Shown one piece after another: positions 1 through 64,000 of a DNA stretch of 64,000 nt (positions are counted from its first letter, which is position 1; each line of letters opens with the position of its first letter). Below the pieces are notes generated by a model. It was not told the origin of the DNA. It saw only the letters and a program-made list of their open reading frames with translations, and ran no database searches. The stretch is from positions 13,538,466-13,602,465 of the forward strand of contig NC_092322.1 of NCBI RefSeq assembly GCF_036785885.1. Direction: 5' to 3'. Source of the stretch: Coffea arabica. Taxonomy: Eukaryota > Streptophyta > Magnoliopsida > Gentianales > Rubiaceae. Position numbers and translations under genes: made by a program.

Positions 1-498
1 TTTTTTGAAATAAACCACTTAAACGTGACTTGCTTGCTTTACACAAAATTTTTTGTCTAGAGGGTATCCAAAAATTGACTATTTGGTCATGTTAGGGGGC
101 CATCCTCTGAACTTGAATCCATATCCGCCGCCCCCTCGCGGTTTTGTCTCCCTAATTCCCCATCACAAACGGAACTAGAAAGTTTACTTTGACAATGCAA
201 ATCTTAATATATTTGCATTCAAGTATGTGATATAAGATATTTTTAATTTTTGCATGGGCAAATATCTAAACTTATAGGGAATAGTTTAAAAATTTTCAAT
301 TTTCTAAGGGATAAAAATCTAAAATTACAGAACTGTGAAGGATCAGGGGTTCAAACGGTTGTCAAAAAAATCATTTGGACCAATTTTGCTTCATTTTTCA
401 CGGGATATAATTTACTTTTAACAACTTGTAAATGTAAAATAAAATTTTATAGACCTCAAATATGGTGGTAAAATCGATGTATAAGATGTAATTTGGGA

Positions 499-500
<2 letters not shown>

Positions 501-556
<56 letters not shown>
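501..556. repeat. (TA)n microsatellite
   Basis: About 28 TA units lie inside duplication copy 1. Copy 2 has only a short 'acatatata' at the matching place, so the tract expanded, or shrank in copy 2, after duplication. Confidence 0.98.
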
Positions 557-560
<4 letters not shown>

Positions 561-760
561 GCCAAATTATGGCTGTCAATCTTTCGGTGCGATTGCTACT
601 TGGCCCAACCGTGGGGAAATAGGGCAGGTGGCCCCTCCTGCCACTCCTCCGGTTCCCTCTATGATCACCACACTACCTATTGACTCAATCCGAATGCTTC
701 ATTCTAGAGATTTTCTTAGCTGAGATTAATACTTGTTATAATTACAAGTCGGCGGCTGAA

Positions 761-905
761 TTTTTTTTTTTTTATCGAGGATTTTTCTATCGAAACTGGT
801 CAATAAAGATCGTCACATATTGTGATAAATTTTATAGAAAGCAAGATTCGAACTCTTGATCGCCTGCACCAAGTTTGGGATGACCACTGGACCAACGCCA
901 GTGGC
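761..905 (-). mobile_element. tRNA-derived SINE
   Basis: On the minus strand the element starts with a tRNA-like head holding a Pol III A box (TGGTCCAGTGG, complement of 884-894) and a B box (GAGTTCGAATC, complement of 845-855). It ends in an A tail, seen as T's at 761-773. A 12-bp target duplication, TCGGCGGCTGAA, flanks it at 749-760 and 906-917. The paralogous site in duplication copy 2 (10938-10950) is unoccupied, which confirms both ends. The head recalls the plant Au-type SINEs, but the family name is not certain. Confidence 0.9.
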
Positions 906-1205
906 TCGGCGGCTGAATTCTTTGACCAATAATTTAACAAAGGTAGCTGTCCCTACAGGCCTATTGCTCCATATTGTCATTTATGGAAGTGCCGGCGTAC
1001 AGAAAGTAAGATTTCGAGAAATAAACCTAACTCCCAACAGTACCTCCAAAAATCGGTAACTTTTGAAGGCTACTGGAGACTTATAACCCAAGACCCAACC
1101 CCCACCCCCCAATACTGATGTGTCGGCATTTTTTCTTTCCCCCCTTCTTGGGGCATGCGACCAGAGGGACACATAAACATAACACAGTGATGTTGTTTTG
1201 TTGAA

Positions 1206-1650
1206 ACCACTGAGTTCCAATCTGCAACGGATCTTCTGTCTCAATCTCTAATTTTGCATATTACTCAATTAATAGTTATTAAATCTTTAAATAACAAAAA
1301 AGAACTAAAAAATAATATTTATATAGGAGAAATAGAAATATAATAAAAAGTAAGAAAAAGAGTAGCACAGAATATGGGACGGAATATCTATTGCAGTTCC
1401 CATCCTCTTATATTAGAGCAGTTACTCAGGGCCATAAAAAATCTTCAATACTACTCAATGAAGAATTTAACTTGTCACATCCTGAGATATCTAGAAAACG
1501 TAGAGATTGGGAGTTTTCCATATCTAGGGAAGCATCTAAATTAGAGCAGTTGCTCTGCGTCATGGTAAAGTGTTGAAGAGATGCAAGGCTCTTCAAATTC
1601 CTCGTACAAGCCAAACTTCCGCATTTCTCTATGCTTGAGAGATAATCAGA
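1206..1650 (-). pseudogene. Relic of an NLR leucine-rich-repeat region
   Basis: The minus-strand frame at 1426-1614 reads as LRR sequence (ASLDMENSQSLRFLDIS) closely matching the LRR of the neighbouring NLR (ASLDMKNPQSLHTLNIS, near 4600). Homology runs roughly 1440-1650 against 4515-4735, with a further short match at 1206-1228 against 4411-4434. The two parts are separated by AT-rich sequence. No NB-ARC or coiled-coil part is present, so this is a degenerate leftover of a second, formerly tandem NLR copy. Confidence 0.8.
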
Positions 1651-1904
1651 ATTGGTGGATATGAAAATAGAAAAGAGTTATGTGGAAGAGTTTTTTTTTC
1701 TTTTGTTTTTTTAACAAAAAAAAAATACCCAGAAGACTGGAGGAAATTTAAACTTACAGGAAGTAGAGAAAGTCCACAGTTACAAATAAAATATCCTTGA
1801 TTTTAATCGTGGGCATATGTGCAATCTCCTCTGCAGCAATCGGTGCCAATGTCAATTAGTTGGTATTTGAAACTTAAAATGATCAACAGGTGAAGATTTA
1901 GGTA

Positions 1905-2062
1905 AGATTAAATCCTATATACACTGACAGTGTATACACTATTACCGTTAGATCTATGACATATGTATAAAAATTAAATTTCAAATTCAAATTTTGCATA
2001 ATTATCATTCATCCAACGTTGACAGTATGTATATACACTGTTAGTATAGAAAAGATTAATCC
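1905..2062. mobile_element. Small MITE, copy 1
   Basis: This is a foldback element of about 160 bp with inverted ends of the type GATTAATCCT...AGGATTAATC and inner motifs such as 'gacagtgtatacac'. A second copy of the family is at 18696-18857. The superfamily is not decided because no clear target duplication was read. Confidence 0.65.
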
Positions 2063-3194
2063 TTTTAAGTAATGGAGTCTGCCCAAATTTGTTCATCAAT
2101 GGGTGAAATCATAGCGTTTTGACCTTTTGAACATCATAGGTTATGAAAACATAAGCAAGCTTTTCTCATTGCTAACTTTATGCATCATTTCCAATTAGTC
2201 TGAAGGATGAAATATACTACTCAATTACCTCATTTAGTTTCCAAGCACCAAGAATCTGATATGGGATTCTGACCCGTTGGAAGCACATTAACCTATTACT
2301 CGGCGTGTAACCACCACGAGTTGAATGAGCAACTAATCTGTCCAAAGAGATAGAGAGTTTCTTATGCACCCAAACTAAATAGCATTCATACATTTGATTA
2401 AATATTAATGTGTCGTTTTTTTATCCATGAACAGTAATTAGAACCTTACAGCGGAATCAAGAACCTTCTCATTTCTTACGACTACTTTTGGAATCTCACA
2501 TGAAGCCCATTGGCATCATTACACTAGACATTCTGAGTTAGAAATAGGGATCCAAAGCAGTCCTCAGCCCATTGTGTGTGCGCTGTGGCATGCGTCTGTA
2601 AATTACCAGAGAGTAGTTCATTTTGACAAATGAAAGATCTTCTCTTAACAACTGTTTCAAGCATTATTCTTGTTCAAATGCAAACCGCTAGCCTTATTGG
2701 ATCTCAATATAGTTCTATTGTTTGCATATATACATGCCGTTATATAGTTTCATCATTTGCATAACTGTTGGTCCCAGTACAAGTGCACAACAGGTCCTCC
2801 ATGTACTTGTTCAACAATCTTTATCATGTTCCTCGCAAAATCAGAATAAATAAAGTTGGTAATAGCTAGTTCTGAAAGCAAGACTTGGAAATTTTACAAG
2901 AGGTAATAACTATGCTGTTCAACATGGTTACAACAGGTTTCATCAAAATCCCCCAAAATGTCCATCTGGCCTCAGCTCACCGCATGCAAGCTCTGCTGCA
3001 CCATCGTCGATGCACAGGCACTCAGTCATTCATAATTGGACGGATGCTGATTCTCATTCCAACACAACAGGGCACTCAAGGACACGTAACATCGTAAAAT
3101 GAGTTGTCTGGTTGCATATAACACTGTGAAGCTGTAACTCAGGTGTCCTCATGGAAATACTTTGGTCGGTCTTGGTGAGGAAAGGTTGTTGTCC
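2063..3194. other. Gene-free stretch, possibly including the 3'-UTR exon of the NLR
   Basis: No protein-coding gene is supported here. The right part (about 2880-3194) may be a distal 3'-UTR exon of the NLR: the minus strand has an acceptor (CTGCAG) ending at 3195, matching the donor at 3952. The remainder shows nothing recognisable. Confidence 0.4.
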
Positions 3195-3994
3195 CTGCAG
3201 CATAACAGACATGAGCTCAACAAATAGGCAGTCATTTGCTGAATCAGGAAAAGGAAAATAGTAGAACGTGTAAGAATTAGCTTAGCAAGCTATTAAATGC
3301 CAAAAACAAAATCAAGCTAAGTGACTGCAGCTCAATTATGCGTTGTTCATAAAGGAGCAGGTCAGAGATGTTAGATTTTGTTGGCCCGAAAATGCCAATA
3401 AGGTTGATTACATAACAGAGAACAAAAGTATTTCTAAGCATTTAGCTACAACCTTGTTTGAAATTTTGAGCAACTGCTTCACATAAAGAATCCCCAGGGT
3501 CGAGAATGACTGACAAAGGTCAAGCAGATAAGTTGTTTAGGATCAAATGCAGTTGCAACACTGGAAAAGCCACCTTTGGCTCAGGGAAAATACCTATACT
3601 TGGGATACTTGAAAAGAAAATTTTTATTCAATTCCTAATCATTTGTAATTTTTCTTTTAAAAAACATGCTCATGTCTATTCTACCAATTCGATGGCAGGG
3701 CTCACCCAAAAAAAAAAAAAGTAAATTTTCATAGTCCACTACTAAAAACCTGGTGCATTGAAGTTTTTTAGATGATGTAATGAATCGTTTTATTTAAAAA
3801 AAAAAAAGTTTATTAATACTTATAATCTATCTTAAATTTTCTGAATCGTGTCCAAGAATCAGAATAAGACAATCAGCAGACATCTGGTATCAATAAGGCA
3901 GCTTGAGAAAACAGAGAATAAGTAGGATAAAACATTGGAAAAATTAACTTACAGGGCGGTTTGTTTCCCTAATGTGAAACGAGTCAAACTTTGT

Positions 3995-6900
3995 TCAATC
4001 GGTATCAATAAGGGGAATACATGCAATCTTGGGCCACTTTTCGCCACTTCCTTTGGTGCATCTCTCTGCTAAAAGAGGATAGTCGGCGATATACAGTAGA
4101 TTTAAACTGGTGAGTTGTTGTATTGCTTCTGCAGAGGGTAATTGTTTGAGGTTAGTGCAATTGCCAATGCACACTTCTTGAAGATTTTGAAGGCTACCTA
4201 TCCATTCTGGAAGAACTTCCAACCCCTCAAACTCCTGTATCTCTAGAACTGTCAAGGTAGAGTGATGCTGAATTTGGTCTGGAAGAGACGTGATTTTTGG
4301 CCATCCAGACAATTCAAGTTTTTCTAGAGAGAAGAAATGTTGTTTTGCAGAATCATCATCATCCTTGGTGACGGAGTCTGGCCACGGGAAATAATCAAGG
4401 TTGTCAGAGAAGCCACCGAGTTCCAACTCACAGAGGTTGGCAAGATATTGTAGACCCTTTGCCCAACAACCAGGGTCGTCAGAAAAGACCGTCAACCGCT
4501 CGAGCAATGTGAACTTCTCAAGATTATTACTCAATGAAGTATTCAACTTATCACATCTTGAGATGTTTAGAGTATGTAGGGACTGGGGGTTTTTCATATC
4601 TAGAGAAGCATCTAAAGCAGGGCAGTCTTCTAAGGATGAGGATTCAAGAGATGTAAGGCTATTCAAATTCCTTATACATGCCACAATTCCACATCTCCGT
4701 ATCTCTAACTCCTCAAGAGATGTCAAGTTCTCCATACCTGGTAAAACAGCCAAGCTGGGGAGCCTTTCGATTACCAAGTACCAGAGATTAGAGAATACCT
4801 TAATTGATGAGGAAGAATTCGAGGGAACCATTGCATCTGACCACTCCTCTAGACTTTCCATGTCCTCCAACACAAAACGCGATAGTTTCGGACGGAAACA
4901 GATTGATTGGTTTCGCCTCTCTACTACTGCTACAAGTACTGCTCCTGGCATTATCAAGATGTTCAAGACCATAGAATTCAGCCCCAATGCGTTTCACATT
5001 GTGTAAGGACACCATCTCTAAGGACTCGAGACAAAACAAGTCCCCCCAGTGGTGGTACTTGTTCACACTTACCCAATTTCTCCAACCTGAGGTGTGCCAG
5101 ATTCCGAAGTACCATTAAGTGATCCTTTGCCACCATCCGCAATGGAAACCTTGAACCTTTGAAACCCCTAATACCTAAACTTTTCAAGTTTGGGTGAGGT
5201 TGGAGACCTTCCATGACACTATTGATATTGTTGTCGTCACAATGTTCTTTCGTGTCATCCCATGAAAGTCTTATTTTTTGGACAAATTTGCTTTTGCTGC
5301 TGATTCAAAGCTGCTCACATTCTCCAGTCCAAATATTTCTAACTCGCCTCGGAGGTTGCTCAAGTGTTCCAACTCCTCAAGTTGACATCCCTTGGCTTGG
5401 CTTACCACAAAGTAGGGCAATGTCTGAAGATTAGACAACTGCCCAATTCCAGCGAACAAACATGATTGGACCAAAGCAGCACCAAATAAAAACTGGAAAT
5501 GCCTCAAGTTAATTAAATTGCTAAACTTCTTGGGTATCTCCTTCACGCAAAATACTTTCAAGGTTATCAAATTGTAGAGCTTTGTGATGGAATCTGGCAG
5601 AGCAGTGACACGAGTTTTACTGATATGAAGATGTCTTAAATGTTTCATATCACCTACTGCATTCGGGAGATGAGTAACATTCGTGCAGTCTCCTTTTAAT
5701 ACACAAAGGTGTCTAGATGTTTTGGTGATGTCTTCGAGCATACCATCACCCACAAGATAAAACGTCTGCAAATTTGGAGGAATCCCTTTGATATTCTTTA
5801 GCATCTTCCCTTGACTCAGAATGATGATCAAATGCATAACTTCATCATCATGACTGACTTCCATGCCATCCTCTGTATTTAAGCAACAATTATTTGACAC
5901 TTGCAATGAAAGATCATGCACAAGGTCGTGCATCCGGCAGAACTTGATTTTGTTAATGGAATTCCCAAAAGTAGCTTGCAACAAAGAACTCCGAAGTAAT
6001 ATGTTGAAATAGTCACTGCCTATATCCTCCATTTGCAAATGACCTCCTCCCTTGGCATCATTAATCAATCCCTGGGCCATCCAAATCTGTATCAAGCTTT
6101 CTTTTTCCATGACAGTGTCCTTCGGGAAAATGGAACAACTTGCAAAGCATTGTTTCACTGACAATGAAGGTAAGTTTTCATAACTCAGCTTCAGGACAGA
6201 AAAGACTCCATCTGCAATATTGCTTGACTTATTCCATATTTCACTTTTCTCAATCATCAACCATTCAGAGGCATCCTTTTTAGAGTACAATAGACCCCCA
6301 ATCACTTTGATCGCTAGTGGCACACCACCGCACTTTTTCAGTATCCTTCTGCCAATGTCCACTAGATCTCGAGTCTTTCTTACACCACCGTCTGCAAAAG
6401 CTAATTTTTCAAACAACATCCAGCTATAATCATCTGAGAGGATCTCTAGATGATACAAACCAGATGTTTGCATTGCTGGGGCTACCTCATCACTACGTGT
6501 GGTGGCCAATATTTTGCTTCCTAGAGCACCCCCAATTGCCAACAAACATCTCCTCATGCGATCCCATTTCTCTCGATTGTCATTCCAAACATCATCAAGC
6601 ACAAGCAAGTAACTTTTTCCTTGCAAATTTTCTTGAAGCCTGCTCACCAATGCTTCCCTGTTTGTCGTCTCAGCATTCTTTTTCTCGAGGGATTGAAGCA
6701 TCTCATTCAACAGCCTTTCCACTTTGAAATCATCAGACACACAAACCCATATTGTTTCATCAAAATGCTTCACTACACTCCCATTTTTTAGCACCAGCTG
6801 TGCAAGGGTTGTTTTTCCCTGGCCACCCAAACCAACTATTGACATGACAGGTAAATCCTTCTTATAGTCTGAGCTAATTAACATCCTTACAACATGAGAT

Positions 6901-7415
6901 TCCTCAACTTCCCTTCCCATCATTTCCGACCCATCCACAAAAGGATCCGTTGACCGATCCTCTTTGTGATCAGCAGATGTCATGGTTAGCTGAACTGGAT
7001 GAAGCCCTATCTGATTTGCTTCTCTGTAAGCTTCCTCTAGAGATGCGCTAGCATTCTTGATCTTGTTAGCCATCTCTAGATGAAAGGAAATAGGATTTGA
7101 GGAAGAAAAGAAGTTGCGTACCTTGTCGCGCTTCCGATTCTCAACCTTCTGCTGCAAAACTTCATATCCGAAGTCATCCAACACGATCTCAGCATCACGT
7201 GCTACGGACTGGAGCCTTTTCAGCCAAAGCTGCACGGCTTTGCTTGATGATTTCTTGCATTCAGCATAAAAAATCAAAGCTTCCACCATCTCTACTTTCT
7301 TGGCAAGCTTCTGAAGGTCTTTCTTTACACCCCATACCCGGCTGATCTCGTCGGCAGTAAGTGGAAGTATCTTATTCAAGATTACACCAACAAAACTGAG
7401 TACAGCTTCAGCCAT
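3995..7415 (-). pseudogene. CC-NB-ARC-LRR disease resistance gene (RGA/Rx-type CNL), LRR frameshifted
   Basis: CNL immune receptors act in the cytoplasm as ATP/ADP-switched sensors of pathogen effectors. The frame opening at 7415 (MAEAVLSFVG) gives 714 residues: an Rx-type coiled coil (about 1-140), P-loop GLGGQGKTT (about 195), kinase-2 LLVLDDVW (about 270), RNBS-B ILATTRS, GGVPLAI (about 363), CFASCSIFP, MHD motif MHDLVHDL (about 495), then LRRs. It stops at 5271 after NLSKK. The expected sequence resumes in another frame (EGLQPHPNLKSL), with further frame changes near 5050 and 4880, and ends at 3995. At least three shifts interrupt the LRR. The first lies at a six-A run, so sequencing error is possible there. 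After the stop, a GTAAGT donor (3952) and CTGCAG acceptor (3195) suggest a 3'-UTR intron. A truncated CC-NB-ARC protein could still be made. Confidence 0.88.
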
Positions 7416-9226
7416 CTTCAGGGAAACTCTTAACAGATGGAGGTAAAATGCTTTGGTTGAATAGTTGGACTACTTTTTGCAGCCAGAGATGGTCAACATT
7501 CAACAGGTGTGAGTTACAAAGCACTGAATCCATTACTTATCCTTCATTTTTTCCAAAACGAAATTTCCTAGTCTTCACTGAAAGAAGTATTATATTCTAG
7601 CCGTACATTTTTTTGTTTGTTGTTTTTTTTTTCTTTGGCTTTTGGTAGGGCCTTCACATGTTAAAGCTGGGACAACAATAATTAGAATAGTACGAGTGAG
7701 ATTCCCAGACAAAGGGCGTGAAAAACTTAAAGAAAAGTTTTGCCTTTGCACAGACAAAGGGTATTAAACGACACAATCAACTGAATATTGCAAATATAAT
7801 ATACACAATACACGATGCATATTTCAAATAATCAGATTACAAGGACTTCATTCATTTAATCCAAGAGAAGCTTATTTAATGACTGAATTTATTGTATTGA
7901 GATATGTGACTGTTCTACAGATATTTTAGCACTAAATTAAAATAAATTAGTAATTAACTAAGTCAAGTTCTTAGAGTTGTTCCACACTTGTTGTTTTTGA
8001 CTAGTTCAAGCTTGTTCTTTGTTCTATATATTATGTTGAGATTTGTTAGGAGAGATTTGGATAGTGTGTTGAGGTTTGTCACAAAAAAATTGTGTAGACT
8101 TATTACTTACACTTTCGATTAATAGAGAGATATTGAATGAGAAATCTAAAATCATTTTTCAACTCTCAATACAAGTCTTAGTAAACTATTTTTTTGGCAG
8201 GTCTAAATGTTGTTTTAGTAATTTAAGCTCTAAATTCTAACATATTGGCGGGTACTACAAAATAGAGATGTTCCAATTTCTCTTCAGTACATGCGAATAT
8301 TATCACATACAAGAAGCTAGTGTTGAATATAGGACCAAGAGTTTGCTTCAATCCAATTGAAAGCAATCGGGCTCAACAAACCATCAGGAACGCCAATGGA
8401 GCTGACCAAGAAAAGTGCAAGTGGTCTCAGTTCCCCTCAAATCCAGCATTTTCTATTGAAAGGTGGAAATCCGAGCCTTCTTCCAAATTCCAAAGTAACC
8501 AGGGCATACATCGATTTTAAAAGACCTAATATGCTCTGCAAAAAGATTCATAATCAACTGGTCATGCATTGTAAGTTGACATTTAACCGACTGTGGAAAT
8601 TGTTCATTTTATTTGTCAACAATCAATTGTCAACTAGAAGAGGAAGATGATAACAAATTTCCATCTACGAACCTGCAACATGAACTCAAGATATGAGGAT
8701 AAGGCCTGGAGAAATATCCTTCTCTTAGGTTTCTTACGTATTGTCTCTAATTTAAAGCCATAACAACACTCTCTGCTCCTCGTGTTTTTCATACAGAAAG
8801 GGTCACCCTAGAGCTTCTGTTTAGGATGCATTACACCAGAGTACTTCACAAGCATGACAATTGTTGTTTAATCTACACACACAGAGACATACAGAGCATA
8901 TGACTGCCAGAGAGCAGAAGATTCTTAATCATGTCATTCACAGGGAAGAGAAGTGTTCTGTTGAGAAATTTGACTATTGAGATATTAGGAAGGTTGGGGG
9001 TAATTTGCCGTTAGACATAAGAAACACCGGCTTATCCATTCTGAAATGCGTTCATCAATTCTTTAAACACACAAATTTTTTTTTTTTTTTTTTTTTAGCA
9101 AAATGTTGCAATTCAGGGGTGAGTTGTAATATTAATGGTTATAATAGTTGGTCACCTTTTTCTTATTTTTTTTTCGTTTTTTGTTCTTATCTGCTGTCCT
9201 AAGTGCAGCAAATTAAAAAAAAAAAA
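7416..9226. other. NLR upstream region, no gene seen
   Basis: This is AT-rich sequence upstream of the NLR start. It contains short open frames (8320-8650) that resemble no known family. It presumably holds the NLR promoter, but no clear TATA element can be assigned with confidence. Confidence 0.5.
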
Positions 9227-9753
9227 GGGTAAACAACACAAAATCCCTCTATAGTATAGCTATTTTATAGAATAATTCCCTATAATTTCAAATCATACAC
9301 ATCGGTACTTCATGGTTTGAAGTAAAGTGAAAAATCAAAGGAAATCATTAAATTCAACGCGTGTGATGTAAACGTGCTGGAAATGTGCTTGGTTCTTCCA
9401 AAAAATAGTTTTTTAAGGCAAATTTTGATCTGAAATACCTATTTTCTCCCTCATACATTAATAAAACAACCATGATTCTTTTTCAAATTTGCTCTAAACT
9501 TGTAGAAATCGACGTTTTTTGTTTATATTATTAGTGAATGAAACTAATGAATCAAAAATTGGTTGTTTTAGGCTATTTTTTGCTTATATTATATGATCAT
9601 TTCTATCATTTCACTCAAAATCGTTTTTTTAACGATTTCCGACAATGTTCAAATTACTTCAAACCATGAGATACCAACACATATGATTTGAAACTATAGG
9701 GGGTTTTCTGTAAGATAGCTATACCACAGGGTGTTTTTTTTTGTTGTTTACCC
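9227..9753. mobile_element. Mutator-like MITE with long inverted ends
   Basis: Inverted ends of about 100 bp begin GGGTAAACAACA and contain a shared 'tatagctat' and 'catggtttgaag'. The 9-bp flanks are A9 and A8T, consistent with a slightly decayed Mutator-type target duplication. It differs from the 472-bp family at 27-33 kb but has the same GGG...CCC termini. There is no coding capacity. Confidence 0.75.
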
Positions 9754-10330
9754 AAAAAAAATCTTCTAAAGAAAACTACCTTATGTTCGTGAAATTTTTT
9801 ATCAAGTCATGACATAATTCCAGTAATACCTACAAAATTTCATTCTAGTCCTCAAATTGGAGATATACGTAAGTTTAAAGTAGGACTGAAAGATGAACCA
9901 AACTATTTGATACTCGAATTGAATTTGGTTTGGTAAGAATTCATTCAAATTTTATTCACCAACTAATTAAACCAAGGATAAACAACTTTTTGTGTTTGAT
10001 AAACATTCAAACTCGATATAAAAAAAAAAAAAACTCGATCAAACTTGATTCAGTAAATAAATAAACCAAGTTTGAACAAAATTTTAAATTTGTTAAAATT
10101 TTAAACTTGCTAAAATAATTAAATAAATTTGAATAGCAGGGTGTTTGACTTGATTAAACTTGTTTACATCCCTAGTTAAATACGACGAAATACTTTCTCG
10201 TTGCATTCACTATATCAGATTATACAATAAGATTGTTCTAACTTGTAACTTCTTAAATTTTGCAAATTGTCTAAGAATTAAAGAGTAACATTATAACATA
10301 GTTAAGGATTGAGCTGCCTCTGCTAATTAA
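9754..10330. other. AT-rich intergenic DNA
   Basis: There is no gene. The stretch near 9890-10170 has imperfect repeats of 'aaactcgat' and 'aaacttg' and ends in 'gtttacatccctag', resembling the edge of a non-autonomous element, but no matched ends were found. Confidence 0.35.
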
Positions 10331-12137
10331 CTGACTTGCTTTACACAAAATTTTTTGTCTAGAGGGTATCCAAAAATTGACTATTTGGTTATGTTAGGGG
10401 GCCACCCTCTGAACTTGAATCCATATCCACCGCCCCTTCTTGGCTTTCTCATCCCTAATTCCCTATCATAAACGGAACTAGAAAGTTTACTTTGACAATG
10501 CAAATTTTAATATTTTGCATTCAAGTATGTAATATAAGATATTTTTAATTTTTGCATGGGCAAATATCTAAACTTATAAAGAATATTTTTAAAATTTTTC
10601 AATTTTCTAAGGGATAAAAATCTGAACTTATAGAACCGTGGAGGCCTAGGGACTCAAACAATTGCTGTTTGAGTCGATTTTGCTTCATTTTTCACTGGAT
10701 GTAACTTACTTTTAATAACTTATAAATATAAAATAAAATTTTATGAAATTCAAATATGGTGTCAAAATCGATGTATATATGTAATTTAGGACTTATACAT
10801 ATATAGGCCAAAACATGGCTGTCAATCTTTCGGGACGATTGCTGCTTGCCCCAACTCCTCACTACTCATTGACTCAATCCGAATGCTTCATTCCAGAGTT
10901 TTTCTTGGCTGAGATTAATTCTTGTGATAATTACAAGTCGGCAGCCGAATTCTTTGACGAATAATTTAACAAGGCCCTGTTTGGAACTAAGGTTTTTTAC
11001 CCGTTTTTAAGCTACTACTTTTTTAACAACTTTTGCTACGGGAATCCCAGAAAATTTTTCAAAATTTTTTACCTACACACTCCCAAAAATCTAATACACA
11101 CAAAATTTTTCAAAAACTTTTCTTCTTTTTCCTCCCTCACCCACCACGCCAGCCACCACCTCCACCACCTCTCTCGGCACCGGTCACCTCAAAATTTTTT
11201 TTTTCTGTCCCTCACCCTCACCCCCTCTCCTCCCCTTTCCTTCCCCCGCCACCCTCCCCCTCCTGCTAGGTGCGATCCGGTCGCGTGACCAGATCGCAAA
11301 GGGAGAGGGGGAGAGTGGCGGAGGAAGGAGAGGGGAGGGGGTGGTGGGCCTGAGAAAAAAAGCTAAAAAAAATTAATGGTCCATGGCCGGCCTTCCTCTG
11401 TGGTCGGAGTGCGAGGGGGAGGGGAGAGGGAGAGGGAGAGGGGAGGAAAGGGGTGGCAGTGGAGGGAGAGGGAGGCGTGGCGGGGGAGAGGGGAGGAAAG
11501 GGATGGTGGGCAGAGGGAGTGGCGGGGGAGGGAGAGAGAGGGGTGGCGGGCCTAGGGAGATGGTGGGCAGAGGAGAGAGAAAGGGGATGATGGAAAAGTT
11601 TGGGGGTGGCGGGGAGGGAGAGGAGAAAAGCAAAAAAAAAAAAAAAAAAAAAAAGAGAGAAGTGGTGCTGGCGGAGGTGTTGGAGGTGGGAGGCAAAGGT
11701 AACGGGGAAGGGGGAGGGGGAAGGAAGAAGAAGAAGAAGAAGAAGAAGAAGAGAGGAAAGAAAAGAAAAAGAAAGAGAAAGAGAAAAAGAAAGAAAAAAA
11801 AAAGGAAAAACATGTTTTTCATCTTACAAAAATTTCTATAAAATTTTTCATATTACAAAAACTTCTACAAAAAAGTTTTTCACCTTACAAAAACTTCTAT
11901 AAAATTTTTTCAAAAACTTCTACAGTGCACTACAGTAAAGTTTTAGACAAACTTCCAAAAAACTCAGGTTCCAAACAGTCGCAAAGATAGCTGTCCCTGC
12001 AGGTCTACACAATTAGACAATATTGCTCCATATTGTCATTCATGGAAGTGCCGGCATTCACGACGTGGGAGATTTTTGCTTCAGCAGCCAAGGCTTTTTC
12101 TTTTCCCTCTTTTTGGGGCATGCGACCAGAGGGAGAG
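10331..12137. repeat. Segmental duplication, copy 2
   Basis: Direct repeat of 30-1172. It lacks the SINE of copy 1 (unoccupied site 10938-10950) and contains a 1009-bp TIR element (10973-11981) absent from copy 1. It lies about 2.9 kb upstream of the NLR start codon. Confidence 0.9.
10973..11981. mobile_element. Non-autonomous TIR element with 3-bp target duplication
   Basis: The ends read GGCCCTGTTTGGAAC and, inverted, CGACTGTTTGGAACC. CAA is duplicated at 10970-10972 and 11982-11984. Duplication copy 1 shows the single unoccupied CAA at 938-940, so the boundaries are exact. A 3-bp duplication with this type of end fits PIF/Harbinger-like or CACTA-like elements. The core is pyrimidine-rich on the left (11120-11265) and purine-rich on the right (11300-11800), including GA minisatellite and (GAA)n. 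Open frames of 100-150 residues here are low-complexity artefacts. Confidence 0.85.
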
Positions 12138-13907
12138 TTGCAATAAACAATTTCTTCCTTATTTTTCCCTTCAAAAAACCATTAAACGGTTAAACTTTAT
12201 TTTATTTTATCTGAAATACTCAATATTAGAGGTATTAATCACAATTCAATTATATTGACCCGTTGAAACCCGCTTACTAATAAGTGGACTTGAGTCCGTA
12301 ATGAATTTTAAATGGGTCTAAATGAATATACAATTAATAGCATTTAATTGATGGGTAGTAGGTTGATTTGGTTCATCAATTTAAAAATAAATATGCATTT
12401 AAATTTAATTTTTAGTGGATGTTAAGTGGACAAATTTGAATTTTTTACCAATCTAATATTAAAAAAATGTCGTTATTTCTGGTTAAACAACTTGCAAAAA
12501 ATAAGAAAAAATAAATAAAATTTCAAGTGAGTTATAAATGGGTAATTGAATATATATCTATATCCATTGCTTAAATAGATATAAATGGGCTAACTCATTT
12601 TGATCCATTTATTAAATAAATATAAATAAATTGATCCAATTATATTTATTACTCAATTATAACCCGTCCAAACCCTTTATAATTATTCATTTTGGCACGT
12701 CTGCTTAAAATTGTCAAAGTTCAATGGAACTATAACATTTGAGTCATTGAGGCGGCTCCCTCAACCGGGGGTTGGTTATTGGATGTATGGACCACGGATG
12801 ATTTACATCCATTAGAAACCTTATCGAGTTATCCACTTGTAGGACTTTGAAAACACCAACTTGCAATGTAACATCTTCTAACATCCATCCAGTGGTGATT
12901 GCATTACATTCAAACTTTGAACCATCAATGTGACATCTTCTAAAAATTTTTCGCATAGTAACTTGGGTTCTTCACAAAATCGGCCGGTTGATCTGTTGAA
13001 TCACCGGTTCGTTGAAAAGTCAACGATTTTGCTGTTCAAACGATCTAATTAGCAATCTGGTCTGATTCTATGGCCGGTTCATCAAGTTGACCAATTGAAT
13101 CGTCGGATCGGACCGGATTTAATAACTATGGTATAGATGCATGTCAGATATATAAAAAGAAAATTTTGAATTTGAATACAAGGGCTAATTCATAAAAAGT
13201 TTAAAATTAACTAATTATAACTTTTTTCAAGCTATGGCTGATGGTGATCCAACCATCATCATTAGAAAATTTTGTTAGTGGCATCCATATGGCTAGTGAG
13301 CTATAAGAAGTTTCAAATCACAAGTTGACAAAAACTTAGCAACACAATCCTAGGTCTATGTTGCCACTTAATTGTTGTCTAGATCTTTTGTAATTTATCA
13401 ACGAGTTACTTTCTCATTCTTATTCACCGGACGACCAACTATATTTAGGTTTACTCATTTAGCGCCTGCTTTAATCGGCCGTCGGATAGGGTTCCGTCAT
13501 GTCTAGAAGAGCCAAGATAGATAAACAATTCTATTTTCTGGCCTAAGTCCTTGGTGCAGATCTCCATTTGGTGGTTCCCGTTTATTTCTTGGAGGAATTT
13601 CTTCTTTGTCTTTCACTTCTCCTTGCCGGCCATTTGGCAACCTTATCTTCTTCCTTCCAGTAGACCAAGAGAACAATGAGGTATTTTTGGGCTTTAATAT
13701 AGTTCTGATTTGTGTATTTTTTTACAACATTTGGTGTTTCCCTAAATAATTAAGTTACTATTCTTATATATTAAAATGTTATATGTGAATAAAACTTACC
13801 TGTATGACAAAGTTACACAAAATCATTTAAGAAAGATATCAATTCAACATAAAAAGTCAACTAAATTCTTACTAAACTTGTCACATTCCAAATTTTGAAT
13901 TAGCTGT
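12138..13907. other. Intergenic DNA with decayed repeats
   Basis: No gene is supported. About 12250-12690 is AT-rich sequence with repeated 'aatgggt' and 'aaccc' motifs, and about 12970-13130 contains CGGTTC/CCGGTT-rich sequence of the kind seen in plant MITEs. Neither has clear ends. The 13440-13690 stretch is less AT-rich and ends in 'caatgaggtattt', which could be an exon-donor, but no homology is seen. Confidence 0.4.
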
Positions 13908-14152
13908 TTTTGGAGATGTTTTTGAAAAATTTTGTTGTAGCAGAATTTTTAGATTATATTTTGGGATATTTTCAGAAAATATTTTGGGATATTTAAGAGT
14001 AGATGAGTCTCTAGAATATATTTTGAGATATTTTTTAAAATTTTTAAAAAATTTAAACTAATTTTTAGATTACCTTTTAGAGTACTTTTTAAAATTTTTT
14101 ATTATTTTTGAAAACTAGTTTTTGAAAAACACTCCCATCCAAACAGAGCAAT
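13908..14152. mobile_element. MITE-like element
   Basis: The left edge reads AGCTGTTTTTGGAGATG. The right edge, inverted, reads GCTCTGTTTGGATGGG followed by GTGTTTTTCAAAAA. The interior is AT-rich with repeated 'ttttgggatat'. Target duplication is not clear, so superfamily is left open. Confidence 0.55.
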
Positions 14153-14610
14153 AATTTTCCACGACTAAATTTGAAGCATTAATTGGGTACTCCCCATTTA
14201 AATTCTTCATAGTGGCCATCCGGGATTACAGTCACCTTCCTTCTAGCAGATCAAGAAAATGTGCTTCTATTTCTAAAAGAAGAAAATTGTCTAGTACACG
14301 ATTTCATTTGAACCGTTTAAAGGTTAAGAATCAGATTAAAAAAAACAAAGCAGCATTGTAATCATTTTCTAAAAGTAGAAATGCATATGGAATTTCCTGA
14401 GTAATTAGATGCAAAGTTTTATGAGTGTACATTTTTTAAAAGTATTTGTTATACTTGGTTTAGAAAAAAATGAATTGTGCACGTGAACTTTATCTGTCAA
14501 TGTTATGCTTGTTTTCGTATAAATAAAATGCAAAATTAGTAACGAATACAGCACTAAAATTTCTTTGAAAAAAAAATTATATTCAAGTAAGTTATTCACC
14601 AAAACCAGTT

Positions 14611-15426
14611 ATGACCAAGGCCATCTTGGGCCAGATGAAGAACCTATCGAAAAGTATTTGCATATTGATGGATACTTTCCAGGAGCTTGAAGATGATGTC
14701 CTTGACTATATGTCAAAGCTTTGCCCAGTCAAGCCTATAGGGCCATTGTTCATCAATCCCAAAGTCTCAAGCTCAAATATAAGTGTTGATATTTTGAAGG
14801 CTGATGACTGCATGGGGTGGCTCGACTCAAAGCCACCGTCTTCTGTCGCGTACATCTCTTTTGGAAGCGTCGTTTTCTTGAAGCAAGAACAAGTCACGGA
14901 GATTGCATATGGATTGCTGAATTCTGGGGTCTCATTCATGTGGGTGATGAAGCCGCCCGAGAAACTATACTCCAGCAAGCCACATGTTTTACCAGATGGT
15001 TTCTGGGAAAAGGTTGGTGATAAAGGGAAGGTAGTGCAATGGAGTCCACAGCAACAAGTGTTGGCACATCCTTCCATTTCCTGCTTTTTGACTCATTGTG
15101 GATGGAACTCGACTCTGGAGGCACTTGCTTGTGGAGTGCCGGTTTTAGCTTTTCCCCACTGGGGTGATCAAGTTACCAATGCCAAGTACTTGGTGGATGA
15201 ATTTAGAGTTGGGATAAGGATGTGTAGAGGAGTGGCGGAGGACAAAATTATTCCAAAGGAAGACGTGGAAAAATGTTTGGTCGGTCCGAAGGCAGCAGAG
15301 ATTAAAGAGAGTGCGTTGAAGTGGAAGAAGAAGGCTGAGGAAGCCGTGGCACTAGCCGGTTCCTCTAACCAAAATATGCAAGACATTCTCAATCAAATCA
15401 CCTTGAGATCCAAGGTCAAGCTGTAA
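14611..15426 (+). pseudogene. UGT84-type UDP-glucosyltransferase, C-terminal half only
   Basis: UGT84 enzymes transfer glucose from UDP-glucose to carboxyl groups of phenolic acids in the cytosol. This 271-residue frame keeps the C-terminal UDP-sugar-binding domain. Family sequence starts abruptly at [13 protein letters not shown], followed by [10 protein letters not shown] and the PSPG box from WSPQQQ (Trp144) through THCGWNST to HWGDQ (Gln187), then AKYLVDEF and the C-terminal helix. The usual length is about 480-490 residues. The N-terminal acceptor domain with the catalytic His is absent, and sequence upstream of 14611 is unrelated AT-rich DNA. A few residues also seem missing near [11 protein letters not shown] 5'-truncated, probably non-functional copy is most likely. 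The open frame is intact, so recent truncation or exon shuffling is possible. Confidence 0.85.
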
Positions 15427-15667
15427 AATACGTTCTCGTGCCACTGATGACACATGACCAAGTATGGTAGCATGAAACTATCAAATGTTAACTAAGGGTT
15501 GGTGGATTTTGAAAGATGCCTAAATGTAGCAATTATGGACAAACTTATTTATAGGTCTATAAGTGGAGTCATGAACTTAGTTCACCTAACTATTTTATGG
15601 ACTTTAGAAATGTTAAATGTAAGAAAAATTTTATTTGAGTTAGTGACCAAGTACTTAGTCTTTGACT

Positions 15668-15855
15668 CTTCTGTTTTTTTTAAGAGAATTGAAACTCAAC
15701 ATCTCTTACTTGTAACTTCTCTTAAGTTACAACCAACCCAATCCTCCTCCTACTTAGTCTCTGACTTTTTTTTTCTAATGTAAGTGGAAGGATTCGAATC
15801 CGAAACTTCTTGCTTACACTCCCGTTTCTCGTATCACCCAACTCATCCCTCCCCC
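15668..15855 (-). mobile_element. Two short SINEs in tandem with three copies of the target site
   Basis: The target sequence TACTTAGTCTYTGACT occurs at 15652, 15751 and 15856. Between the first two lies a unit of about 83 bp (15668-15750) and between the last two one of about 88 bp (15768-15855). Both are oriented minus, with T runs at their left ends (A tails) and B-box-like motifs (GAGTTTCAATTC and GGATTCGAATCC). Their heads (GGAGGATTGGGTTGG and GGAGGGATGAGTTGGG) are related, so this is a duplicated SINE plus target site, or two insertions in the same place. Confidence 0.75.
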
Positions 15856-15872
15856 TACTTAGTCTTTGACTT

Positions 15873-16290
15873 GATAACACTAATTGAACAAATAATTTTC
15901 CAACAATCTTATGTTGATAATATACTTCACAATCTTATTCAGAGCATTTTCGTTGATCAATGATCACTATTAAACTTGGTAAGTAATTGATCCGGATTGA
16001 CATAATTTTTCGTTAAATGTGCTACAAACACAAACCATGTATTGATTAGAAATTACACGAACTTATTTGATACTATATAGATGATAGCTTACTCTCCTCT
16101 CTATTTTAACCCTCCAAAAAGGAAAAACAAAAAGAGGAGAATGAAAATCATACATTGTCTAACAGAAAATGTTCACGGACTATAGCAATTATATATACAT
16201 ATATAGTTAAGGAAAACATCAAAAGATAGACATATTGATTTGGATTACAACCAAAAAAGCATCAATAGCACATTTCTTGTCGTTAATAAA
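15873..16290. other. Intergenic DNA
   Basis: Nothing recognisable. The right end is probably the 3' UTR of the minus-strand citrate-binding-like gene that ends at 16291. Confidence 0.4.
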
Positions 16291-17840
16291 TTAATCTTTT
16301 TTAAGAATTTTGATTCCTTTCCAACGTGACTCCATGCGATGAGAAGCATCATCTTGTGTATAAACTCCACACTTGAAGAAATGGTCACTTCCACCTCTCC
16401 CATCAGTTTCAAACATTTGCACTCCATCAATGAAAACTGTGACTTTGCTAGCTTCCACATCATGAATTACATTGAGTCTGAACCACCTGTTGTCGATGTT
16501 AGGGACTATGACAGGATTTTTATAGTATGAGAGGTTTCCATTGTAAACTCTAAGCATTAGAGTCGTAGCATGAAGCTGTGCTCCAAAGACTTGCATGATG
16601 CACACACCAGATGTTCCAGATGGCACATATCCATAACCTTCAAATTGCCAAACCCCCGAAGAATAATCGTAACCCTGAGAGCAAATTAGTGAGAAAAAGA
16701 TAATCACCATGTTTCTTTTAATCTGTAGAAGGCCCACAAAAAAGAAAGGGCGAAAAACAAGATGTTAGAGATACATGCTACTTTTATTTCTTTAAGCTGT
16801 TATTTGGGCTTTAGGAGGCTCAGGTTATACCAAATATATACATGGTTTGGAAAAACACAGCAGAAGATTGTGTATTTAATAAAACAAAAAGTGATTGTCT
16901 TGTCTTCGAAAGCTCATCGGTCTTAGGATGTTTTCCTCCCTTCTTTCCTTTAGATTCGGATTTTTGCTTTAGATTCCGCTTCTTGTCTTCAATTTTTTTT
17001 TCTTTTCAATAATTGATAAGTTGTGTAAGTCTCTTGACGAGGAGCTGTTTATTGTTTGATTATTTCATCTGATTATATATTTTGATTTTTAATGATCAAT
17101 TTTTGTTTTTTGGGTTGATGTTCTCGTCTAGTACTTTTGCGTCTAGGTTTTATATTTTTCTAATAGCAAAGAATTTAATACCAAAGACTAGTTTTGATTA
17201 ATTTTAATTATTCTCTATTTCAACAAAATCTACTGCAATCGAGAACAAGCTGAAAACCCTTCACTACTTTGCAGTGATCTCTTTGTAATTAATTAACTTG
17301 ATGAATGATTTCAAACCTTGTGCCTCGAAGCCTATTAGCTAGTGAAATGATCACGCTGTGTGCTTCAAAATTCAAAAGGTGCAAAACTTTTTCGTGTTAG
17401 AGAAGGTCCAAATTCAGAATTTACCCTTAAATTTTCATATAAGCACCATACGTAATTGCTTTTACAAAACATATGCAGCCTTGCTACTTTTTTTTTTGTT
17501 CCATATAAAACTTGACCAATATGGCAATCATAAATTTAGCTGCAATATGTAAACTTACCTCTATACGAAGTTCAGTACGAGGTCTGGTATTGCTCGCAGG
17601 AAAATGAGGTTTATCGGTATCGAAAACCCACATTTTATGAACTCCATCAACGTACGAATATCGCTGATCTACTGGCACGTTATAAGGTCTTTGAATTTCA
17701 AAGTTTGATTGATTTAGTGGAAGAGAAACGAAGCCATCAGTTGGATCAACAACCTTCAAAGCTTCTGTTTTGTGATATATTGTTACATTGATGAAAAGGG
17801 TGAGCAAGAAAGTGGTTAAAAGCTGAGGAGAAGAGGCCAT
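16291..17840 (-). CDS. Citrate-binding-protein-like gene 1 (alginate-lyase-2 fold), subfamily A
   Basis: Two exons: 17559-17840 (94 codons, donor GAG|GTAAGT) and 16291-16674 (acceptor CTCAG), phase 0, 221 residues. The family includes the Hevea latex citrate-binding protein and has an alginate-lyase-2 (PL7-like) beta fold. An N-terminal hydrophobic signal peptide (about 1-27) predicts entry into the secretory pathway. Family marks: DPTDGF, the N-glycosylation sequon NQS (about 43), RPRTELR (about 87-92, matching the PL7 R-T/S-E-L-R motif), MQVFG (Gln122-Phe124) and FFKCGVYTQ (Tyr199). Phe124 stands where PL7 lyases have catalytic His, so binding rather than lyase activity is likely. A TATAAATC at about 17902 fits a start about 30 nt upstream of the ATG. 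It is the only complete subfamily A member (LPLNQSNFxIQRPY). Confidence 0.88.
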
Positions 17841-19139
17841 TGAGTTTGTTTTAGATGAAATGTCGATGGAAGAGAAAAGCTAATCAGGGCCTGAGATTTA
17901 TAGGCAGCCTACAATTGAAGATGCAGATTAATTAAAAGATGCCATTGCATTCATTGGTCTATTAGATATTCTCATGGGGTGAAATCCAGAGGCAATTAAC
18001 CTTTCTTTTTACTGAAGAATTCTTTACGTTCAGTTGATGTTTCAGTTGTGGTATGTGACAAAATTTCAGTCAGAGGATTTACAAAGTATTTGGAGAGAAA
18101 CCAAATTGTTGGAGAACAGAATCAAACTTACAATGTTTCCTTTGAGGTGTACATTATATTAAGGTTTTAGTGTTACTGCTTTCTATCAAATAAGATACTA
18201 AGGCTCTAGTTAGATTCTTGTGTTGGTGTCTTTTTTTAAAAAAAAAAAAAAAAGAAATTGCTATATTGAGGGGCAGAGCTACATTAACAATTTTGCAGAG
18301 TTTATAGAATAATCATAAAAAATTTACAGAGTTTTTAGATTTTTGTCACGATTGCTCCCCTCAATTCTAAGAAATATCCTTCTGATCCCTTGAAATTCCC
18401 CACCTATATTTTGAAAAATCCTATTCCCCAAATAACCAATAACTTTAGATATCTCTCCTTTCGGTACAATTGTTTCAAAGCTAATTAAAGAAAAAAAATT
18501 AATACTACTTGAATAAGTAACAAATTTATAAAAATGTAAAAATGACTTAAAAATAAATACATAATTTCAAATCAAAATATCTCATTGCACAGTAATTTTA
18601 TCATTTTTAATGTACAACATTGTCTTCACTGACCAAAGGTTCTGACTCCATCATTGACTATAAAACTTTTTTTGCATAAAAGTATATTAAAAAAAGGATT
18701 AATTTTTTTTATATTGACAGCGTATACACATTCACTTTTAGATGCATGACACATAATTCAAATTTAAATTTGAAATTCAAATTTTGCATATGTATCGTAT
18801 ATCTAACCGTGATAGTGTATACATCGTCAATATATATATATATATATAAGATTTACTCTAAAAAAAAAACGGAGTAGGAGTACCATTTTGAAAGTGTTTT
18901 ATAATAAGAGCGGAACCAAATAGTGAAGATCTGCTCGTGTATACAGTGAAGACATGCGAGACAATGATCCCCTATTAACCAGAGAATCAGGAAAATATAG
19001 TAGTTAAAATTATACTAAAAAAGATATTGAGCAAATTAGACAATTGTGGCATATAAAACGAGATTGTTTGTTAAGGAATTCAAATTAAAGTATGTTACTC
19101 AACTAGGGTAATTTTTTTTTGGACCTCAAAATCCAAATC
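17841..19139. other. Intergenic DNA between citrate-binding-like genes 1 and 2
   Basis: There is no gene. The promoter of gene 1 lies in about 17841-17905. A MITE is at 18696-18857, a poly-A tract at about 18238-18254 and a TA run at about 18830-18848. Confidence 0.5.
18696..18857. mobile_element. Small MITE, copy 2
   Basis: It starts GGATTAATTT and carries 'gacagcgtatacac', 'caaattttgcata' and 'gtgtatacat', matching the order of motifs in 1905-2062. The right half is eroded by a TA microsatellite. Confidence 0.65.
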
Positions 19140-19262
19140 ACAAAAAAAAAATAAAATTAAAATTAACAGCTCTACGTCCTTCCTACCCTCAATTGTTAGG
19201 CACAAGATTTGAACTCTGCATCTGACAGTGAAGATAACTGCCGAGCATATTCACCATAGAAT
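19140..19262 (-). mobile_element. SINE-like remnant
   Basis: On the minus strand a B-box-like GAGTTCAAATCTTG (about 19206-19219) follows the sequence CACTGTCAGATGC, and an A-rich tail lies at the far end (T/A run near 19142). A related sequence on the same strand is at about 41040-41145 (TACTGTCAAGTTCAGATTTC). No target duplication was seen, so this is an old or partial copy. Confidence 0.45.
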
Positions 19263-19748
19263 ACTGCAAACTAAATGTTAAGGGGTTTCTTTTCTGTCTT
19301 GAAATTGAAGTATTTATTGGAAAAAGAGAAAGTTGTCTTGTTAGAAGATATTCTTGCCTTTACAAAAGAATTTACAGAATGAAAAATGCTTGACTTTAAG
19401 ACTCAAATAATGCATGCAACTTCCATTCCAATTTGTCTGGGGGATAGCGCACTCAAGAAGTAGAAAAAAGAGTAGCACGCTACAAATAATACGGCAACAA
19501 CTATTAGGGTGGTGCATACCCCTCAATCCACGCACAATCAAGAAACTGCGTGTCTTGAAAGTTGAAAGCAACCCATTCAAGACACCCCAATTGGTCAACT
19601 GAACAAAAAAGGAAGTATATTAGCAGTTGGTTTTATTAAGAAACTTAGATGGATCGAGACAAACAGGACGAATTGGTAAACAACGTTGTTGTTGTTCATC
19701 AAATCAGGGGATACGGGGGAAAAAACGACATAATTACAGCATTCTTTA

Positions 19749-20845
19749 AACACTTGCATTATGCACACACCAGAAGTTCCATTTGGAACAAATCCGTACC
19801 CTTCGAATTGCCAAATTCCCGAAGAGTAATCATAACCCTGACATGAAAATTAGCCAAAATTTCTAGCTTAAATGTGTTCTGTAACAATAGAAGAAAGTGT
19901 AAACTTAAAATTTCTATAACTGTGGAACATGTTGAGACTATTTAAAGTTTATCAGATTTTCAATTAGTCAAAACTAAGAAGTGTATTCATCTTTATGATG
20001 TACTCTATAAAAATGTCTTAATAAACAGGTCAGAGTCTATGTCTAATCCCTCAACACATCAATGTGGTTTTTTCTTTTTTTCTTTTTTTAGAAAAAAATA
20101 GGGATAAAGTTAAATGTTCCATACATGTGCTAAATTGAACTAAATTCTCAATTATATGATATATATGATGCCCTTAATTATTAATGGACAAAAAAAGGAA
20201 CCTCTAATTTCGTATATATCTCACTTTGTCACTTATTTCACTAAATTTTCTAAACATTATTGCACGTATAAAAAATTTGAACATACGAGAAAAAATATTA
20301 AAGAAAAAGGGACCATTGTTGGCAGAAATAATTATCAATTTCATTTTTATATCTTCTTTTTTCAAAAGCAGACTTTTCTCTTTTATTCATCAAAAAAAAA
20401 AAAAAACGTACATCATAAATAAATTCTAAATACGAAGACTCTAAATACATCACTATACTCTATACAACCCAAAAAAAAGACAAAAAACAGAAGAATTGTG
20501 ATGAAAAATTCTGATTCTGTTTCATATCTTGTCAAGGGTATATATATACATATGATGGAATTTGTATATACACATAAATAAATTTGTAGATACTGCAGAA
20601 TATATACTTACAAGTATACGGATTTCTGTACGAGGTTTAGTGTGACTTTCAGGAGAATGAGGTTTATCAGTCTTGAAAACCCACAATTTATGCACTCCAT
20701 CAATGAAGGAATAACGTTGATCTTCGGGCATGTCATAAGGCCTTTGGATTTGGAAATTTGATTTCTTTAGAGGAAGTGAGCTGAAGCCTACAGTGGGATC
20801 AACAGCCTCCGAAGTACCAAAAATCTTGATGGAAGAAGCTGCCAT
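19749..20845 (-). pseudogene. Citrate-binding-protein-like gene 2, subfamily A, exon 2 truncated
   Basis: Exon 1 (20612-20845, 78 codons) is open and ends in a good donor (CTT|GTAAGT). It has the subfamily A signature LPLKKSNFQIQRPYD and KPRTEIRI, but lacks a normal signal peptide (MAASSIKIFGTSEA before VDPTVGF), and the N-glycosylation sequon is lost (KKS). Exon 2 starts correctly at 19837 (GYDYSSGIWQFEGYGFVPNG) but homology ends after about 30 codons, near 19749. The remaining ~100 codons, including the FKCGVY motif, are not found downstream. A TATATATA lies at about 20930. It is best read as a decayed gene. The truncated product could not form the complete beta fold. Confidence 0.85.
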
Positions 20846-21195
20846 TACTGCTTACTAATTAAGTTAACTAGAAGATTAAATATGCCTTAATGCAGTGACG
20901 ATGGAAGAATAGGAGTTTCACGGTTCTATATATATAGTTAAAGGTGCTGGCTGAAATATTCATTTTGAAGCTTTGTTGTCATCAGAGAATTCCTTTGTGT
21001 CCCAATCGCTATTATCTCTTCACAGGAAATTACATCCAAGAGTTAACTATCCAGGTAAATAATTCATTTGTACGAAAATCCATGCAAGTTGAATATCCAC
21101 CATCACAAGTAAGTTTGGACATTGGATTCTTTCAACATCTTTTTTCCTTTTCTTCATGGGTTTTTTTTTTTGGTTGTTGGTTTTTTTCTTTTTTT

Positions 21196-21226
<31 letters not shown>

Positions 21227-22232
21227 TGTGGGTGTGGGGGAGGTAGATTCTTTTAATTGAACCCGAACAAATTCATGAAAGATATTCCCCAGCCCTCTGA
21301 TCTTTTCTCACATAAATAGTAACCTGCCCTTTTCCTAGAAGCCAGCAAATGAAAAGGAACCTAGCAATAGAAGATTGAGACCAGTATACGAATCCACAAG
21401 TGGAGAATTAGAATTAAAAACTTTAACAGCTGTCTAAAAAGAAAAGATACCACATGGTGAAGGTATGTACCCATCTCATCTGGTCCTTCGTGACTGAATT
21501 TCATGGGTGGAACAACGAAGGGTCGCTGAGGTGACACTGAACCAAGTTCTAAAAATTTAGGTGTTTCTTCCTTGAAATTGAAAATTTTCTGAAAAATATT
21601 TTATAGATTTCAATTTTTGACCTTGCAAAAACATGAACAAATTTTTTGTAATAAAACTAAAAATTTCCCCCTCAAAGTAATTTTTCTAGTTCCATCAATA
21701 TATGCTGAATTTGTCATGGTAGAATAAGGAATATAGTGAAAGAAATATTTGCAATTGAAGCATATGCCTTCTAAAATACCATAGCCAAAGTTAGTCTTAT
21801 CCCAACTTAGCTTGGTCAGATGCATTTAAGTGTAGCTTTGCCTTCCAATAATCCCCAGGACAGACAATTTTTTTTTTTTTTTTTTTAAAAAGAAGGCATT
21901 TCGTTTTTGTTAATCAGATTAGTTAACCATATAACAAATTAATCGAAACAAATAAAAGGGGCTAGCATGCCTTAATTATAAATTTGAGGAGGAAAATAGA
22001 CAATGAAACCGAACCTAAGGGGACAAACTGAAAATTAACATACTCAGATTTGGCTGGGAAGGACCATTGGAAACCAAATTTGTTAGTTGAGGAACGTAAT
22101 AAACACTTTCAAAAGTTGAGGGACCAAATAAAATCTCGGGCAAAAATTGAGGGATCTTTGAAATCGTTTACACAATCACTTTACCTAACCAAAAATAGGT
22201 TTTGCTCCAATACGTTCTGGTATTTTTCACTA
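20846..22232. other. Intergenic DNA with extreme poly-G tract
   Basis: No gene is recognised. It contains a T-rich stretch followed by 29 consecutive G's (21198-21226) and a poly-T/A junction at about 21870-21890. Confidence 0.5.
21198..21226. repeat. Poly-G run of 29 bases
   Basis: An uninterrupted run of G follows a T-rich tract and precedes 'tgtgggtgtgggggagg'. Such a run can form G-quadruplex structures. It may also be a sequencing or assembly artefact, since G is the no-signal call in two-colour short-read chemistry. Confidence 0.95.
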
Positions 22233-22371
22233 ATCAAACTTCACCAGCACTAACTAATGCCTTTTCCATTACTTCAATACAAAAGAAGTAAAGACAAGTG
22301 AAGTAGTTTGGCAAAGGCGAACTAAATCCAAGGCGAACTAAATCCAAGGCGAATATTACAAGGAAAATCAA

Positions 22372-24171
22372 TCACATTTGTTTAAGAACTTTGATTCCCT
22401 TCCAACGTGACTCCATATAGTAAGAGTCACCAACCTGTGAATACACTCCACACTTGAAATAATGTGAGTTTCCACCTCTACCAGCTGCTTCAAATGTGAA
22501 AACCCCATCAATGTAAACCTTCAATTTGCTAGCAGCCACCTCATGGATTACATTAACTCTGAACCACCTATCATATATGCTGTGTACAAGTACGTTTGCT
22601 TGTTCAAAGTATGTAAGGGATCCATTGTAAACCCTAAGCATTAAAGTTGTGTTATGAGGTAGGCTTGCTCCAAAGACTTGCACGATGCACACACCAGAAG
22701 TTCCATTTGGAACAAATCCATATCCTTCGAATTGCCAGACTCCCGAGGAGTAAATATAGCCCTAAGACGTAAGAATGAAGTAATTAGTGAGCTCAAAATT
22801 AATTTGTCATCTCAATTAGAGTAATAGTTAATAGGAGAAATGGTAAAGAAACAATACTCCTGTTTAATTCGTCTTTTAGTACTTGGTAGTGGCGAGCCTT
22901 ATTACAATGATTGTGTTTTTTGTTTTTCTCATCTTCAATAGGATTGTTTATTGAACGAATTGCACCCAAAAGCTAGTACTTCCAGGCGGACTCACATTTT
23001 TATATTGAATAGATCTGCAATAAATTCCATGTTATGTGATAAACAATAAAAGAGACCCTGGAAGTTTACAAGTTTTCCCTTCTTGCCTTCAAACAAAAAT
23101 TAAATAAAAGAGACCCGGCAAGGAATTTTACAAGTACAAAAAAGGATATAAAATAACTATAAGTGAAATCTATAGCCTTGTTTTCAGTTGCTCTAGATTT
23201 TGCAAAATTCGATTATGGAAAGTGATTGTAGAGAATAATTAGAATTAGTAAAAACTACTCTTAGGTGGATTATGGATTTTAACTTTTTGGCTATTAAAAA
23301 ATTTATAATCGAAATACGAAAACAAACAAGAACACCCAAAAACTGATCATCCAAAATCAGAATGTAAGCTAAAATGATCAACGTAGAACAAGCTAGTGAT
23401 ACCTGGATTATGAAAGAGAGCCACTCATGAAGATTTTAAATGAAAAAAAAAAATTTCTCCTTTTTGTTCTGTTTTAAGATTTTTTGTATTGAAAAAGAAA
23501 AATGTACCTGAAAATAGGGAAACAGAAGAAAAATATAAAAGAAGAAAAAAACAGAATAATTTTTCCAAACTATCAGAGGTAGTCCTTTATCACCTGGAGT
23601 TCTTGCTTCCCCAGGAATAACAGTAGAAGATTATAATTACCCTATGCAGTACAACAGAAGAAAATATATAATATCGGCTTTAAAAAAAAAAGACGAAGAG
23701 ATAATTCTTTAATCAAGAAGAAATTTAAGATGCAAAAGGAACATCTGTGGACTTTCATAAGAATCATTACCACATTAAAGCACAAAAAATAAAACATGTA
23801 AAGCACTAAAGCATAAAAACCTAAAGTAGTCAGTAAGAAATTAAATAGAAAAAAAAAAAACAAGAAAACGAGGGATTTACCTGGATCATAATTTCCGTTC
23901 GTGGCATCGTGGGACTATTCCGAGACAAAGGGTTATCTGTGGAGTAAACCCAAAGTTTATGCACTCCATCTACGAAGCTGTATCTTTGGTCTACAGGGAG
24001 GTTATACGGTTTCTGAATGTGATAAAAGGATGTATTAAATGGGAGTTCAACAAAGCCATCAGTTGGATCAGTTGCGTATACTATGGCAAGTTGAGAAGTA
24101 TACAAAAGAAAAAAGGCTGAGAAGAAAAGGAAAATTACACGGCAAGTAGCCATCCCTATGTATTGCTTCAT
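22372..24171 (-). CDS. Citrate-binding-protein-like gene 3, subfamily B
   Basis: Exon 1 spans 23881-24171 (MKQYIG start) or 23881-24153 (MATCRV start), with donor CAG|GTAAAT. Exon 2 is 22372-22761 with acceptor CTTAG. Phase 0 gives 226 or 220 residues. The second Met begins a cleaner signal peptide, but MKQ is conserved in gene 4. Visible marks: signal peptide, DPTDGFVELPF, N-glycosylation sequon NTS, PRTEIMIQ, VQVFG (Phe in place of PL7 catalytic His), GRGG, YFKCGVYSQ and the ending MESRWKGIKVLKQM. Exon 2 opens GYIYSSG instead of GY(D/N)YSSG, a substitution unique in the cluster. A two-residue difference (FEQAN against Y-RAN) separates it from gene 4, its closest relative by tandem duplication. 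The intron is about 1.1 kb. The protein is predicted to be secretory and glycosylated, with an unknown ligand. Confidence 0.87.
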
Positions 24172-25165
24172 GCAATAAATTTTGGTATTTGTAGAGCCCC
24201 TTAACCATATCATGGCTCGGGACAAAATAAATGTAAGAAAATATAGGTGCTATAAAGTACTGGCCATATTGAATACTCTCATTTGCAGTGAGATCATAAG
24301 CATCCAAACGCTGGCAAGATGATTGCAATCAATCACGTATAATCTCAATTCATTGATGTAGTGACTTCACATTTTGGACCTCTTTCTTTAAACGATAGCT
24401 AAACTTTGTGTTGTTTGTTGATAGTAACAACACCTTGTGCTATAACATTTTCTGTTTGTATGGGGTTAGTTAATTGGTAAGAGCTCTACACTTTGTGAGA
24501 AAGATATTTTTTGCTATTTTGGAGCTACTAAACTTTGGCTTTTTAGGCCTTGCTATTAAATATTGCCGCCTTCTATCATCAGAATTTAACTTTTCAATTA
24601 GTACATAAAATTTAATATTGAACATCTTCTTGTTATTGGTTAATTAAAAGAGACTCCTTGAAACTACTTCATTCTTTGGAAGGTTCATTCAAAAATTAAG
24701 ACTTTCATGGTCCAAATTCTTACTTGACATAAGATCTAACAAAAAGGAAATCTAAAGTCTAATTAGATGACAATATCCTGAGTTTGGTGGCATTTTCATC
24801 CATCCAAATAGACATGATTTTAACCATTTTTGGAGAGAAAATCATATTATGATTTAAGGTTTTAGATGTTTGTATGACTCTAAAGGACCTAAATAGTTAT
24901 ATACCCGACTACAAATCACTTGAAATTTTTTGTTATATGACCATGTCTATTTAGTATTTTCCAGTTTGCTTTTACCAAGAGAACCTAGCTTTCGGTCTAC
25001 AATAGTCAATGCGCCTCCCCGAGATGTTACAGCAACATTTGGTCTTTTCTTGCCAAAAACATTAATTGACCTGCCGTTTAGTCACAAAAATTAAAGACAT
25101 TTAAACATTTCGCTTACACGTTCTTTCATCTTCTGTCTATCCTCGGGTTCTATAGTAAAATTATA

Positions 25166-25532
25166 CTACCTCCATCCCATTTTGATAATTTTATTTTTCT
25201 TTTTCATCCGTCCGAAATATAGCTCACTTTCCAATTAAATAACATAGTTAAATTTTAACTTCTTTAAAATGCCCTTATATAATATATTTTGCTATCACTG
25301 AATAAACCTACCTTATTCATTAATTACTTTGATTCATGTTTTAAATGGTGCAACTTTCTATTAATATTACTATTGTTATTAATATAACGGTATAATGGTT
25401 AGTTATACTGATAATATTCATATAAGGGTATTTTAGAAAAATAATAGGTTGATTTACTCTTTCAATAAAGTTAAATAATTTTTCTTAAATTGTGTGAAAA
25501 AAATCAAGACTTTCAAAGTGGAACGGAGAGAG
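25166..25532. mobile_element. Stowaway-type MITE
   Basis: The ends CTACCTCCATCCCATTTTGA and, inverted, CTCTCTCCGTTCCACTTTGA are flanked by TA on both sides (25164-25165 and 25533-25534). This is the classic Tc1/mariner-derived Stowaway pattern. It is absent from the paralogous position in duplication copy B, so it inserted after that duplication or was lost from B. Confidence 0.85.
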
Positions 25533-25598
25533 TAATAGAAATTTCTATACATATCGTAATCATATGTTTTACTCTCCAACTCTTTATTATAGGTATTA

Positions 25599-25740
25599 CT
25601 CTCTCTATCCTACTTTGATAGTTTTGATTTCTTTTCCCACACAATTTAAGAAAAATTAGTTAACTTTATTGAAAGAGTAAATCAAGCCTGTTCTTTTCTT
25701 AAAATACCCTTACATTGATATTAGGAGTACGATTAATCAC
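25599..25740. mobile_element. Stowaway MITE fragment, opposite orientation
   Basis: It begins TA|CTCTCTCTATCCTACTTTGA and matches the reverse complement of the right half of 25166-25532 for about 130 bp ('cacacaatttaagaaaaatt', 'gaaagagtaaatcaa'). Its other end is missing. Confidence 0.75.
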
Positions 25741-26179
25741 TTATTTTCATTTTCCTTTACCTCGCTTTCCTATATAACTTCCTTTCTATTCAAACAGAGC
25801 CTATAAATTTTGAATGTTTTTTTGTTAGGAAATTTATGGAACCCACCATATAAAATCTTCCCATAATTGCTCATTTTCCTATAAATCTTTTCCTGCTGAA
25901 ATTCATAGGAAAGTGAGTCAAGGGAAAGTTTCAAATAATTAGATTTTTTTTACAACCATTTTCTTTCTAAACTGTTTCCTCCATTCTAAACTTCTACATC
26001 AATTAGAATAATTTAGAATGTACAATTCAAGCAGGTGGCTTGTAGTTAAACATTTTATTCTTATTTTAACAATTAATGAATTAGTAATTTATTGAATTTA
26101 TTTGACATTAGTAGTTTTTTCTTTTATATTTTATGCTCTTTTTTAATTTTTGTATATTTTTTAAATAACTTATACACAT

Positions 26180-26182
<3 letters not shown>

Positions 26183-26237
<55 letters not shown>
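26183..26237. repeat. (CA)n(TA)n compound microsatellite
   Basis: About 17 CA units are followed directly by about 10 TA units. Confidence 0.97.
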
Positions 26238-27323
26238 AACTTTTTGTTAAAGAATGTGATTAATTTTCAAGTAAACAACTTTTCCAGTATGCAAAATGTT
26301 TTAATTATTACATGTTTTTAGTATATTCAATACCAAAAATGAAGAGGTTCAGTATTGAATATTTTCTATTAATGAACGCACTAACCAATTTTTTTGTGAT
26401 TTTCGGCTAAATAAACACAATAATTTATATTTTCTTGTATAATTTTCTAGTTAACCAAACATATGTGGAAAAGTTAGTTTCTTTTTCTTTACCTTATTTC
26501 ACTTCCCTTTTCTCATGACACACTTTCTTGCACAACTATCTTGTCAAACAAACAAACAAACAAACGGAGCCTTAGCGTCGTTACCGAGCAGCCAAGATTG
26601 AAATTAATAACACATCAGTAAGTTGGGTTTTGAGATCAGTTCAATGGGTATAGAAATTTAATTCTCCAAAAATTTTAAATTCTTTTTTGGTCAATGAGCA
26701 TGTAAATTAGCTTTTTAATGTTAGCCTCCATTTTTTTCAAGCTATAAGTGTTTCATGATTCAGTTGAATTATTCTATGTATACTGAATTTTAATGGGAAA
26801 ATAACCGCATATTTTTCAGCGAATCACGTGTCTTTTCGTCTTATCGGTAAGGTAACTAGGCATAATCGTTAACTTCGTCACTAAACTAAGCATATTTCAA
26901 TCATGTGGCCTCAAATTGGGCCACATCAGTTGTCACACTAGTGAACATCATTCTGAAATAAATTCTTAAAACTTTCTAAAATATATCCGTTTGGGTCAGT
27001 GGTAGTTCATCCCCTCTAGGTTGTCCTTAGGTATCTTTAGGTCCCTTTTTCCCCTAGTATAGAGTAGTGTATGTTTATCGTATCTGACAAAAAAAAAAAA
27101 AATCATTTTTACAATGATTTACTATAGCCAAAGATAGGTAATGCTCCAACTTCATTTTGGCACAGATGCCATTGCTTTCAAAAAAAAAATATTTATATAT
27201 TTTTTATCTTTGGGTACTTATTAAGGTATTAATATTTAGTAATTATAAAACTAATTCGGCAAAGCATCTAATTTTGGGGTGAAATAAATATAAATATTTA
27301 TTTACATATTAAGTTAAATATAA

Positions 27324-27799
27324 GGGCAAAATATACTTTATCCCCCTGTGATATAGCTATTTTTCACATAACACTCCTATAGTTTTAAAAACTATATATA
27401 ACCTTCTCATAATATAGATTAAAATACCCTTATTTAAAAACTAAAATGGTTGAAGTGATCAAAATATATAAATATAACAAGCATGACACTCTAATTCCTA
27501 CGATTTGATGCTTTACCATATAATCCCCTTATGGTTTAGTGCTTTACCATATAACCCCCTTATGATTTTCTAAAAATAAAAAAAAATATATATATATATA
27601 TACATAATCCCCCTCTGTGGTTAATAAATAATTTTTAACTTTACATTTTTGATATTTTAGTTGATTCCGTTATGGATTCAAATTCCGTTACTTTGACACT
27701 TTAATCCAAATCATGAGGGGATAATGTATAGCTTTTAAAACCATGAAAGGGTTATATAAAAAAACACTAAATCACAGGAGGACAAAGTGTAATTTGCCC
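27324..27799. mobile_element. Mutator-like MITE, 472-bp family, diverged copy
   Basis: The termini are GGGCAAAATATAC and AATTTGCCC, with a perfect 9-bp target duplication TAAATATAA at 27315-27323 and 27800-27808. The interior shows the family's repeated 'ataaccccctta' units in inverted arrangement. It is more diverged than the copies at 31.6 and 32.8 kb, so it is probably the oldest of the four. It lies between the two segmental-duplication copies. Confidence 0.92.
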
Positions 27800-28098
27800 T
27801 AAATATAATGAGTACCAGCTAAAAAATTTTTCTTTTTGTTTTACCTACTTTGATATAATTTAATCATTTGAGTATTTTTTTTTTTTAGCTTTGTTTCTCG
27901 TGTCTATTTTATCTCTTGCACTTTTTGGCTGATTTCTCATGCATTGCTCCATATAAGTAAAGCTTCACAAGCATTAAGTCATTGACTAGTACCTTATCCA
28001 TTACCTCAACACCAAAGAAGTAACGACAAGAGAAGTAGTTTGGCTTTAACATGCCAAACGTAAACTAAATCCAAGACAAATATTACAAGGAAAATCAA

Positions 28099-29859
28099 TC
28101 ACATTTGTTTAAGAACTTTGATTCCCTTCCAACGTGACTCCATGTAGTAAGAGTCACCAATCTGTGAATACACTCCACACTTGAAATGATGTGAATTTCC
28201 ACCTCTACCAGCTGCTTCAAATGTGGAAACCCCATCAATGTAAACCTTCAATTTGCTAGCAGCCACATCATGGATTACATTAACTCGGAACCACCTATCA
28301 TACACGTTGGGTACAAGTACATTTGCTCTATAGTATGTGAGGGATCCGTTGTAGACTCTAAGCATTAAAGTTGAGGCATGAGGTGGGCTTGCTCCAAACA
28401 CTTGCATAATGCACACACCAGAAGTTCCATTTGGAACAAATCCATATCCTTCAAATTGCCAAACTCCCGAAGAGTAATTATAGCCCTAAGAAATAAGAAT
28501 CAAGTATTGAGTAAGCCCAAAATTTGTTGTCTCAATTAAGTGTGCTAGTTGATAGGAGAAATGGTTAAAAGACAATACTCCACTTTTATTTGTCTTTTAA
28601 CACTTGGCAGTGGCAAGCCTTAGTATAATACAGTTATTCTTTGTTTTTCCCTTCTTCAATAGAAGTGTTTAGTGAGCTAATTGAACCCAAGAGCCAGTCC
28701 TTCTGGGCAGACTAACACTTGTAAATTGCATAGATTTGTAATAAATTCTGAATTACATGGCAAACAACAGGAGAAACCCAGCAATGAATTTGATAGGGAT
28801 ACAAAAGAGGGTGTAAAATAATTATAAGTGCAATCATAAGCATTTTCTCAGTTGCTCTAGATTTTGCAAAATTCGGTTGCTCTAAATTTTGCAAAATCTG
28901 ATTAAGTATAAAAAGTAATAGTAGAGAATAATGAGAATCAGCCAAAGTTACTTTTGGTAAATTGTTGAATTTACTTTTTTCTATTATTAAAAATATATAA
29001 TTTAAATACCGAAGCAAATGAGGGTATAAGAAATTGATTATTCAAAATTAAAATCTTTAATCAGCTAAATAATTAGCCAATAACAAGTCCATAATACCCA
29101 GATTGTGAAAGCGAGCCATCTTATGAAGATTTTGAATAACAATTATTTTCACATTTTCATTCTATTTTAAATATTGGTATTGAACAAGGAAATAAGTACT
29201 TAAAAAAATGGAAACAGAAGAAAGAGACAAGAGAAGAAAGAACCAGTATAATTTTTCTTAAGTATCAGAGATAGTCCTTTATCACATAGAATTCTTGCTT
29301 CCTCACGAACAACAGTAGAAGATTATAATCACCACATGCTATACCATAGAAGAAGATACATAAAATTGTGGCTGAAAAAAAATGAAGAGAAAATTCTTTA
29401 ATCATGAACAAAGTTAAGATAGAAAAGGAGCATCTGTAAACTTTCATAAGAATCATTACTACATTAAAACAGCAAAAATAAATATGCAAAGCACTAAGAA
29501 TCAAAACCTGAAGTAGTGAATGAGAAATTAAATATAACCCAAAAAAAAAAAGAATATGAGGAATTTACGTTGATCATAATTTCCGTACGTGGCATCGTGG
29601 GACTATTCCGAGACAAAGGGTTATCTGTGGAGTAAACCCAAAGTTTATGGACTCCATCTACGAAGCTGTATCTTTGGTCTACAGGGAGGTCAAATGGTTT
29701 CTGAATGTGATAGAAGGATGTATTAAATGGGAGTTCAACAAATCCGTCAGTTGGATCAATTGAGCATGCTGTGGCAAGTTGAGAAGTACATAATAAAAAG
29801 GGCAGGAAGAAATGAAAGATTAAATGGTAAGAAATAGCCATCTCTGTCAATTGCTTCAT
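28099..29859 (-). CDS. Citrate-binding-protein-like gene 4, subfamily B
   Basis: Exon 1 is 29569-29859 from MKQLTEMAIS, or from 29841 if the second Met is used, with donor AAC|GTAAAT. Exon 2 is 28099-28485 with acceptor CTTAG. Phase 0 gives 225 or 219 residues. It has a signal peptide, DPTDGFVELPF, sequon NTS, PRTEIMIN, GYNYSSG, IMQVFG, a second sequon NGS, GRGGNSHHFKCGVYSQ and the ending KGIKVLKQM. A TATAAATA sits at 29881-29874 (minus strand). Transcription starting about 30 nt downstream would begin near or past the first Met codon, which favours the second Met (29841) as start. It is a tandem duplicate of gene 3, roughly 87% identical in exon 2 by eye. Product predicted secreted, with family-level ligand (organic acid or glycan) only. 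Confidence 0.88.
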
Positions 29860-31305
29860 GCAAGAAATTTTGATATTTATAGAGCCTTAACCACATCATG
29901 ATTCCGGACAATATACATGTAAGAAAAGATAGATGTAAAGTGGCCGTATACAATACTCTTAGTGTGTGATGAAATCTCAAGCTTTCAAAATCATGCAAAT
30001 GATCTCAATTCATTGATATAATGACTTTACATTTTGGACCTCTTTCTTGAGAATGATAGCCACACTTTTGTGTTGTTTATTGAAAGTAATAACAGCTTGT
30101 GCCATGATCTCTTCCGTTTGTATGGGGTTAGTTAATTGGTAAGAGCTCTACACATGATGAGAGATATATTTTTACGATTTTGGCACTATTAAACATTGGC
30201 TATTTAGTCCTTGCTTTTAAATATTGCCGCCCTCCATCATTAGGATTTAGCTTTTTAATTAGTCTATAAAATTTAATTTCGAATATTTTTCCTATTATTG
30301 GTGAATTATATCGAGTCTCCTTGAAACTATTTCATTCTTTGAAAGGTTCAATCTACAATTTAAGACTTTCTTAGAACAAACTTCTCACTTGCCATGAGAT
30401 CTAATAATAAAAAAAAAAAATCTAAACTCTGTTTAGATGACATTATCTTGAGTTTAGTTGCATTTTCATCGCTTCAATTAGACATAATTTCAACTTTTTT
30501 TGGAGGGAAAATAATTTTTTTAGTTTAAAATTTTAGATGTTTGTGTGGCTTTAAAGGATGCAAGTAGTTATTATACCCAAGTATTAATTACTTGAAATTT
30601 TTTGTTTACGAGACTATGTCTATTTCAATATTTTTATTTTTTCTTTACGAGACTTTGCCAGTTTGGTCTACAATGGTCAATGTGCCTCCCCAAAATGTTA
30701 CAGCAGTATTTGGTCTTTTCTTGACAAAAGCATTACTTGACTTGCCTTTTAGTGACAAAAATTAAAGACATTTATACACTTTCTTCTCATCTTCTATCTT
30801 TCCTCGGGCTCTTTAGACATATTAGAATAGAAAACTTATCTAACAATCCACAAAAAAAAAAAAATAATAAAAAAAATTGAAGAGTATTTTGCCTTTCTCT
30901 TAAACTGTTTATTATAGGTATATTTGTCAACAGTAGTATCGAAAGGCCAAAAAAAAAAAAAAAAAAAAAAAAGTAGTATCGAAAGGCCAAAAATTTATCT
31001 GCCATTTGGAGGCAATTTCTCTCCAACGATCAATCCCAATTTCGGATGATCCCAAGAAACCAAAGAAGATTCATCAGATTGGGAAAAAAATTTAGTGCCA
31101 TCATCGAACAGCTAATATTCAAATTAATAACATATCAGTAAGTTGGTTTTTGAGATTCAGTTCAGCGGGTATAGAAATTTAATTCTCAAAATTTTCAAAA
31201 ATATTGATTTGGTAAATGAGCATGTAAATTAACTTTTTTTTTGGTAAATGAAATTTATTATATTGCTCTCCAATTTTTGTGACGTGCTTATTTGTCCTTT
31301 TTTTT

Positions 31306-32257
31306 GGGTAAATTTCACTTTACCCCCCTGTGGTTTAGTAATTTTTTACATAACCCCCTTATGGTTTCAAAAACTATATATAACCTCCTCATGGTTTGGA
31401 TTAAAGTGTCAAAATGACGGAAATGATTATTCGCAATGAAGTCACCTAAAATGTCAAAAATACCCTTATGTAAAGTTGAAAATTATTTATTAACTAAAGA
31501 GGGTTATGTGTATATTTTGAAAACCATAAGGAGGTTATATGGTAAAGTATTAAACCATAAAAAGGTTATATGGTAAAATATAGGGTAAACTCCACTTTAC
31601 CCCCCTGTAGTTTACCCTTTTTTTACATAACCCCCCTATGGTTTCAAAAGCTATACATAACCCCCTCATGGTTTGGATTAAAGTGTCAAAGTAACGGAAA
31701 TAGTCACTCGTAACGGAACTTCTAAAAATGTCGAAATTACCCTTATAAATACATGATACATTAACCCCCTATGATTTTTATATTTTACCATATAACCCCT
31801 TATGGTTTAATATTTTACCATATAACCCCCTTATGATTTTCAAAATATACACATAACCCCCCTTGGTTAATACATAAATTTCAACCTTACATAAGGGTAT
31901 TTTTGACATTTTAGGTGATGCCGTTACGAGTGACTATTTCCGTTATTTTGACACTTTAATCCAAATCATAAGGGGATTATATATAGCTTTTGAGACCATA
32001 GGAGGGTTATGTGAAAAAACGCTAAACCATAGGGGGGTAAAGTGGAATTTGCCCTAAAATATAAAAATCATACGGGATTAGTGTGTCATGTATTTATAAG
32101 GGTATTTTCGACATTTTTAGAAATTCCATTACGAATGACTATTTCCGTCACTTTGACATTTTAATCCAAATCATGAGGAGGTTATGTATAGCTTTTGAAA
32201 CTAGAGGGGGTCATGTAAAAAAATGCTAAATCACAGGGGGTAAATTGCAATTTGCCC
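31306..32257. mobile_element. Mutator-like MITE, 472-bp family, outer copy split by a nested one
   Basis: The termini are GGGTAAATTTCACTTTACC and, inverted, GGGCAAATTGCAATTTACC. The flanks are CT8 and T9 (8 of 9 match). Removing the nested element and one target repeat (481 bp) leaves 471 bp, the family's length. It lies inside segmental-duplication copy B, and copy A lacks it. Confidence 0.9.
31583..32054. mobile_element. Mutator-like MITE, 472-bp family, nested copy
   Basis: The ends are GGGTAAACTCCACTTTACC and AATTTGCCC. A perfect 9-bp duplication TAAAATATA is present at 31574-31582 and 32055-32063, lying within the outer copy. It is very similar to 32752-33224, indicating recent activity of the same subfamily. 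Confidence 0.95.
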
Positions 32258-32751
32258 TTTTTTTTTTTTCAATCTATAACTGCTTCATCATTCAGTTGAA
32301 TTGTTTTTTGTATACTGAATTTTAATGGGACAATAAGGGCATACTTTTTATAGAATCTCGTATCCTTTCGTCTTATAGGTAACTAATCATATTCGTTAGC
32401 TCGCCATTTAAAAATTTTGGGTATTTCACTGGGGACGACCACTCTACATCTAAGCTTCCAATGTTCCTCAATCCGTCAAAGGGCTACTTCAACAAGATTG
32501 AGTGCTGAACTGTATTCAAGTTGGCCTGAAATGGGAAAAGAGAAGTGTGTATGCCACGTCCCTTGTAGTTATTTTGTATTTCTTTTCTTTTTTGGATAAT
32601 TAAAAATTTGGATAATTTCGCTTTAATCACCATCACGAGTCAGGTTAGGCCTTGAAATTATATATAGGTCACTTAAAGGGTATTTACAAATGATTTACTA
32701 ATACAATTCTCACATCGATAACACGATTTTAGTATATGATTTTTTTTATTA

Positions 32752-33224
32752 GGGCAAACTCCACTTTACCCCCCTGTAGTTTAGCGTTTTTTCACATAAC
32801 CCCCCTATGGTTTCAAAAGCTATACATAACCCCCTCATGGTTTGGATTAAAGTGTCAAAGTAACGGAAATAGTCACTCGTAACGGAACTTCTAAAAATGT
32901 CGAAATTACCCTTATAAATACATGACACATTAACCCCCTATGATTTTTATATTTTACAATATAACCCCCTTATGGTTTACTACTTTATCATATAACCCCC
33001 TTATGATTTTCAAAATATACACATAACCCCCCTTGGTTAATACATAAATTTCAACCTTACATAAGGGTATTTTTGACATTTTAGGTGACGCCGTTACGAG
33101 TGACTATTTCGGTTACTTTGACACTTTAATCCAAACCATAAGGGGGTTATGTATAGCTTTTGAAACCATAGGGGGGTTATGTGAAAAAACGCTAAACCAC
33201 ATGGGGGTAAAGTGGAGTTTGCCC
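32752..33224. mobile_element. Mutator-like MITE, 472-bp family, young copy
   Basis: The ends are GGGCAAACTCCACTTTACC and GGAGTTTGCCC. A perfect 9-bp duplication TTTTTATTA is at 32743-32751 and 33225-33233. Inverted arms extend about 150 bp to 'gtcactcgtaacgg' / 'ccgttacgagtgac'. There is no coding capacity, so it must be moved by an autonomous MULE elsewhere. Confidence 0.95.
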
Positions 33225-33383
33225 TTTTTATTATGAAGAAATGGTCTGTTTTCAACATTGACAGCATCCATGTCAAACTTTTTATTACTTATAACAGATA
33301 ACTTTTATTCCACGAAAAGAAAATAGGCATTAACATTCCACACTTAAACCAAAGCCCAACATATAGATCATAAAAGAAACAAA

Positions 33384-34408
33384 TTACATTTTTTTTAGGA
33401 TTTTGATTCCTTTCCACCTAGATTCCATGTAGTAAGAAGCATCAGGTTGTGAATACACTCCACACTTGAAATAATGAAATTTTCCACCTCTTCCAGGTGC
33501 TTCAATCACTTGAACCCCATCAATGTAAACCGTCACTTTGCTGGCATCTGCATCATGAATTACATTGAGACGAAACCACCTATCATAGATGTTTGAAACT
33601 AGGACAGGAGCTCTATAGTATGAAAGGGTTCCATTGAAAAGTCTGAGCATTAGAGTTGTGGCATGAGGGCTTGCTCCAAAGACTTGCATGATGCAGACAC
33701 CAGAAGTACCATTGGGAACAAATCCATATCCTTCAAATTGCCATATCCCCGAAGAGTAATTATAACCCTGAGAAGCAAATCAGCACAAAAATTAACATGT
33801 CACATGTTGTATTTCACATGTAGCAAAAGGATTTTTCCCGTCCATACATGCAATTCAATTTGTACTTAAATATATATTTTCTTGATCTAATTTCATACGT
33901 ATTTATAAAACTTGGTACACTTGTTTCTAAGTATCATGTGTTACTCCATAGACTATGCTACGAAAAAATGTGCTAAAATTCAAAACAAAAAAGGGCAATT
34001 ATGAAATAGTTACTCTAACACTAATAATATTGTTTTGCTAATTGATCTATATCTGTTAACTTAAGATATGGGAACAGAAGTGTAAAAACTGGAAAAGAAT
34101 TGGAAGAGATAAAGGGATTAATAGTGATTTACTTGGATTATAATTTCTGTACGAGAATTTGTAGGACTATTCTTAGCTAAAGGCTTGTCAGTGGAGTAGA
34201 CCCAGAGTTTGTGAATTCCATCAATGAAGCTGTGTCGTTGGTCTACAGGGATATCATATGGCTTCTGGATGTGATAAAAGGATGTATTAAATGGGAGTTC
34301 AACAAATCCATCTGTTGGATCAGTCGGTCCTCCAATAGCAAGCTGAATACTTGCTAGAACAACGACTAAGAGGGAACAGATGATATTGTGGTAAAAGCTG
34401 CTACCCAT
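33384..34408 (-). CDS. Citrate-binding-protein-like gene 5, subfamily B
   Basis: Exons: 34133-34408 (92 codons, donor CAA|GTAAAT) and 33384-33767 (acceptor CAG), phase 0, 219 residues. It has a signal peptide (MGSSFYHNIICSLLVV...), DPTDGFVELPF, NTS sequon, SRTEIIIQ, GYNYSSG, MQVFG, GRGGKFHYFKCGVYSQ and ending KGIKILKKM. The intron is only about 365 bp, compared with about 1.1 kb in genes 3 and 4. TTATAAGT near 34446 may be the TATA element. The solitary exon 1 of gene 6 lies 408 bp upstream on the same strand in the same splice phase, so exon 2 here could in principle serve both first exons. Confidence 0.88.
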
Positions 34409-34815
34409 CTCTCGACCTTAAGACCAAGAAAATTTTTGTGGTACTTATAACAACGTATTGAAAGTAACAATGAGAGAAGAAAAGTTGGTGCTGCATCGGC
34501 AATTGTAAAGGCGATTACATGACAGTGTTATCTGTGATTTAGATTGGGTCGCGTTTAAATTGTCAAATTCATTTTTTGAAATTCTTTTTAATTGTGCGGT
34601 CTCGATCTATGCAGCATCAGCATGGCCGAACTAATGAATATGAAATTCCATTTTGAAAACGTACCAAAAACAACAAAGTAAAAGTTAGTTCTTTGACCAT
34701 TGAATTATTACAACGTTGCTTTTTTTTTTTCTTTATTCTTGTGAAATGGTACATATGTAATAGCACAAAGCCGGTACATAATAAGTTATGTACGTAATCT
34801 GCAAATAATACTTGC

Positions 34816-35106
34816 ATGTATAAGAATTTCAGTACGAGCATGTGTTTTGCTTGTAGGAGTATGAGGTTTATCAGTATTATAAATCCACAACCTATGAACT
34901 CCAACAATGAAGGAATAACGTTGATCTTCCGGGACATCGTAAGGCCTTTGAATGACGAAGTTTGATTGATTTAGAGGCAGAGGATCGAAGCCTTCAGTCG
35001 GATCAAACCCCTTCTCACCCTCTGCTTTGTGATCTAATGCTATCTTGATGAAAAGGGTGATAAAAATGGTTAAGAAGAAGGAATTTGCCATGGCTTGCTG
35101 GGCCAT
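34816..35106 (-). pseudogene. Citrate-binding-protein-like gene 6, subfamily A, exon 1 only
   Basis: This open exon of 97 codons (MAQQAMANSFF...) has a signal peptide, DPTEGFDPLPLNQSNF, RPYDVPEDQRYSF, SKTHARTEILIH, and the NQS sequon. The splice donor is CAT|GCAAGT, a GC-type donor or a mutated GTAAGT. No matching exon 2 lies before gene 5's exon 1 (34408). It is either a relic or an alternative first exon spliced to the gene 5 second exon (33384-33767), phase 0 in both cases. TATATA occurs at about 35130. One substitution, VGVHR for the usual DGVHK, alters an otherwise conserved motif. I favour a relic. Confidence 0.8.
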
Positions 35107-37351
35107 ATATTGTGAAAATTGATCTGTATATAGTGTAGAATCTTGACTATGTATAGAAACCTAGGAATGCATGGGGATTATGTCTAGCTGAAGTTGCACG
35201 TAAAATAGCTTCAAATTTTAATTTCAGATATAAAGGAATTGAAGGTTGTTGATTTCAGTATTTTTTTTTCTCAAAGAAAATGTGTCAGCCTTACCAGTTT
35301 GTATGAATTTTTATGTTAATTATCCATGAAAAAACATGTTAGTTAGATACTTCAAGAAAAAACATGTTAAATATCAAACCCCTTCTTTTTCTTTTTTAAT
35401 TTTTCCTCCTTTATCATTTACTCATGCTAAATCAATTGTATTTATTTAGGACCAAATATTTAACAAATGGAAACAAAGAAATATTACATCTTGTCTTTTT
35501 TCTTTTCTTTTTTTTTTTCCATTTTTAACAAGTGATGCTAATAGACTAGTATTTTATAAAAATCACCTTATTGGTACGGCTTGAACAGTTCATTTCAGGA
35601 GTTTCAATAGCTTTTCCTACTAAGGAGTTCAATAATTAATACGTGCTAAGACTCACATATTTATTCAATGAGCCATGTATAACATAATTTGAATTGTCAA
35701 GAAATTCTCTTGTAATTGTGATAATCTTGGATTTACAATGGAACCAGTCTAGAACATGACCGGTTTCAACTGTAATTTTATATATTCCTCGTATAAAAGT
35801 ACTTCTATTTTATCCCAAGAAAACTGAAGACGAGATAAGTACAAAAGTTGCAGGCCAGCGTTTTGGTTTTAGTTCTCTGTTTTTACTAGTTGACAGCTGA
35901 TAATTCATTGAAAAACCAAAAACATGAAAAACAAAAATAAGCAAAGAAAAACGAACGTAGTCATCTGCCTCTGTTTAAATCAGGTGCGTAAGAACGAGTA
36001 TAAATTAATTCTCCAATTCCCATTTATAACTTCTCTGTACATTCACCCTGTGAAAATGACAATGCAGGTATCTGGACAAGAATCATTTTGGTAAAGTAGA
36101 AGTAAAAAAATCATGTGAAATGAGGTTTGAATAATTTTTTCCTTGGATCAAAAAGTGATAAAAAAAATTTATTTGTCTTCTTGTATCTTGTCATATCATA
36201 CCTTCTCCTTCCAAAATTGAACTTGTTTGTTTGATCCAGTTGCATTAAAATAGACAATGATTTGTAATCTGCTTTACACATAAACAGACAAATATATGTA
36301 TCATATGTAATTTGGACAAGTCAAACAAGAGAAAAAGTCAAATAGAAAAGCTCTAAAAACCTTTTAAGATTAATGGTAAGAAACTTACAAAATCATGTGA
36401 AGAGCAGTTAGCAAGAACTTGACCTTTTTCCATAAAGCTAGTTTAAAAATCATAAACTAGTCTTCTTCTTGTTTGCTGCATTATACACTTTATCCCTAAC
36501 CATGACAATGTAATGACGATGTGACATTTTGTTCTAACTATGATCCCTAACTTTTTTGACCTGTTGCCCGTCATTATTGATTTGTATGGTTTTAGTTACT
36601 AATCTTATTAGCAAAATTAGCAAGATAAAAGATAGTGCAAATTAATGATAATGTATTGTTCTATTTTTGTTATGATACCTTGCTACCTTTGGACCGCCTT
36701 CAGCACACGTTATCATTGATTTGTTAGGTCCTCTATACCATTAATTTTCGCTAAAGCTGTCATTGACTATATTTAAATAAGACAAACTTGAGAATTTAGG
36801 TTGCAAAGTGTCCAAAATTAAGAATTTAGCATATAAATTGTTTAAAATTAAAATTTATGGTGCAAATTGAAAAAATTATACAAATTCAGGGATGCAATGT
36901 GGAGTTCGTCCTTTGAATTAAGAACTTTCTAGGTTTAATTTAAGTACCAAATAATCACCTCAATTAAAAGCATAGGTTAGTATGTATTACTTCGGATTGG
37001 AAGCAAGAGTGCTAAGAAGCAGAGCCAAAGATGATATTAAGCCTTTTTTTTTAAGTGATCAAGTAGGATATCATATCAGCTTCTGCTTTGAATATGCTTT
37101 TCTTGCCTTCCTAATATGTTTTATGACTTGCATTAGTTATTAATATTCAAGAGACTTACCTATTTATCCTCAACACACTGTCTTTTCTTGTCATATTGTG
37201 CCATGGAAGCCATATACCAGGAGGGTTGCATTAACGGCTAAGGTGAAGTATAGATAAGAAATTATTTCCCAAAGGTAATATTGTAGTCGGTGGATTTTAC
37301 ATATTCAATCAAATGTTCAGATTACATTGAATTATTTCCTTCTTTATTTTT
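35107..37351. other. Gene-free stretch
   Basis: AT-rich sequence without a recognisable gene, RNA or clear repeat boundary. Confidence 0.45.
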
Positions 37352-37560
37352 GAACTTAGCTCCTCGAGGGGATTCTTTCTCTCCATTTTTCATAGTACAC
37401 ATCTGGATGAATGACACGTGTCTTCATTTATTAACAAGTGTTAAAATTAATCAAATTTAAAATAATTATATCCCTTCTTAATAAATAAAAACACATATCA
37501 TATATTAGATGTGCATTGTCAAAAATGGAAAAAGAATCTATTGGAGAGGAGCTAAATCCC
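37352..37560. mobile_element. Short Mutator-like MITE
   Basis: This is a 209-bp foldback with inverted arms of about 50 bp: GAACTTAGCTCCTCGAGG on the left against GGGATTTAGCTCCTCTCC inverted from the right, both continuing to 'ggattctttctctcc'-like and 'acacatc' sequence. The 9-bp flanks TTTATTTTT and TTTATTTTC match at 8 of 9 positions, pointing to the Mutator superfamily. Confidence 0.8.
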
Positions 37561-38920
37561 TTTATTTTCTTTTTCCATTACATCTTAGCGTCATACTAAG
37601 ACTCTTTCTTAGTAACGGAGAAAGAAGGAAAGAAAAACGAGCAAGATGGCCACCATGGTCTCTTTTCTCTGTTTATGTGTATGTCTTTTCGGCTTTTTTT
37701 CGATAAGCTATCAAGCGGAAAACCCAAAACAAAGAAAACCGAAACAATTTCCGACTCTACACATTGAATATGTTTATTCTTCAGTTTTCATGGTCTAACG
37801 AGGAAAGTACAAAAAAGCAGTTGAAACCTGTGTGATCATGCACTAACCTCATTCCATTGTAAATCAAAGAATATCCCTATGAAGATTACTTCAAAACAGT
37901 TTGAACAATGTTAAAGCGAGCCAAATGTAGCAAATATGCGAGTTTCATTATTCACATCTATTTTCATATGCACTGACTGATAGATATGAGATTAGCACGT
38001 CAATTATCATCGGCACTCCATATAACAACGTGCCTATGGGTTCAATTCAATCTTGGGGTTGGTCAATCATACTGTTTCACAAATTAATCTGCAAGAGTCT
38101 ACAAGTGAACTGGGCAGTAAATATACGTTATCCTTACAGCTAAGATGATAGATACGCTTTTTTCTTCTAATAATCAAGTAACATATAGCTTATTGATGTG
38201 AAGACTAAGCCATCTGTTAATCTCAAAGTCAATCGGGCAGTAATTAACTACACATATTTTACACCTAACAGCTAAGGAGATAGATGCATTTTTTCTTTCA
38301 AGAACCAGGTAATTAACATTGTCCTTAAGCCATCTGTCAATTGTAAACAATTTTTGTGGATTTATGAAAAGAGCCACAGCTATGCATACTATACATTTGC
38401 TTATTTCTTGTTTTCTTTCGCTTAAGCAACCTGCTCAGGAGGCAAACTAGCTATAGGGAGAAATCCCGAAGTTAATGTAACTTAGGGCACATTCTGTGCT
38501 CTATAAATATAAATAAGATTCAAACTCCCAACTTGTCATTGAAGAAAGTATTAAATTCAAATGTTTGAATAGGTTGGAATATCATTATTTAGAAAGTGTA
38601 CGAAGAATCAGTATTGTCCATATGTCCTTTACACAACTTAACTTTTCTCTTCTATGGATATAAATTTCTGTGTCTTGTACAAAGATTAGATGTACGTACC
38701 AAGATTGCATTATGATATTAAACAATGCTGTTTTACTGAACTTGCGTGACGTTGGCTCATGTTCAAACTAATCAAAAAGTTGAGAAAGTCATTTCCTTGG
38801 CCTTAGCAATTAAAAATTCGTGATAGTATGATACCATATGAGGAATCTAAGTAGGTTTAATTTTCTATAAATCCCTTCTCAGGTATTCATTGAAGTCCAC
38901 TACTTTGTTCATGGTAAGAG
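37561..38920. other. Intergenic DNA upstream of citrate-binding-like gene 7
   Basis: No gene is seen. A TATAAAT at about 38869-38875 is well placed as the promoter element of gene 7. An internal similarity between about 38080-38170 and 38225-38290 ('gggcagtaa', 'gctaag.agatag') suggests a small local duplication. Confidence 0.45.
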
Positions 38921-39761
38921 ATGACGTCTTTTTCCTCAACCTTCTTGCAATTTGCCATTCTCCAATTCCTCTTGTACAAACTCCTCAGCTGTGAAGGACC
39001 CAAAGATCCATCCAAGGGCTTCATTTCTTTGCCTTTTAATACATCGTTTTACCACATTCAGAAGCCATATGATGTGCCTGTAGATCAAAGATACAAGTTT
39101 GTAGATGGAGTTCACTATTTGTGGGTTTTTTCAACCGACAAACCACACACTCCCACTAGTCATACAAAACCTCGAACCGAGATTGGGATACAGGTATGAA
39201 AAATTCTATTGCCTATCCATTCTTTGACAAAAATATGCTCAAATGTAGAAAATTGTTCATACCAGTAGGTTTGGATACATAACAGGTAACATTCATATAA
39301 TTTTTAGATACTCTAAAATTCTTTCCAACATTCGACACCAATATGAATTTTATTTTCGCCAATTCTTGTAGGGGTATGACTATTCTTCAGGTGTATGGCA
39401 ATTTGAAGGGGATTTTTACGTGCCATCGGGGACATCAGGTGTCTGCATCATGCAAGTTTTCGGGGCAACTGCTCCTCATGCCACAACTCTGATGCTTAGG
39501 GTTTACAATGGCTCACTCTTTTACTATACGGATTCTGTTCTGGTTCCAAGCGTCTGTGACAAGTGGTTTCATCTAAACGTGGTTCATGATGTTTTAGCTG
39601 CAAAAGTGAAGGTTTTCATTGATGGCTGTCTAAAGATTGTCGCAGATGGCCGTGGAGGTACCTCACATACTTTCAAATGTGGTGTTTATGCTCAAAATGA
39701 GGATTCTTATCGCATGGAATCACGATGGAAGGACATAGAAATTCTAAAAATAAGAGATTAA
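38921..39761 (+). CDS. Citrate-binding-protein-like gene 7, subfamily B, opposite strand
   Basis: Exons: 38921-39193 (91 codons, donor CAG|GTATGA) and 39372-39761 (acceptor TGTAG), phase 0, 220 residues. This is the only cluster member on the plus strand and has the shortest intron (178 bp). Marks: signal peptide MTSFSSTFLQFAILQFLLY, DPSKGFISLPF, NTS sequon, KPRTEIGIQ, GYDYSSG, MQVFGAT, FKCGVYAQ, ending DIEILKIRD. It departs from the others at GVHYLW (His-Lys elsewhere), FIDGCLKIVADGRGG (an extra Cys) and GDFYVPSG. The TATAAAT about 50 nt upstream and the intact frame argue for a working gene. It is the most distinct subfamily B member. Confidence 0.88.
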
Positions 39762-41652
39762 TGTTGTATTTAAGATGGTTTTTCTTTTGTAATGCGGAAT
39801 AATATAGTGGTTCATTAATGATTAAACATTATTGGTGTTTGTTTGTTGTGTTGTTGTTTGAGGAAATTATGCCAAATGGGATTACCACATATACTTTGAT
39901 GTCAATATAAACATATTTTTGAGTAAATTTGTTGTGTAATAGCATATGACACAAATCTCTAGAGGGAGAAGAATATTATCATAAGAACTGTTTTTCTGGA
40001 GTCTTAAAGCCGTGGTTTGCCTTTGGTTTGATCTTTGAAACCAATCAGAATAGAATATGAACACGCAAAAATAATTTGTGGTTTCAAATCTAGAGTCTAT
40101 TGCCCTTTTTTTTTTTTCTTTTGGGGTGAATCAAAGTCAAGGTCATTTCAGGGGTATAATTAAGATTAATAAGGAAAACAAGAATTCATCATTTGAGGAC
40201 AAGGAGAAAAAGTTCTCTAATCACAGAATTATTCTGGATTCTTGTATCCTTATATTTACCTAATCCACCCACTACAAAAGTTTACTCTTTGACCAAAATA
40301 TCTTAATTGATTTCTATCATATTTTAATTGACCATTAAGACCAAAAAAAAAAAAAATTAAAGTCATTTTTATTTTTCAGAGGGTTTTAATTTCCGAATGC
40401 TGCATTACCTATGTTTTGAAGTCAGAATTTTATTCCATGAGAAATTGAGATGGTAACCATTAGCGGAGTAACTTTCTAATCCATGTCTGCCAATAAATAT
40501 AGAATTAATTTTTCATCAACTACTAGTTACTAGTGTAAAGTTTTCTTTACACAATCTATAGCTTAAATGGGTAATACATGTAAAGAAGATGCTTATAAAC
40601 TTGAATGGAGAATATATGCCTCGCATCTAAACCCACTAGTATAAATAAATCTTCAACTATCACGTAAGAAATAATTTTATCGATTAATAGAGTTTTCTAT
40701 TGTTAGCGACACTTATCGAACTGCTCATCCAAGTTTTCTAAAATCACATTTGCATATGCTACATATATAGCAAGGCATTGATGCAATTAAAATTATCCTA
40801 ATGGGCTGACAGCACTGATTTGGCACGAGGCATTTTCCTCTCCAAGAGAAATCTCTTGTTAGTAAATGTTTTTTTTTTTTTTAAATGTCAAAACAGTATT
40901 TTCTTTTCTCTATACACAAAATGAGAAGTTAGGCAAGTTACTTTAAACATGCCAAGTGAAATATTCGCTTCACGTCACACTATTATAATTATATATTCTC
41001 AAAAACATATCACATTTATGTCAAGATTAAAAATCAAAATTTCTCTTTTCATCCTCGACTATCATACACAGGATTTGAAATCTGAACTTGACAGTAAAGA
41101 AAATTTTGAAAATGCTCCGCTAGCATTTCATTGAACTTACAACCCCACTTGAGTAAAAACTTATGTAAACTGCTAGTGCATAAAATTTATATTCCTTTTG
41201 CATGTGCTAAACAATACTTCAAATTCATTGATTAGATAAGGATGGAAAGACCGCAAAAAATGTATCATTTTTAGGTATGTGAAATTGCTTGGTAACTCTT
41301 TGATAATCACTACCATGATGTTGTAGACCCGCTTGCATTTATATGCCAAGTTTCGTTTATCTTTTTCTTAATCCAGCCAACTTATTTTCAAAGACACGAA
41401 ATTCACCATTATATTTCAAAGACTTGTATCAAGTCTATCTTCATGATAATTTCGTGGCACTAATGCATTCAAAGATGGTCTAAATGCGTACTTAGCTAAT
41501 GTCTGATGTTATGCATCAGTGCACTTCTTTACCATAAGAAGAGGTTGACAGAGCTCAATGTGCAGCATTTTTGTTTTTGGCAAGAGCCAAGAGAATAGAT
41601 TGCAAGAGAAACACACGGGCAAAGTTAGTTTGGCTTCCAGGCTTCAACTCTT
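39762..41652. other. Intergenic DNA
   Basis: No gene. It contains the 3' flank of gene 7, a SINE-like remnant (about 41040-41145) and the 3' flank of the minus-strand RLP. Confidence 0.45.
41040..41145 (-). mobile_element. SINE-like remnant, second copy
   Basis: The minus strand carries ACTGTCAAGTTCAGATTTC and a B-box-like AAATCCTGTG in the same order as 19140-19262. The ends are not defined. Confidence 0.4.
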
Positions 41653-44337
41653 TCAAGCTAGCTTATTTCTCAATCTGGCAACCTTAATAGCTATCATCAC
41701 ATAAATCTTGTCGCTCCATTTGTCCAAAAATTGGAAGTATGCATATCGACAGGATCTAGACAGCAGCAAAGTGATCCAAAATGCCCAGAAGCTAACAGCA
41801 AATCCAGCTGCCAGACCAAAATAGAAAGATGTTACTTCAAAACCATCGTTTTTTACTTCATCTTGTAAGCCCTTGTTCTCAATCCTGCAAGAAAAATCGT
41901 TGTAGAGAGGTTTCGAGCAGTCTTCAGTGAGGGGAAGCCCACAAAGGTGTTGATTGCCAATAAATGATGATGCATCAGGAGAAGCCATTGGGAAGCCAGA
42001 GGGAATCTTTCCTGACAAGTTGTTATAGGACAAGTTAAAACGAGCAAGAGAATGAAGAAGAGATATGCTGGTCGGAATTGAGCAAGAGAGGGAATTCCTG
42101 GAGAGATCAAGATACTCCAACAATTTCATTGTACCAACATCAGGTGGAATTTCTCCTGTAAGATTGTTGTTTGACAACCTTAAGAAAGTCAAGCCAACAA
42201 GGCTGGTGATTTCTCCAGGGATATCTCCTGATAAATGATTGTGTGCAAGATCAAAAACCATGAACTTTGAACTGACAGGATTCATTCTGATCAATACGTT
42301 CAACAGAGCCTTCCTATATACTGTGTAGGGGTCATAGATAAAAGATTTGTCTGCCTCCACCATAGCCATGGTAAGAAAATTGTCGATACACCTTGGAATC
42401 TTTCCTGATAAAGAATTGCCAGCAAGGTTAAAGTATTTAAGGTCTTTAAGTTGGCATAGCTGCAATGGGATGTTTCCATCAAATTCGTTGTATGATAACT
42501 GGAGAATCATCAGATTTCCCATATTTTCCCCAATCCATTCTGGTATTTTGCCAGATAGAAAATTGAGTCCAAGATCCATGACATATAAATTTGTCAAGTA
42601 CTTCAACGATGCAGGAAGTTCACCAGAGAGTGCATTTTTACCAAGGATCAGTGCCTTGAGATGAACTAAATGTCCAGCTGAGTTTGGTATCATGCCAGAT
42701 AAGTTATTGTATGCCAAATTCAGAACAACCAAGTTATTCCCTTGAGTCCAGCAGTCAGGAATGGATCCAGACAAGGCATTCAATGATAAATCTAGATAAC
42801 TCAAAGAGTTATTCACAACAAGAGATTCACATATAGGGGATATGGTTCCAGTGATCATATTTTCAGCTAGAATTAGGGACATCATGCTCAAAGAAAAATG
42901 AGGCAAGGGTCCAAAAAAACTGTTGTTGCTCATGTCTAGTACAGAAAGATTAAGTTTTGATGAAAAATCTGGCAGTTTTCCTCCTAGATTGTTAGATGAC
43001 AGATTCATGTACTCAACCTTCATTGAGATATTCCAAAACCAATCAGGCACAATGCCTGAAATGTTATTGCTGGAAATATCAATTGACACGAAGTCTTTCT
43101 GTGTTTGTAGCCATCTGGGAAAATCCGGACCTATTTGGCAAGACTGCAACCCTATGGTATCAAGGTCAAAAGGAGGTGTCCAATCTGAGCTGATATTGAC
43201 CATAAATGAATTAGAAGACAAAACTAATACTTGCAAGTGACTAAAATTCAGAAAATCTTCAGTAATTACACCATCCATGGAATTCGAAGCAAGATCCAGG
43301 ACTTCTAATTCTGAAAGCTGTGCAATGCCTGGTGGAAGAGACCCCTTAAGTTGATTATTGGAGAGATACAATTCTCTCAACGATGGCCTCGTACTATTGT
43401 CGTCATCTGCGATCAAGCCTAACGTTTTGGGAAACTCTCCTGCCAGATAGTTGTCTGAAAGATCAAACATGGTGAGGTAACTCATGCTTTCAAAAGCATC
43501 AGGGATGGAAGCTCGCAACTGACTTCTTTGAAAATTAATGACGCTAAGACTCTGGCTGATATTGAAGAGCCAATATGGCATGGGAGAATTGAATTTGTTA
43601 AAAGAGAGATCAAGAATCTGAAGCTGTGTGAAATTTATAGCAGATAGTCTCAAGGGAAGTGTGTTGAGTTCACAGGCAAAAAATCCTAACTTCACCAAAG
43701 AAGGCAGCATGTTAACAGCATCAAGCCAATTAACAACCAAACTAAGATCCACACCACCTAATTCCAGTACTTTCAAGGAGGAGAGACCATGAAGCCAGTC
43801 AAGCTTGTTTGCTCTAAGAGCATATTCATTACCACTTAGATCAAGGTATTGCAACTGGGAAAGGTTCCCAAGATGATCAGGAATCATTCCTCGAAAATTG
43901 GCATTAGACAGGTTTAGATACTCTAGATTTTTCAAAGAACCAATAAATTCAGGAACCTGTCCCTGAAGAAAATTATTAGAACTCAAGTCCAGGTAGCTTA
44001 AATATGGCAAGTCAAGTAAAGAATCACTTACTTGATCACCTTGCGAGTTTTCAGCTGGACCATGACCACGAAGATCGAGCATTGTAACATGCCATTGACC
44101 AGTTTGATTACTGCACATCACACCTCTCCAGTTGCAGCAATCTTCTTCAGTAATCCAAGAGGAAAAACGGTCCATTGAATTACTGCAATCTTCTCTGAAC
44201 TTGACCAAAGCACTTTTTTCACTTTGATTGCAACGAACAACTAGATTGCCTTGGCTTGAGCTCAACGCACTTGACTTAACACAAGAAAGTACAGCCACAA
44301 TAGTCTTAAGAATCAAGTATACAGTTCCCATGACCAA
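41653..44337 (-). CDS. LRR receptor-like protein (RLP, EIX/Cf-type)
   Basis: A single intronless frame of 894 residues. RLPs are plasma-membrane receptors without a kinase that pair with SOBIR1/BAK1-type partners to sense apoplastic pathogen or developmental signals. Order: signal peptide (about 1-25), LRRNT cap with CNQSEKSALVKF and EEDCCNWRGVMCSN, more than twenty extracellular LRRs (LDLSxNxLSGxIP), a non-LRR island around FLTMAMVEADKSF to LIRMNP, further LRRs, a C-terminal cap with GNQHLCGLPLTEDC, an acidic spacer, one transmembrane helix (FYFGLAAGFAVSFWAFWI) and a short basic tail ending RLRNKLA. Many N-glycosylation sequons (NLS, NIS, NNS). No break is seen, and length and architecture match complete RLPs of the EIX2 group. 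There is no kinase, so it is not an RLK. The recognised ligand cannot be inferred. Confidence 0.93.
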   Translation of the reverse strand: MVMGTVYLILKTIVAVLSCVKSSALSSSQGNLVVRCNQSEKSALVKFREDCSNSMDRFSSWITEEDCCNWRGVMCSNQTGQWHVTMLDLRGHGPAENSQGDQVSDSLLDLPYLSYLDLSSNNFLQGQVPEFIGSLKNLEYLNLSNANFRGMIPDHLGNLSQLQYLDLSGNEYALRANKLDWLHGLSSLKVLELGGVDLSLVVNWLDAVNMLPSLVKLGFFACELNTLPLRLSAINFTQLQILDLSFNKFNSPMPYWLFNISQSLSVINFQRSQLRASIPDAFESMSYLTMFDLSDNYLAGEFPKTLGLIADDDNSTRPSLRELYLSNNQLKGSLPPGIAQLSELEVLDLASNSMDGVITEDFLNFSHLQVLVLSSNSFMVNISSDWTPPFDLDTIGLQSCQIGPDFPRWLQTQKDFVSIDISSNNISGIVPDWFWNISMKVEYMNLSSNNLGGKLPDFSSKLNLSVLDMSNNSFFGPLPHFSLSMMSLILAENMITGTISPICESLVVNNSLSYLDLSLNALSGSIPDCWTQGNNLVVLNLAYNNLSGMIPNSAGHLVHLKALILGKNALSGELPASLKYLTNLYVMDLGLNFLSGKIPEWIGENMGNLMILQLSYNEFDGNIPLQLCQLKDLKYFNLAGNSLSGKIPRCIDNFLTMAMVEADKSFIYDPYTVYRKALLNVLIRMNPVSSKFMVFDLAHNHLSGDIPGEITSLVGLTFLRLSNNNLTGEIPPDVGTMKLLEYLDLSRNSLSCSIPTSISLLHSLARFNLSYNNLSGKIPSGFPMASPDASSFIGNQHLCGLPLTEDCSKPLYNDFSCRIENKGLQDEVKNDGFEVTSFYFGLAAGFAVSFWAFWITLLLSRSCRYAYFQFLDKWSDKIYVMIAIKVARLRNKLA

Positions 44338-44477
44338 AATTCAGAATTCTAAACCTTCAATGTGTTCGAGCTGAAAGTAAGAATGTCGGTTCGTTTAATG
44401 GCCTACTTTATTTGTGAATTGTGAAATCAGAGAAATAGTGCGTAATTTTTTATTTGTGACAAGAAGACTCTTCAGTA
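44338..44477. other. RLP upstream flank
   Basis: Short upstream region of the RLP, with no clear TATA element. Confidence 0.35.
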
Positions 44478-45300
44478 GGACCATGTAAGAGTAAACCAGT
44501 CGGCTGGTCAAGTCAAGTTTATTAAATTAAGCAGACTCAACATAACAAGTACACGGCAAATAAACACGGTTCTTCAGTCTTCAATACGACCATGAGCATC
44601 TTAATCATAAACATTTCTTCTTTATGACGAAAAAAATAAAGTGAACCGTCTTCTTTCTGATTTCAAAGAAAAAGAAACAGCCGAGGTATCCTCTGTTATA
44701 ACGATAAACGAGAGGAATAAAAATGTCTCTGCCGTGCCAACCCAAATTTGCCAATATTTCTTTTGGCTCAATATTTTGCAAGTGTCCTAACTCTGATGAT
44801 GTAATTTGCAATAAATTTTCGTTTGGCTGTTAAAACTTCATAAAGAATTTGAGTCAGGATTGAACTTTCCAGTAGCATTCACATAAAACCGCGTTTAGAG
44901 TTCCTTCACATTTTATGAAGGCTGGTGTGGTGATGATTGTGTGCTAATGCTTATGAGCCACATCTATCTTTTCTTTTTTGTGGGAAAATAACGTAAAGAG
45001 GAATGCTGCTGCTTGTTATCCTGGTAACTGGAATTCTGAACCTGCTAAAGCTTGTATTTGCATGACGACATGTAAGCCAATGAAACCCACCATGAATGAT
45101 CATTCACCGGATGGTTCATGCAAGAAAGGACAGATATATACCAAAACAATTTGAGGATAGGCAAAGAAGAAACAATTGGGATAAGCCAGATGCTTTTTCC
45201 AAATACTTTTATGCAAATGTTATTGACATTAAATTCAAGAGCGAATTGAAGGGAATTCGTATGTTTCCCACTGACATCAACTTCCAATAACTAAACCCAC
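44478..45300. repeat. Non-coding segmental duplication, copy A
   Basis: It matches 46617-48390 in the same orientation and order: 'accatgtaagag...aagtttattaaattaagca', then 'ctcaatattttgcaagtg', 'attgaactttccagtagcattcac', 'atgcttatgagccacatctatc', 'gaggaatgctgctg' and 'gttattgacat'. Copy A is contiguous and copy B is interrupted. No coding capacity is conserved between them. Confidence 0.85.
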
Positions 45301-45349
45301 CTTGACATCGAGTTTTCTCCCCCCCCCTCCCCCCACCCCCACTCCCGCG

Positions 45350-45602
45350 AGATGGCAATTGGGGCGGGCGGACACTGCCTGTTTAAAATAATTATATGTT
45401 ATTAATTATACTAATAATTATGTATTTATATTAATACAAATTATTGATTAATTATATTAATATATTTATACTAAATTATTAATTATACATTTATGCTAAA
45501 TTACTAATTATATATTTTTATTAATTATAAACTTTTCCCCCCACAGGTGCCCGTGGAGGAAGTGAAGCAGGGTGAAGTCCTTCCCCGCTCTATTGCCATT
45601 CC
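45350..45602. mobile_element. MITE-like element with GC-rich ends and AT-rich core
   Basis: The left end is ATGGCAATTGGGGCGGGC. The right end, inverted, is ATGGCAATAGAGCGGGG. The core is almost only A/T ('attaattata' repeats). A further ATGGCAATAGAGGC end occurs at about 45658. GC-rich motifs of similar type reappear at about 46840-46870 and 47685-47755 (GGGGCGGG, CCCCACCCC). Target duplication is not resolved. Confidence 0.6.
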
Positions 45603-45723
45603 TACCCTCCTCACCCCCACCCCAAAACACAAAAAACACCTAACCAACCTGCCTAGGAATGGCAATAGAGGCAAGTGCCTTGCGGGAGAGTAATGAGGCT
45701 AGGGGTGGGGCAGAGCGATTTTT

Positions 45724-46294
45724 CGCCCTTTTTGGTAGATTTATACAAAAAAATTTTGAGTTAGTGATTAGACGCACCTCGTTTAGGCTTCGTTTGGGAG
45801 TGGATGATTTGAAGAGAAAAGAAGGGAAAAGAAGAGAAAGTGAACATTTCCTTCGTTTGTTAGTTTTTATTAGGAAAGAAAAGAAGAGAAATGGAAGGAT
45901 TTAAGAGAATCAATAGTAAGTAAAAGTTTTCCTCCCAAATTGGAGAGAAATGAAGAGAAAGTTGGAAGAAACTTATGAAAGTTTTTCAAAATACCTATTT
46001 TATCCTTAAAAATGTCTTGAACAAATATTTAATGACTTTTATATCCAAAATTATTCCATTAATTCTCAAAACTCCCAAACAACACAATAATCCCTTCTCT
46101 TCTCTTCTCTTATAACTTAAGTTTTCCCTTCTTCTCTTTTCTATCCTAAACTCCCAAACTTAGATTTTCCATACAATAGCCCATCAAATTAGTATTTTCG
46201 CCCTTTTTGGTGGATTTATACGAAAAATTTTTGAGTTAGTGATTAGACGCACCTCATTTAGATTTTCCATACAATAGCCCATCAAATTAGTATA
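45724..46294. repeat. Local tandem duplication of about 95 bp, first unit split by a MITE
   Basis: Unit 1 runs 45724-45785 and continues after the MITE at 46160-46193. Unit 2 is 46199-46294 (shared 'cgccctttttggt', 'gagttagtgattagacgcac', 'attttccatacaatagccc'). Unit 2 is intact and gives the unoccupied site for the MITE. Confidence 0.88.
45786..46159. mobile_element. Tourist-like MITE with TTA target duplication
   Basis: The ends are GGCTTCGTTTGGGAGT and, inverted, GTTTGGGAGTTTAGG, followed inside by purine-rich 'gaagagaaaagaagg' arms. TTA is repeated at 45783-45785 and 46160-46162, and the neighbouring tandem unit shows the single, unoccupied TTA at 46258-46260. This fits PIF/Harbinger-derived MITEs. 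The left end has about six bases more than the right, so one end may be worn. Confidence 0.75.
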
Positions 46295-46616
46295 TGTTTT
46301 AATTTTTTGGGTCCAATAAGTCAAGGAAAAGAATAAGTGGAATTCACCAAAAGAATATTTATTTTGAAAAATTATTGCATGAAAAATGAAGCGAAGTATA
46401 GACTTTTTATAAAGTAAAAAGAAATGAGGTTTAAAAAAAGAAAGCAAAAATACAAAATTCAAGAAAACGTAAAATGAAATTTATTAGATATTTGGACCGT
46501 ATCAAAATAGCCATAACTTATTTTAGTCCCACCCATATTGATTGATTGCATGACCTTTGTAGAAAGTTCGGCGCAAATTCCACCCACCCATCGGCGGAAA
46601 CCCGTTTACTATCTCT

Positions 46617-48390
46617 AGGACCATGCAAGTCAGCCGGTCATGCCAAGTTTATTAAATTAAGCAAACCGATGTCCGTCTTTGTACCATAAGCATCTCAATC
46701 ATAAAACATTCTTTTACTATCTTCTTTTTTATTTCGAGGAAATGGAAACAACGAGGGATCCAAATCAAACGTGACGGGAATGACAGGAAAAGTCTCTTTA
46801 AAGACCAGCATTAAGGGCGTTATAACTAACGGTGACAATGGAGCAAGGTTGGGGCGGGAACGGGTGCAGGTGATTGTCAAATAACTCTCCAAATAACTCC
46901 CCCGATCCCCTGCCTTCTATCTTCCACCCTGTCCTCACCTCTTGAATCGAATCTCTTTAAAAAGAAGAATTTTTGTCTCACGGTAGCTTGCTCCAATCCC
47001 CTTACGAAACTTTCGTTATTGGGTTAGCCATACACTTCACATGTTTCTGGCGATTCACATGACACCATCAAATGATACAAGTCTTGGATAAGAATCTACA
47101 ACGCACTAGAACGCCCTTGTTGACGATCCTTTACTCCGACATCATCTAGGGTTCCTCGAACAATGTGATATCTCACACCGGGTAAATCCTTAACCCTTCC
47201 CCCTCTTACTAAGACTACAGAATGTTCTTGTAAATTATGACCAATACCGGGTATATAAGCAATGATATCAAATCCAGAAGTTAATCGTACTCTGTCAACT
47301 TTTCTCCCGCGGTCTCCTGCTAGGGAAGAAACCAATGTACCATATTTAACAATCTATTTATGTACGGGACAATTTTATCGTTCATTTTATGTCAAAATAT
47401 TCAATAAAGACATACTCAAGTACACAATTTTAGACCATTTAACGAATTGCAAATACTAATAACAAATAGAAAATTAGCAACCACCAATACCATAAAAATG
47501 ATATTAAAACATCCAATTAAGATGTAATAGGATCAAGTCACAATTATATGTTCACAATTATGTTATTAATTATATTGTTAAATATAAAGAATTGGATTAT
47601 AACTAAATCATTATATTGTGTGCATATATACATCCATAAATTTAAATATATATATATATAATTTTTTTTCTATACGAGGGACGGGACGAGAGATAAGGCA
47701 GGTGTATATTGTCCCGCCCCCACCCCATTTTAGGGCTGGGCTATCCCCGTGGCCACTTAGTTATACTTATAACGATGATGGAGAGGAATAGAGAAAAACT
47801 CTACTAGTTGTAATCCTCTGCCGTCCCAAATTTGTCAATATTTCTTTTGGCTCAATATTTTGCAAGTGTTCTAACTCTTATAACTATGTAATTTGCAATA
47901 AATTTTTCTCTGGCACTTGTGAAGTACATAAAGAATTTGCTTCAGGATTGAACTTTCCAGTAGCATTCACAGAAACTGCGTATAGAGTTCCTTCATATTT
48001 TATGAAGGCTGGCAATGACTCTGTACTAATGCTTATGAGCCACATCTATCTGTTACCTTTTGGAAAGTTAATAAGAAACAAAAGAGGAATGCTGCTGTAT
48101 TTGATCCCAGCAACTGGATTCTGATCCTGTTAAAGCTTAACCTCGTTGCCTTAGACATATAAACCAACAAAATCTACCATCCCTCTCTGCCAATTCAATT
48201 TAAAGTTGCCAAATAAAGAATGCAGAAACGATAGGGGAAGCCAAGCCAGGCGGTCTTTCCAATTATTATTATTTTTTTATGCAACTGTTATTGACATCAG
48301 ATTCAAGAGCAAATGGGAGCATTTCCATTGGAGGGAATTCATTTGTTTCCCCTTTGACATCAAGTTCGAACTACCACTTCAAACCAAGAG
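46617..48390. repeat. Non-coding segmental duplication, copy B, interrupted
   Basis: Partner of 44478-45300. Its left part is 46617-about 46730 and its right part about 47820-48390, separated by about 1.1 kb holding the plastid-derived fragment and GC-rich/AT-rich repeat sequence. It ends about 50 bp from the CAD stop codon, so the copied unit may once have included 3'-flanking sequence of a CAD gene. Confidence 0.8.
46945..47308 (-). pseudogene. rps12: Nuclear plastid DNA fragment: rps12 exon 2 plus start of group II intron
   Basis: The minus-strand frame at 47096-47310 reads as plastid ribosomal protein S12: [60 protein letters not shown]. Directly after the exon end comes GTGCGTTGTAGATTC, the conserved start of the plastid rps12 cis-spliced intron, continuing to about 46945 ('aagagattcgattc'). 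Substitutions such as VDRV for VARV and GTLDDV for GTLDAV show nuclear decay. Only exon 2 is present, so it cannot encode S12. The fragment lies inside duplication copy B. Confidence 0.93.
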
Positions 48391-48440
48391 AGTTCCAATA
48401 CACAGCAACAACAGAGGCCTTATAGCAATTTATCAGTCAC

Positions 48441-51400
48441 TTAGGGACTGGCCAGAGAATTCGCCACATCAACCACGAATCGATACCTGACGTCAGACTT
48501 GGCGAGCCGTTCCATTGCTGAGTTAATTTGATCCATGCGGATAAGTTCAATGTCAGCAGCAATGTTGTGCTTTGCACAAAATTCCAGCATCTCCTGTGTC
48601 TCTTTCATGCCTCCAATCTCACTTCCCCCGACAAGTTTCCTTCCTGTAAAAGCATTGAAGTTGATAATACATAAGATGAGGCTGCTATGACCGTATCAGT
48701 CTTAAAAGATTGCAGTTGAACAAGTCATATATCATATATCACTGAGGCAGACTGTTCTATTAATATTTTATTTCTACAGTTGTGTTTATGAACCATCTAA
48801 ACAGAAACTGTGTGCCCGCCAACTCAATAAGACATTAAAAATCACATCAGATTTCTGGGAAATCGCAAAAAAGTACTCGGTGTGAAAGGCATATATCACT
48901 ATATTGTATGGGAAATTGCAACTAAGCTTCATGAGATTTTTGATAGTTGTAACGCATGTCACATGTCATACATAACAGAATTAGGATTTCAGGAAAATGT
49001 GTTCATGCACATTACAAGTGCAACTACATTGACTTAAAGTTTCGTCCTTAAATCAGCATCCAGTGTTAACTGAACAGAACACTCAACAAGCCTAAAATTT
49101 ATTGGAAGGCCGACAAAGGGAAGCCAACAGACTTCACAACCTAAAAATGTGACAAAGAAAGTTTCTGATCAAGTTAATACTGGGAATTCCCATGCTATCT
49201 TCACTGTCATTTGGCTGAGAACCAAATTTGAATGCATTAGAAACATACTCAAGTCTTTCAAAAACTATAGGGAAAGCAAATCCAGTGCTAGAACTGTCAA
49301 TGACAGGAATATCCATGTCATGTTCTTTACAATGGAAGGTGACTTAAATGATTATCCGACTTACCCAGAACTAAAGGGAAGATGGGCAGCTCTAGGGGCT
49401 TATCAGGCAGGCCAACAGTAATAAGCTTTCCATTGATCTTCAGCAAGCTAACCAATGGAGCCAAAGGGTGAACAGCAGCAATGGTGTCAATGATGTAATC
49501 CATTGAACCTATAGCAGCCTGCAGGAAGCAGAAATTGGAAATTTAGAACCACAGACATAAACTAAACCTCTTACCCCCAATATAGAGCAGCTAATTGGCC
49601 AATTCAAAACCGTCCACATGTATTACAAATATCAAGTACATGATACAAAAATATGTCCAGCGTAGTAAAGACCACTGCAAATCGACATAGTCAATATAGT
49701 CTAAACGGAAGTTCACCTTCAAAAACAAAGAACTTAAAACTATTACTCAAACATTGGCAGCCAAAAATATAATAAGCCATAGCCAATCGACCTAGCATGT
49801 ACAAAAAATATAACCTAGCCTGTACAAAAAGCTACTAGTCAATAGCCAACATAGTTTAAAAGGAAGTTCACTTTATAAAACAAGGGACCTAGAACCATTA
49901 ATTTTGGCAGCCAAAAGTATAATAAGCTTATTGCCACATGGGAGTAGTTTGCATGAGTATGACTGTGTTGCCCAACATGGAGGCTTATTGTAACAATTCC
50001 ATCCATCATTAACGAATTAGCCAAGGTAAATGCATTTAAATGAATTACTTAGCAGGCTTTATATCTATTGCAGCTAGTGAAGTTCTGCATGACAAGTAAC
50101 TCTACAAATTCAATGTTCAGGTGTGAAGATTGCCACTCTCCCCATTGTTACTTTTAGTCATACCTTAAACTTTTCTGGATCAGAGCTGAGGAGGAAAGAA
50201 TCAGCACCAAGCCTGTCAATGGCCTCTACCTCCTTCTTTGGGGAGGTACTTATGACAGTAACCTTAAGCCCAAAAGCTTTTCCAAGTTTCACAGCGACAT
50301 GTCCAAGACCACCAAGCCCAGCAACACCCAAATGCTTGCCAGGCTCAGTCATTCCATAGTATTTCATTGGGCTGTAGACAGTGATCCCAGCACACAGAAG
50401 AGGTGCCCCAGCATCAGCAGGTAAGTTATCAGGAAATCGAAGCACAAAGCGTTGGTCAACCACCACAATATCTGAATAACCTCCATATGTCTTTGTGCCA
50501 TCTTGATCTTTTGAGTTGTAGGTTGATATCACTTTAGGACAGTAATTCTCCAAGTCTTGTTGGCAGATGTCACATGTCTTGCAGGAACCTACAATCACCC
50601 CAACTCCAACTTGATCACCAACTTGGAATTTCTGGACACTGCTCCCAGTCTTGGTGACAAGACCAACAATTTCATGTCTGCATAAATATATATATTGAAT
50701 TTCAGTTGAAATATTGTTATCATGGAGACACACTGGTGAGATTTTTTTTAAATCACAATCATTTATGATTAATAAAATTTCCAATGTAAGACTATTGTGG
50801 AGACCTTGACACCAAGACAAGATGCTTTGTTCTCTTCAAGCAGTTAAAAGGCTGAATTTCCACATCCTTCATGTTTGCTCACCCCAGAAAGAAAGGGAAG
50901 AAGTACACTGTCAGACCTTGTTTTTCTTCTTCTTTTTTTTTTTTTTTTTCAATATTTTTTCCCAATAGGTCAAGTTACCATAGTACATTCAACTATGCTT
51001 ACAAATTCACTGAGAATCAAGCCAGTAATCTAATGGCTAAGTGGATTTTCATGAATGCACAAGTACATTAGAGAAGTAAACCCCCGGGCCTGGAGAGATG
51101 TGTGGTTATGTTTTACTGTTTTATGTAAGCAGCTGAAAAAAATCCAGCTACAAAGAGGAAAAGCATAGGTTATGAAGCTTGGAGAATGTAGATGACAACT
51201 GACAAATGCACGGGAATTCTAACCACCAACGGTTGCTTCCAAACAATGGCAATCCCATTTGGACCTAATGCATTTGTCAAAGTCCAGGTAGTTGTAGAAC
51301 AACGCCGCATTTCATACATAGATCACAGTAGCTTTGATGCATTTAGCATAAATGAATGCAAAACGAGATTGAGCCTCCATAAGTTACTGACAAGCAACAA

Positions 51401-52962
51401 ATGAAGGTAACCAAGGATACAACTCAAGAGCATATTGGATGGAATACAGGTCTTGAAGCCACAATTGAAGAAACATGTACAGCATGAAAAACAGCTTGAA
51501 ATTATACTCCTTAGCCCTGTGCTGCCTTCACCATTCAAATACAGCAGTGACTGAAATGAGTCCTCACGGGGCAGGCATATGAGTGCCTTCATATAACTTA
51601 TTTAAATTGATGAAGTTCCAGCAAGAAATGAATTATCCACTTTGTAGCAAATGAAACAACTCAAATGACTTGAACAATTAAACACAGTAGTAATTAGGCT
51701 GAACTGTAAGACACTCCTCAGCAGGAATCTTCTATTTATGGCGTCCCCGAAGGCAAAAAGAATAAAATAAAAACCATCAAAGCTTGGCATATTATGACGG
51801 AGTATCATAAAAGATGACAGGAAAAGGAGCCACAATTATAACACCCCCTACATTACTAATATAGCAGGACAAATGCAAGAACCTCTTTGATAATAAGCAA
51901 TGTGCAAGCATTGTTAGACACCAGATTGGAGATAACTATCATACCCTGGTACAATTGGGTAATTTGTGAACCCCCATTCATTTTTTGCAGCATGCAAGTC
52001 AGAGTGGCATACTCCACAGTAAAGAATTTTGATCAGCACGTCTTCAGAACCAAGTTCTCTGCCAATCAGGGAGACAGGATTGTCAACTTACAATACCAAA
52101 CAAGATATACAAACTGACATGAGAATGACACCATAACCTAATATCTATGAAGCATTTGCACTGTTACATCAAGAAAAGGTCCATAGAAACCAATATTTGA
52201 AGCTACCTAGCCCCACAACATAGCACACTTAAATGCATAGTTTCCGTCAACATCCAGCACTGCCGGAGTCAATGACAGAACATCAAGTTTAGGCTTCAAC
52301 TACTATATTCGTTTTACTAGGAGGAGGAACTAAGAGAAGTGACATAGACACTGCTTACTGGTCAGAAACCACAAAAATAACAAATTGATTTTTCAGAACT
52401 ACTTATTGACAACCTTCTAATCAAACCCCACAAATTCTGTTCAAGAAAATCAACAGAAAAGGACAAAAACAAGAAAAAAAAAAAAAAGGTCAAAACACTT
52501 GAACCACCCCCCAGAAATGACACCTTTACATCTGTACAAATATAAATCAATTTCATACCTCATCATCCTATCATATAAAAAATAAGAGTGTCAATAAAAA
52601 ATACAATTAACAAAAGAAAAAAATTTAAAAAAACTTCGGCGCAAAACCTGACATGCAAAATAGAGGAAGCCCTTCTGGAGTTCATTTCGTAAAGTTCAAT
52701 CTTAAGAATCACCCCATCACCAAAGTAACAAAGAAAAGGAACAAAAGGGAACTGACCTTGCTGAGAGAAAATGTGTATAAATAACATTCTGATTAGCCTA
52801 CATATGATTAAATAAATGCATTAAACATCATCGCAAACGCATGTAAAAATTGCTTTGCATGAACCTGCGAGAAAAATTGAAGGGAGAGAGACTTCCAGAA
52901 GCATCTCTTGCAGCCCAGCCAAAAGCCTTTTGAGGGTGCTCAGTTTCTGGTGTTTTCGCCAT
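48441..52962 (-). CDS. Cinnamyl-alcohol-dehydrogenase-like NADPH alcohol dehydrogenase (CAD/ELI3/mannitol-DH group)
   Basis: Zinc-dependent medium-chain dehydrogenase interconverting alcohols and aldehydes in the cytosol. Five exons with canonical sites: 52865-52962, 51945-52058, 50164-50677, 49365-49518 and 48441-48643, giving 360 residues, the normal family length. Catalytic zinc ligands are Cys50 (GVCHSD), His72 (GHE) and Cys166 (LLCAG). Structural zinc Cys are at 103, 106, 109 and 117 ([17 protein letters not shown]). The nucleotide-binding loop GLGGLG (191-196) and STS (214-216) indicate NADP(H). The end is [16 protein letters not shown]. The start [20 protein letters not shown] matches the ELI3/8-hydroxygeraniol-dehydrogenase-like branch, and substrate within that branch (cinnamyl, mannitol, geraniol or iridoid-type) cannot be settled. 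The complete zinc set argues against the altered MIA-type reductases that lost it. No break is seen. The introns are gene-free, and intron 4 has a local duplication. Confidence 0.93.
49685..49930. repeat. Tandem duplication in a CAD intron
   Basis: Two units about 150 bp apart ('aaacggaagttcaccttcaaaaacaaag...ggcagccaaaaatataataagcc' at 49703-49784 and 'aaaaggaagttcactttataaaacaagg...ggcagccaaaagtataataagct' at 49857-49928). They lie wholly within the intron between exons 3 and 4. Confidence 0.85.
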
Positions 52963-55116
52963 TGTCTTGTTTTCTATGTCTCTGATGCAGCACTGTACTA
53001 TGTTTCTGCTCTGTGTGTCCGCGTTGTAAGAAAACAAAATACTGTAACGCACTATATAGCAGAGCAGGAGTCCATTCAGAGCGAAATGCGGCCACACGGA
53101 CGGTTGTTGGAAACAGACTTTAATATCTTTAAAGGACCTCAGCTACTGCAACTCTGTCAGCACTGCCAATATTAGGATGGATTTTTTTTTTTTGCCTTTT
53201 TAAGAAGAGGCTCCTCCAATTGAATTTTGAACCTAGAGAAAGTTTATCTATTAGCTGTAATATGCATCCTTTTACTATTAATATGGAATAATCCAACCAT
53301 ACTACGTACTATTTTATTTCATTTATGTTTTTTTGCTGAAGACAAATACTTGCACGCAAATTGAAGTTATGAACGTGTCTAATCATACTAAACAGGCATG
53401 TGTTAAGTATGTTTGATTATTTTAGCAAACTTGAAATTGTGTTCAAACTTACCTGTTTTTTCTATCAAACAGAATTTCAACGATTTTTTTTTTTTTATTA
53501 AGCAAAGCAGGTTCAACTTTTTACTTGTCAGTTTCAATTTTATGCTAATAACACCAAATTTAATCTGAACTTCAAATTTTATCAAACTTATTATTTCAAG
53601 TATCAAATAATTTAGTTCATTTTTCAACCCAAAGGAAACTATGTAGACAAGCATAAAGTGGTTATGTATTTTCCCTTATCAATATGTTAAAACATTTATT
53701 TACTTTTATCATAAACTACTGTTAATAAAAACATTTTGACATACATCCGCTATTTATCATGTAAAAAAAACTAATAAATAGTTTATCATGGTACCAGAGT
53801 TGGGTCTTGATTTGTTACTCCGTTTATAATTTGTCAAAAATATCATGATTCTAATGGCTAAAGTTGAAATCTCAGCGTTAAACCAAAAAAGAAAAATGTT
53901 GAAGCCTCACTTAGAGGTCTTATGTTGAAGCCCCGGTACATAGAGATCCTAGGTTCAAATCACATAGTGCTTTTTGATAAGTTAGTTTAATCCTACATTA
54001 AATTTGGGGATTTAGAAACTCTGAATAAAATCTTGGGATTTAGTTGTTTGTTAGAGAATAAAATAAAGTAAAAATATTAAGATGTGATATGTGTCATATT
54101 GTTAGAGTATTAGAAACCTTTTAGAAACTCCAATAACTCAGCTGGTGAATAATTGTAACAAATTTTCTCATGATTTTTTACCTACATTGTATCACACTGT
54201 TGACCAAATTTAGTTGTTTGATTAATTGTAATGATTTTTCTCAGGTTTTTTTTACCTAATTTGTATTATACAAATGTTTGCTATAAATTGAGTGACAAGG
54301 CAAGCATAATTGATTTAATTTTTAAGTATGTTGATCCATTCATCAAAATAAAAATAAAAAGATACAAACAAATGAATCCAAATAATTTTAATTAAAATAA
54401 AATAATTGTAAGTAAATGAATATATTGAATCCTATACTTAGTCGTTGGGGTGGAAAGGATGTAGAGAGAGATTAGAATGCTAAAAAATAAATGAATACAT
54501 AATTGGAGATAAGAGTAATAGAGAAGTGCCTAAATATATATTAGAATTGGCTTAATCAATTTTTTTTTTCAAAAAAAAAGTAGTAATCCCTCCATCCCGT
54601 TAAAAGTATCATACTTTTTATTTTTGAATGTCTCAAAATATTTATCATTTTATCAAAATCAAAATTACTTTTGATCTCCTTTTTCAATGTTATCATTATT
54701 TTTTATTTATATTTCATACTAAAATCAAATTTCAAATTTGAATCTTTCACATTAACTCTAGGAAAAATTCCACTGACGCCACTATCAAATTACTATTTTA
54801 AAAAGGTTGGAATATATATCACATCTGTTTCGCTAATATATTCACAATCAATGTAAAAATGAATTATTAATGCTCAATACAAATCATAAATGGCTTCATG
54901 TAATGTACTGATTGCAGCAAGATCGGTCACTTATTTCTAAGCCCAACAAATTTGCCACTAAAAACTAGTACTAACATTGACGGAGGAAAGAGTGGAATTT
55001 CAATGGCCCTTTATGGACAAGAAATTTTAGCTTATACGCATAAATGAAGTTGGTTGGATGACACATCAATTCCACCATATTTTGACGGCCCCATCAATTG
55101 CATGTCGAAATTTTTT
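52963..55116. other. Intergenic DNA upstream of CAD
   Basis: The left end is the CAD 5' flank/UTR. No further gene. A Stowaway-like end ('ccctccatcccgttaaaagtatcatac', near 54588) occurs without a partner end. Confidence 0.45.
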
Positions 55117-55707
55117 GGGTTAATTTCAGTTTGTACCCATCAACTATACCTAAATTTTGTCTTAGGCCTGGTTTGATAACTCAATTCACCACTTAAATTT
55201 AATAGATTTAGATTTTAATATATTCAAATCGTTTGATAACCAAAAATTGAACATCTAAATTAATTCAATGGCACTGAATTTTTTAAGCAAAACTTTCTCC
55301 CAAAATTAAGTGATAAACTGTTCACTTATTACTGAATGTGATAGGCACTCAAATGTATTAGATTTAATACTTAATAATTTAATGAATTCAAATTTCAAAT
55401 TTCAGATTTCAATTTTATCAAACGTACCCTTAGTTTCTAAACTTTAAAATGGAACATTTTAGTTCCTAAACTACAAAATTTGTTTTACTTAAGCAAGATC
55501 GGGTCTGGTCTGGTTTTATACTTATATGGGTATACTTTATGGACAAAAGTGTGACTATTTTATAATTCAGAGGTTAAAGTGGACTAGGTTTACGCTTTAG
55601 TGGCTGGATAGGTGCTACAGTTTATAGATTTAAGTATCTCACTTTAAAAATTGAGGACCAAAGTGAAAATTTAGCTATAATTGAAGGGTGTAAAGTAGAA
55701 TTAACCC
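55117..55707. mobile_element. Mutator-like MITE, host of a nested element
   Basis: The ends GGGTTAATTTCAGTTTGTACCC and, inverted, GGGTTAATTCTACTTTACACCC define the element. The flanks AAATTTTTT and AAACGATTT match at 6 of 9 positions, so the target duplication is decayed or absent. The GGG...CCC termini resemble the other Mutator-like MITEs in the window. It is split by the element at 55165-55429. Confidence 0.65.
55165..55429. mobile_element. Tourist-like MITE (PIF/Harbinger), nested
   Basis: 265 bp with ends GGCCTGGTTTGATAA and, inverted, GGGTACGTTTGATAA. A TTA target duplication is at 55162-55164 and 55430-55432. It sits inside 55117-55707. Confidence 0.85.
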
Positions 55708-56207
55708 AAACGATTTACGAGCCATAACACTCACTGTCTATCCACATACTGTTCACAGAGCATGGATTGGAGATTCGATGCATTTTACTTGGCTCGAACT
55801 TTTGCCCTCCTGGATCAAGTTTTATATTGTGACAAAGAGCCCATTTAGAATTTTATATGTGGTACAGATATGTTTGATGTTAATTGCATCCATATTATAA
55901 ACACATTTTTTAAACACTTTATTTATACTTTCAATAATATTTTAATTTTACTTATATTATATCATAATAAATATTATTGTAATTATTTTAAATAATATTT
56001 TGTATCCCAACAGTATTATGCATCCATAAACTAACAACATTTTTTTTACTTTGCCCCCTAAATTATTTGATTGTCATATTTAAGAATCATAATTATGCTA
56101 AACCACACATTGCTATTGCTTGAAAATTGATGATGTTTTAAAATGATTTTCAGTAAAAGAACTGCATTACTGTTAATTTACACCGGTTAACTAAAATACA
56201 GACTGAG
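55708..56207. other. Intergenic DNA
   Basis: AT-rich, nothing recognisable. Confidence 0.4.
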
Positions 56208-56360
56208 TGTGTTTGGATAGAATATTATTTGAAATAATTACTGTAGTACTTTTTGTGATGTGATGTACATGAGATAAAAAGTAGTTGGGAATATAAAAAG
56301 GTAAATTAGAAAATGTGTTTACGATGCAAACGAAATATTATTTGAGATAAATTTGAAATC
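56208..56360. mobile_element. MITE family member, right end lost
   Basis: It matches 63035-63219: GTTTGGATAGAATATTATTTG, 'actttttgtgatgtgatgta', 'gataaaaa', 'aatgtgttta.gatgcaa'. The left terminus is clear, but the right inverted terminus (TATCCAAAC) is missing here. Confidence 0.75.
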
Positions 56361-58409
56361 ATGTAAAGGTAGCAAGAGTCATTTCATTCGGAGGTAGCTA
56401 TCAAAATTGATAGATTTTCAACCGCTCAGAGTACTGTACTGTGCTATAACTTGACAGTAGAAGGTACTAATTTGCAAAAATTTGATATTTTAGGTAGTTA
56501 ACTTCAAACTGGCGAAACTTTAGCAGTGCAAATGGCCATTTCGCAATTATAAAAGGGGGTGAAATTTTAGTAATTTATATTTTCAGAGGCTCTATTTTTC
56601 ATTTGAATCCTGTTGATGAAAAGAACATGAAATGTGAAATTAGGAAATTCATTACAGTGGTGTTATCCACTTTTTATTATTTATTAGTTAAAAGAAAGAA
56701 AAAAAAATTCATTCTTAGGCATTCAACTTTGTGCTAGTTCTAAATCTTTTTGAAAAATCACTCTAACATGTGAATGAATCCAAGCATTTCTTTCTTTCTA
56801 TTTTTTTATATATATTTTTTAGACATGTTTGGGAAAGTTTATTTGAAGTGCAATGATATCAAATATTTTCTCATGGACTTGGATTTATTGGTACAAGTAA
56901 ATAGTAGGATTCAACAACCTCTTATATTTCTTATTCGAAATTATTTTCAACATTTTATAGTCAACTTTAAAACAAAAAATAGTCAGTGATGCTTATGATA
57001 ACGATTCTTTAACCATAGTTTTTTATTTATGCATCATTCAAATCTTTAAAATGTCCAAAAAAAAAAAAAAGGAGTCATAATTATACATAAATTGTAGCCA
57101 ATAACTTTTTTTGAAGTGATTATCCGAATTTTTTTTTTTATTCAGCTTCTTAGTGATAAAAAAAAACTTTCGAGCTAGCGAAAAATGGGTGAGCATATTA
57201 AAAGGCAATATTAAGTTGATTTTTATGATGCTGCAAAAAAAATAGTTTAAAAAAATACGAGACCCAACCCAACTACTAGTTTTTCTTGTACTAGATTTGG
57301 AGTTTCCTTCCGAACAAAAAAAAAAAAAAACAATAATGATAAAAATGTAAAATTATGTTTAGTTTGGTAAGAGAGAGTGAAATATAATTTTCTTTTTTTT
57401 TTTTTAAATACTTTGCAGAATCTTCAGCAAGAGAAGTTGGAGAAGAAAAAGGAAGAAATTGAACAAAGCAATGAGTAGGCTGAGGAATTGCCTTCGAGGA
57501 TGAGATTGAACTCCCAATCTGCCAATGTACATTAACAAATATAATAACTACTTGGAACAATTACCGACCAATTAGGCAGTAAATGTATTGCAATTTTATT
57601 AATTTTTTTTGTACAGAGAGGAAACATATTTTGGCAATTGATTCACTAGATGCAATAATATAAACAGCGTCTTTCGCTGTTCTTTCCAAAATAAACTAAC
57701 TTTAAAATTTCCTAACCATCCATCTGAGAACACCGTAACGGGAAAACTGATACACCCTTCAAATATGTCATACTTTCCATTTTTTAGATCTTACCACTTT
57801 TAATTTCTTCTTCCAATTAATGTTATCTCCACCTTTATCTATATTTCAAGCTAGATTCAATTTTGAGTGTAAATTTAAAAACAAATTCATTAATATCACC
57901 GTCAAACCTCTACTCTTAAAAAAAAAGTTAAAAATCCTAAAATGTCACAAATAACTTGGAACAGAGGGAGCGTATAGTGGTGGAATAGCCGATAAAAAAA
58001 ATAACTTTTTTTGAAGAAAAAAAATATCAAAAGGAGTTAATTTAATTTGCCAAACTTCAAAAACAATAATGTTTTCAAAACCACGAAAAATCAAAAGAAT
58101 AGTTAGAAAAATAGTCATAGCTTTTCCTTTGTTTTTGTAAATAATAAAAATTTATGCACGGATTTAGAGAGCAAGAAGCACCCTGTGGGGGCTGCAAATA
58201 GTTCCATCATGCCATTACTCTTTAGTTATATACCAAGATAGTAAATAAGATTAATAGTGGTAATCAAAAATATTATTGTCTTGGTTTAGTGGTGATAAAA
58301 ATGCAGAACGGATTTAGCCACTTTTTGGCAAAACCCCATTAGATTTCACAACAACAGGAGGAAGCGGGAGGAGGTCTCGCAATTTCTTGTTCCAACATTA
58401 ACTGACAAA
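56361..58409. other. Intergenic DNA downstream of MED26c
   Basis: No gene. A Stowaway-like end ('ggaacagagggagcg', about 57959-57973) with possible partner sequence near 57770 suggests a decayed MITE. The short frames do not resemble known proteins. Confidence 0.4.
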
Positions 58410-60745
58410 TCAGCGATGATGCCTCCCCTGAAAGCCGCCTTTGTTCTTGCCAAAGAAGGCATTCTTTGGCTTTGGCAACTCATGGATATCCATCACTTGT
58501 ATTGTCCTTTGCTTTTTGGCTTCACAAAAGCAAAAACACAACACAAAAGGCGAAAGCCAATCAGTACGAAAGCAACCAAAACCCAGAGAGAAGTATTCAA
58601 CACTACTATTATCAGCACCAGTATATTACTACTAGCGGTAACAGATTCAAAGTGCAAAAACCAGACCATTTTCAGCTTCTTGGTAGTTCTCATGCAGCCG
58701 CCTTCTTGCTGAATTTAGCTTTTCAAGATCTATGGTTGGTTCCTTTGATCTCTGCACAATCCCATTACAGTAATTAACACCATCTTTCAAGCATTACACA
58801 CATCTTTTCCAGTTCTCACTTCTTTTTTGGGACAAACCGAACCTTGACTAAAAAGCCACATCTGTAACTACAAGTCAACAACACTTTTTTACTGAGATGC
58901 AAAATGCCATCCCTCAAAAGCACAGTAATGCCAAAATACAAATATGTTCATTCACCTAGTCTCTTAGATCTACAAACTTAAACCTATCCAGGTATTCACT
59001 TGAGTTTACCCATGTCAACCATTAGACATTAGTTATTTACGACCTAATCTAACCGTGTAAACAGAATCTCTATGCATAAGCTGTACCAGAATCACTTAAT
59101 TTTGAATACTGTAACCCAAGCAAATGCAATGTACATGTACCATTTCACTTGTAAAGACATTTATATAAAAGTTTAAGCTAAGTACACTCGGAGGAGGGGC
59201 AGAAGCAGATTTGTGAACTGATTGTGGTGGTCTTGATGAGGCTTCTCTGGGAGGAGCCGGTTTTGGCTTTGTCTGTGGTTCGGAGTAATTCTTTTCTGAA
59301 CTAGAACCCCCATCTAATAAAATCAGCAAAAAAAAAAAAAAAGGGAAATCGGAATTACTACTATTCAAAATATGACAAATATAATAGAAATCAGCATTAC
59401 TACTGTTCATCAAGTCTAACATAGAGTAGCAAGATCTAATTCTATTCTTACTTCGTGGGTTTGGAGAGTAAGCAAATTCAGAACCCTGCAAAAGATATGA
59501 CAACTTTAGAACCTCCATCTCATTCTCCTAGTCCTCATTACTGATTAATGATCAAATTACACTTCATTTTCACCTGATGATGACCATTTTGCTGAGTTTT
59601 CGGTTGAATATTTTGTTGAGGTGAATCACCATCAGCTGCCAAGACCACAATTACCTTTAATGAGAAATCACACCTCTTTACTTACTAAAATTCTAATCCA
59701 ACTCACTTCCCACAGTAATCTTACCAATCACTGATTTCTACAAAAATTTTAAAATACTCAACAAGAATAATACCAATGAGGGCTACTGATCCTTGATCAG
59801 GCTGATTCAACCTCACCCATTCATCTACAGTTTCCTTCCAATTTCTGCTAAAAGTAAAAGAAAATCAGATTTCCAATAGCACTATAATAAGTATACAATG
59901 AATTTCTAAGTTGCAGAAAAATGATGCAGATTAAACCTGACGAGTAACTTTGCTAATTTTCGAACTTCATTAGAAGGATGTTGTTTCCGGAATCCACTCA
60001 CAACTCTCCCTATGTCAGTTTCCTGAATAAAAGAAAACAATTCCAAATTTCCAAAATTCACGCAAAATTAGCAACAATAATACTTTCACCATCTACAGAA
60101 ATTCAACTAAAACATGGGGGAAAAATTGAAATTCACCTGAAGAGCTGTGAAAGTAATATCCATATCCACTAAAGTTTGCAATAACTCAACCACACTTTCT
60201 TCACTCTACATAAAATTCATCAAAAAGTTAGCGAAAGCAGCGCAAAAAATTGCTAAACAAAATAAGGAAAAATTTAGTAAAAATTTGCTAACCTGGTCTG
60301 GATCTTCGAGCAGTTCTCGAACTTTGACAATTTTCGTCTGCTCATCGTCGAATAATCCTCCGTAAGGATCCATCTCATTATCTTCATCTTCATTTTCATC
60401 GTTTCCATGACTCGATTCCGGAGTCAACGGACTCTTACTATTACTACTACTACTCCGATGACTTTGATTCCGATTTTGCTCTTTGTCCTTTTCCTTTTCC
60501 TGCTGCTGCTGGTGCTGCTTCTGGCTCGGTGGCTGAAGATAATCGTCCCCGACGTCGTTCGAGTGGCAGTTCCGGCAAACTTGACCGGAGGAGCTCGGAA
60601 AGTAAAGCTTCTCGACGATTTTATCCCGCCGATCCTTCAACTCCTCGCTGTAGTCTATCCCCGCCACCGTAATCGCCGCCTCAATCAATGACCATACATC
60701 CACTTTCGATTTCGATAATATCACCCGAAATTCATCCAAATCCAT
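58410..60745 (-). CDS. MED26C: Mediator complex subunit 26c (TFIIS N-terminal/LW-domain protein)
   Basis: Nuclear coactivator subunit linking transcription factors and elongation factors to RNA polymerase II. Nine exons with GT-AG junctions: 60293-60745, 60137-60205, 59937-60022, 59774-59844, 59574-59635, 59452-59485, 59186-59313, 58667-58751 and 58410-58519. Together they total 365 residues, close to the roughly 350 of the Arabidopsis protein. The start [18 protein letters not shown] is typical. A Q/E/K-rich linker and an acidic stretch ([18 protein letters not shown]) precede the LW helical bundle (about 150-215: [42 protein letters not shown]). A Pro/Ser-rich region follows, then [14 protein letters not shown] and the conserved tail [20 protein letters not shown]. 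The 59186 donor (AGT|GTACTT) is weak but keeps phase. The gene appears intact. Confidence 0.93.
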
Positions 60746-61514
60746 CGTTTGACTTTTTTTTTTAATTAAATTCAAATTTCTCTTTTTTTTCCTTCCCTTC
60801 ACAGAAAATATTCGGAATTTGCTAATTGTTTTTCCTGACGCGAAAAATTATATTTACGTTAGCAGATCTGAGTCTGTCCTGTTTTTAGATTCCTCAAAAC
60901 GGCGACGTATGGAAGCAGAGACACGGAAACAGCAGTAGTACGATCTGATCTGAGGGCATTTTTAGGGAAAGGAAAAGGGAAGGGGCAGATCTGGTGTTGT
61001 TGGTTTTCTGATAGACCCGAAAAAGCTGTGATAAGAAACAAAGAAGGAAAGAAAGAAAGAAAGGACGAGGGGAAAAGTTCCTTTGGCCCCTTCAGAAGTG
61101 GATTAGTATTAAATTTTGTAATTTTAGTTTATTCTTTTTGGGTATGATTTTGGTTGAAGTTAGTAGCACTACTTGTTTCTGGCTATTATTCACCAAATGA
61201 ATATTTTTTTTATGAGAAAAAGAATATGAAAATGGAATAATTATATTCAAAATTTTTTTTCTATTACTATATGGATTTTCAAGGGAATTCAACTCATGCC
61301 ATTAGGATTATTCGATTCTATATGTCCTTTTAACGGAAAAGATGTTACGTTTTTTTTATGAGAAAATGTATGTATTTTTGTTTTTGAGATTAAAAAAAAT
61401 TTCATGAACTCGATTATTTTGTTGAGAATCAAACTCGCAAAATAACTCAATCCCATGTATTAAATGATCTTTATTTTTACTTTTGTGGATCTCTGCTTAG
61501 TCTTTGGGGCTTCT
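60746..61514. other. MED26c upstream region
   Basis: The 5' flank of MED26c, with a GA-rich stretch (about 61040-61065) near the start region that could be core promoter or 5' UTR. No other gene. Confidence 0.4.
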
Positions 61515-61780
61515 TCTTTTTTTTTTTTTTTTTGGCATATATGACTCTAATGCCTTTTTTTTTCATTTTCTTTCTCAAAACCACTAAATTTTGTAATTGG
61601 CTCGAAAAATTTCCTTATTTTATAGTCCTAATGTCATTTCATTAGGCTTTTTTTTTTTTTTTGGCATATATGACTCTAATGCCTTTTTTTTCATTTTTCT
61701 AATCTCAAAATCACTAAATTTTGTAGTTGGCTCGAAAAATTTCCTTATTATTTTATAGTCCTAATGTCATTTCATTTTCT
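61515..61780. repeat. Two-copy tandem repeat, about 130-bp unit
   Basis: Both units read T-run, 'ggcatatatgactctaatgcc', 'cactaaattttgta.ttggctcg' and 'atagtcctaatgtcatttca'. They differ by a few substitutions and a 3-bp indel. Confidence 0.92.
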
Positions 61781-62570
61781 TTTCTTGTCGGGAAGAATGA
61801 AGGGTTGATTCAGGGATTGAATAACGCAGGGTTAAGACACAAAGCACTATACAATATCAGTGGCATTAGGGTTTCAATACATCGATATTTTATGAAATAG
61901 TGATTCGTTCTTATTAATTAAAATAATTTGTGCCCACGTGCTATAAAGCCTGTATTACTAATAAATCAATTATAAATATTATGGCACTGGTGGAAGGCAT
62001 GTTACAAGCATCTTTACAGATCATTATATTGCACGGATTTGTTATTTGATGTTGTCTACTCTCTTCAACTTTCTCTCTTTTTCTATCAGTTTTCAAAAGC
62101 AGAAAAACTTATCCTCAATATTATATTGTCTTCTTCTGATGGTCATGCTTTCGGTTTATTGTCTTTTTTAGGCTGAAAATATGCCAAAATCGCGAGTTGA
62201 ATGCTGACCTCCTGGACAGAAGCATCCTATTGATACAGCAATAGGATCAACGGAATTATTGGTATTGCTTTCATATTCAATGCATACAACTAGTCATGAA
62301 GAAGTATGAATCCAAAGTGTAATTTGGTTTTTCTTTTTGTTCGTTAACCCTATTTGCAGTCCTTTTTGTTATTGCTTTGGTTTTTCATTTAGATTACAAA
62401 TCTTGGAGCTTAATGTTATATAATTATACTCCAATTCCATATATTTTGGTTTCATATAAGTCCACATGCACTCACTATTTCCAATTGGATATTGTTCAAG
62501 AACTAAACTAATAATGCTTTGCACAACTTTTTTGGAATATCAAGATCTTTGATTGAAAATCTTACACAAT

Positions 62571-62571
<1 letters not shown>

Positions 62572-62627
<56 letters not shown>
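62572..62627. repeat. (TA)n microsatellite
   Basis: About 27 uninterrupted AT/TA units. Confidence 0.98.
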
Positions 62628-62629
<2 letters not shown>

Positions 62630-63034
62630 CGATATATCTTTCTCTACTTTAATTTGAAAAGTTGAACTTCATTTTTGTATCTTTCAAGCATTTCAGAAGA
62701 TTGGAATAATGAGAATATGCCATACTTGCCTTTGAATGTTGAAACTAGATGCTCTAACATCTGGAAGGTCTCTTTTTTTTTTTTCATTTTTTTCCTAATT
62801 GGGGAGAGGTGAAATTTAAGAAGCCAGGAGAGGACAAAGAGGCAAAAATCCGAACTTCTAACTTTTGAAATTTCAACCTTAACCTCTAAATCAAGACTCG
62901 AAAGGTCTTAAACTCCAAGAGTTAGATAATTGCCTTTTTTATAGTGTCATGAAGATTTTTTTTAGGGAAGTTATGAAGATTCACCATGATTTAAAACTAG
63001 ATTACGTCTGTACCCTAATTATGGTCCTTCGGGT

Positions 63035-63219
63035 TTGTTTGGATAAAATATTATTTGAAATATTATTTGGAATAATTACTATATCACTTTTTGTGATGTG
63101 ATGTATATAAGATAAAAATATGATTGGCAATGTAAAAAGGTGAATTGAAAAATGTGTTTATGATGCAAGTCAGATATTATATTATTATTATTATTTAGAA
63201 AATTTTGCTATCCAAACAA
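63035..63219. mobile_element. MITE family member, complete
   Basis: Termini TTGTTTGGATAAAAT and, inverted, TTGTTTGGATAGCAAA. The interior is shared with 56208-56360. There is a short ATT microsatellite before the right end. The superfamily is undecided because no clear target duplication was read. Confidence 0.78.
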
Positions 63220-64000
63220 GTTTTCTCAACTCAGCAGTGGGGTGTGCATGCTGCAGTCAAGGGGGTTGTCCCTTTTGAACTCCATGGCGTAAATCTGTAC
63301 AACTGCACGTACCGTTCAATGGAAGTAGCATATGGCATGTAAATCATTATTGCAAAGTATTACAAACTGTTTGGGATGAGTTATAATACATTATTAACAA
63401 CAAATATTGTACATTCTTTAGAGCAATTGGACTGATGATTTTTCTAGCTCCAAATCCATAGAGAATAGGGTCGGTTACACAAGCGCGTTCTTGACAATGG
63501 CATGCAATCCTCGTAAATCATCATGGCATGTATCTTTACAAAGAAAGCCAGATTTGTTGTCATTCAGCTTCTTATTTTATTGAGACTCTTAACCAACCTT
63601 CAAAGTTTTGTCGTGTTTTAGCACGAAAACAGTCTGATGATGAGAGACTCCATTTTCCTTGAACCTACTCATTAAATAACATACCTGAGAAGAGTTCCTG
63701 TGTGCTGTTCCAATTATGAGTCAAGCTGACCATGAGTTTGATCTGAGTTACCACACAAAAGAATCAACATTAACAAGCATGAGCTGATTAGAGCATGATA
63801 GTGATTGTAATCTTATACTAGCACTAGAAGTAAATCATAAATATCCTCCATGGATTGAAGGCTGAAAATAATGATGATATTAGTCTCTCTCGTGACCTAA
63901 TTACTTTATTGCTACTCTGAGCAGAACTAGAAGCCATCAACATGATGTTAGCCAGAGAAACCAGGACTCAGATTTCCCCACAAAATATTTTCCTAAGCTA

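Follow-up and report, generated by a model that had tools for sequence, protein, structure and literature searches.

Genes named citrate-binding-protein-like turn up repeatedly in lists of plant genes that respond to stress, pathogens or mycorrhiza, and the name goes back to one photolabelling study: the citrate-binding protein (CBP) of Hevea was reportedly studied by photoaffinity labelling by Rentsch et al. in 1995. Genes so named are reported from tomato, potato, rice, citrus and soybean, and the array described here may be related to this plant family, which includes the Hevea CBP, tomato Solyc11g005480 and Cc07_g16910; the tomato protein is described as having an alginate lyase domain. 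Cc07_g16910 is a CBP-like protein of Coffea canephora identified from a gel spot, with a theoretical mass of 24.1 kDa and a pI of 9.29 according to PMC11562780. Gene B of the present array has computed values of 24.1 kDa and pI 9.28, a match in these two values. In PL7 lyases, as set out in PMC10488352, a Gln contacts the C6 carboxyl group, a His serves as general base and a Tyr as acid.

Organization of the array

The window, i.e., the whole 64,000-nucleotide stretch of Coffea arabica DNA that was analysed, contains seven copies of exon 1, six on the minus strand and one on the plus strand, all of them where the earlier note had placed them. The origin from Coffea, probably C. arabica, is borne out by a caffeine-pathway exon with a 132/133 match. 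Exon 2 is present in six copies, five full and one (g2) with truncated homology, and the common phase-0 junction claimed for the loci holds in the six that have two exons, with GT-AG introns of 178–1119 bp. Five genes (g1, g3, g4, g5, and g7) had been called intact, and their products are indeed proteins of 219–221 residues without internal stops.

On the minus strand, g1 is composed of exon 1 at 17559..17840, which encodes the hydrophobic N-terminus, DPTDGF and a retained RTELR, and exon 2 at 16291..16674 including the stop, with GVC, QVF, and FKCGVY. The adjacent g2 is a broken minus-strand gene, where exon 1 (20612..20845) has a short N-terminus with no clear signal peptide, and homology in the exon 2 reading frame (19595..19837) stops past IMQVF at 19748; its C14 counterpart is broken too. 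Both g3 (exon 1, 23881..24153; exon 2 with stop, 22372..22761) and g4 (29569..29841; 28099..28485 with stop) are on the minus strand, inside a tandem duplication of ~5.7 kb, and are followed on the same strand by g5 (34133..34408; 33384..33767 with stop). Exon 1 alone, with a GC donor, represents g6 (34816..35091, minus strand), for which an exon 2 was looked for and none was found; it lies in a segment at ~34783–35580 that is missing from the homeolog C14. The plus-strand gene g7 has exon 1 at 38921..39193 and exon 2, including the stop, at 39372..39761.

Secretory-type glycoprotein features, also proposed earlier, are suggested by hydrophobic 12-mers near the N-terminus in all five intact window proteins (mean hydropathy 1.85–2.98 in a rough scan of the first 42 residues, rather than from a signal-peptide program) and by N-glycosylation sequons in the array proteins.

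The supposed cluster of seven beginning at 16291 turned out to be part of something larger, since two further intact copies lie on the same contig, 3.3–11.9 kb left of the window start. The window thus holds seven loci of an array of nine, of which seven are intact and two broken. All seven intact genes have an intact counterpart on the homeolog C14, giving 14 intact array genes in all, and eight further intact paralogs are divided equally between C19 and C20. An expansion, as had been suggested, is thereby supported, but not its restriction to one lineage, since citrate-binding-protein-like genes are also named in tomato, potato, rice, citrus and soybean. A decayed inverted copy is located on C6, and further fragments on C5. 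The larger array, the C14 homeolog, the C19/C20 family, and the loss of the catalytic His were all outside the view of the earlier note.

Family membership and catalytic motifs

The alginate-lyase-2 assignment is well founded: PF08787 (Alginate_lyase2) scores 75–99 bits in the five intact window proteins, compared with a Pfam cut-off of 29.7, and 40.7 bits in the truncated g2, while exon 1 of g6 alone stays under the cut-off at 14.4 bits. Chance motif matches are ruled out by these scores. Judged by sequence, the array family is distant from the solved PL7 structures, for which the best E value was 0.0016 over part of the domain and 0.061 with another profile; searches that started from just g5, or from just the window genes, gave no match to these structures. 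Predicted models of the bacterial relative L053 (pLDDT 94.9) and of exon 2 of g1 (pLDDT 88.3) are essentially all-beta, compatible with, though not diagnostic of, the beta jelly-roll of PL7 lyases; residue 66 is encoded in exon 1 and is therefore outside the latter model.

As for PL7 alginate lyases, e.g., the polyguluronate lyase 1UAI, the array proteins match PF08787 and contain RTE, the Gln and FKxGxY, and the essentially all-beta L053 model would be in line with this relationship. They differ at the general base. Where PL7 lyases have Q(I/V)H, all 14 intact array genes have QVF, so that the His is replaced by Phe, and this replacement, fixed across the array, is new in this work. All eight C19/C20 paralogs have QIH. 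A second difference concerns the RxE(L/V)R motif (as defined in PMC11960938), present in one of the five intact window genes, g1. The last Arg of RxExR has been lost in g3 and g4 (RTEIM), g5 (RTEII), and g7 (RTEIG), and RTE(L/V/I)R is retained in g1 and array genes A and B. All 14 intact array genes have FKxGVYxQ, which contains the Lys, the acid Tyr, and the last Gln; the first Tyr of YFKxGxYxQ is Phe, His, or Thr in g1, g4, and g7, and the full motif occurs in the window only in g3 and g5. In all eight QIH genes, Ala replaces the final Gln of motif three, so that these are not entirely canonical either. Eight fixed differences separate the array from the C19/C20 family, and two of the eight, His/Phe 122 and Gln/Ala 199, fall within lyase motifs. 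Position 66 (g5 numbering) is His in all 14 array genes and in six of six bacterial QVF domains, and Arg in all eight QIH genes.

Bacterial relatives

None of the 30 bacterial relatives has the catalytic His; 22 have QIL, six QVF, one QVL, and one QTL. With six bacterial relatives also carrying QVF, loss of the His as a novelty of the array alone is not supported. Among five Verrucomicrobial PF08787 proteins that were inspected, L085 has QLK, which implies that the general-base position varies elsewhere too. Among the six QVF relatives, L053 (LPMO_10+CBM2+Ig+domain) and L057 (LPMO_10+domain+CBM2+Calx-beta+GH9) belong to LPMO polypeptides, and the gene upstream of L053 encodes GH9+CBM3; the plant proteins consist of the single domain. 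A dockerin is present in L055, and in L054 a dockerin-like stretch that falls slightly short of the cut-off; L056 contains an Ig domain, and L058 is truncated at the end of its contig. Because five of the six QVF domains are 94–100% alike, the module context amounts to about two independent cases, in metagenome assemblies.

A clade test with the 14 QVF plant genes as a single clade gave a p-AU of 0.353, by which the clade is neither favoured nor ruled out; the test and the unrooted-set tree comprise the same 33 rows, including 11 of the 30 bacterial ones. Rooting with four canonical PL7 sequences, with 10 of the 30 bacterial rows and L085 excluded by a motif filter, settled neither where the root lies nor how the state of the His evolved, nor which way any transfer between plants and bacteria would have gone. 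L089 was left out, as was L088, which shares its location with L057, and the structure alignments A4 and A5 cover 17 and 15 of 29 bacterial loci, respectively. A viral relative, L001 (29% identity), was dropped after its matching frame, read by eye, proved to be without the motifs and among phage-like frames, as were the weak matches L073–L079, where a pattern scan of long frames gave no FKxGxY. A PADLOC scan of L057 found nothing, and a plasmid search with L057 returned the same Streptomyces record as the only match.

Binding or cleavage

We propose that the array products are single-domain PL7 proteins, probably secreted and less likely vacuolar, that have lost the general-base His but retained three motif residues (the Gln that contacts carboxylate, the Lys, and the Tyr that serves as acid), and that would bind rather than cut an acidic wall or microbial polysaccharide in the apoplast, in the manner of a carbohydrate-binding module or lectin. 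We give this proposal, including a possible wall or defence role, an even chance. That bacterial QVF relatives include parts of cellulose-degrading enzymes suggests cell-wall sugars as ligands, but modules within degradative enzymes suit an enzyme no less than a binder, and the reported repression of a soybean relative by chitin weighs against a glycan binder. As a speculation, a carboxylate-binding cleft could also account for the first capture of the Hevea relative with citrate. Mainly non-lytic glycan binders are most likely, more so than citrate carriers.

Alternatively, the proteins could be active polysaccharide lyases with an altered mechanism, where Tyr alone or His 66 would act as base, and with plant-wall glucuronan or pectin perhaps as substrate instead of alginate. 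Land plants are not known to make alginate. Loss of the His need not end lysis, as another residue could serve as base, and the conserved R-T-E, Gln, Lys, and Tyr, together with the complete RTE(L/V/I)R of g1, A, and B, would be expected of an enzyme. His 66 would be a candidate base, occurring in the 14 array genes without His 122 and replaced by Arg in the eight genes with it, but this pattern reflects a single event on the tree and is not repeated, and the further motif Arg is gone from g3, g4, g5, and g7. Purifying selection on the array genes matches that on the QIH genes in strength: pooled over homeolog pairs, pN/pS is 0.166 (five window genes), 0.152 (all seven array genes), and 0.148 (four QIH pairs). 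The degradative enzymes that house the bacterial QVF domains also agree with lysis. In one bacterial PL7 lyase domain, exchange of His for Asn, or of Tyr for Phe, made activity undetectable (PMC6165035). In a diatom study (PMC11960938, section 8), NMR identified as an exolytic lyase a sister-family domain that had looked almost inactive in a gel assay. On balance, we regard active lysis as unlikely.

Age and retention of the copies

Within this genome, dS for most array duplications ranges from 0.76 to saturation, and is lower only for g3/g4 (0.23) and A/B (0.26), which rules out a recent duplication burst except for these two. Since the seven intact genes are found on both homeologs, they date from before the two subgenomes diverged. 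Ordinary tandem birth-and-death, with copies kept for dosage or by chance and without a function apart from the rest of the family, would explain the two broken loci of nine, the presence of g6 on one homeolog only, the remnants on C6 and C5, and the lack of significant constraint in g3 alone (p 0.085). It is at odds with the intact state of all seven genes on both homeologs, with six of the seven being individually constrained (p<0.05, uncorrected), and with the eight fixed differences from the C19/C20 family, and we find it quite improbable; the selection on copies put forward in the earlier note is upheld, and most copies were kept.

Tonoplast or vacuolar citrate-binding proteins aiding organic-acid transport or metal tolerance, an idea in line with papers that cite the Hevea study and report CBP-like changes under Al or Mn, are improbable: a tomato CBP-like protein was found in xylem sap and predicted to be secreted (PMC7700171), and the reported pathogen and mycorrhiza responses and the bacterial cellulase context give no hint of citrate. 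The results of the present analysis themselves weigh neither for nor against organic-acid binding.

Comparison with known systems

According to PMC11960938, the A(n)-TMD alginate-lyase family of Nitzschia sing1 is likewise an expanded PL7 family with many catalytic-residue substitutions, and the A-domains tested showed very weak activity or none when assayed by gel liquefaction. Unlike the coffee array, it belongs to a diatom, is multidomain, and is tied to alginate use, and the His-to-Phe replacement is fixed in all 14 of the coffee genes.

Should the array clade prove to bind glycans without cutting them, the gene lists in which such genes appear would gain a testable function. Both states, the QVF array and the QIH paralogs, exist in one genome and can be compared directly, and the bacterial fusions point to cellulose-associated wall glycans as candidate ligands.

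Extending the binding proposal, we tentatively suggest, with more doubt than confidence, that the QVF proteins form a class of their own among lyase-derived glycan-binding modules, which plants and a few cellulolytic bacteria would share as a result of horizontal transfer, and in which the catalytic His was lost while either His 66 or the carboxylate cleft took on a new use. The plant members would be stand-alone, tandemly expanded, and apoplastic. Expansins, free in plants and fused to cellulases in bacteria, offer an analogy; their fold is unrelated to PL7, but as for the QVF proteins, a plant wall-type protein has rare bacterial relatives inside cellulase polypeptides.

Gene models in the window

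Seven copies of exon 1 and six of exon 2 of one gene family lie where the earlier note had placed seven related loci (g1–g6 on the minus strand, g7 on the plus strand), and five of the loci are intact, as it had held. Genes g1, g3, g4, g5, and g7 encode intact proteins of 219–221 amino acids across one phase-0 GT-AG intron. These proteins are hydrophobic at the N-terminus and carry two to four N-glycosylation sequons each; g1 has three, one of them inside the presumed signal peptide. All five proteins are far over the Pfam cut-off for PF08787. The g2 locus is broken after IMQVF, and its N-terminus is short, with no clear signal peptide. At g6, where exon 1 has a GC donor, a search for exon 2 found none; a splice from the lone exon to exon 2 of g5 would in principle keep the phase. 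The lone exon sits in a segment of about 0.8 kb (window 34783–35580) missing from C14, the homeolog of the window's contig, C13. A tandem repeat of roughly 5.7 kb contains g3 and g4. Between g4 and g5 (window 31301–33236) and just right of g3 (window 27324–27811) lie clusters of repeats, direct as well as inverted, whose CCCCTTATGGTTT-rich units measure about 31 bp; these are perhaps a fold-back element.

Beside the array is a CC-NBS-LRR-type resistance gene in two reading frames (window 3995–7469, minus strand; NB-ARC E 1.4e-52, Rx_N), and part of a UDP-glycosyltransferase gene (PF00201; window 14569–15426, plus strand) adjoins it. A Pfam scan of an LRR receptor-like frame of 895 amino acids (window 41653–44340, minus strand) showed no kinase domain. 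The ADH_N match in an alcohol-dehydrogenase-like frame (window 50158–50835, minus strand) perhaps marks a cinnamyl alcohol dehydrogenase.

Extent, age, and selection

The array extends beyond the window (C13:13538466–13602465): two further intact genes, A and B, lie 3.3–11.9 kb left of the window start. C. arabica is an allotetraploid, and all seven intact C13 array genes are matched by intact counterparts on C14, with which C13 is collinear here in blocks of 88.8–96.5% identity. Four more intact paralogs are found on C19 and four on C20. A genome-wide protein search of the assembly (1.198 Gb, 131 contigs) gave at least 70 exon matches, a lower bound, all within C5, C6, C13, C14, C19, and C20. 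As the C5 and C6 matches are all broken or partial, the intact count is 22, with 14 genes in two arrays and eight on C19/C20. On C6 the matches fall within an inverted copy of the 19–34 kb region of the window, with 66–87% identity to it (matches of at least 200 bp, including cross-matches between paralogs). The tandem family is real and conserved, and larger than the earlier note said.

Homeolog pairs of the array differ by a dS of 0.035–0.134. Pooled over pairs, uncorrected pN/pS comes to 0.152 in the array (seven pairs; 67.8 synonymous and 36.2 nonsynonymous differences), to 0.148 on C19/C20 (four pairs), and to 0.166 when the five window genes are taken alone. Tested one by one, six of the seven array genes show constraint (p<0.05, uncorrected); g3 does not reach significance (p 0.085). 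The array paralogs are mostly old, with dS from 0.76 to saturation, except for g3/g4 (0.23) and A/B (0.26).

Elsewhere in the genome, C1 carries an N-methyltransferase exon that shares 132 of 133 residues with the 3,7-dimethylxanthine methyltransferase of PDB 2efj, a C. canephora protein; the exon's C2 counterpart matches at 124 of 133. These matches point to Coffea, and most likely to C. arabica.

Lyase motifs and bacterial relatives

PL7 lyases are reported to carry the motifs RxE(L/V)R, Q(I/V)H, and YFKxGxYxQ (PMC11960938), with the Gln in contact with the C6 carboxyl, the His serving as general base, and the Tyr as acid (PMC10488352). All 14 intact array genes have QVF at the second motif, and all eight C19/C20 genes have QIH, with Ala at the last Gln position of motif three. 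Motif one lacks its last Arg in g3, g4, g5, and g7, and a Cys pair (GVC and FKC) is restricted to these four and g1.

A tblastn search of plasmids returned one Streptomyces protein (37% identity), and a genome scan with two short peptide patterns reduced 65 candidate stretches to 29 relatives. None of the 30 bacterial relatives has His at the QIH position: the 24 from actinobacteria read QIL (22), QVL (1), or QTL (1), and six (L053–L058) read QVF. At residue 66 (g5 numbering) the array genes and these six domains have His, where the QIH genes have Arg; this correlation counts as one evolutionary event. Four of five other Verrucomicrobial PF08787 proteins read have QIH; the fifth, L085, has QLK, another loss of His within the family.

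L053 combines LPMO_10 and CBM2 with the PL7-like domain in one reading frame, downstream of a GH9+CBM3 gene cut by the contig stretch, and L057 (1667–5497) is a single frame of 1277 amino acids with LPMO_10, PL7-like, CBM2, Calx-beta, and GH9 domains. L055 carries a dockerin, and L054 a stretch resembling one that scores under the Pfam cut-off; in L056 there is an Ig domain, and L058 is cut short. The contigs are labelled Phycisphaerales, Phycisphaera, Planctomycetia, Chthoniobacterales, Chitinophaga, and uncultured bacterium. Five of the six sequences resemble L053 at 94–97% or more, which makes these labels doubtful and reduces the independent bacterial cases to about two. The bacterial QVF module is rare: in genome samples from three phyla (387, 392, and 396), the sole strong match was the starting genome itself, with weak matches in five other genomes (E 1e-10 to 1e-4).

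A midpoint-drawn tree places the plant genes (95/93) beside the bacterial QVF domains, with the QIH genes weakly nested among the array genes (83/79); a clade test did not reject a single clade of array genes. With a canonical PL7 outgroup, the bacterial relatives cluster together (98/95), with several plant branches alongside, and no position of the root is favoured. Because of these tree results we claim no order of His and Phe, nor a donor or recipient of the gene.

AlphaFold2 models of L053 (pLDDT 94.9) and g1 exon 2 (88.3) are essentially all-beta, and in L053 strands hold the RTEMR, QVF, and YFKCGVY motifs as well as the residue equivalent to His 66. The identity of the fold and the facing of side chains are inferred.

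Comparison with described citrate-binding-protein-like genes

Most likely, the array encodes secreted proteins, putatively glycan-binding, that derive from a lyase fold. Among the matches listed, with few subscription journals covered, no title announces a study devoted to PL7-type proteins of plants. Gene B, which computes to 24.1 kDa and pI 9.28, fits by mass and pI rather than sequence the citrate-binding-protein-like spot Cc07_g16910 of C. canephora, reported at 24.1/9.29 in theory and 20.5/9.18 by experiment, and as 1.7-fold up in hormone-primed explants (PMC11562780). C13/C14 is the seventh contig pair, consistent with the Cc07 label.

Genes or proteins reported under this family name in other plants may be of the QVF or the QIH type. 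The potato one is reported to rise in response to Rhizoctonia, by log2 5.7 at 3 dpi and 3.7 at 8 dpi (PMC8002989), the rice root member with mycorrhiza (PMC4534827), and the tomato xylem sap protein 26-fold under Mn, beside PR proteins (PMC7700171). A soybean gene is among the five most chitin-repressed in one comparison of the study reporting it (PMC11133457), which counts against a uniform defence role.
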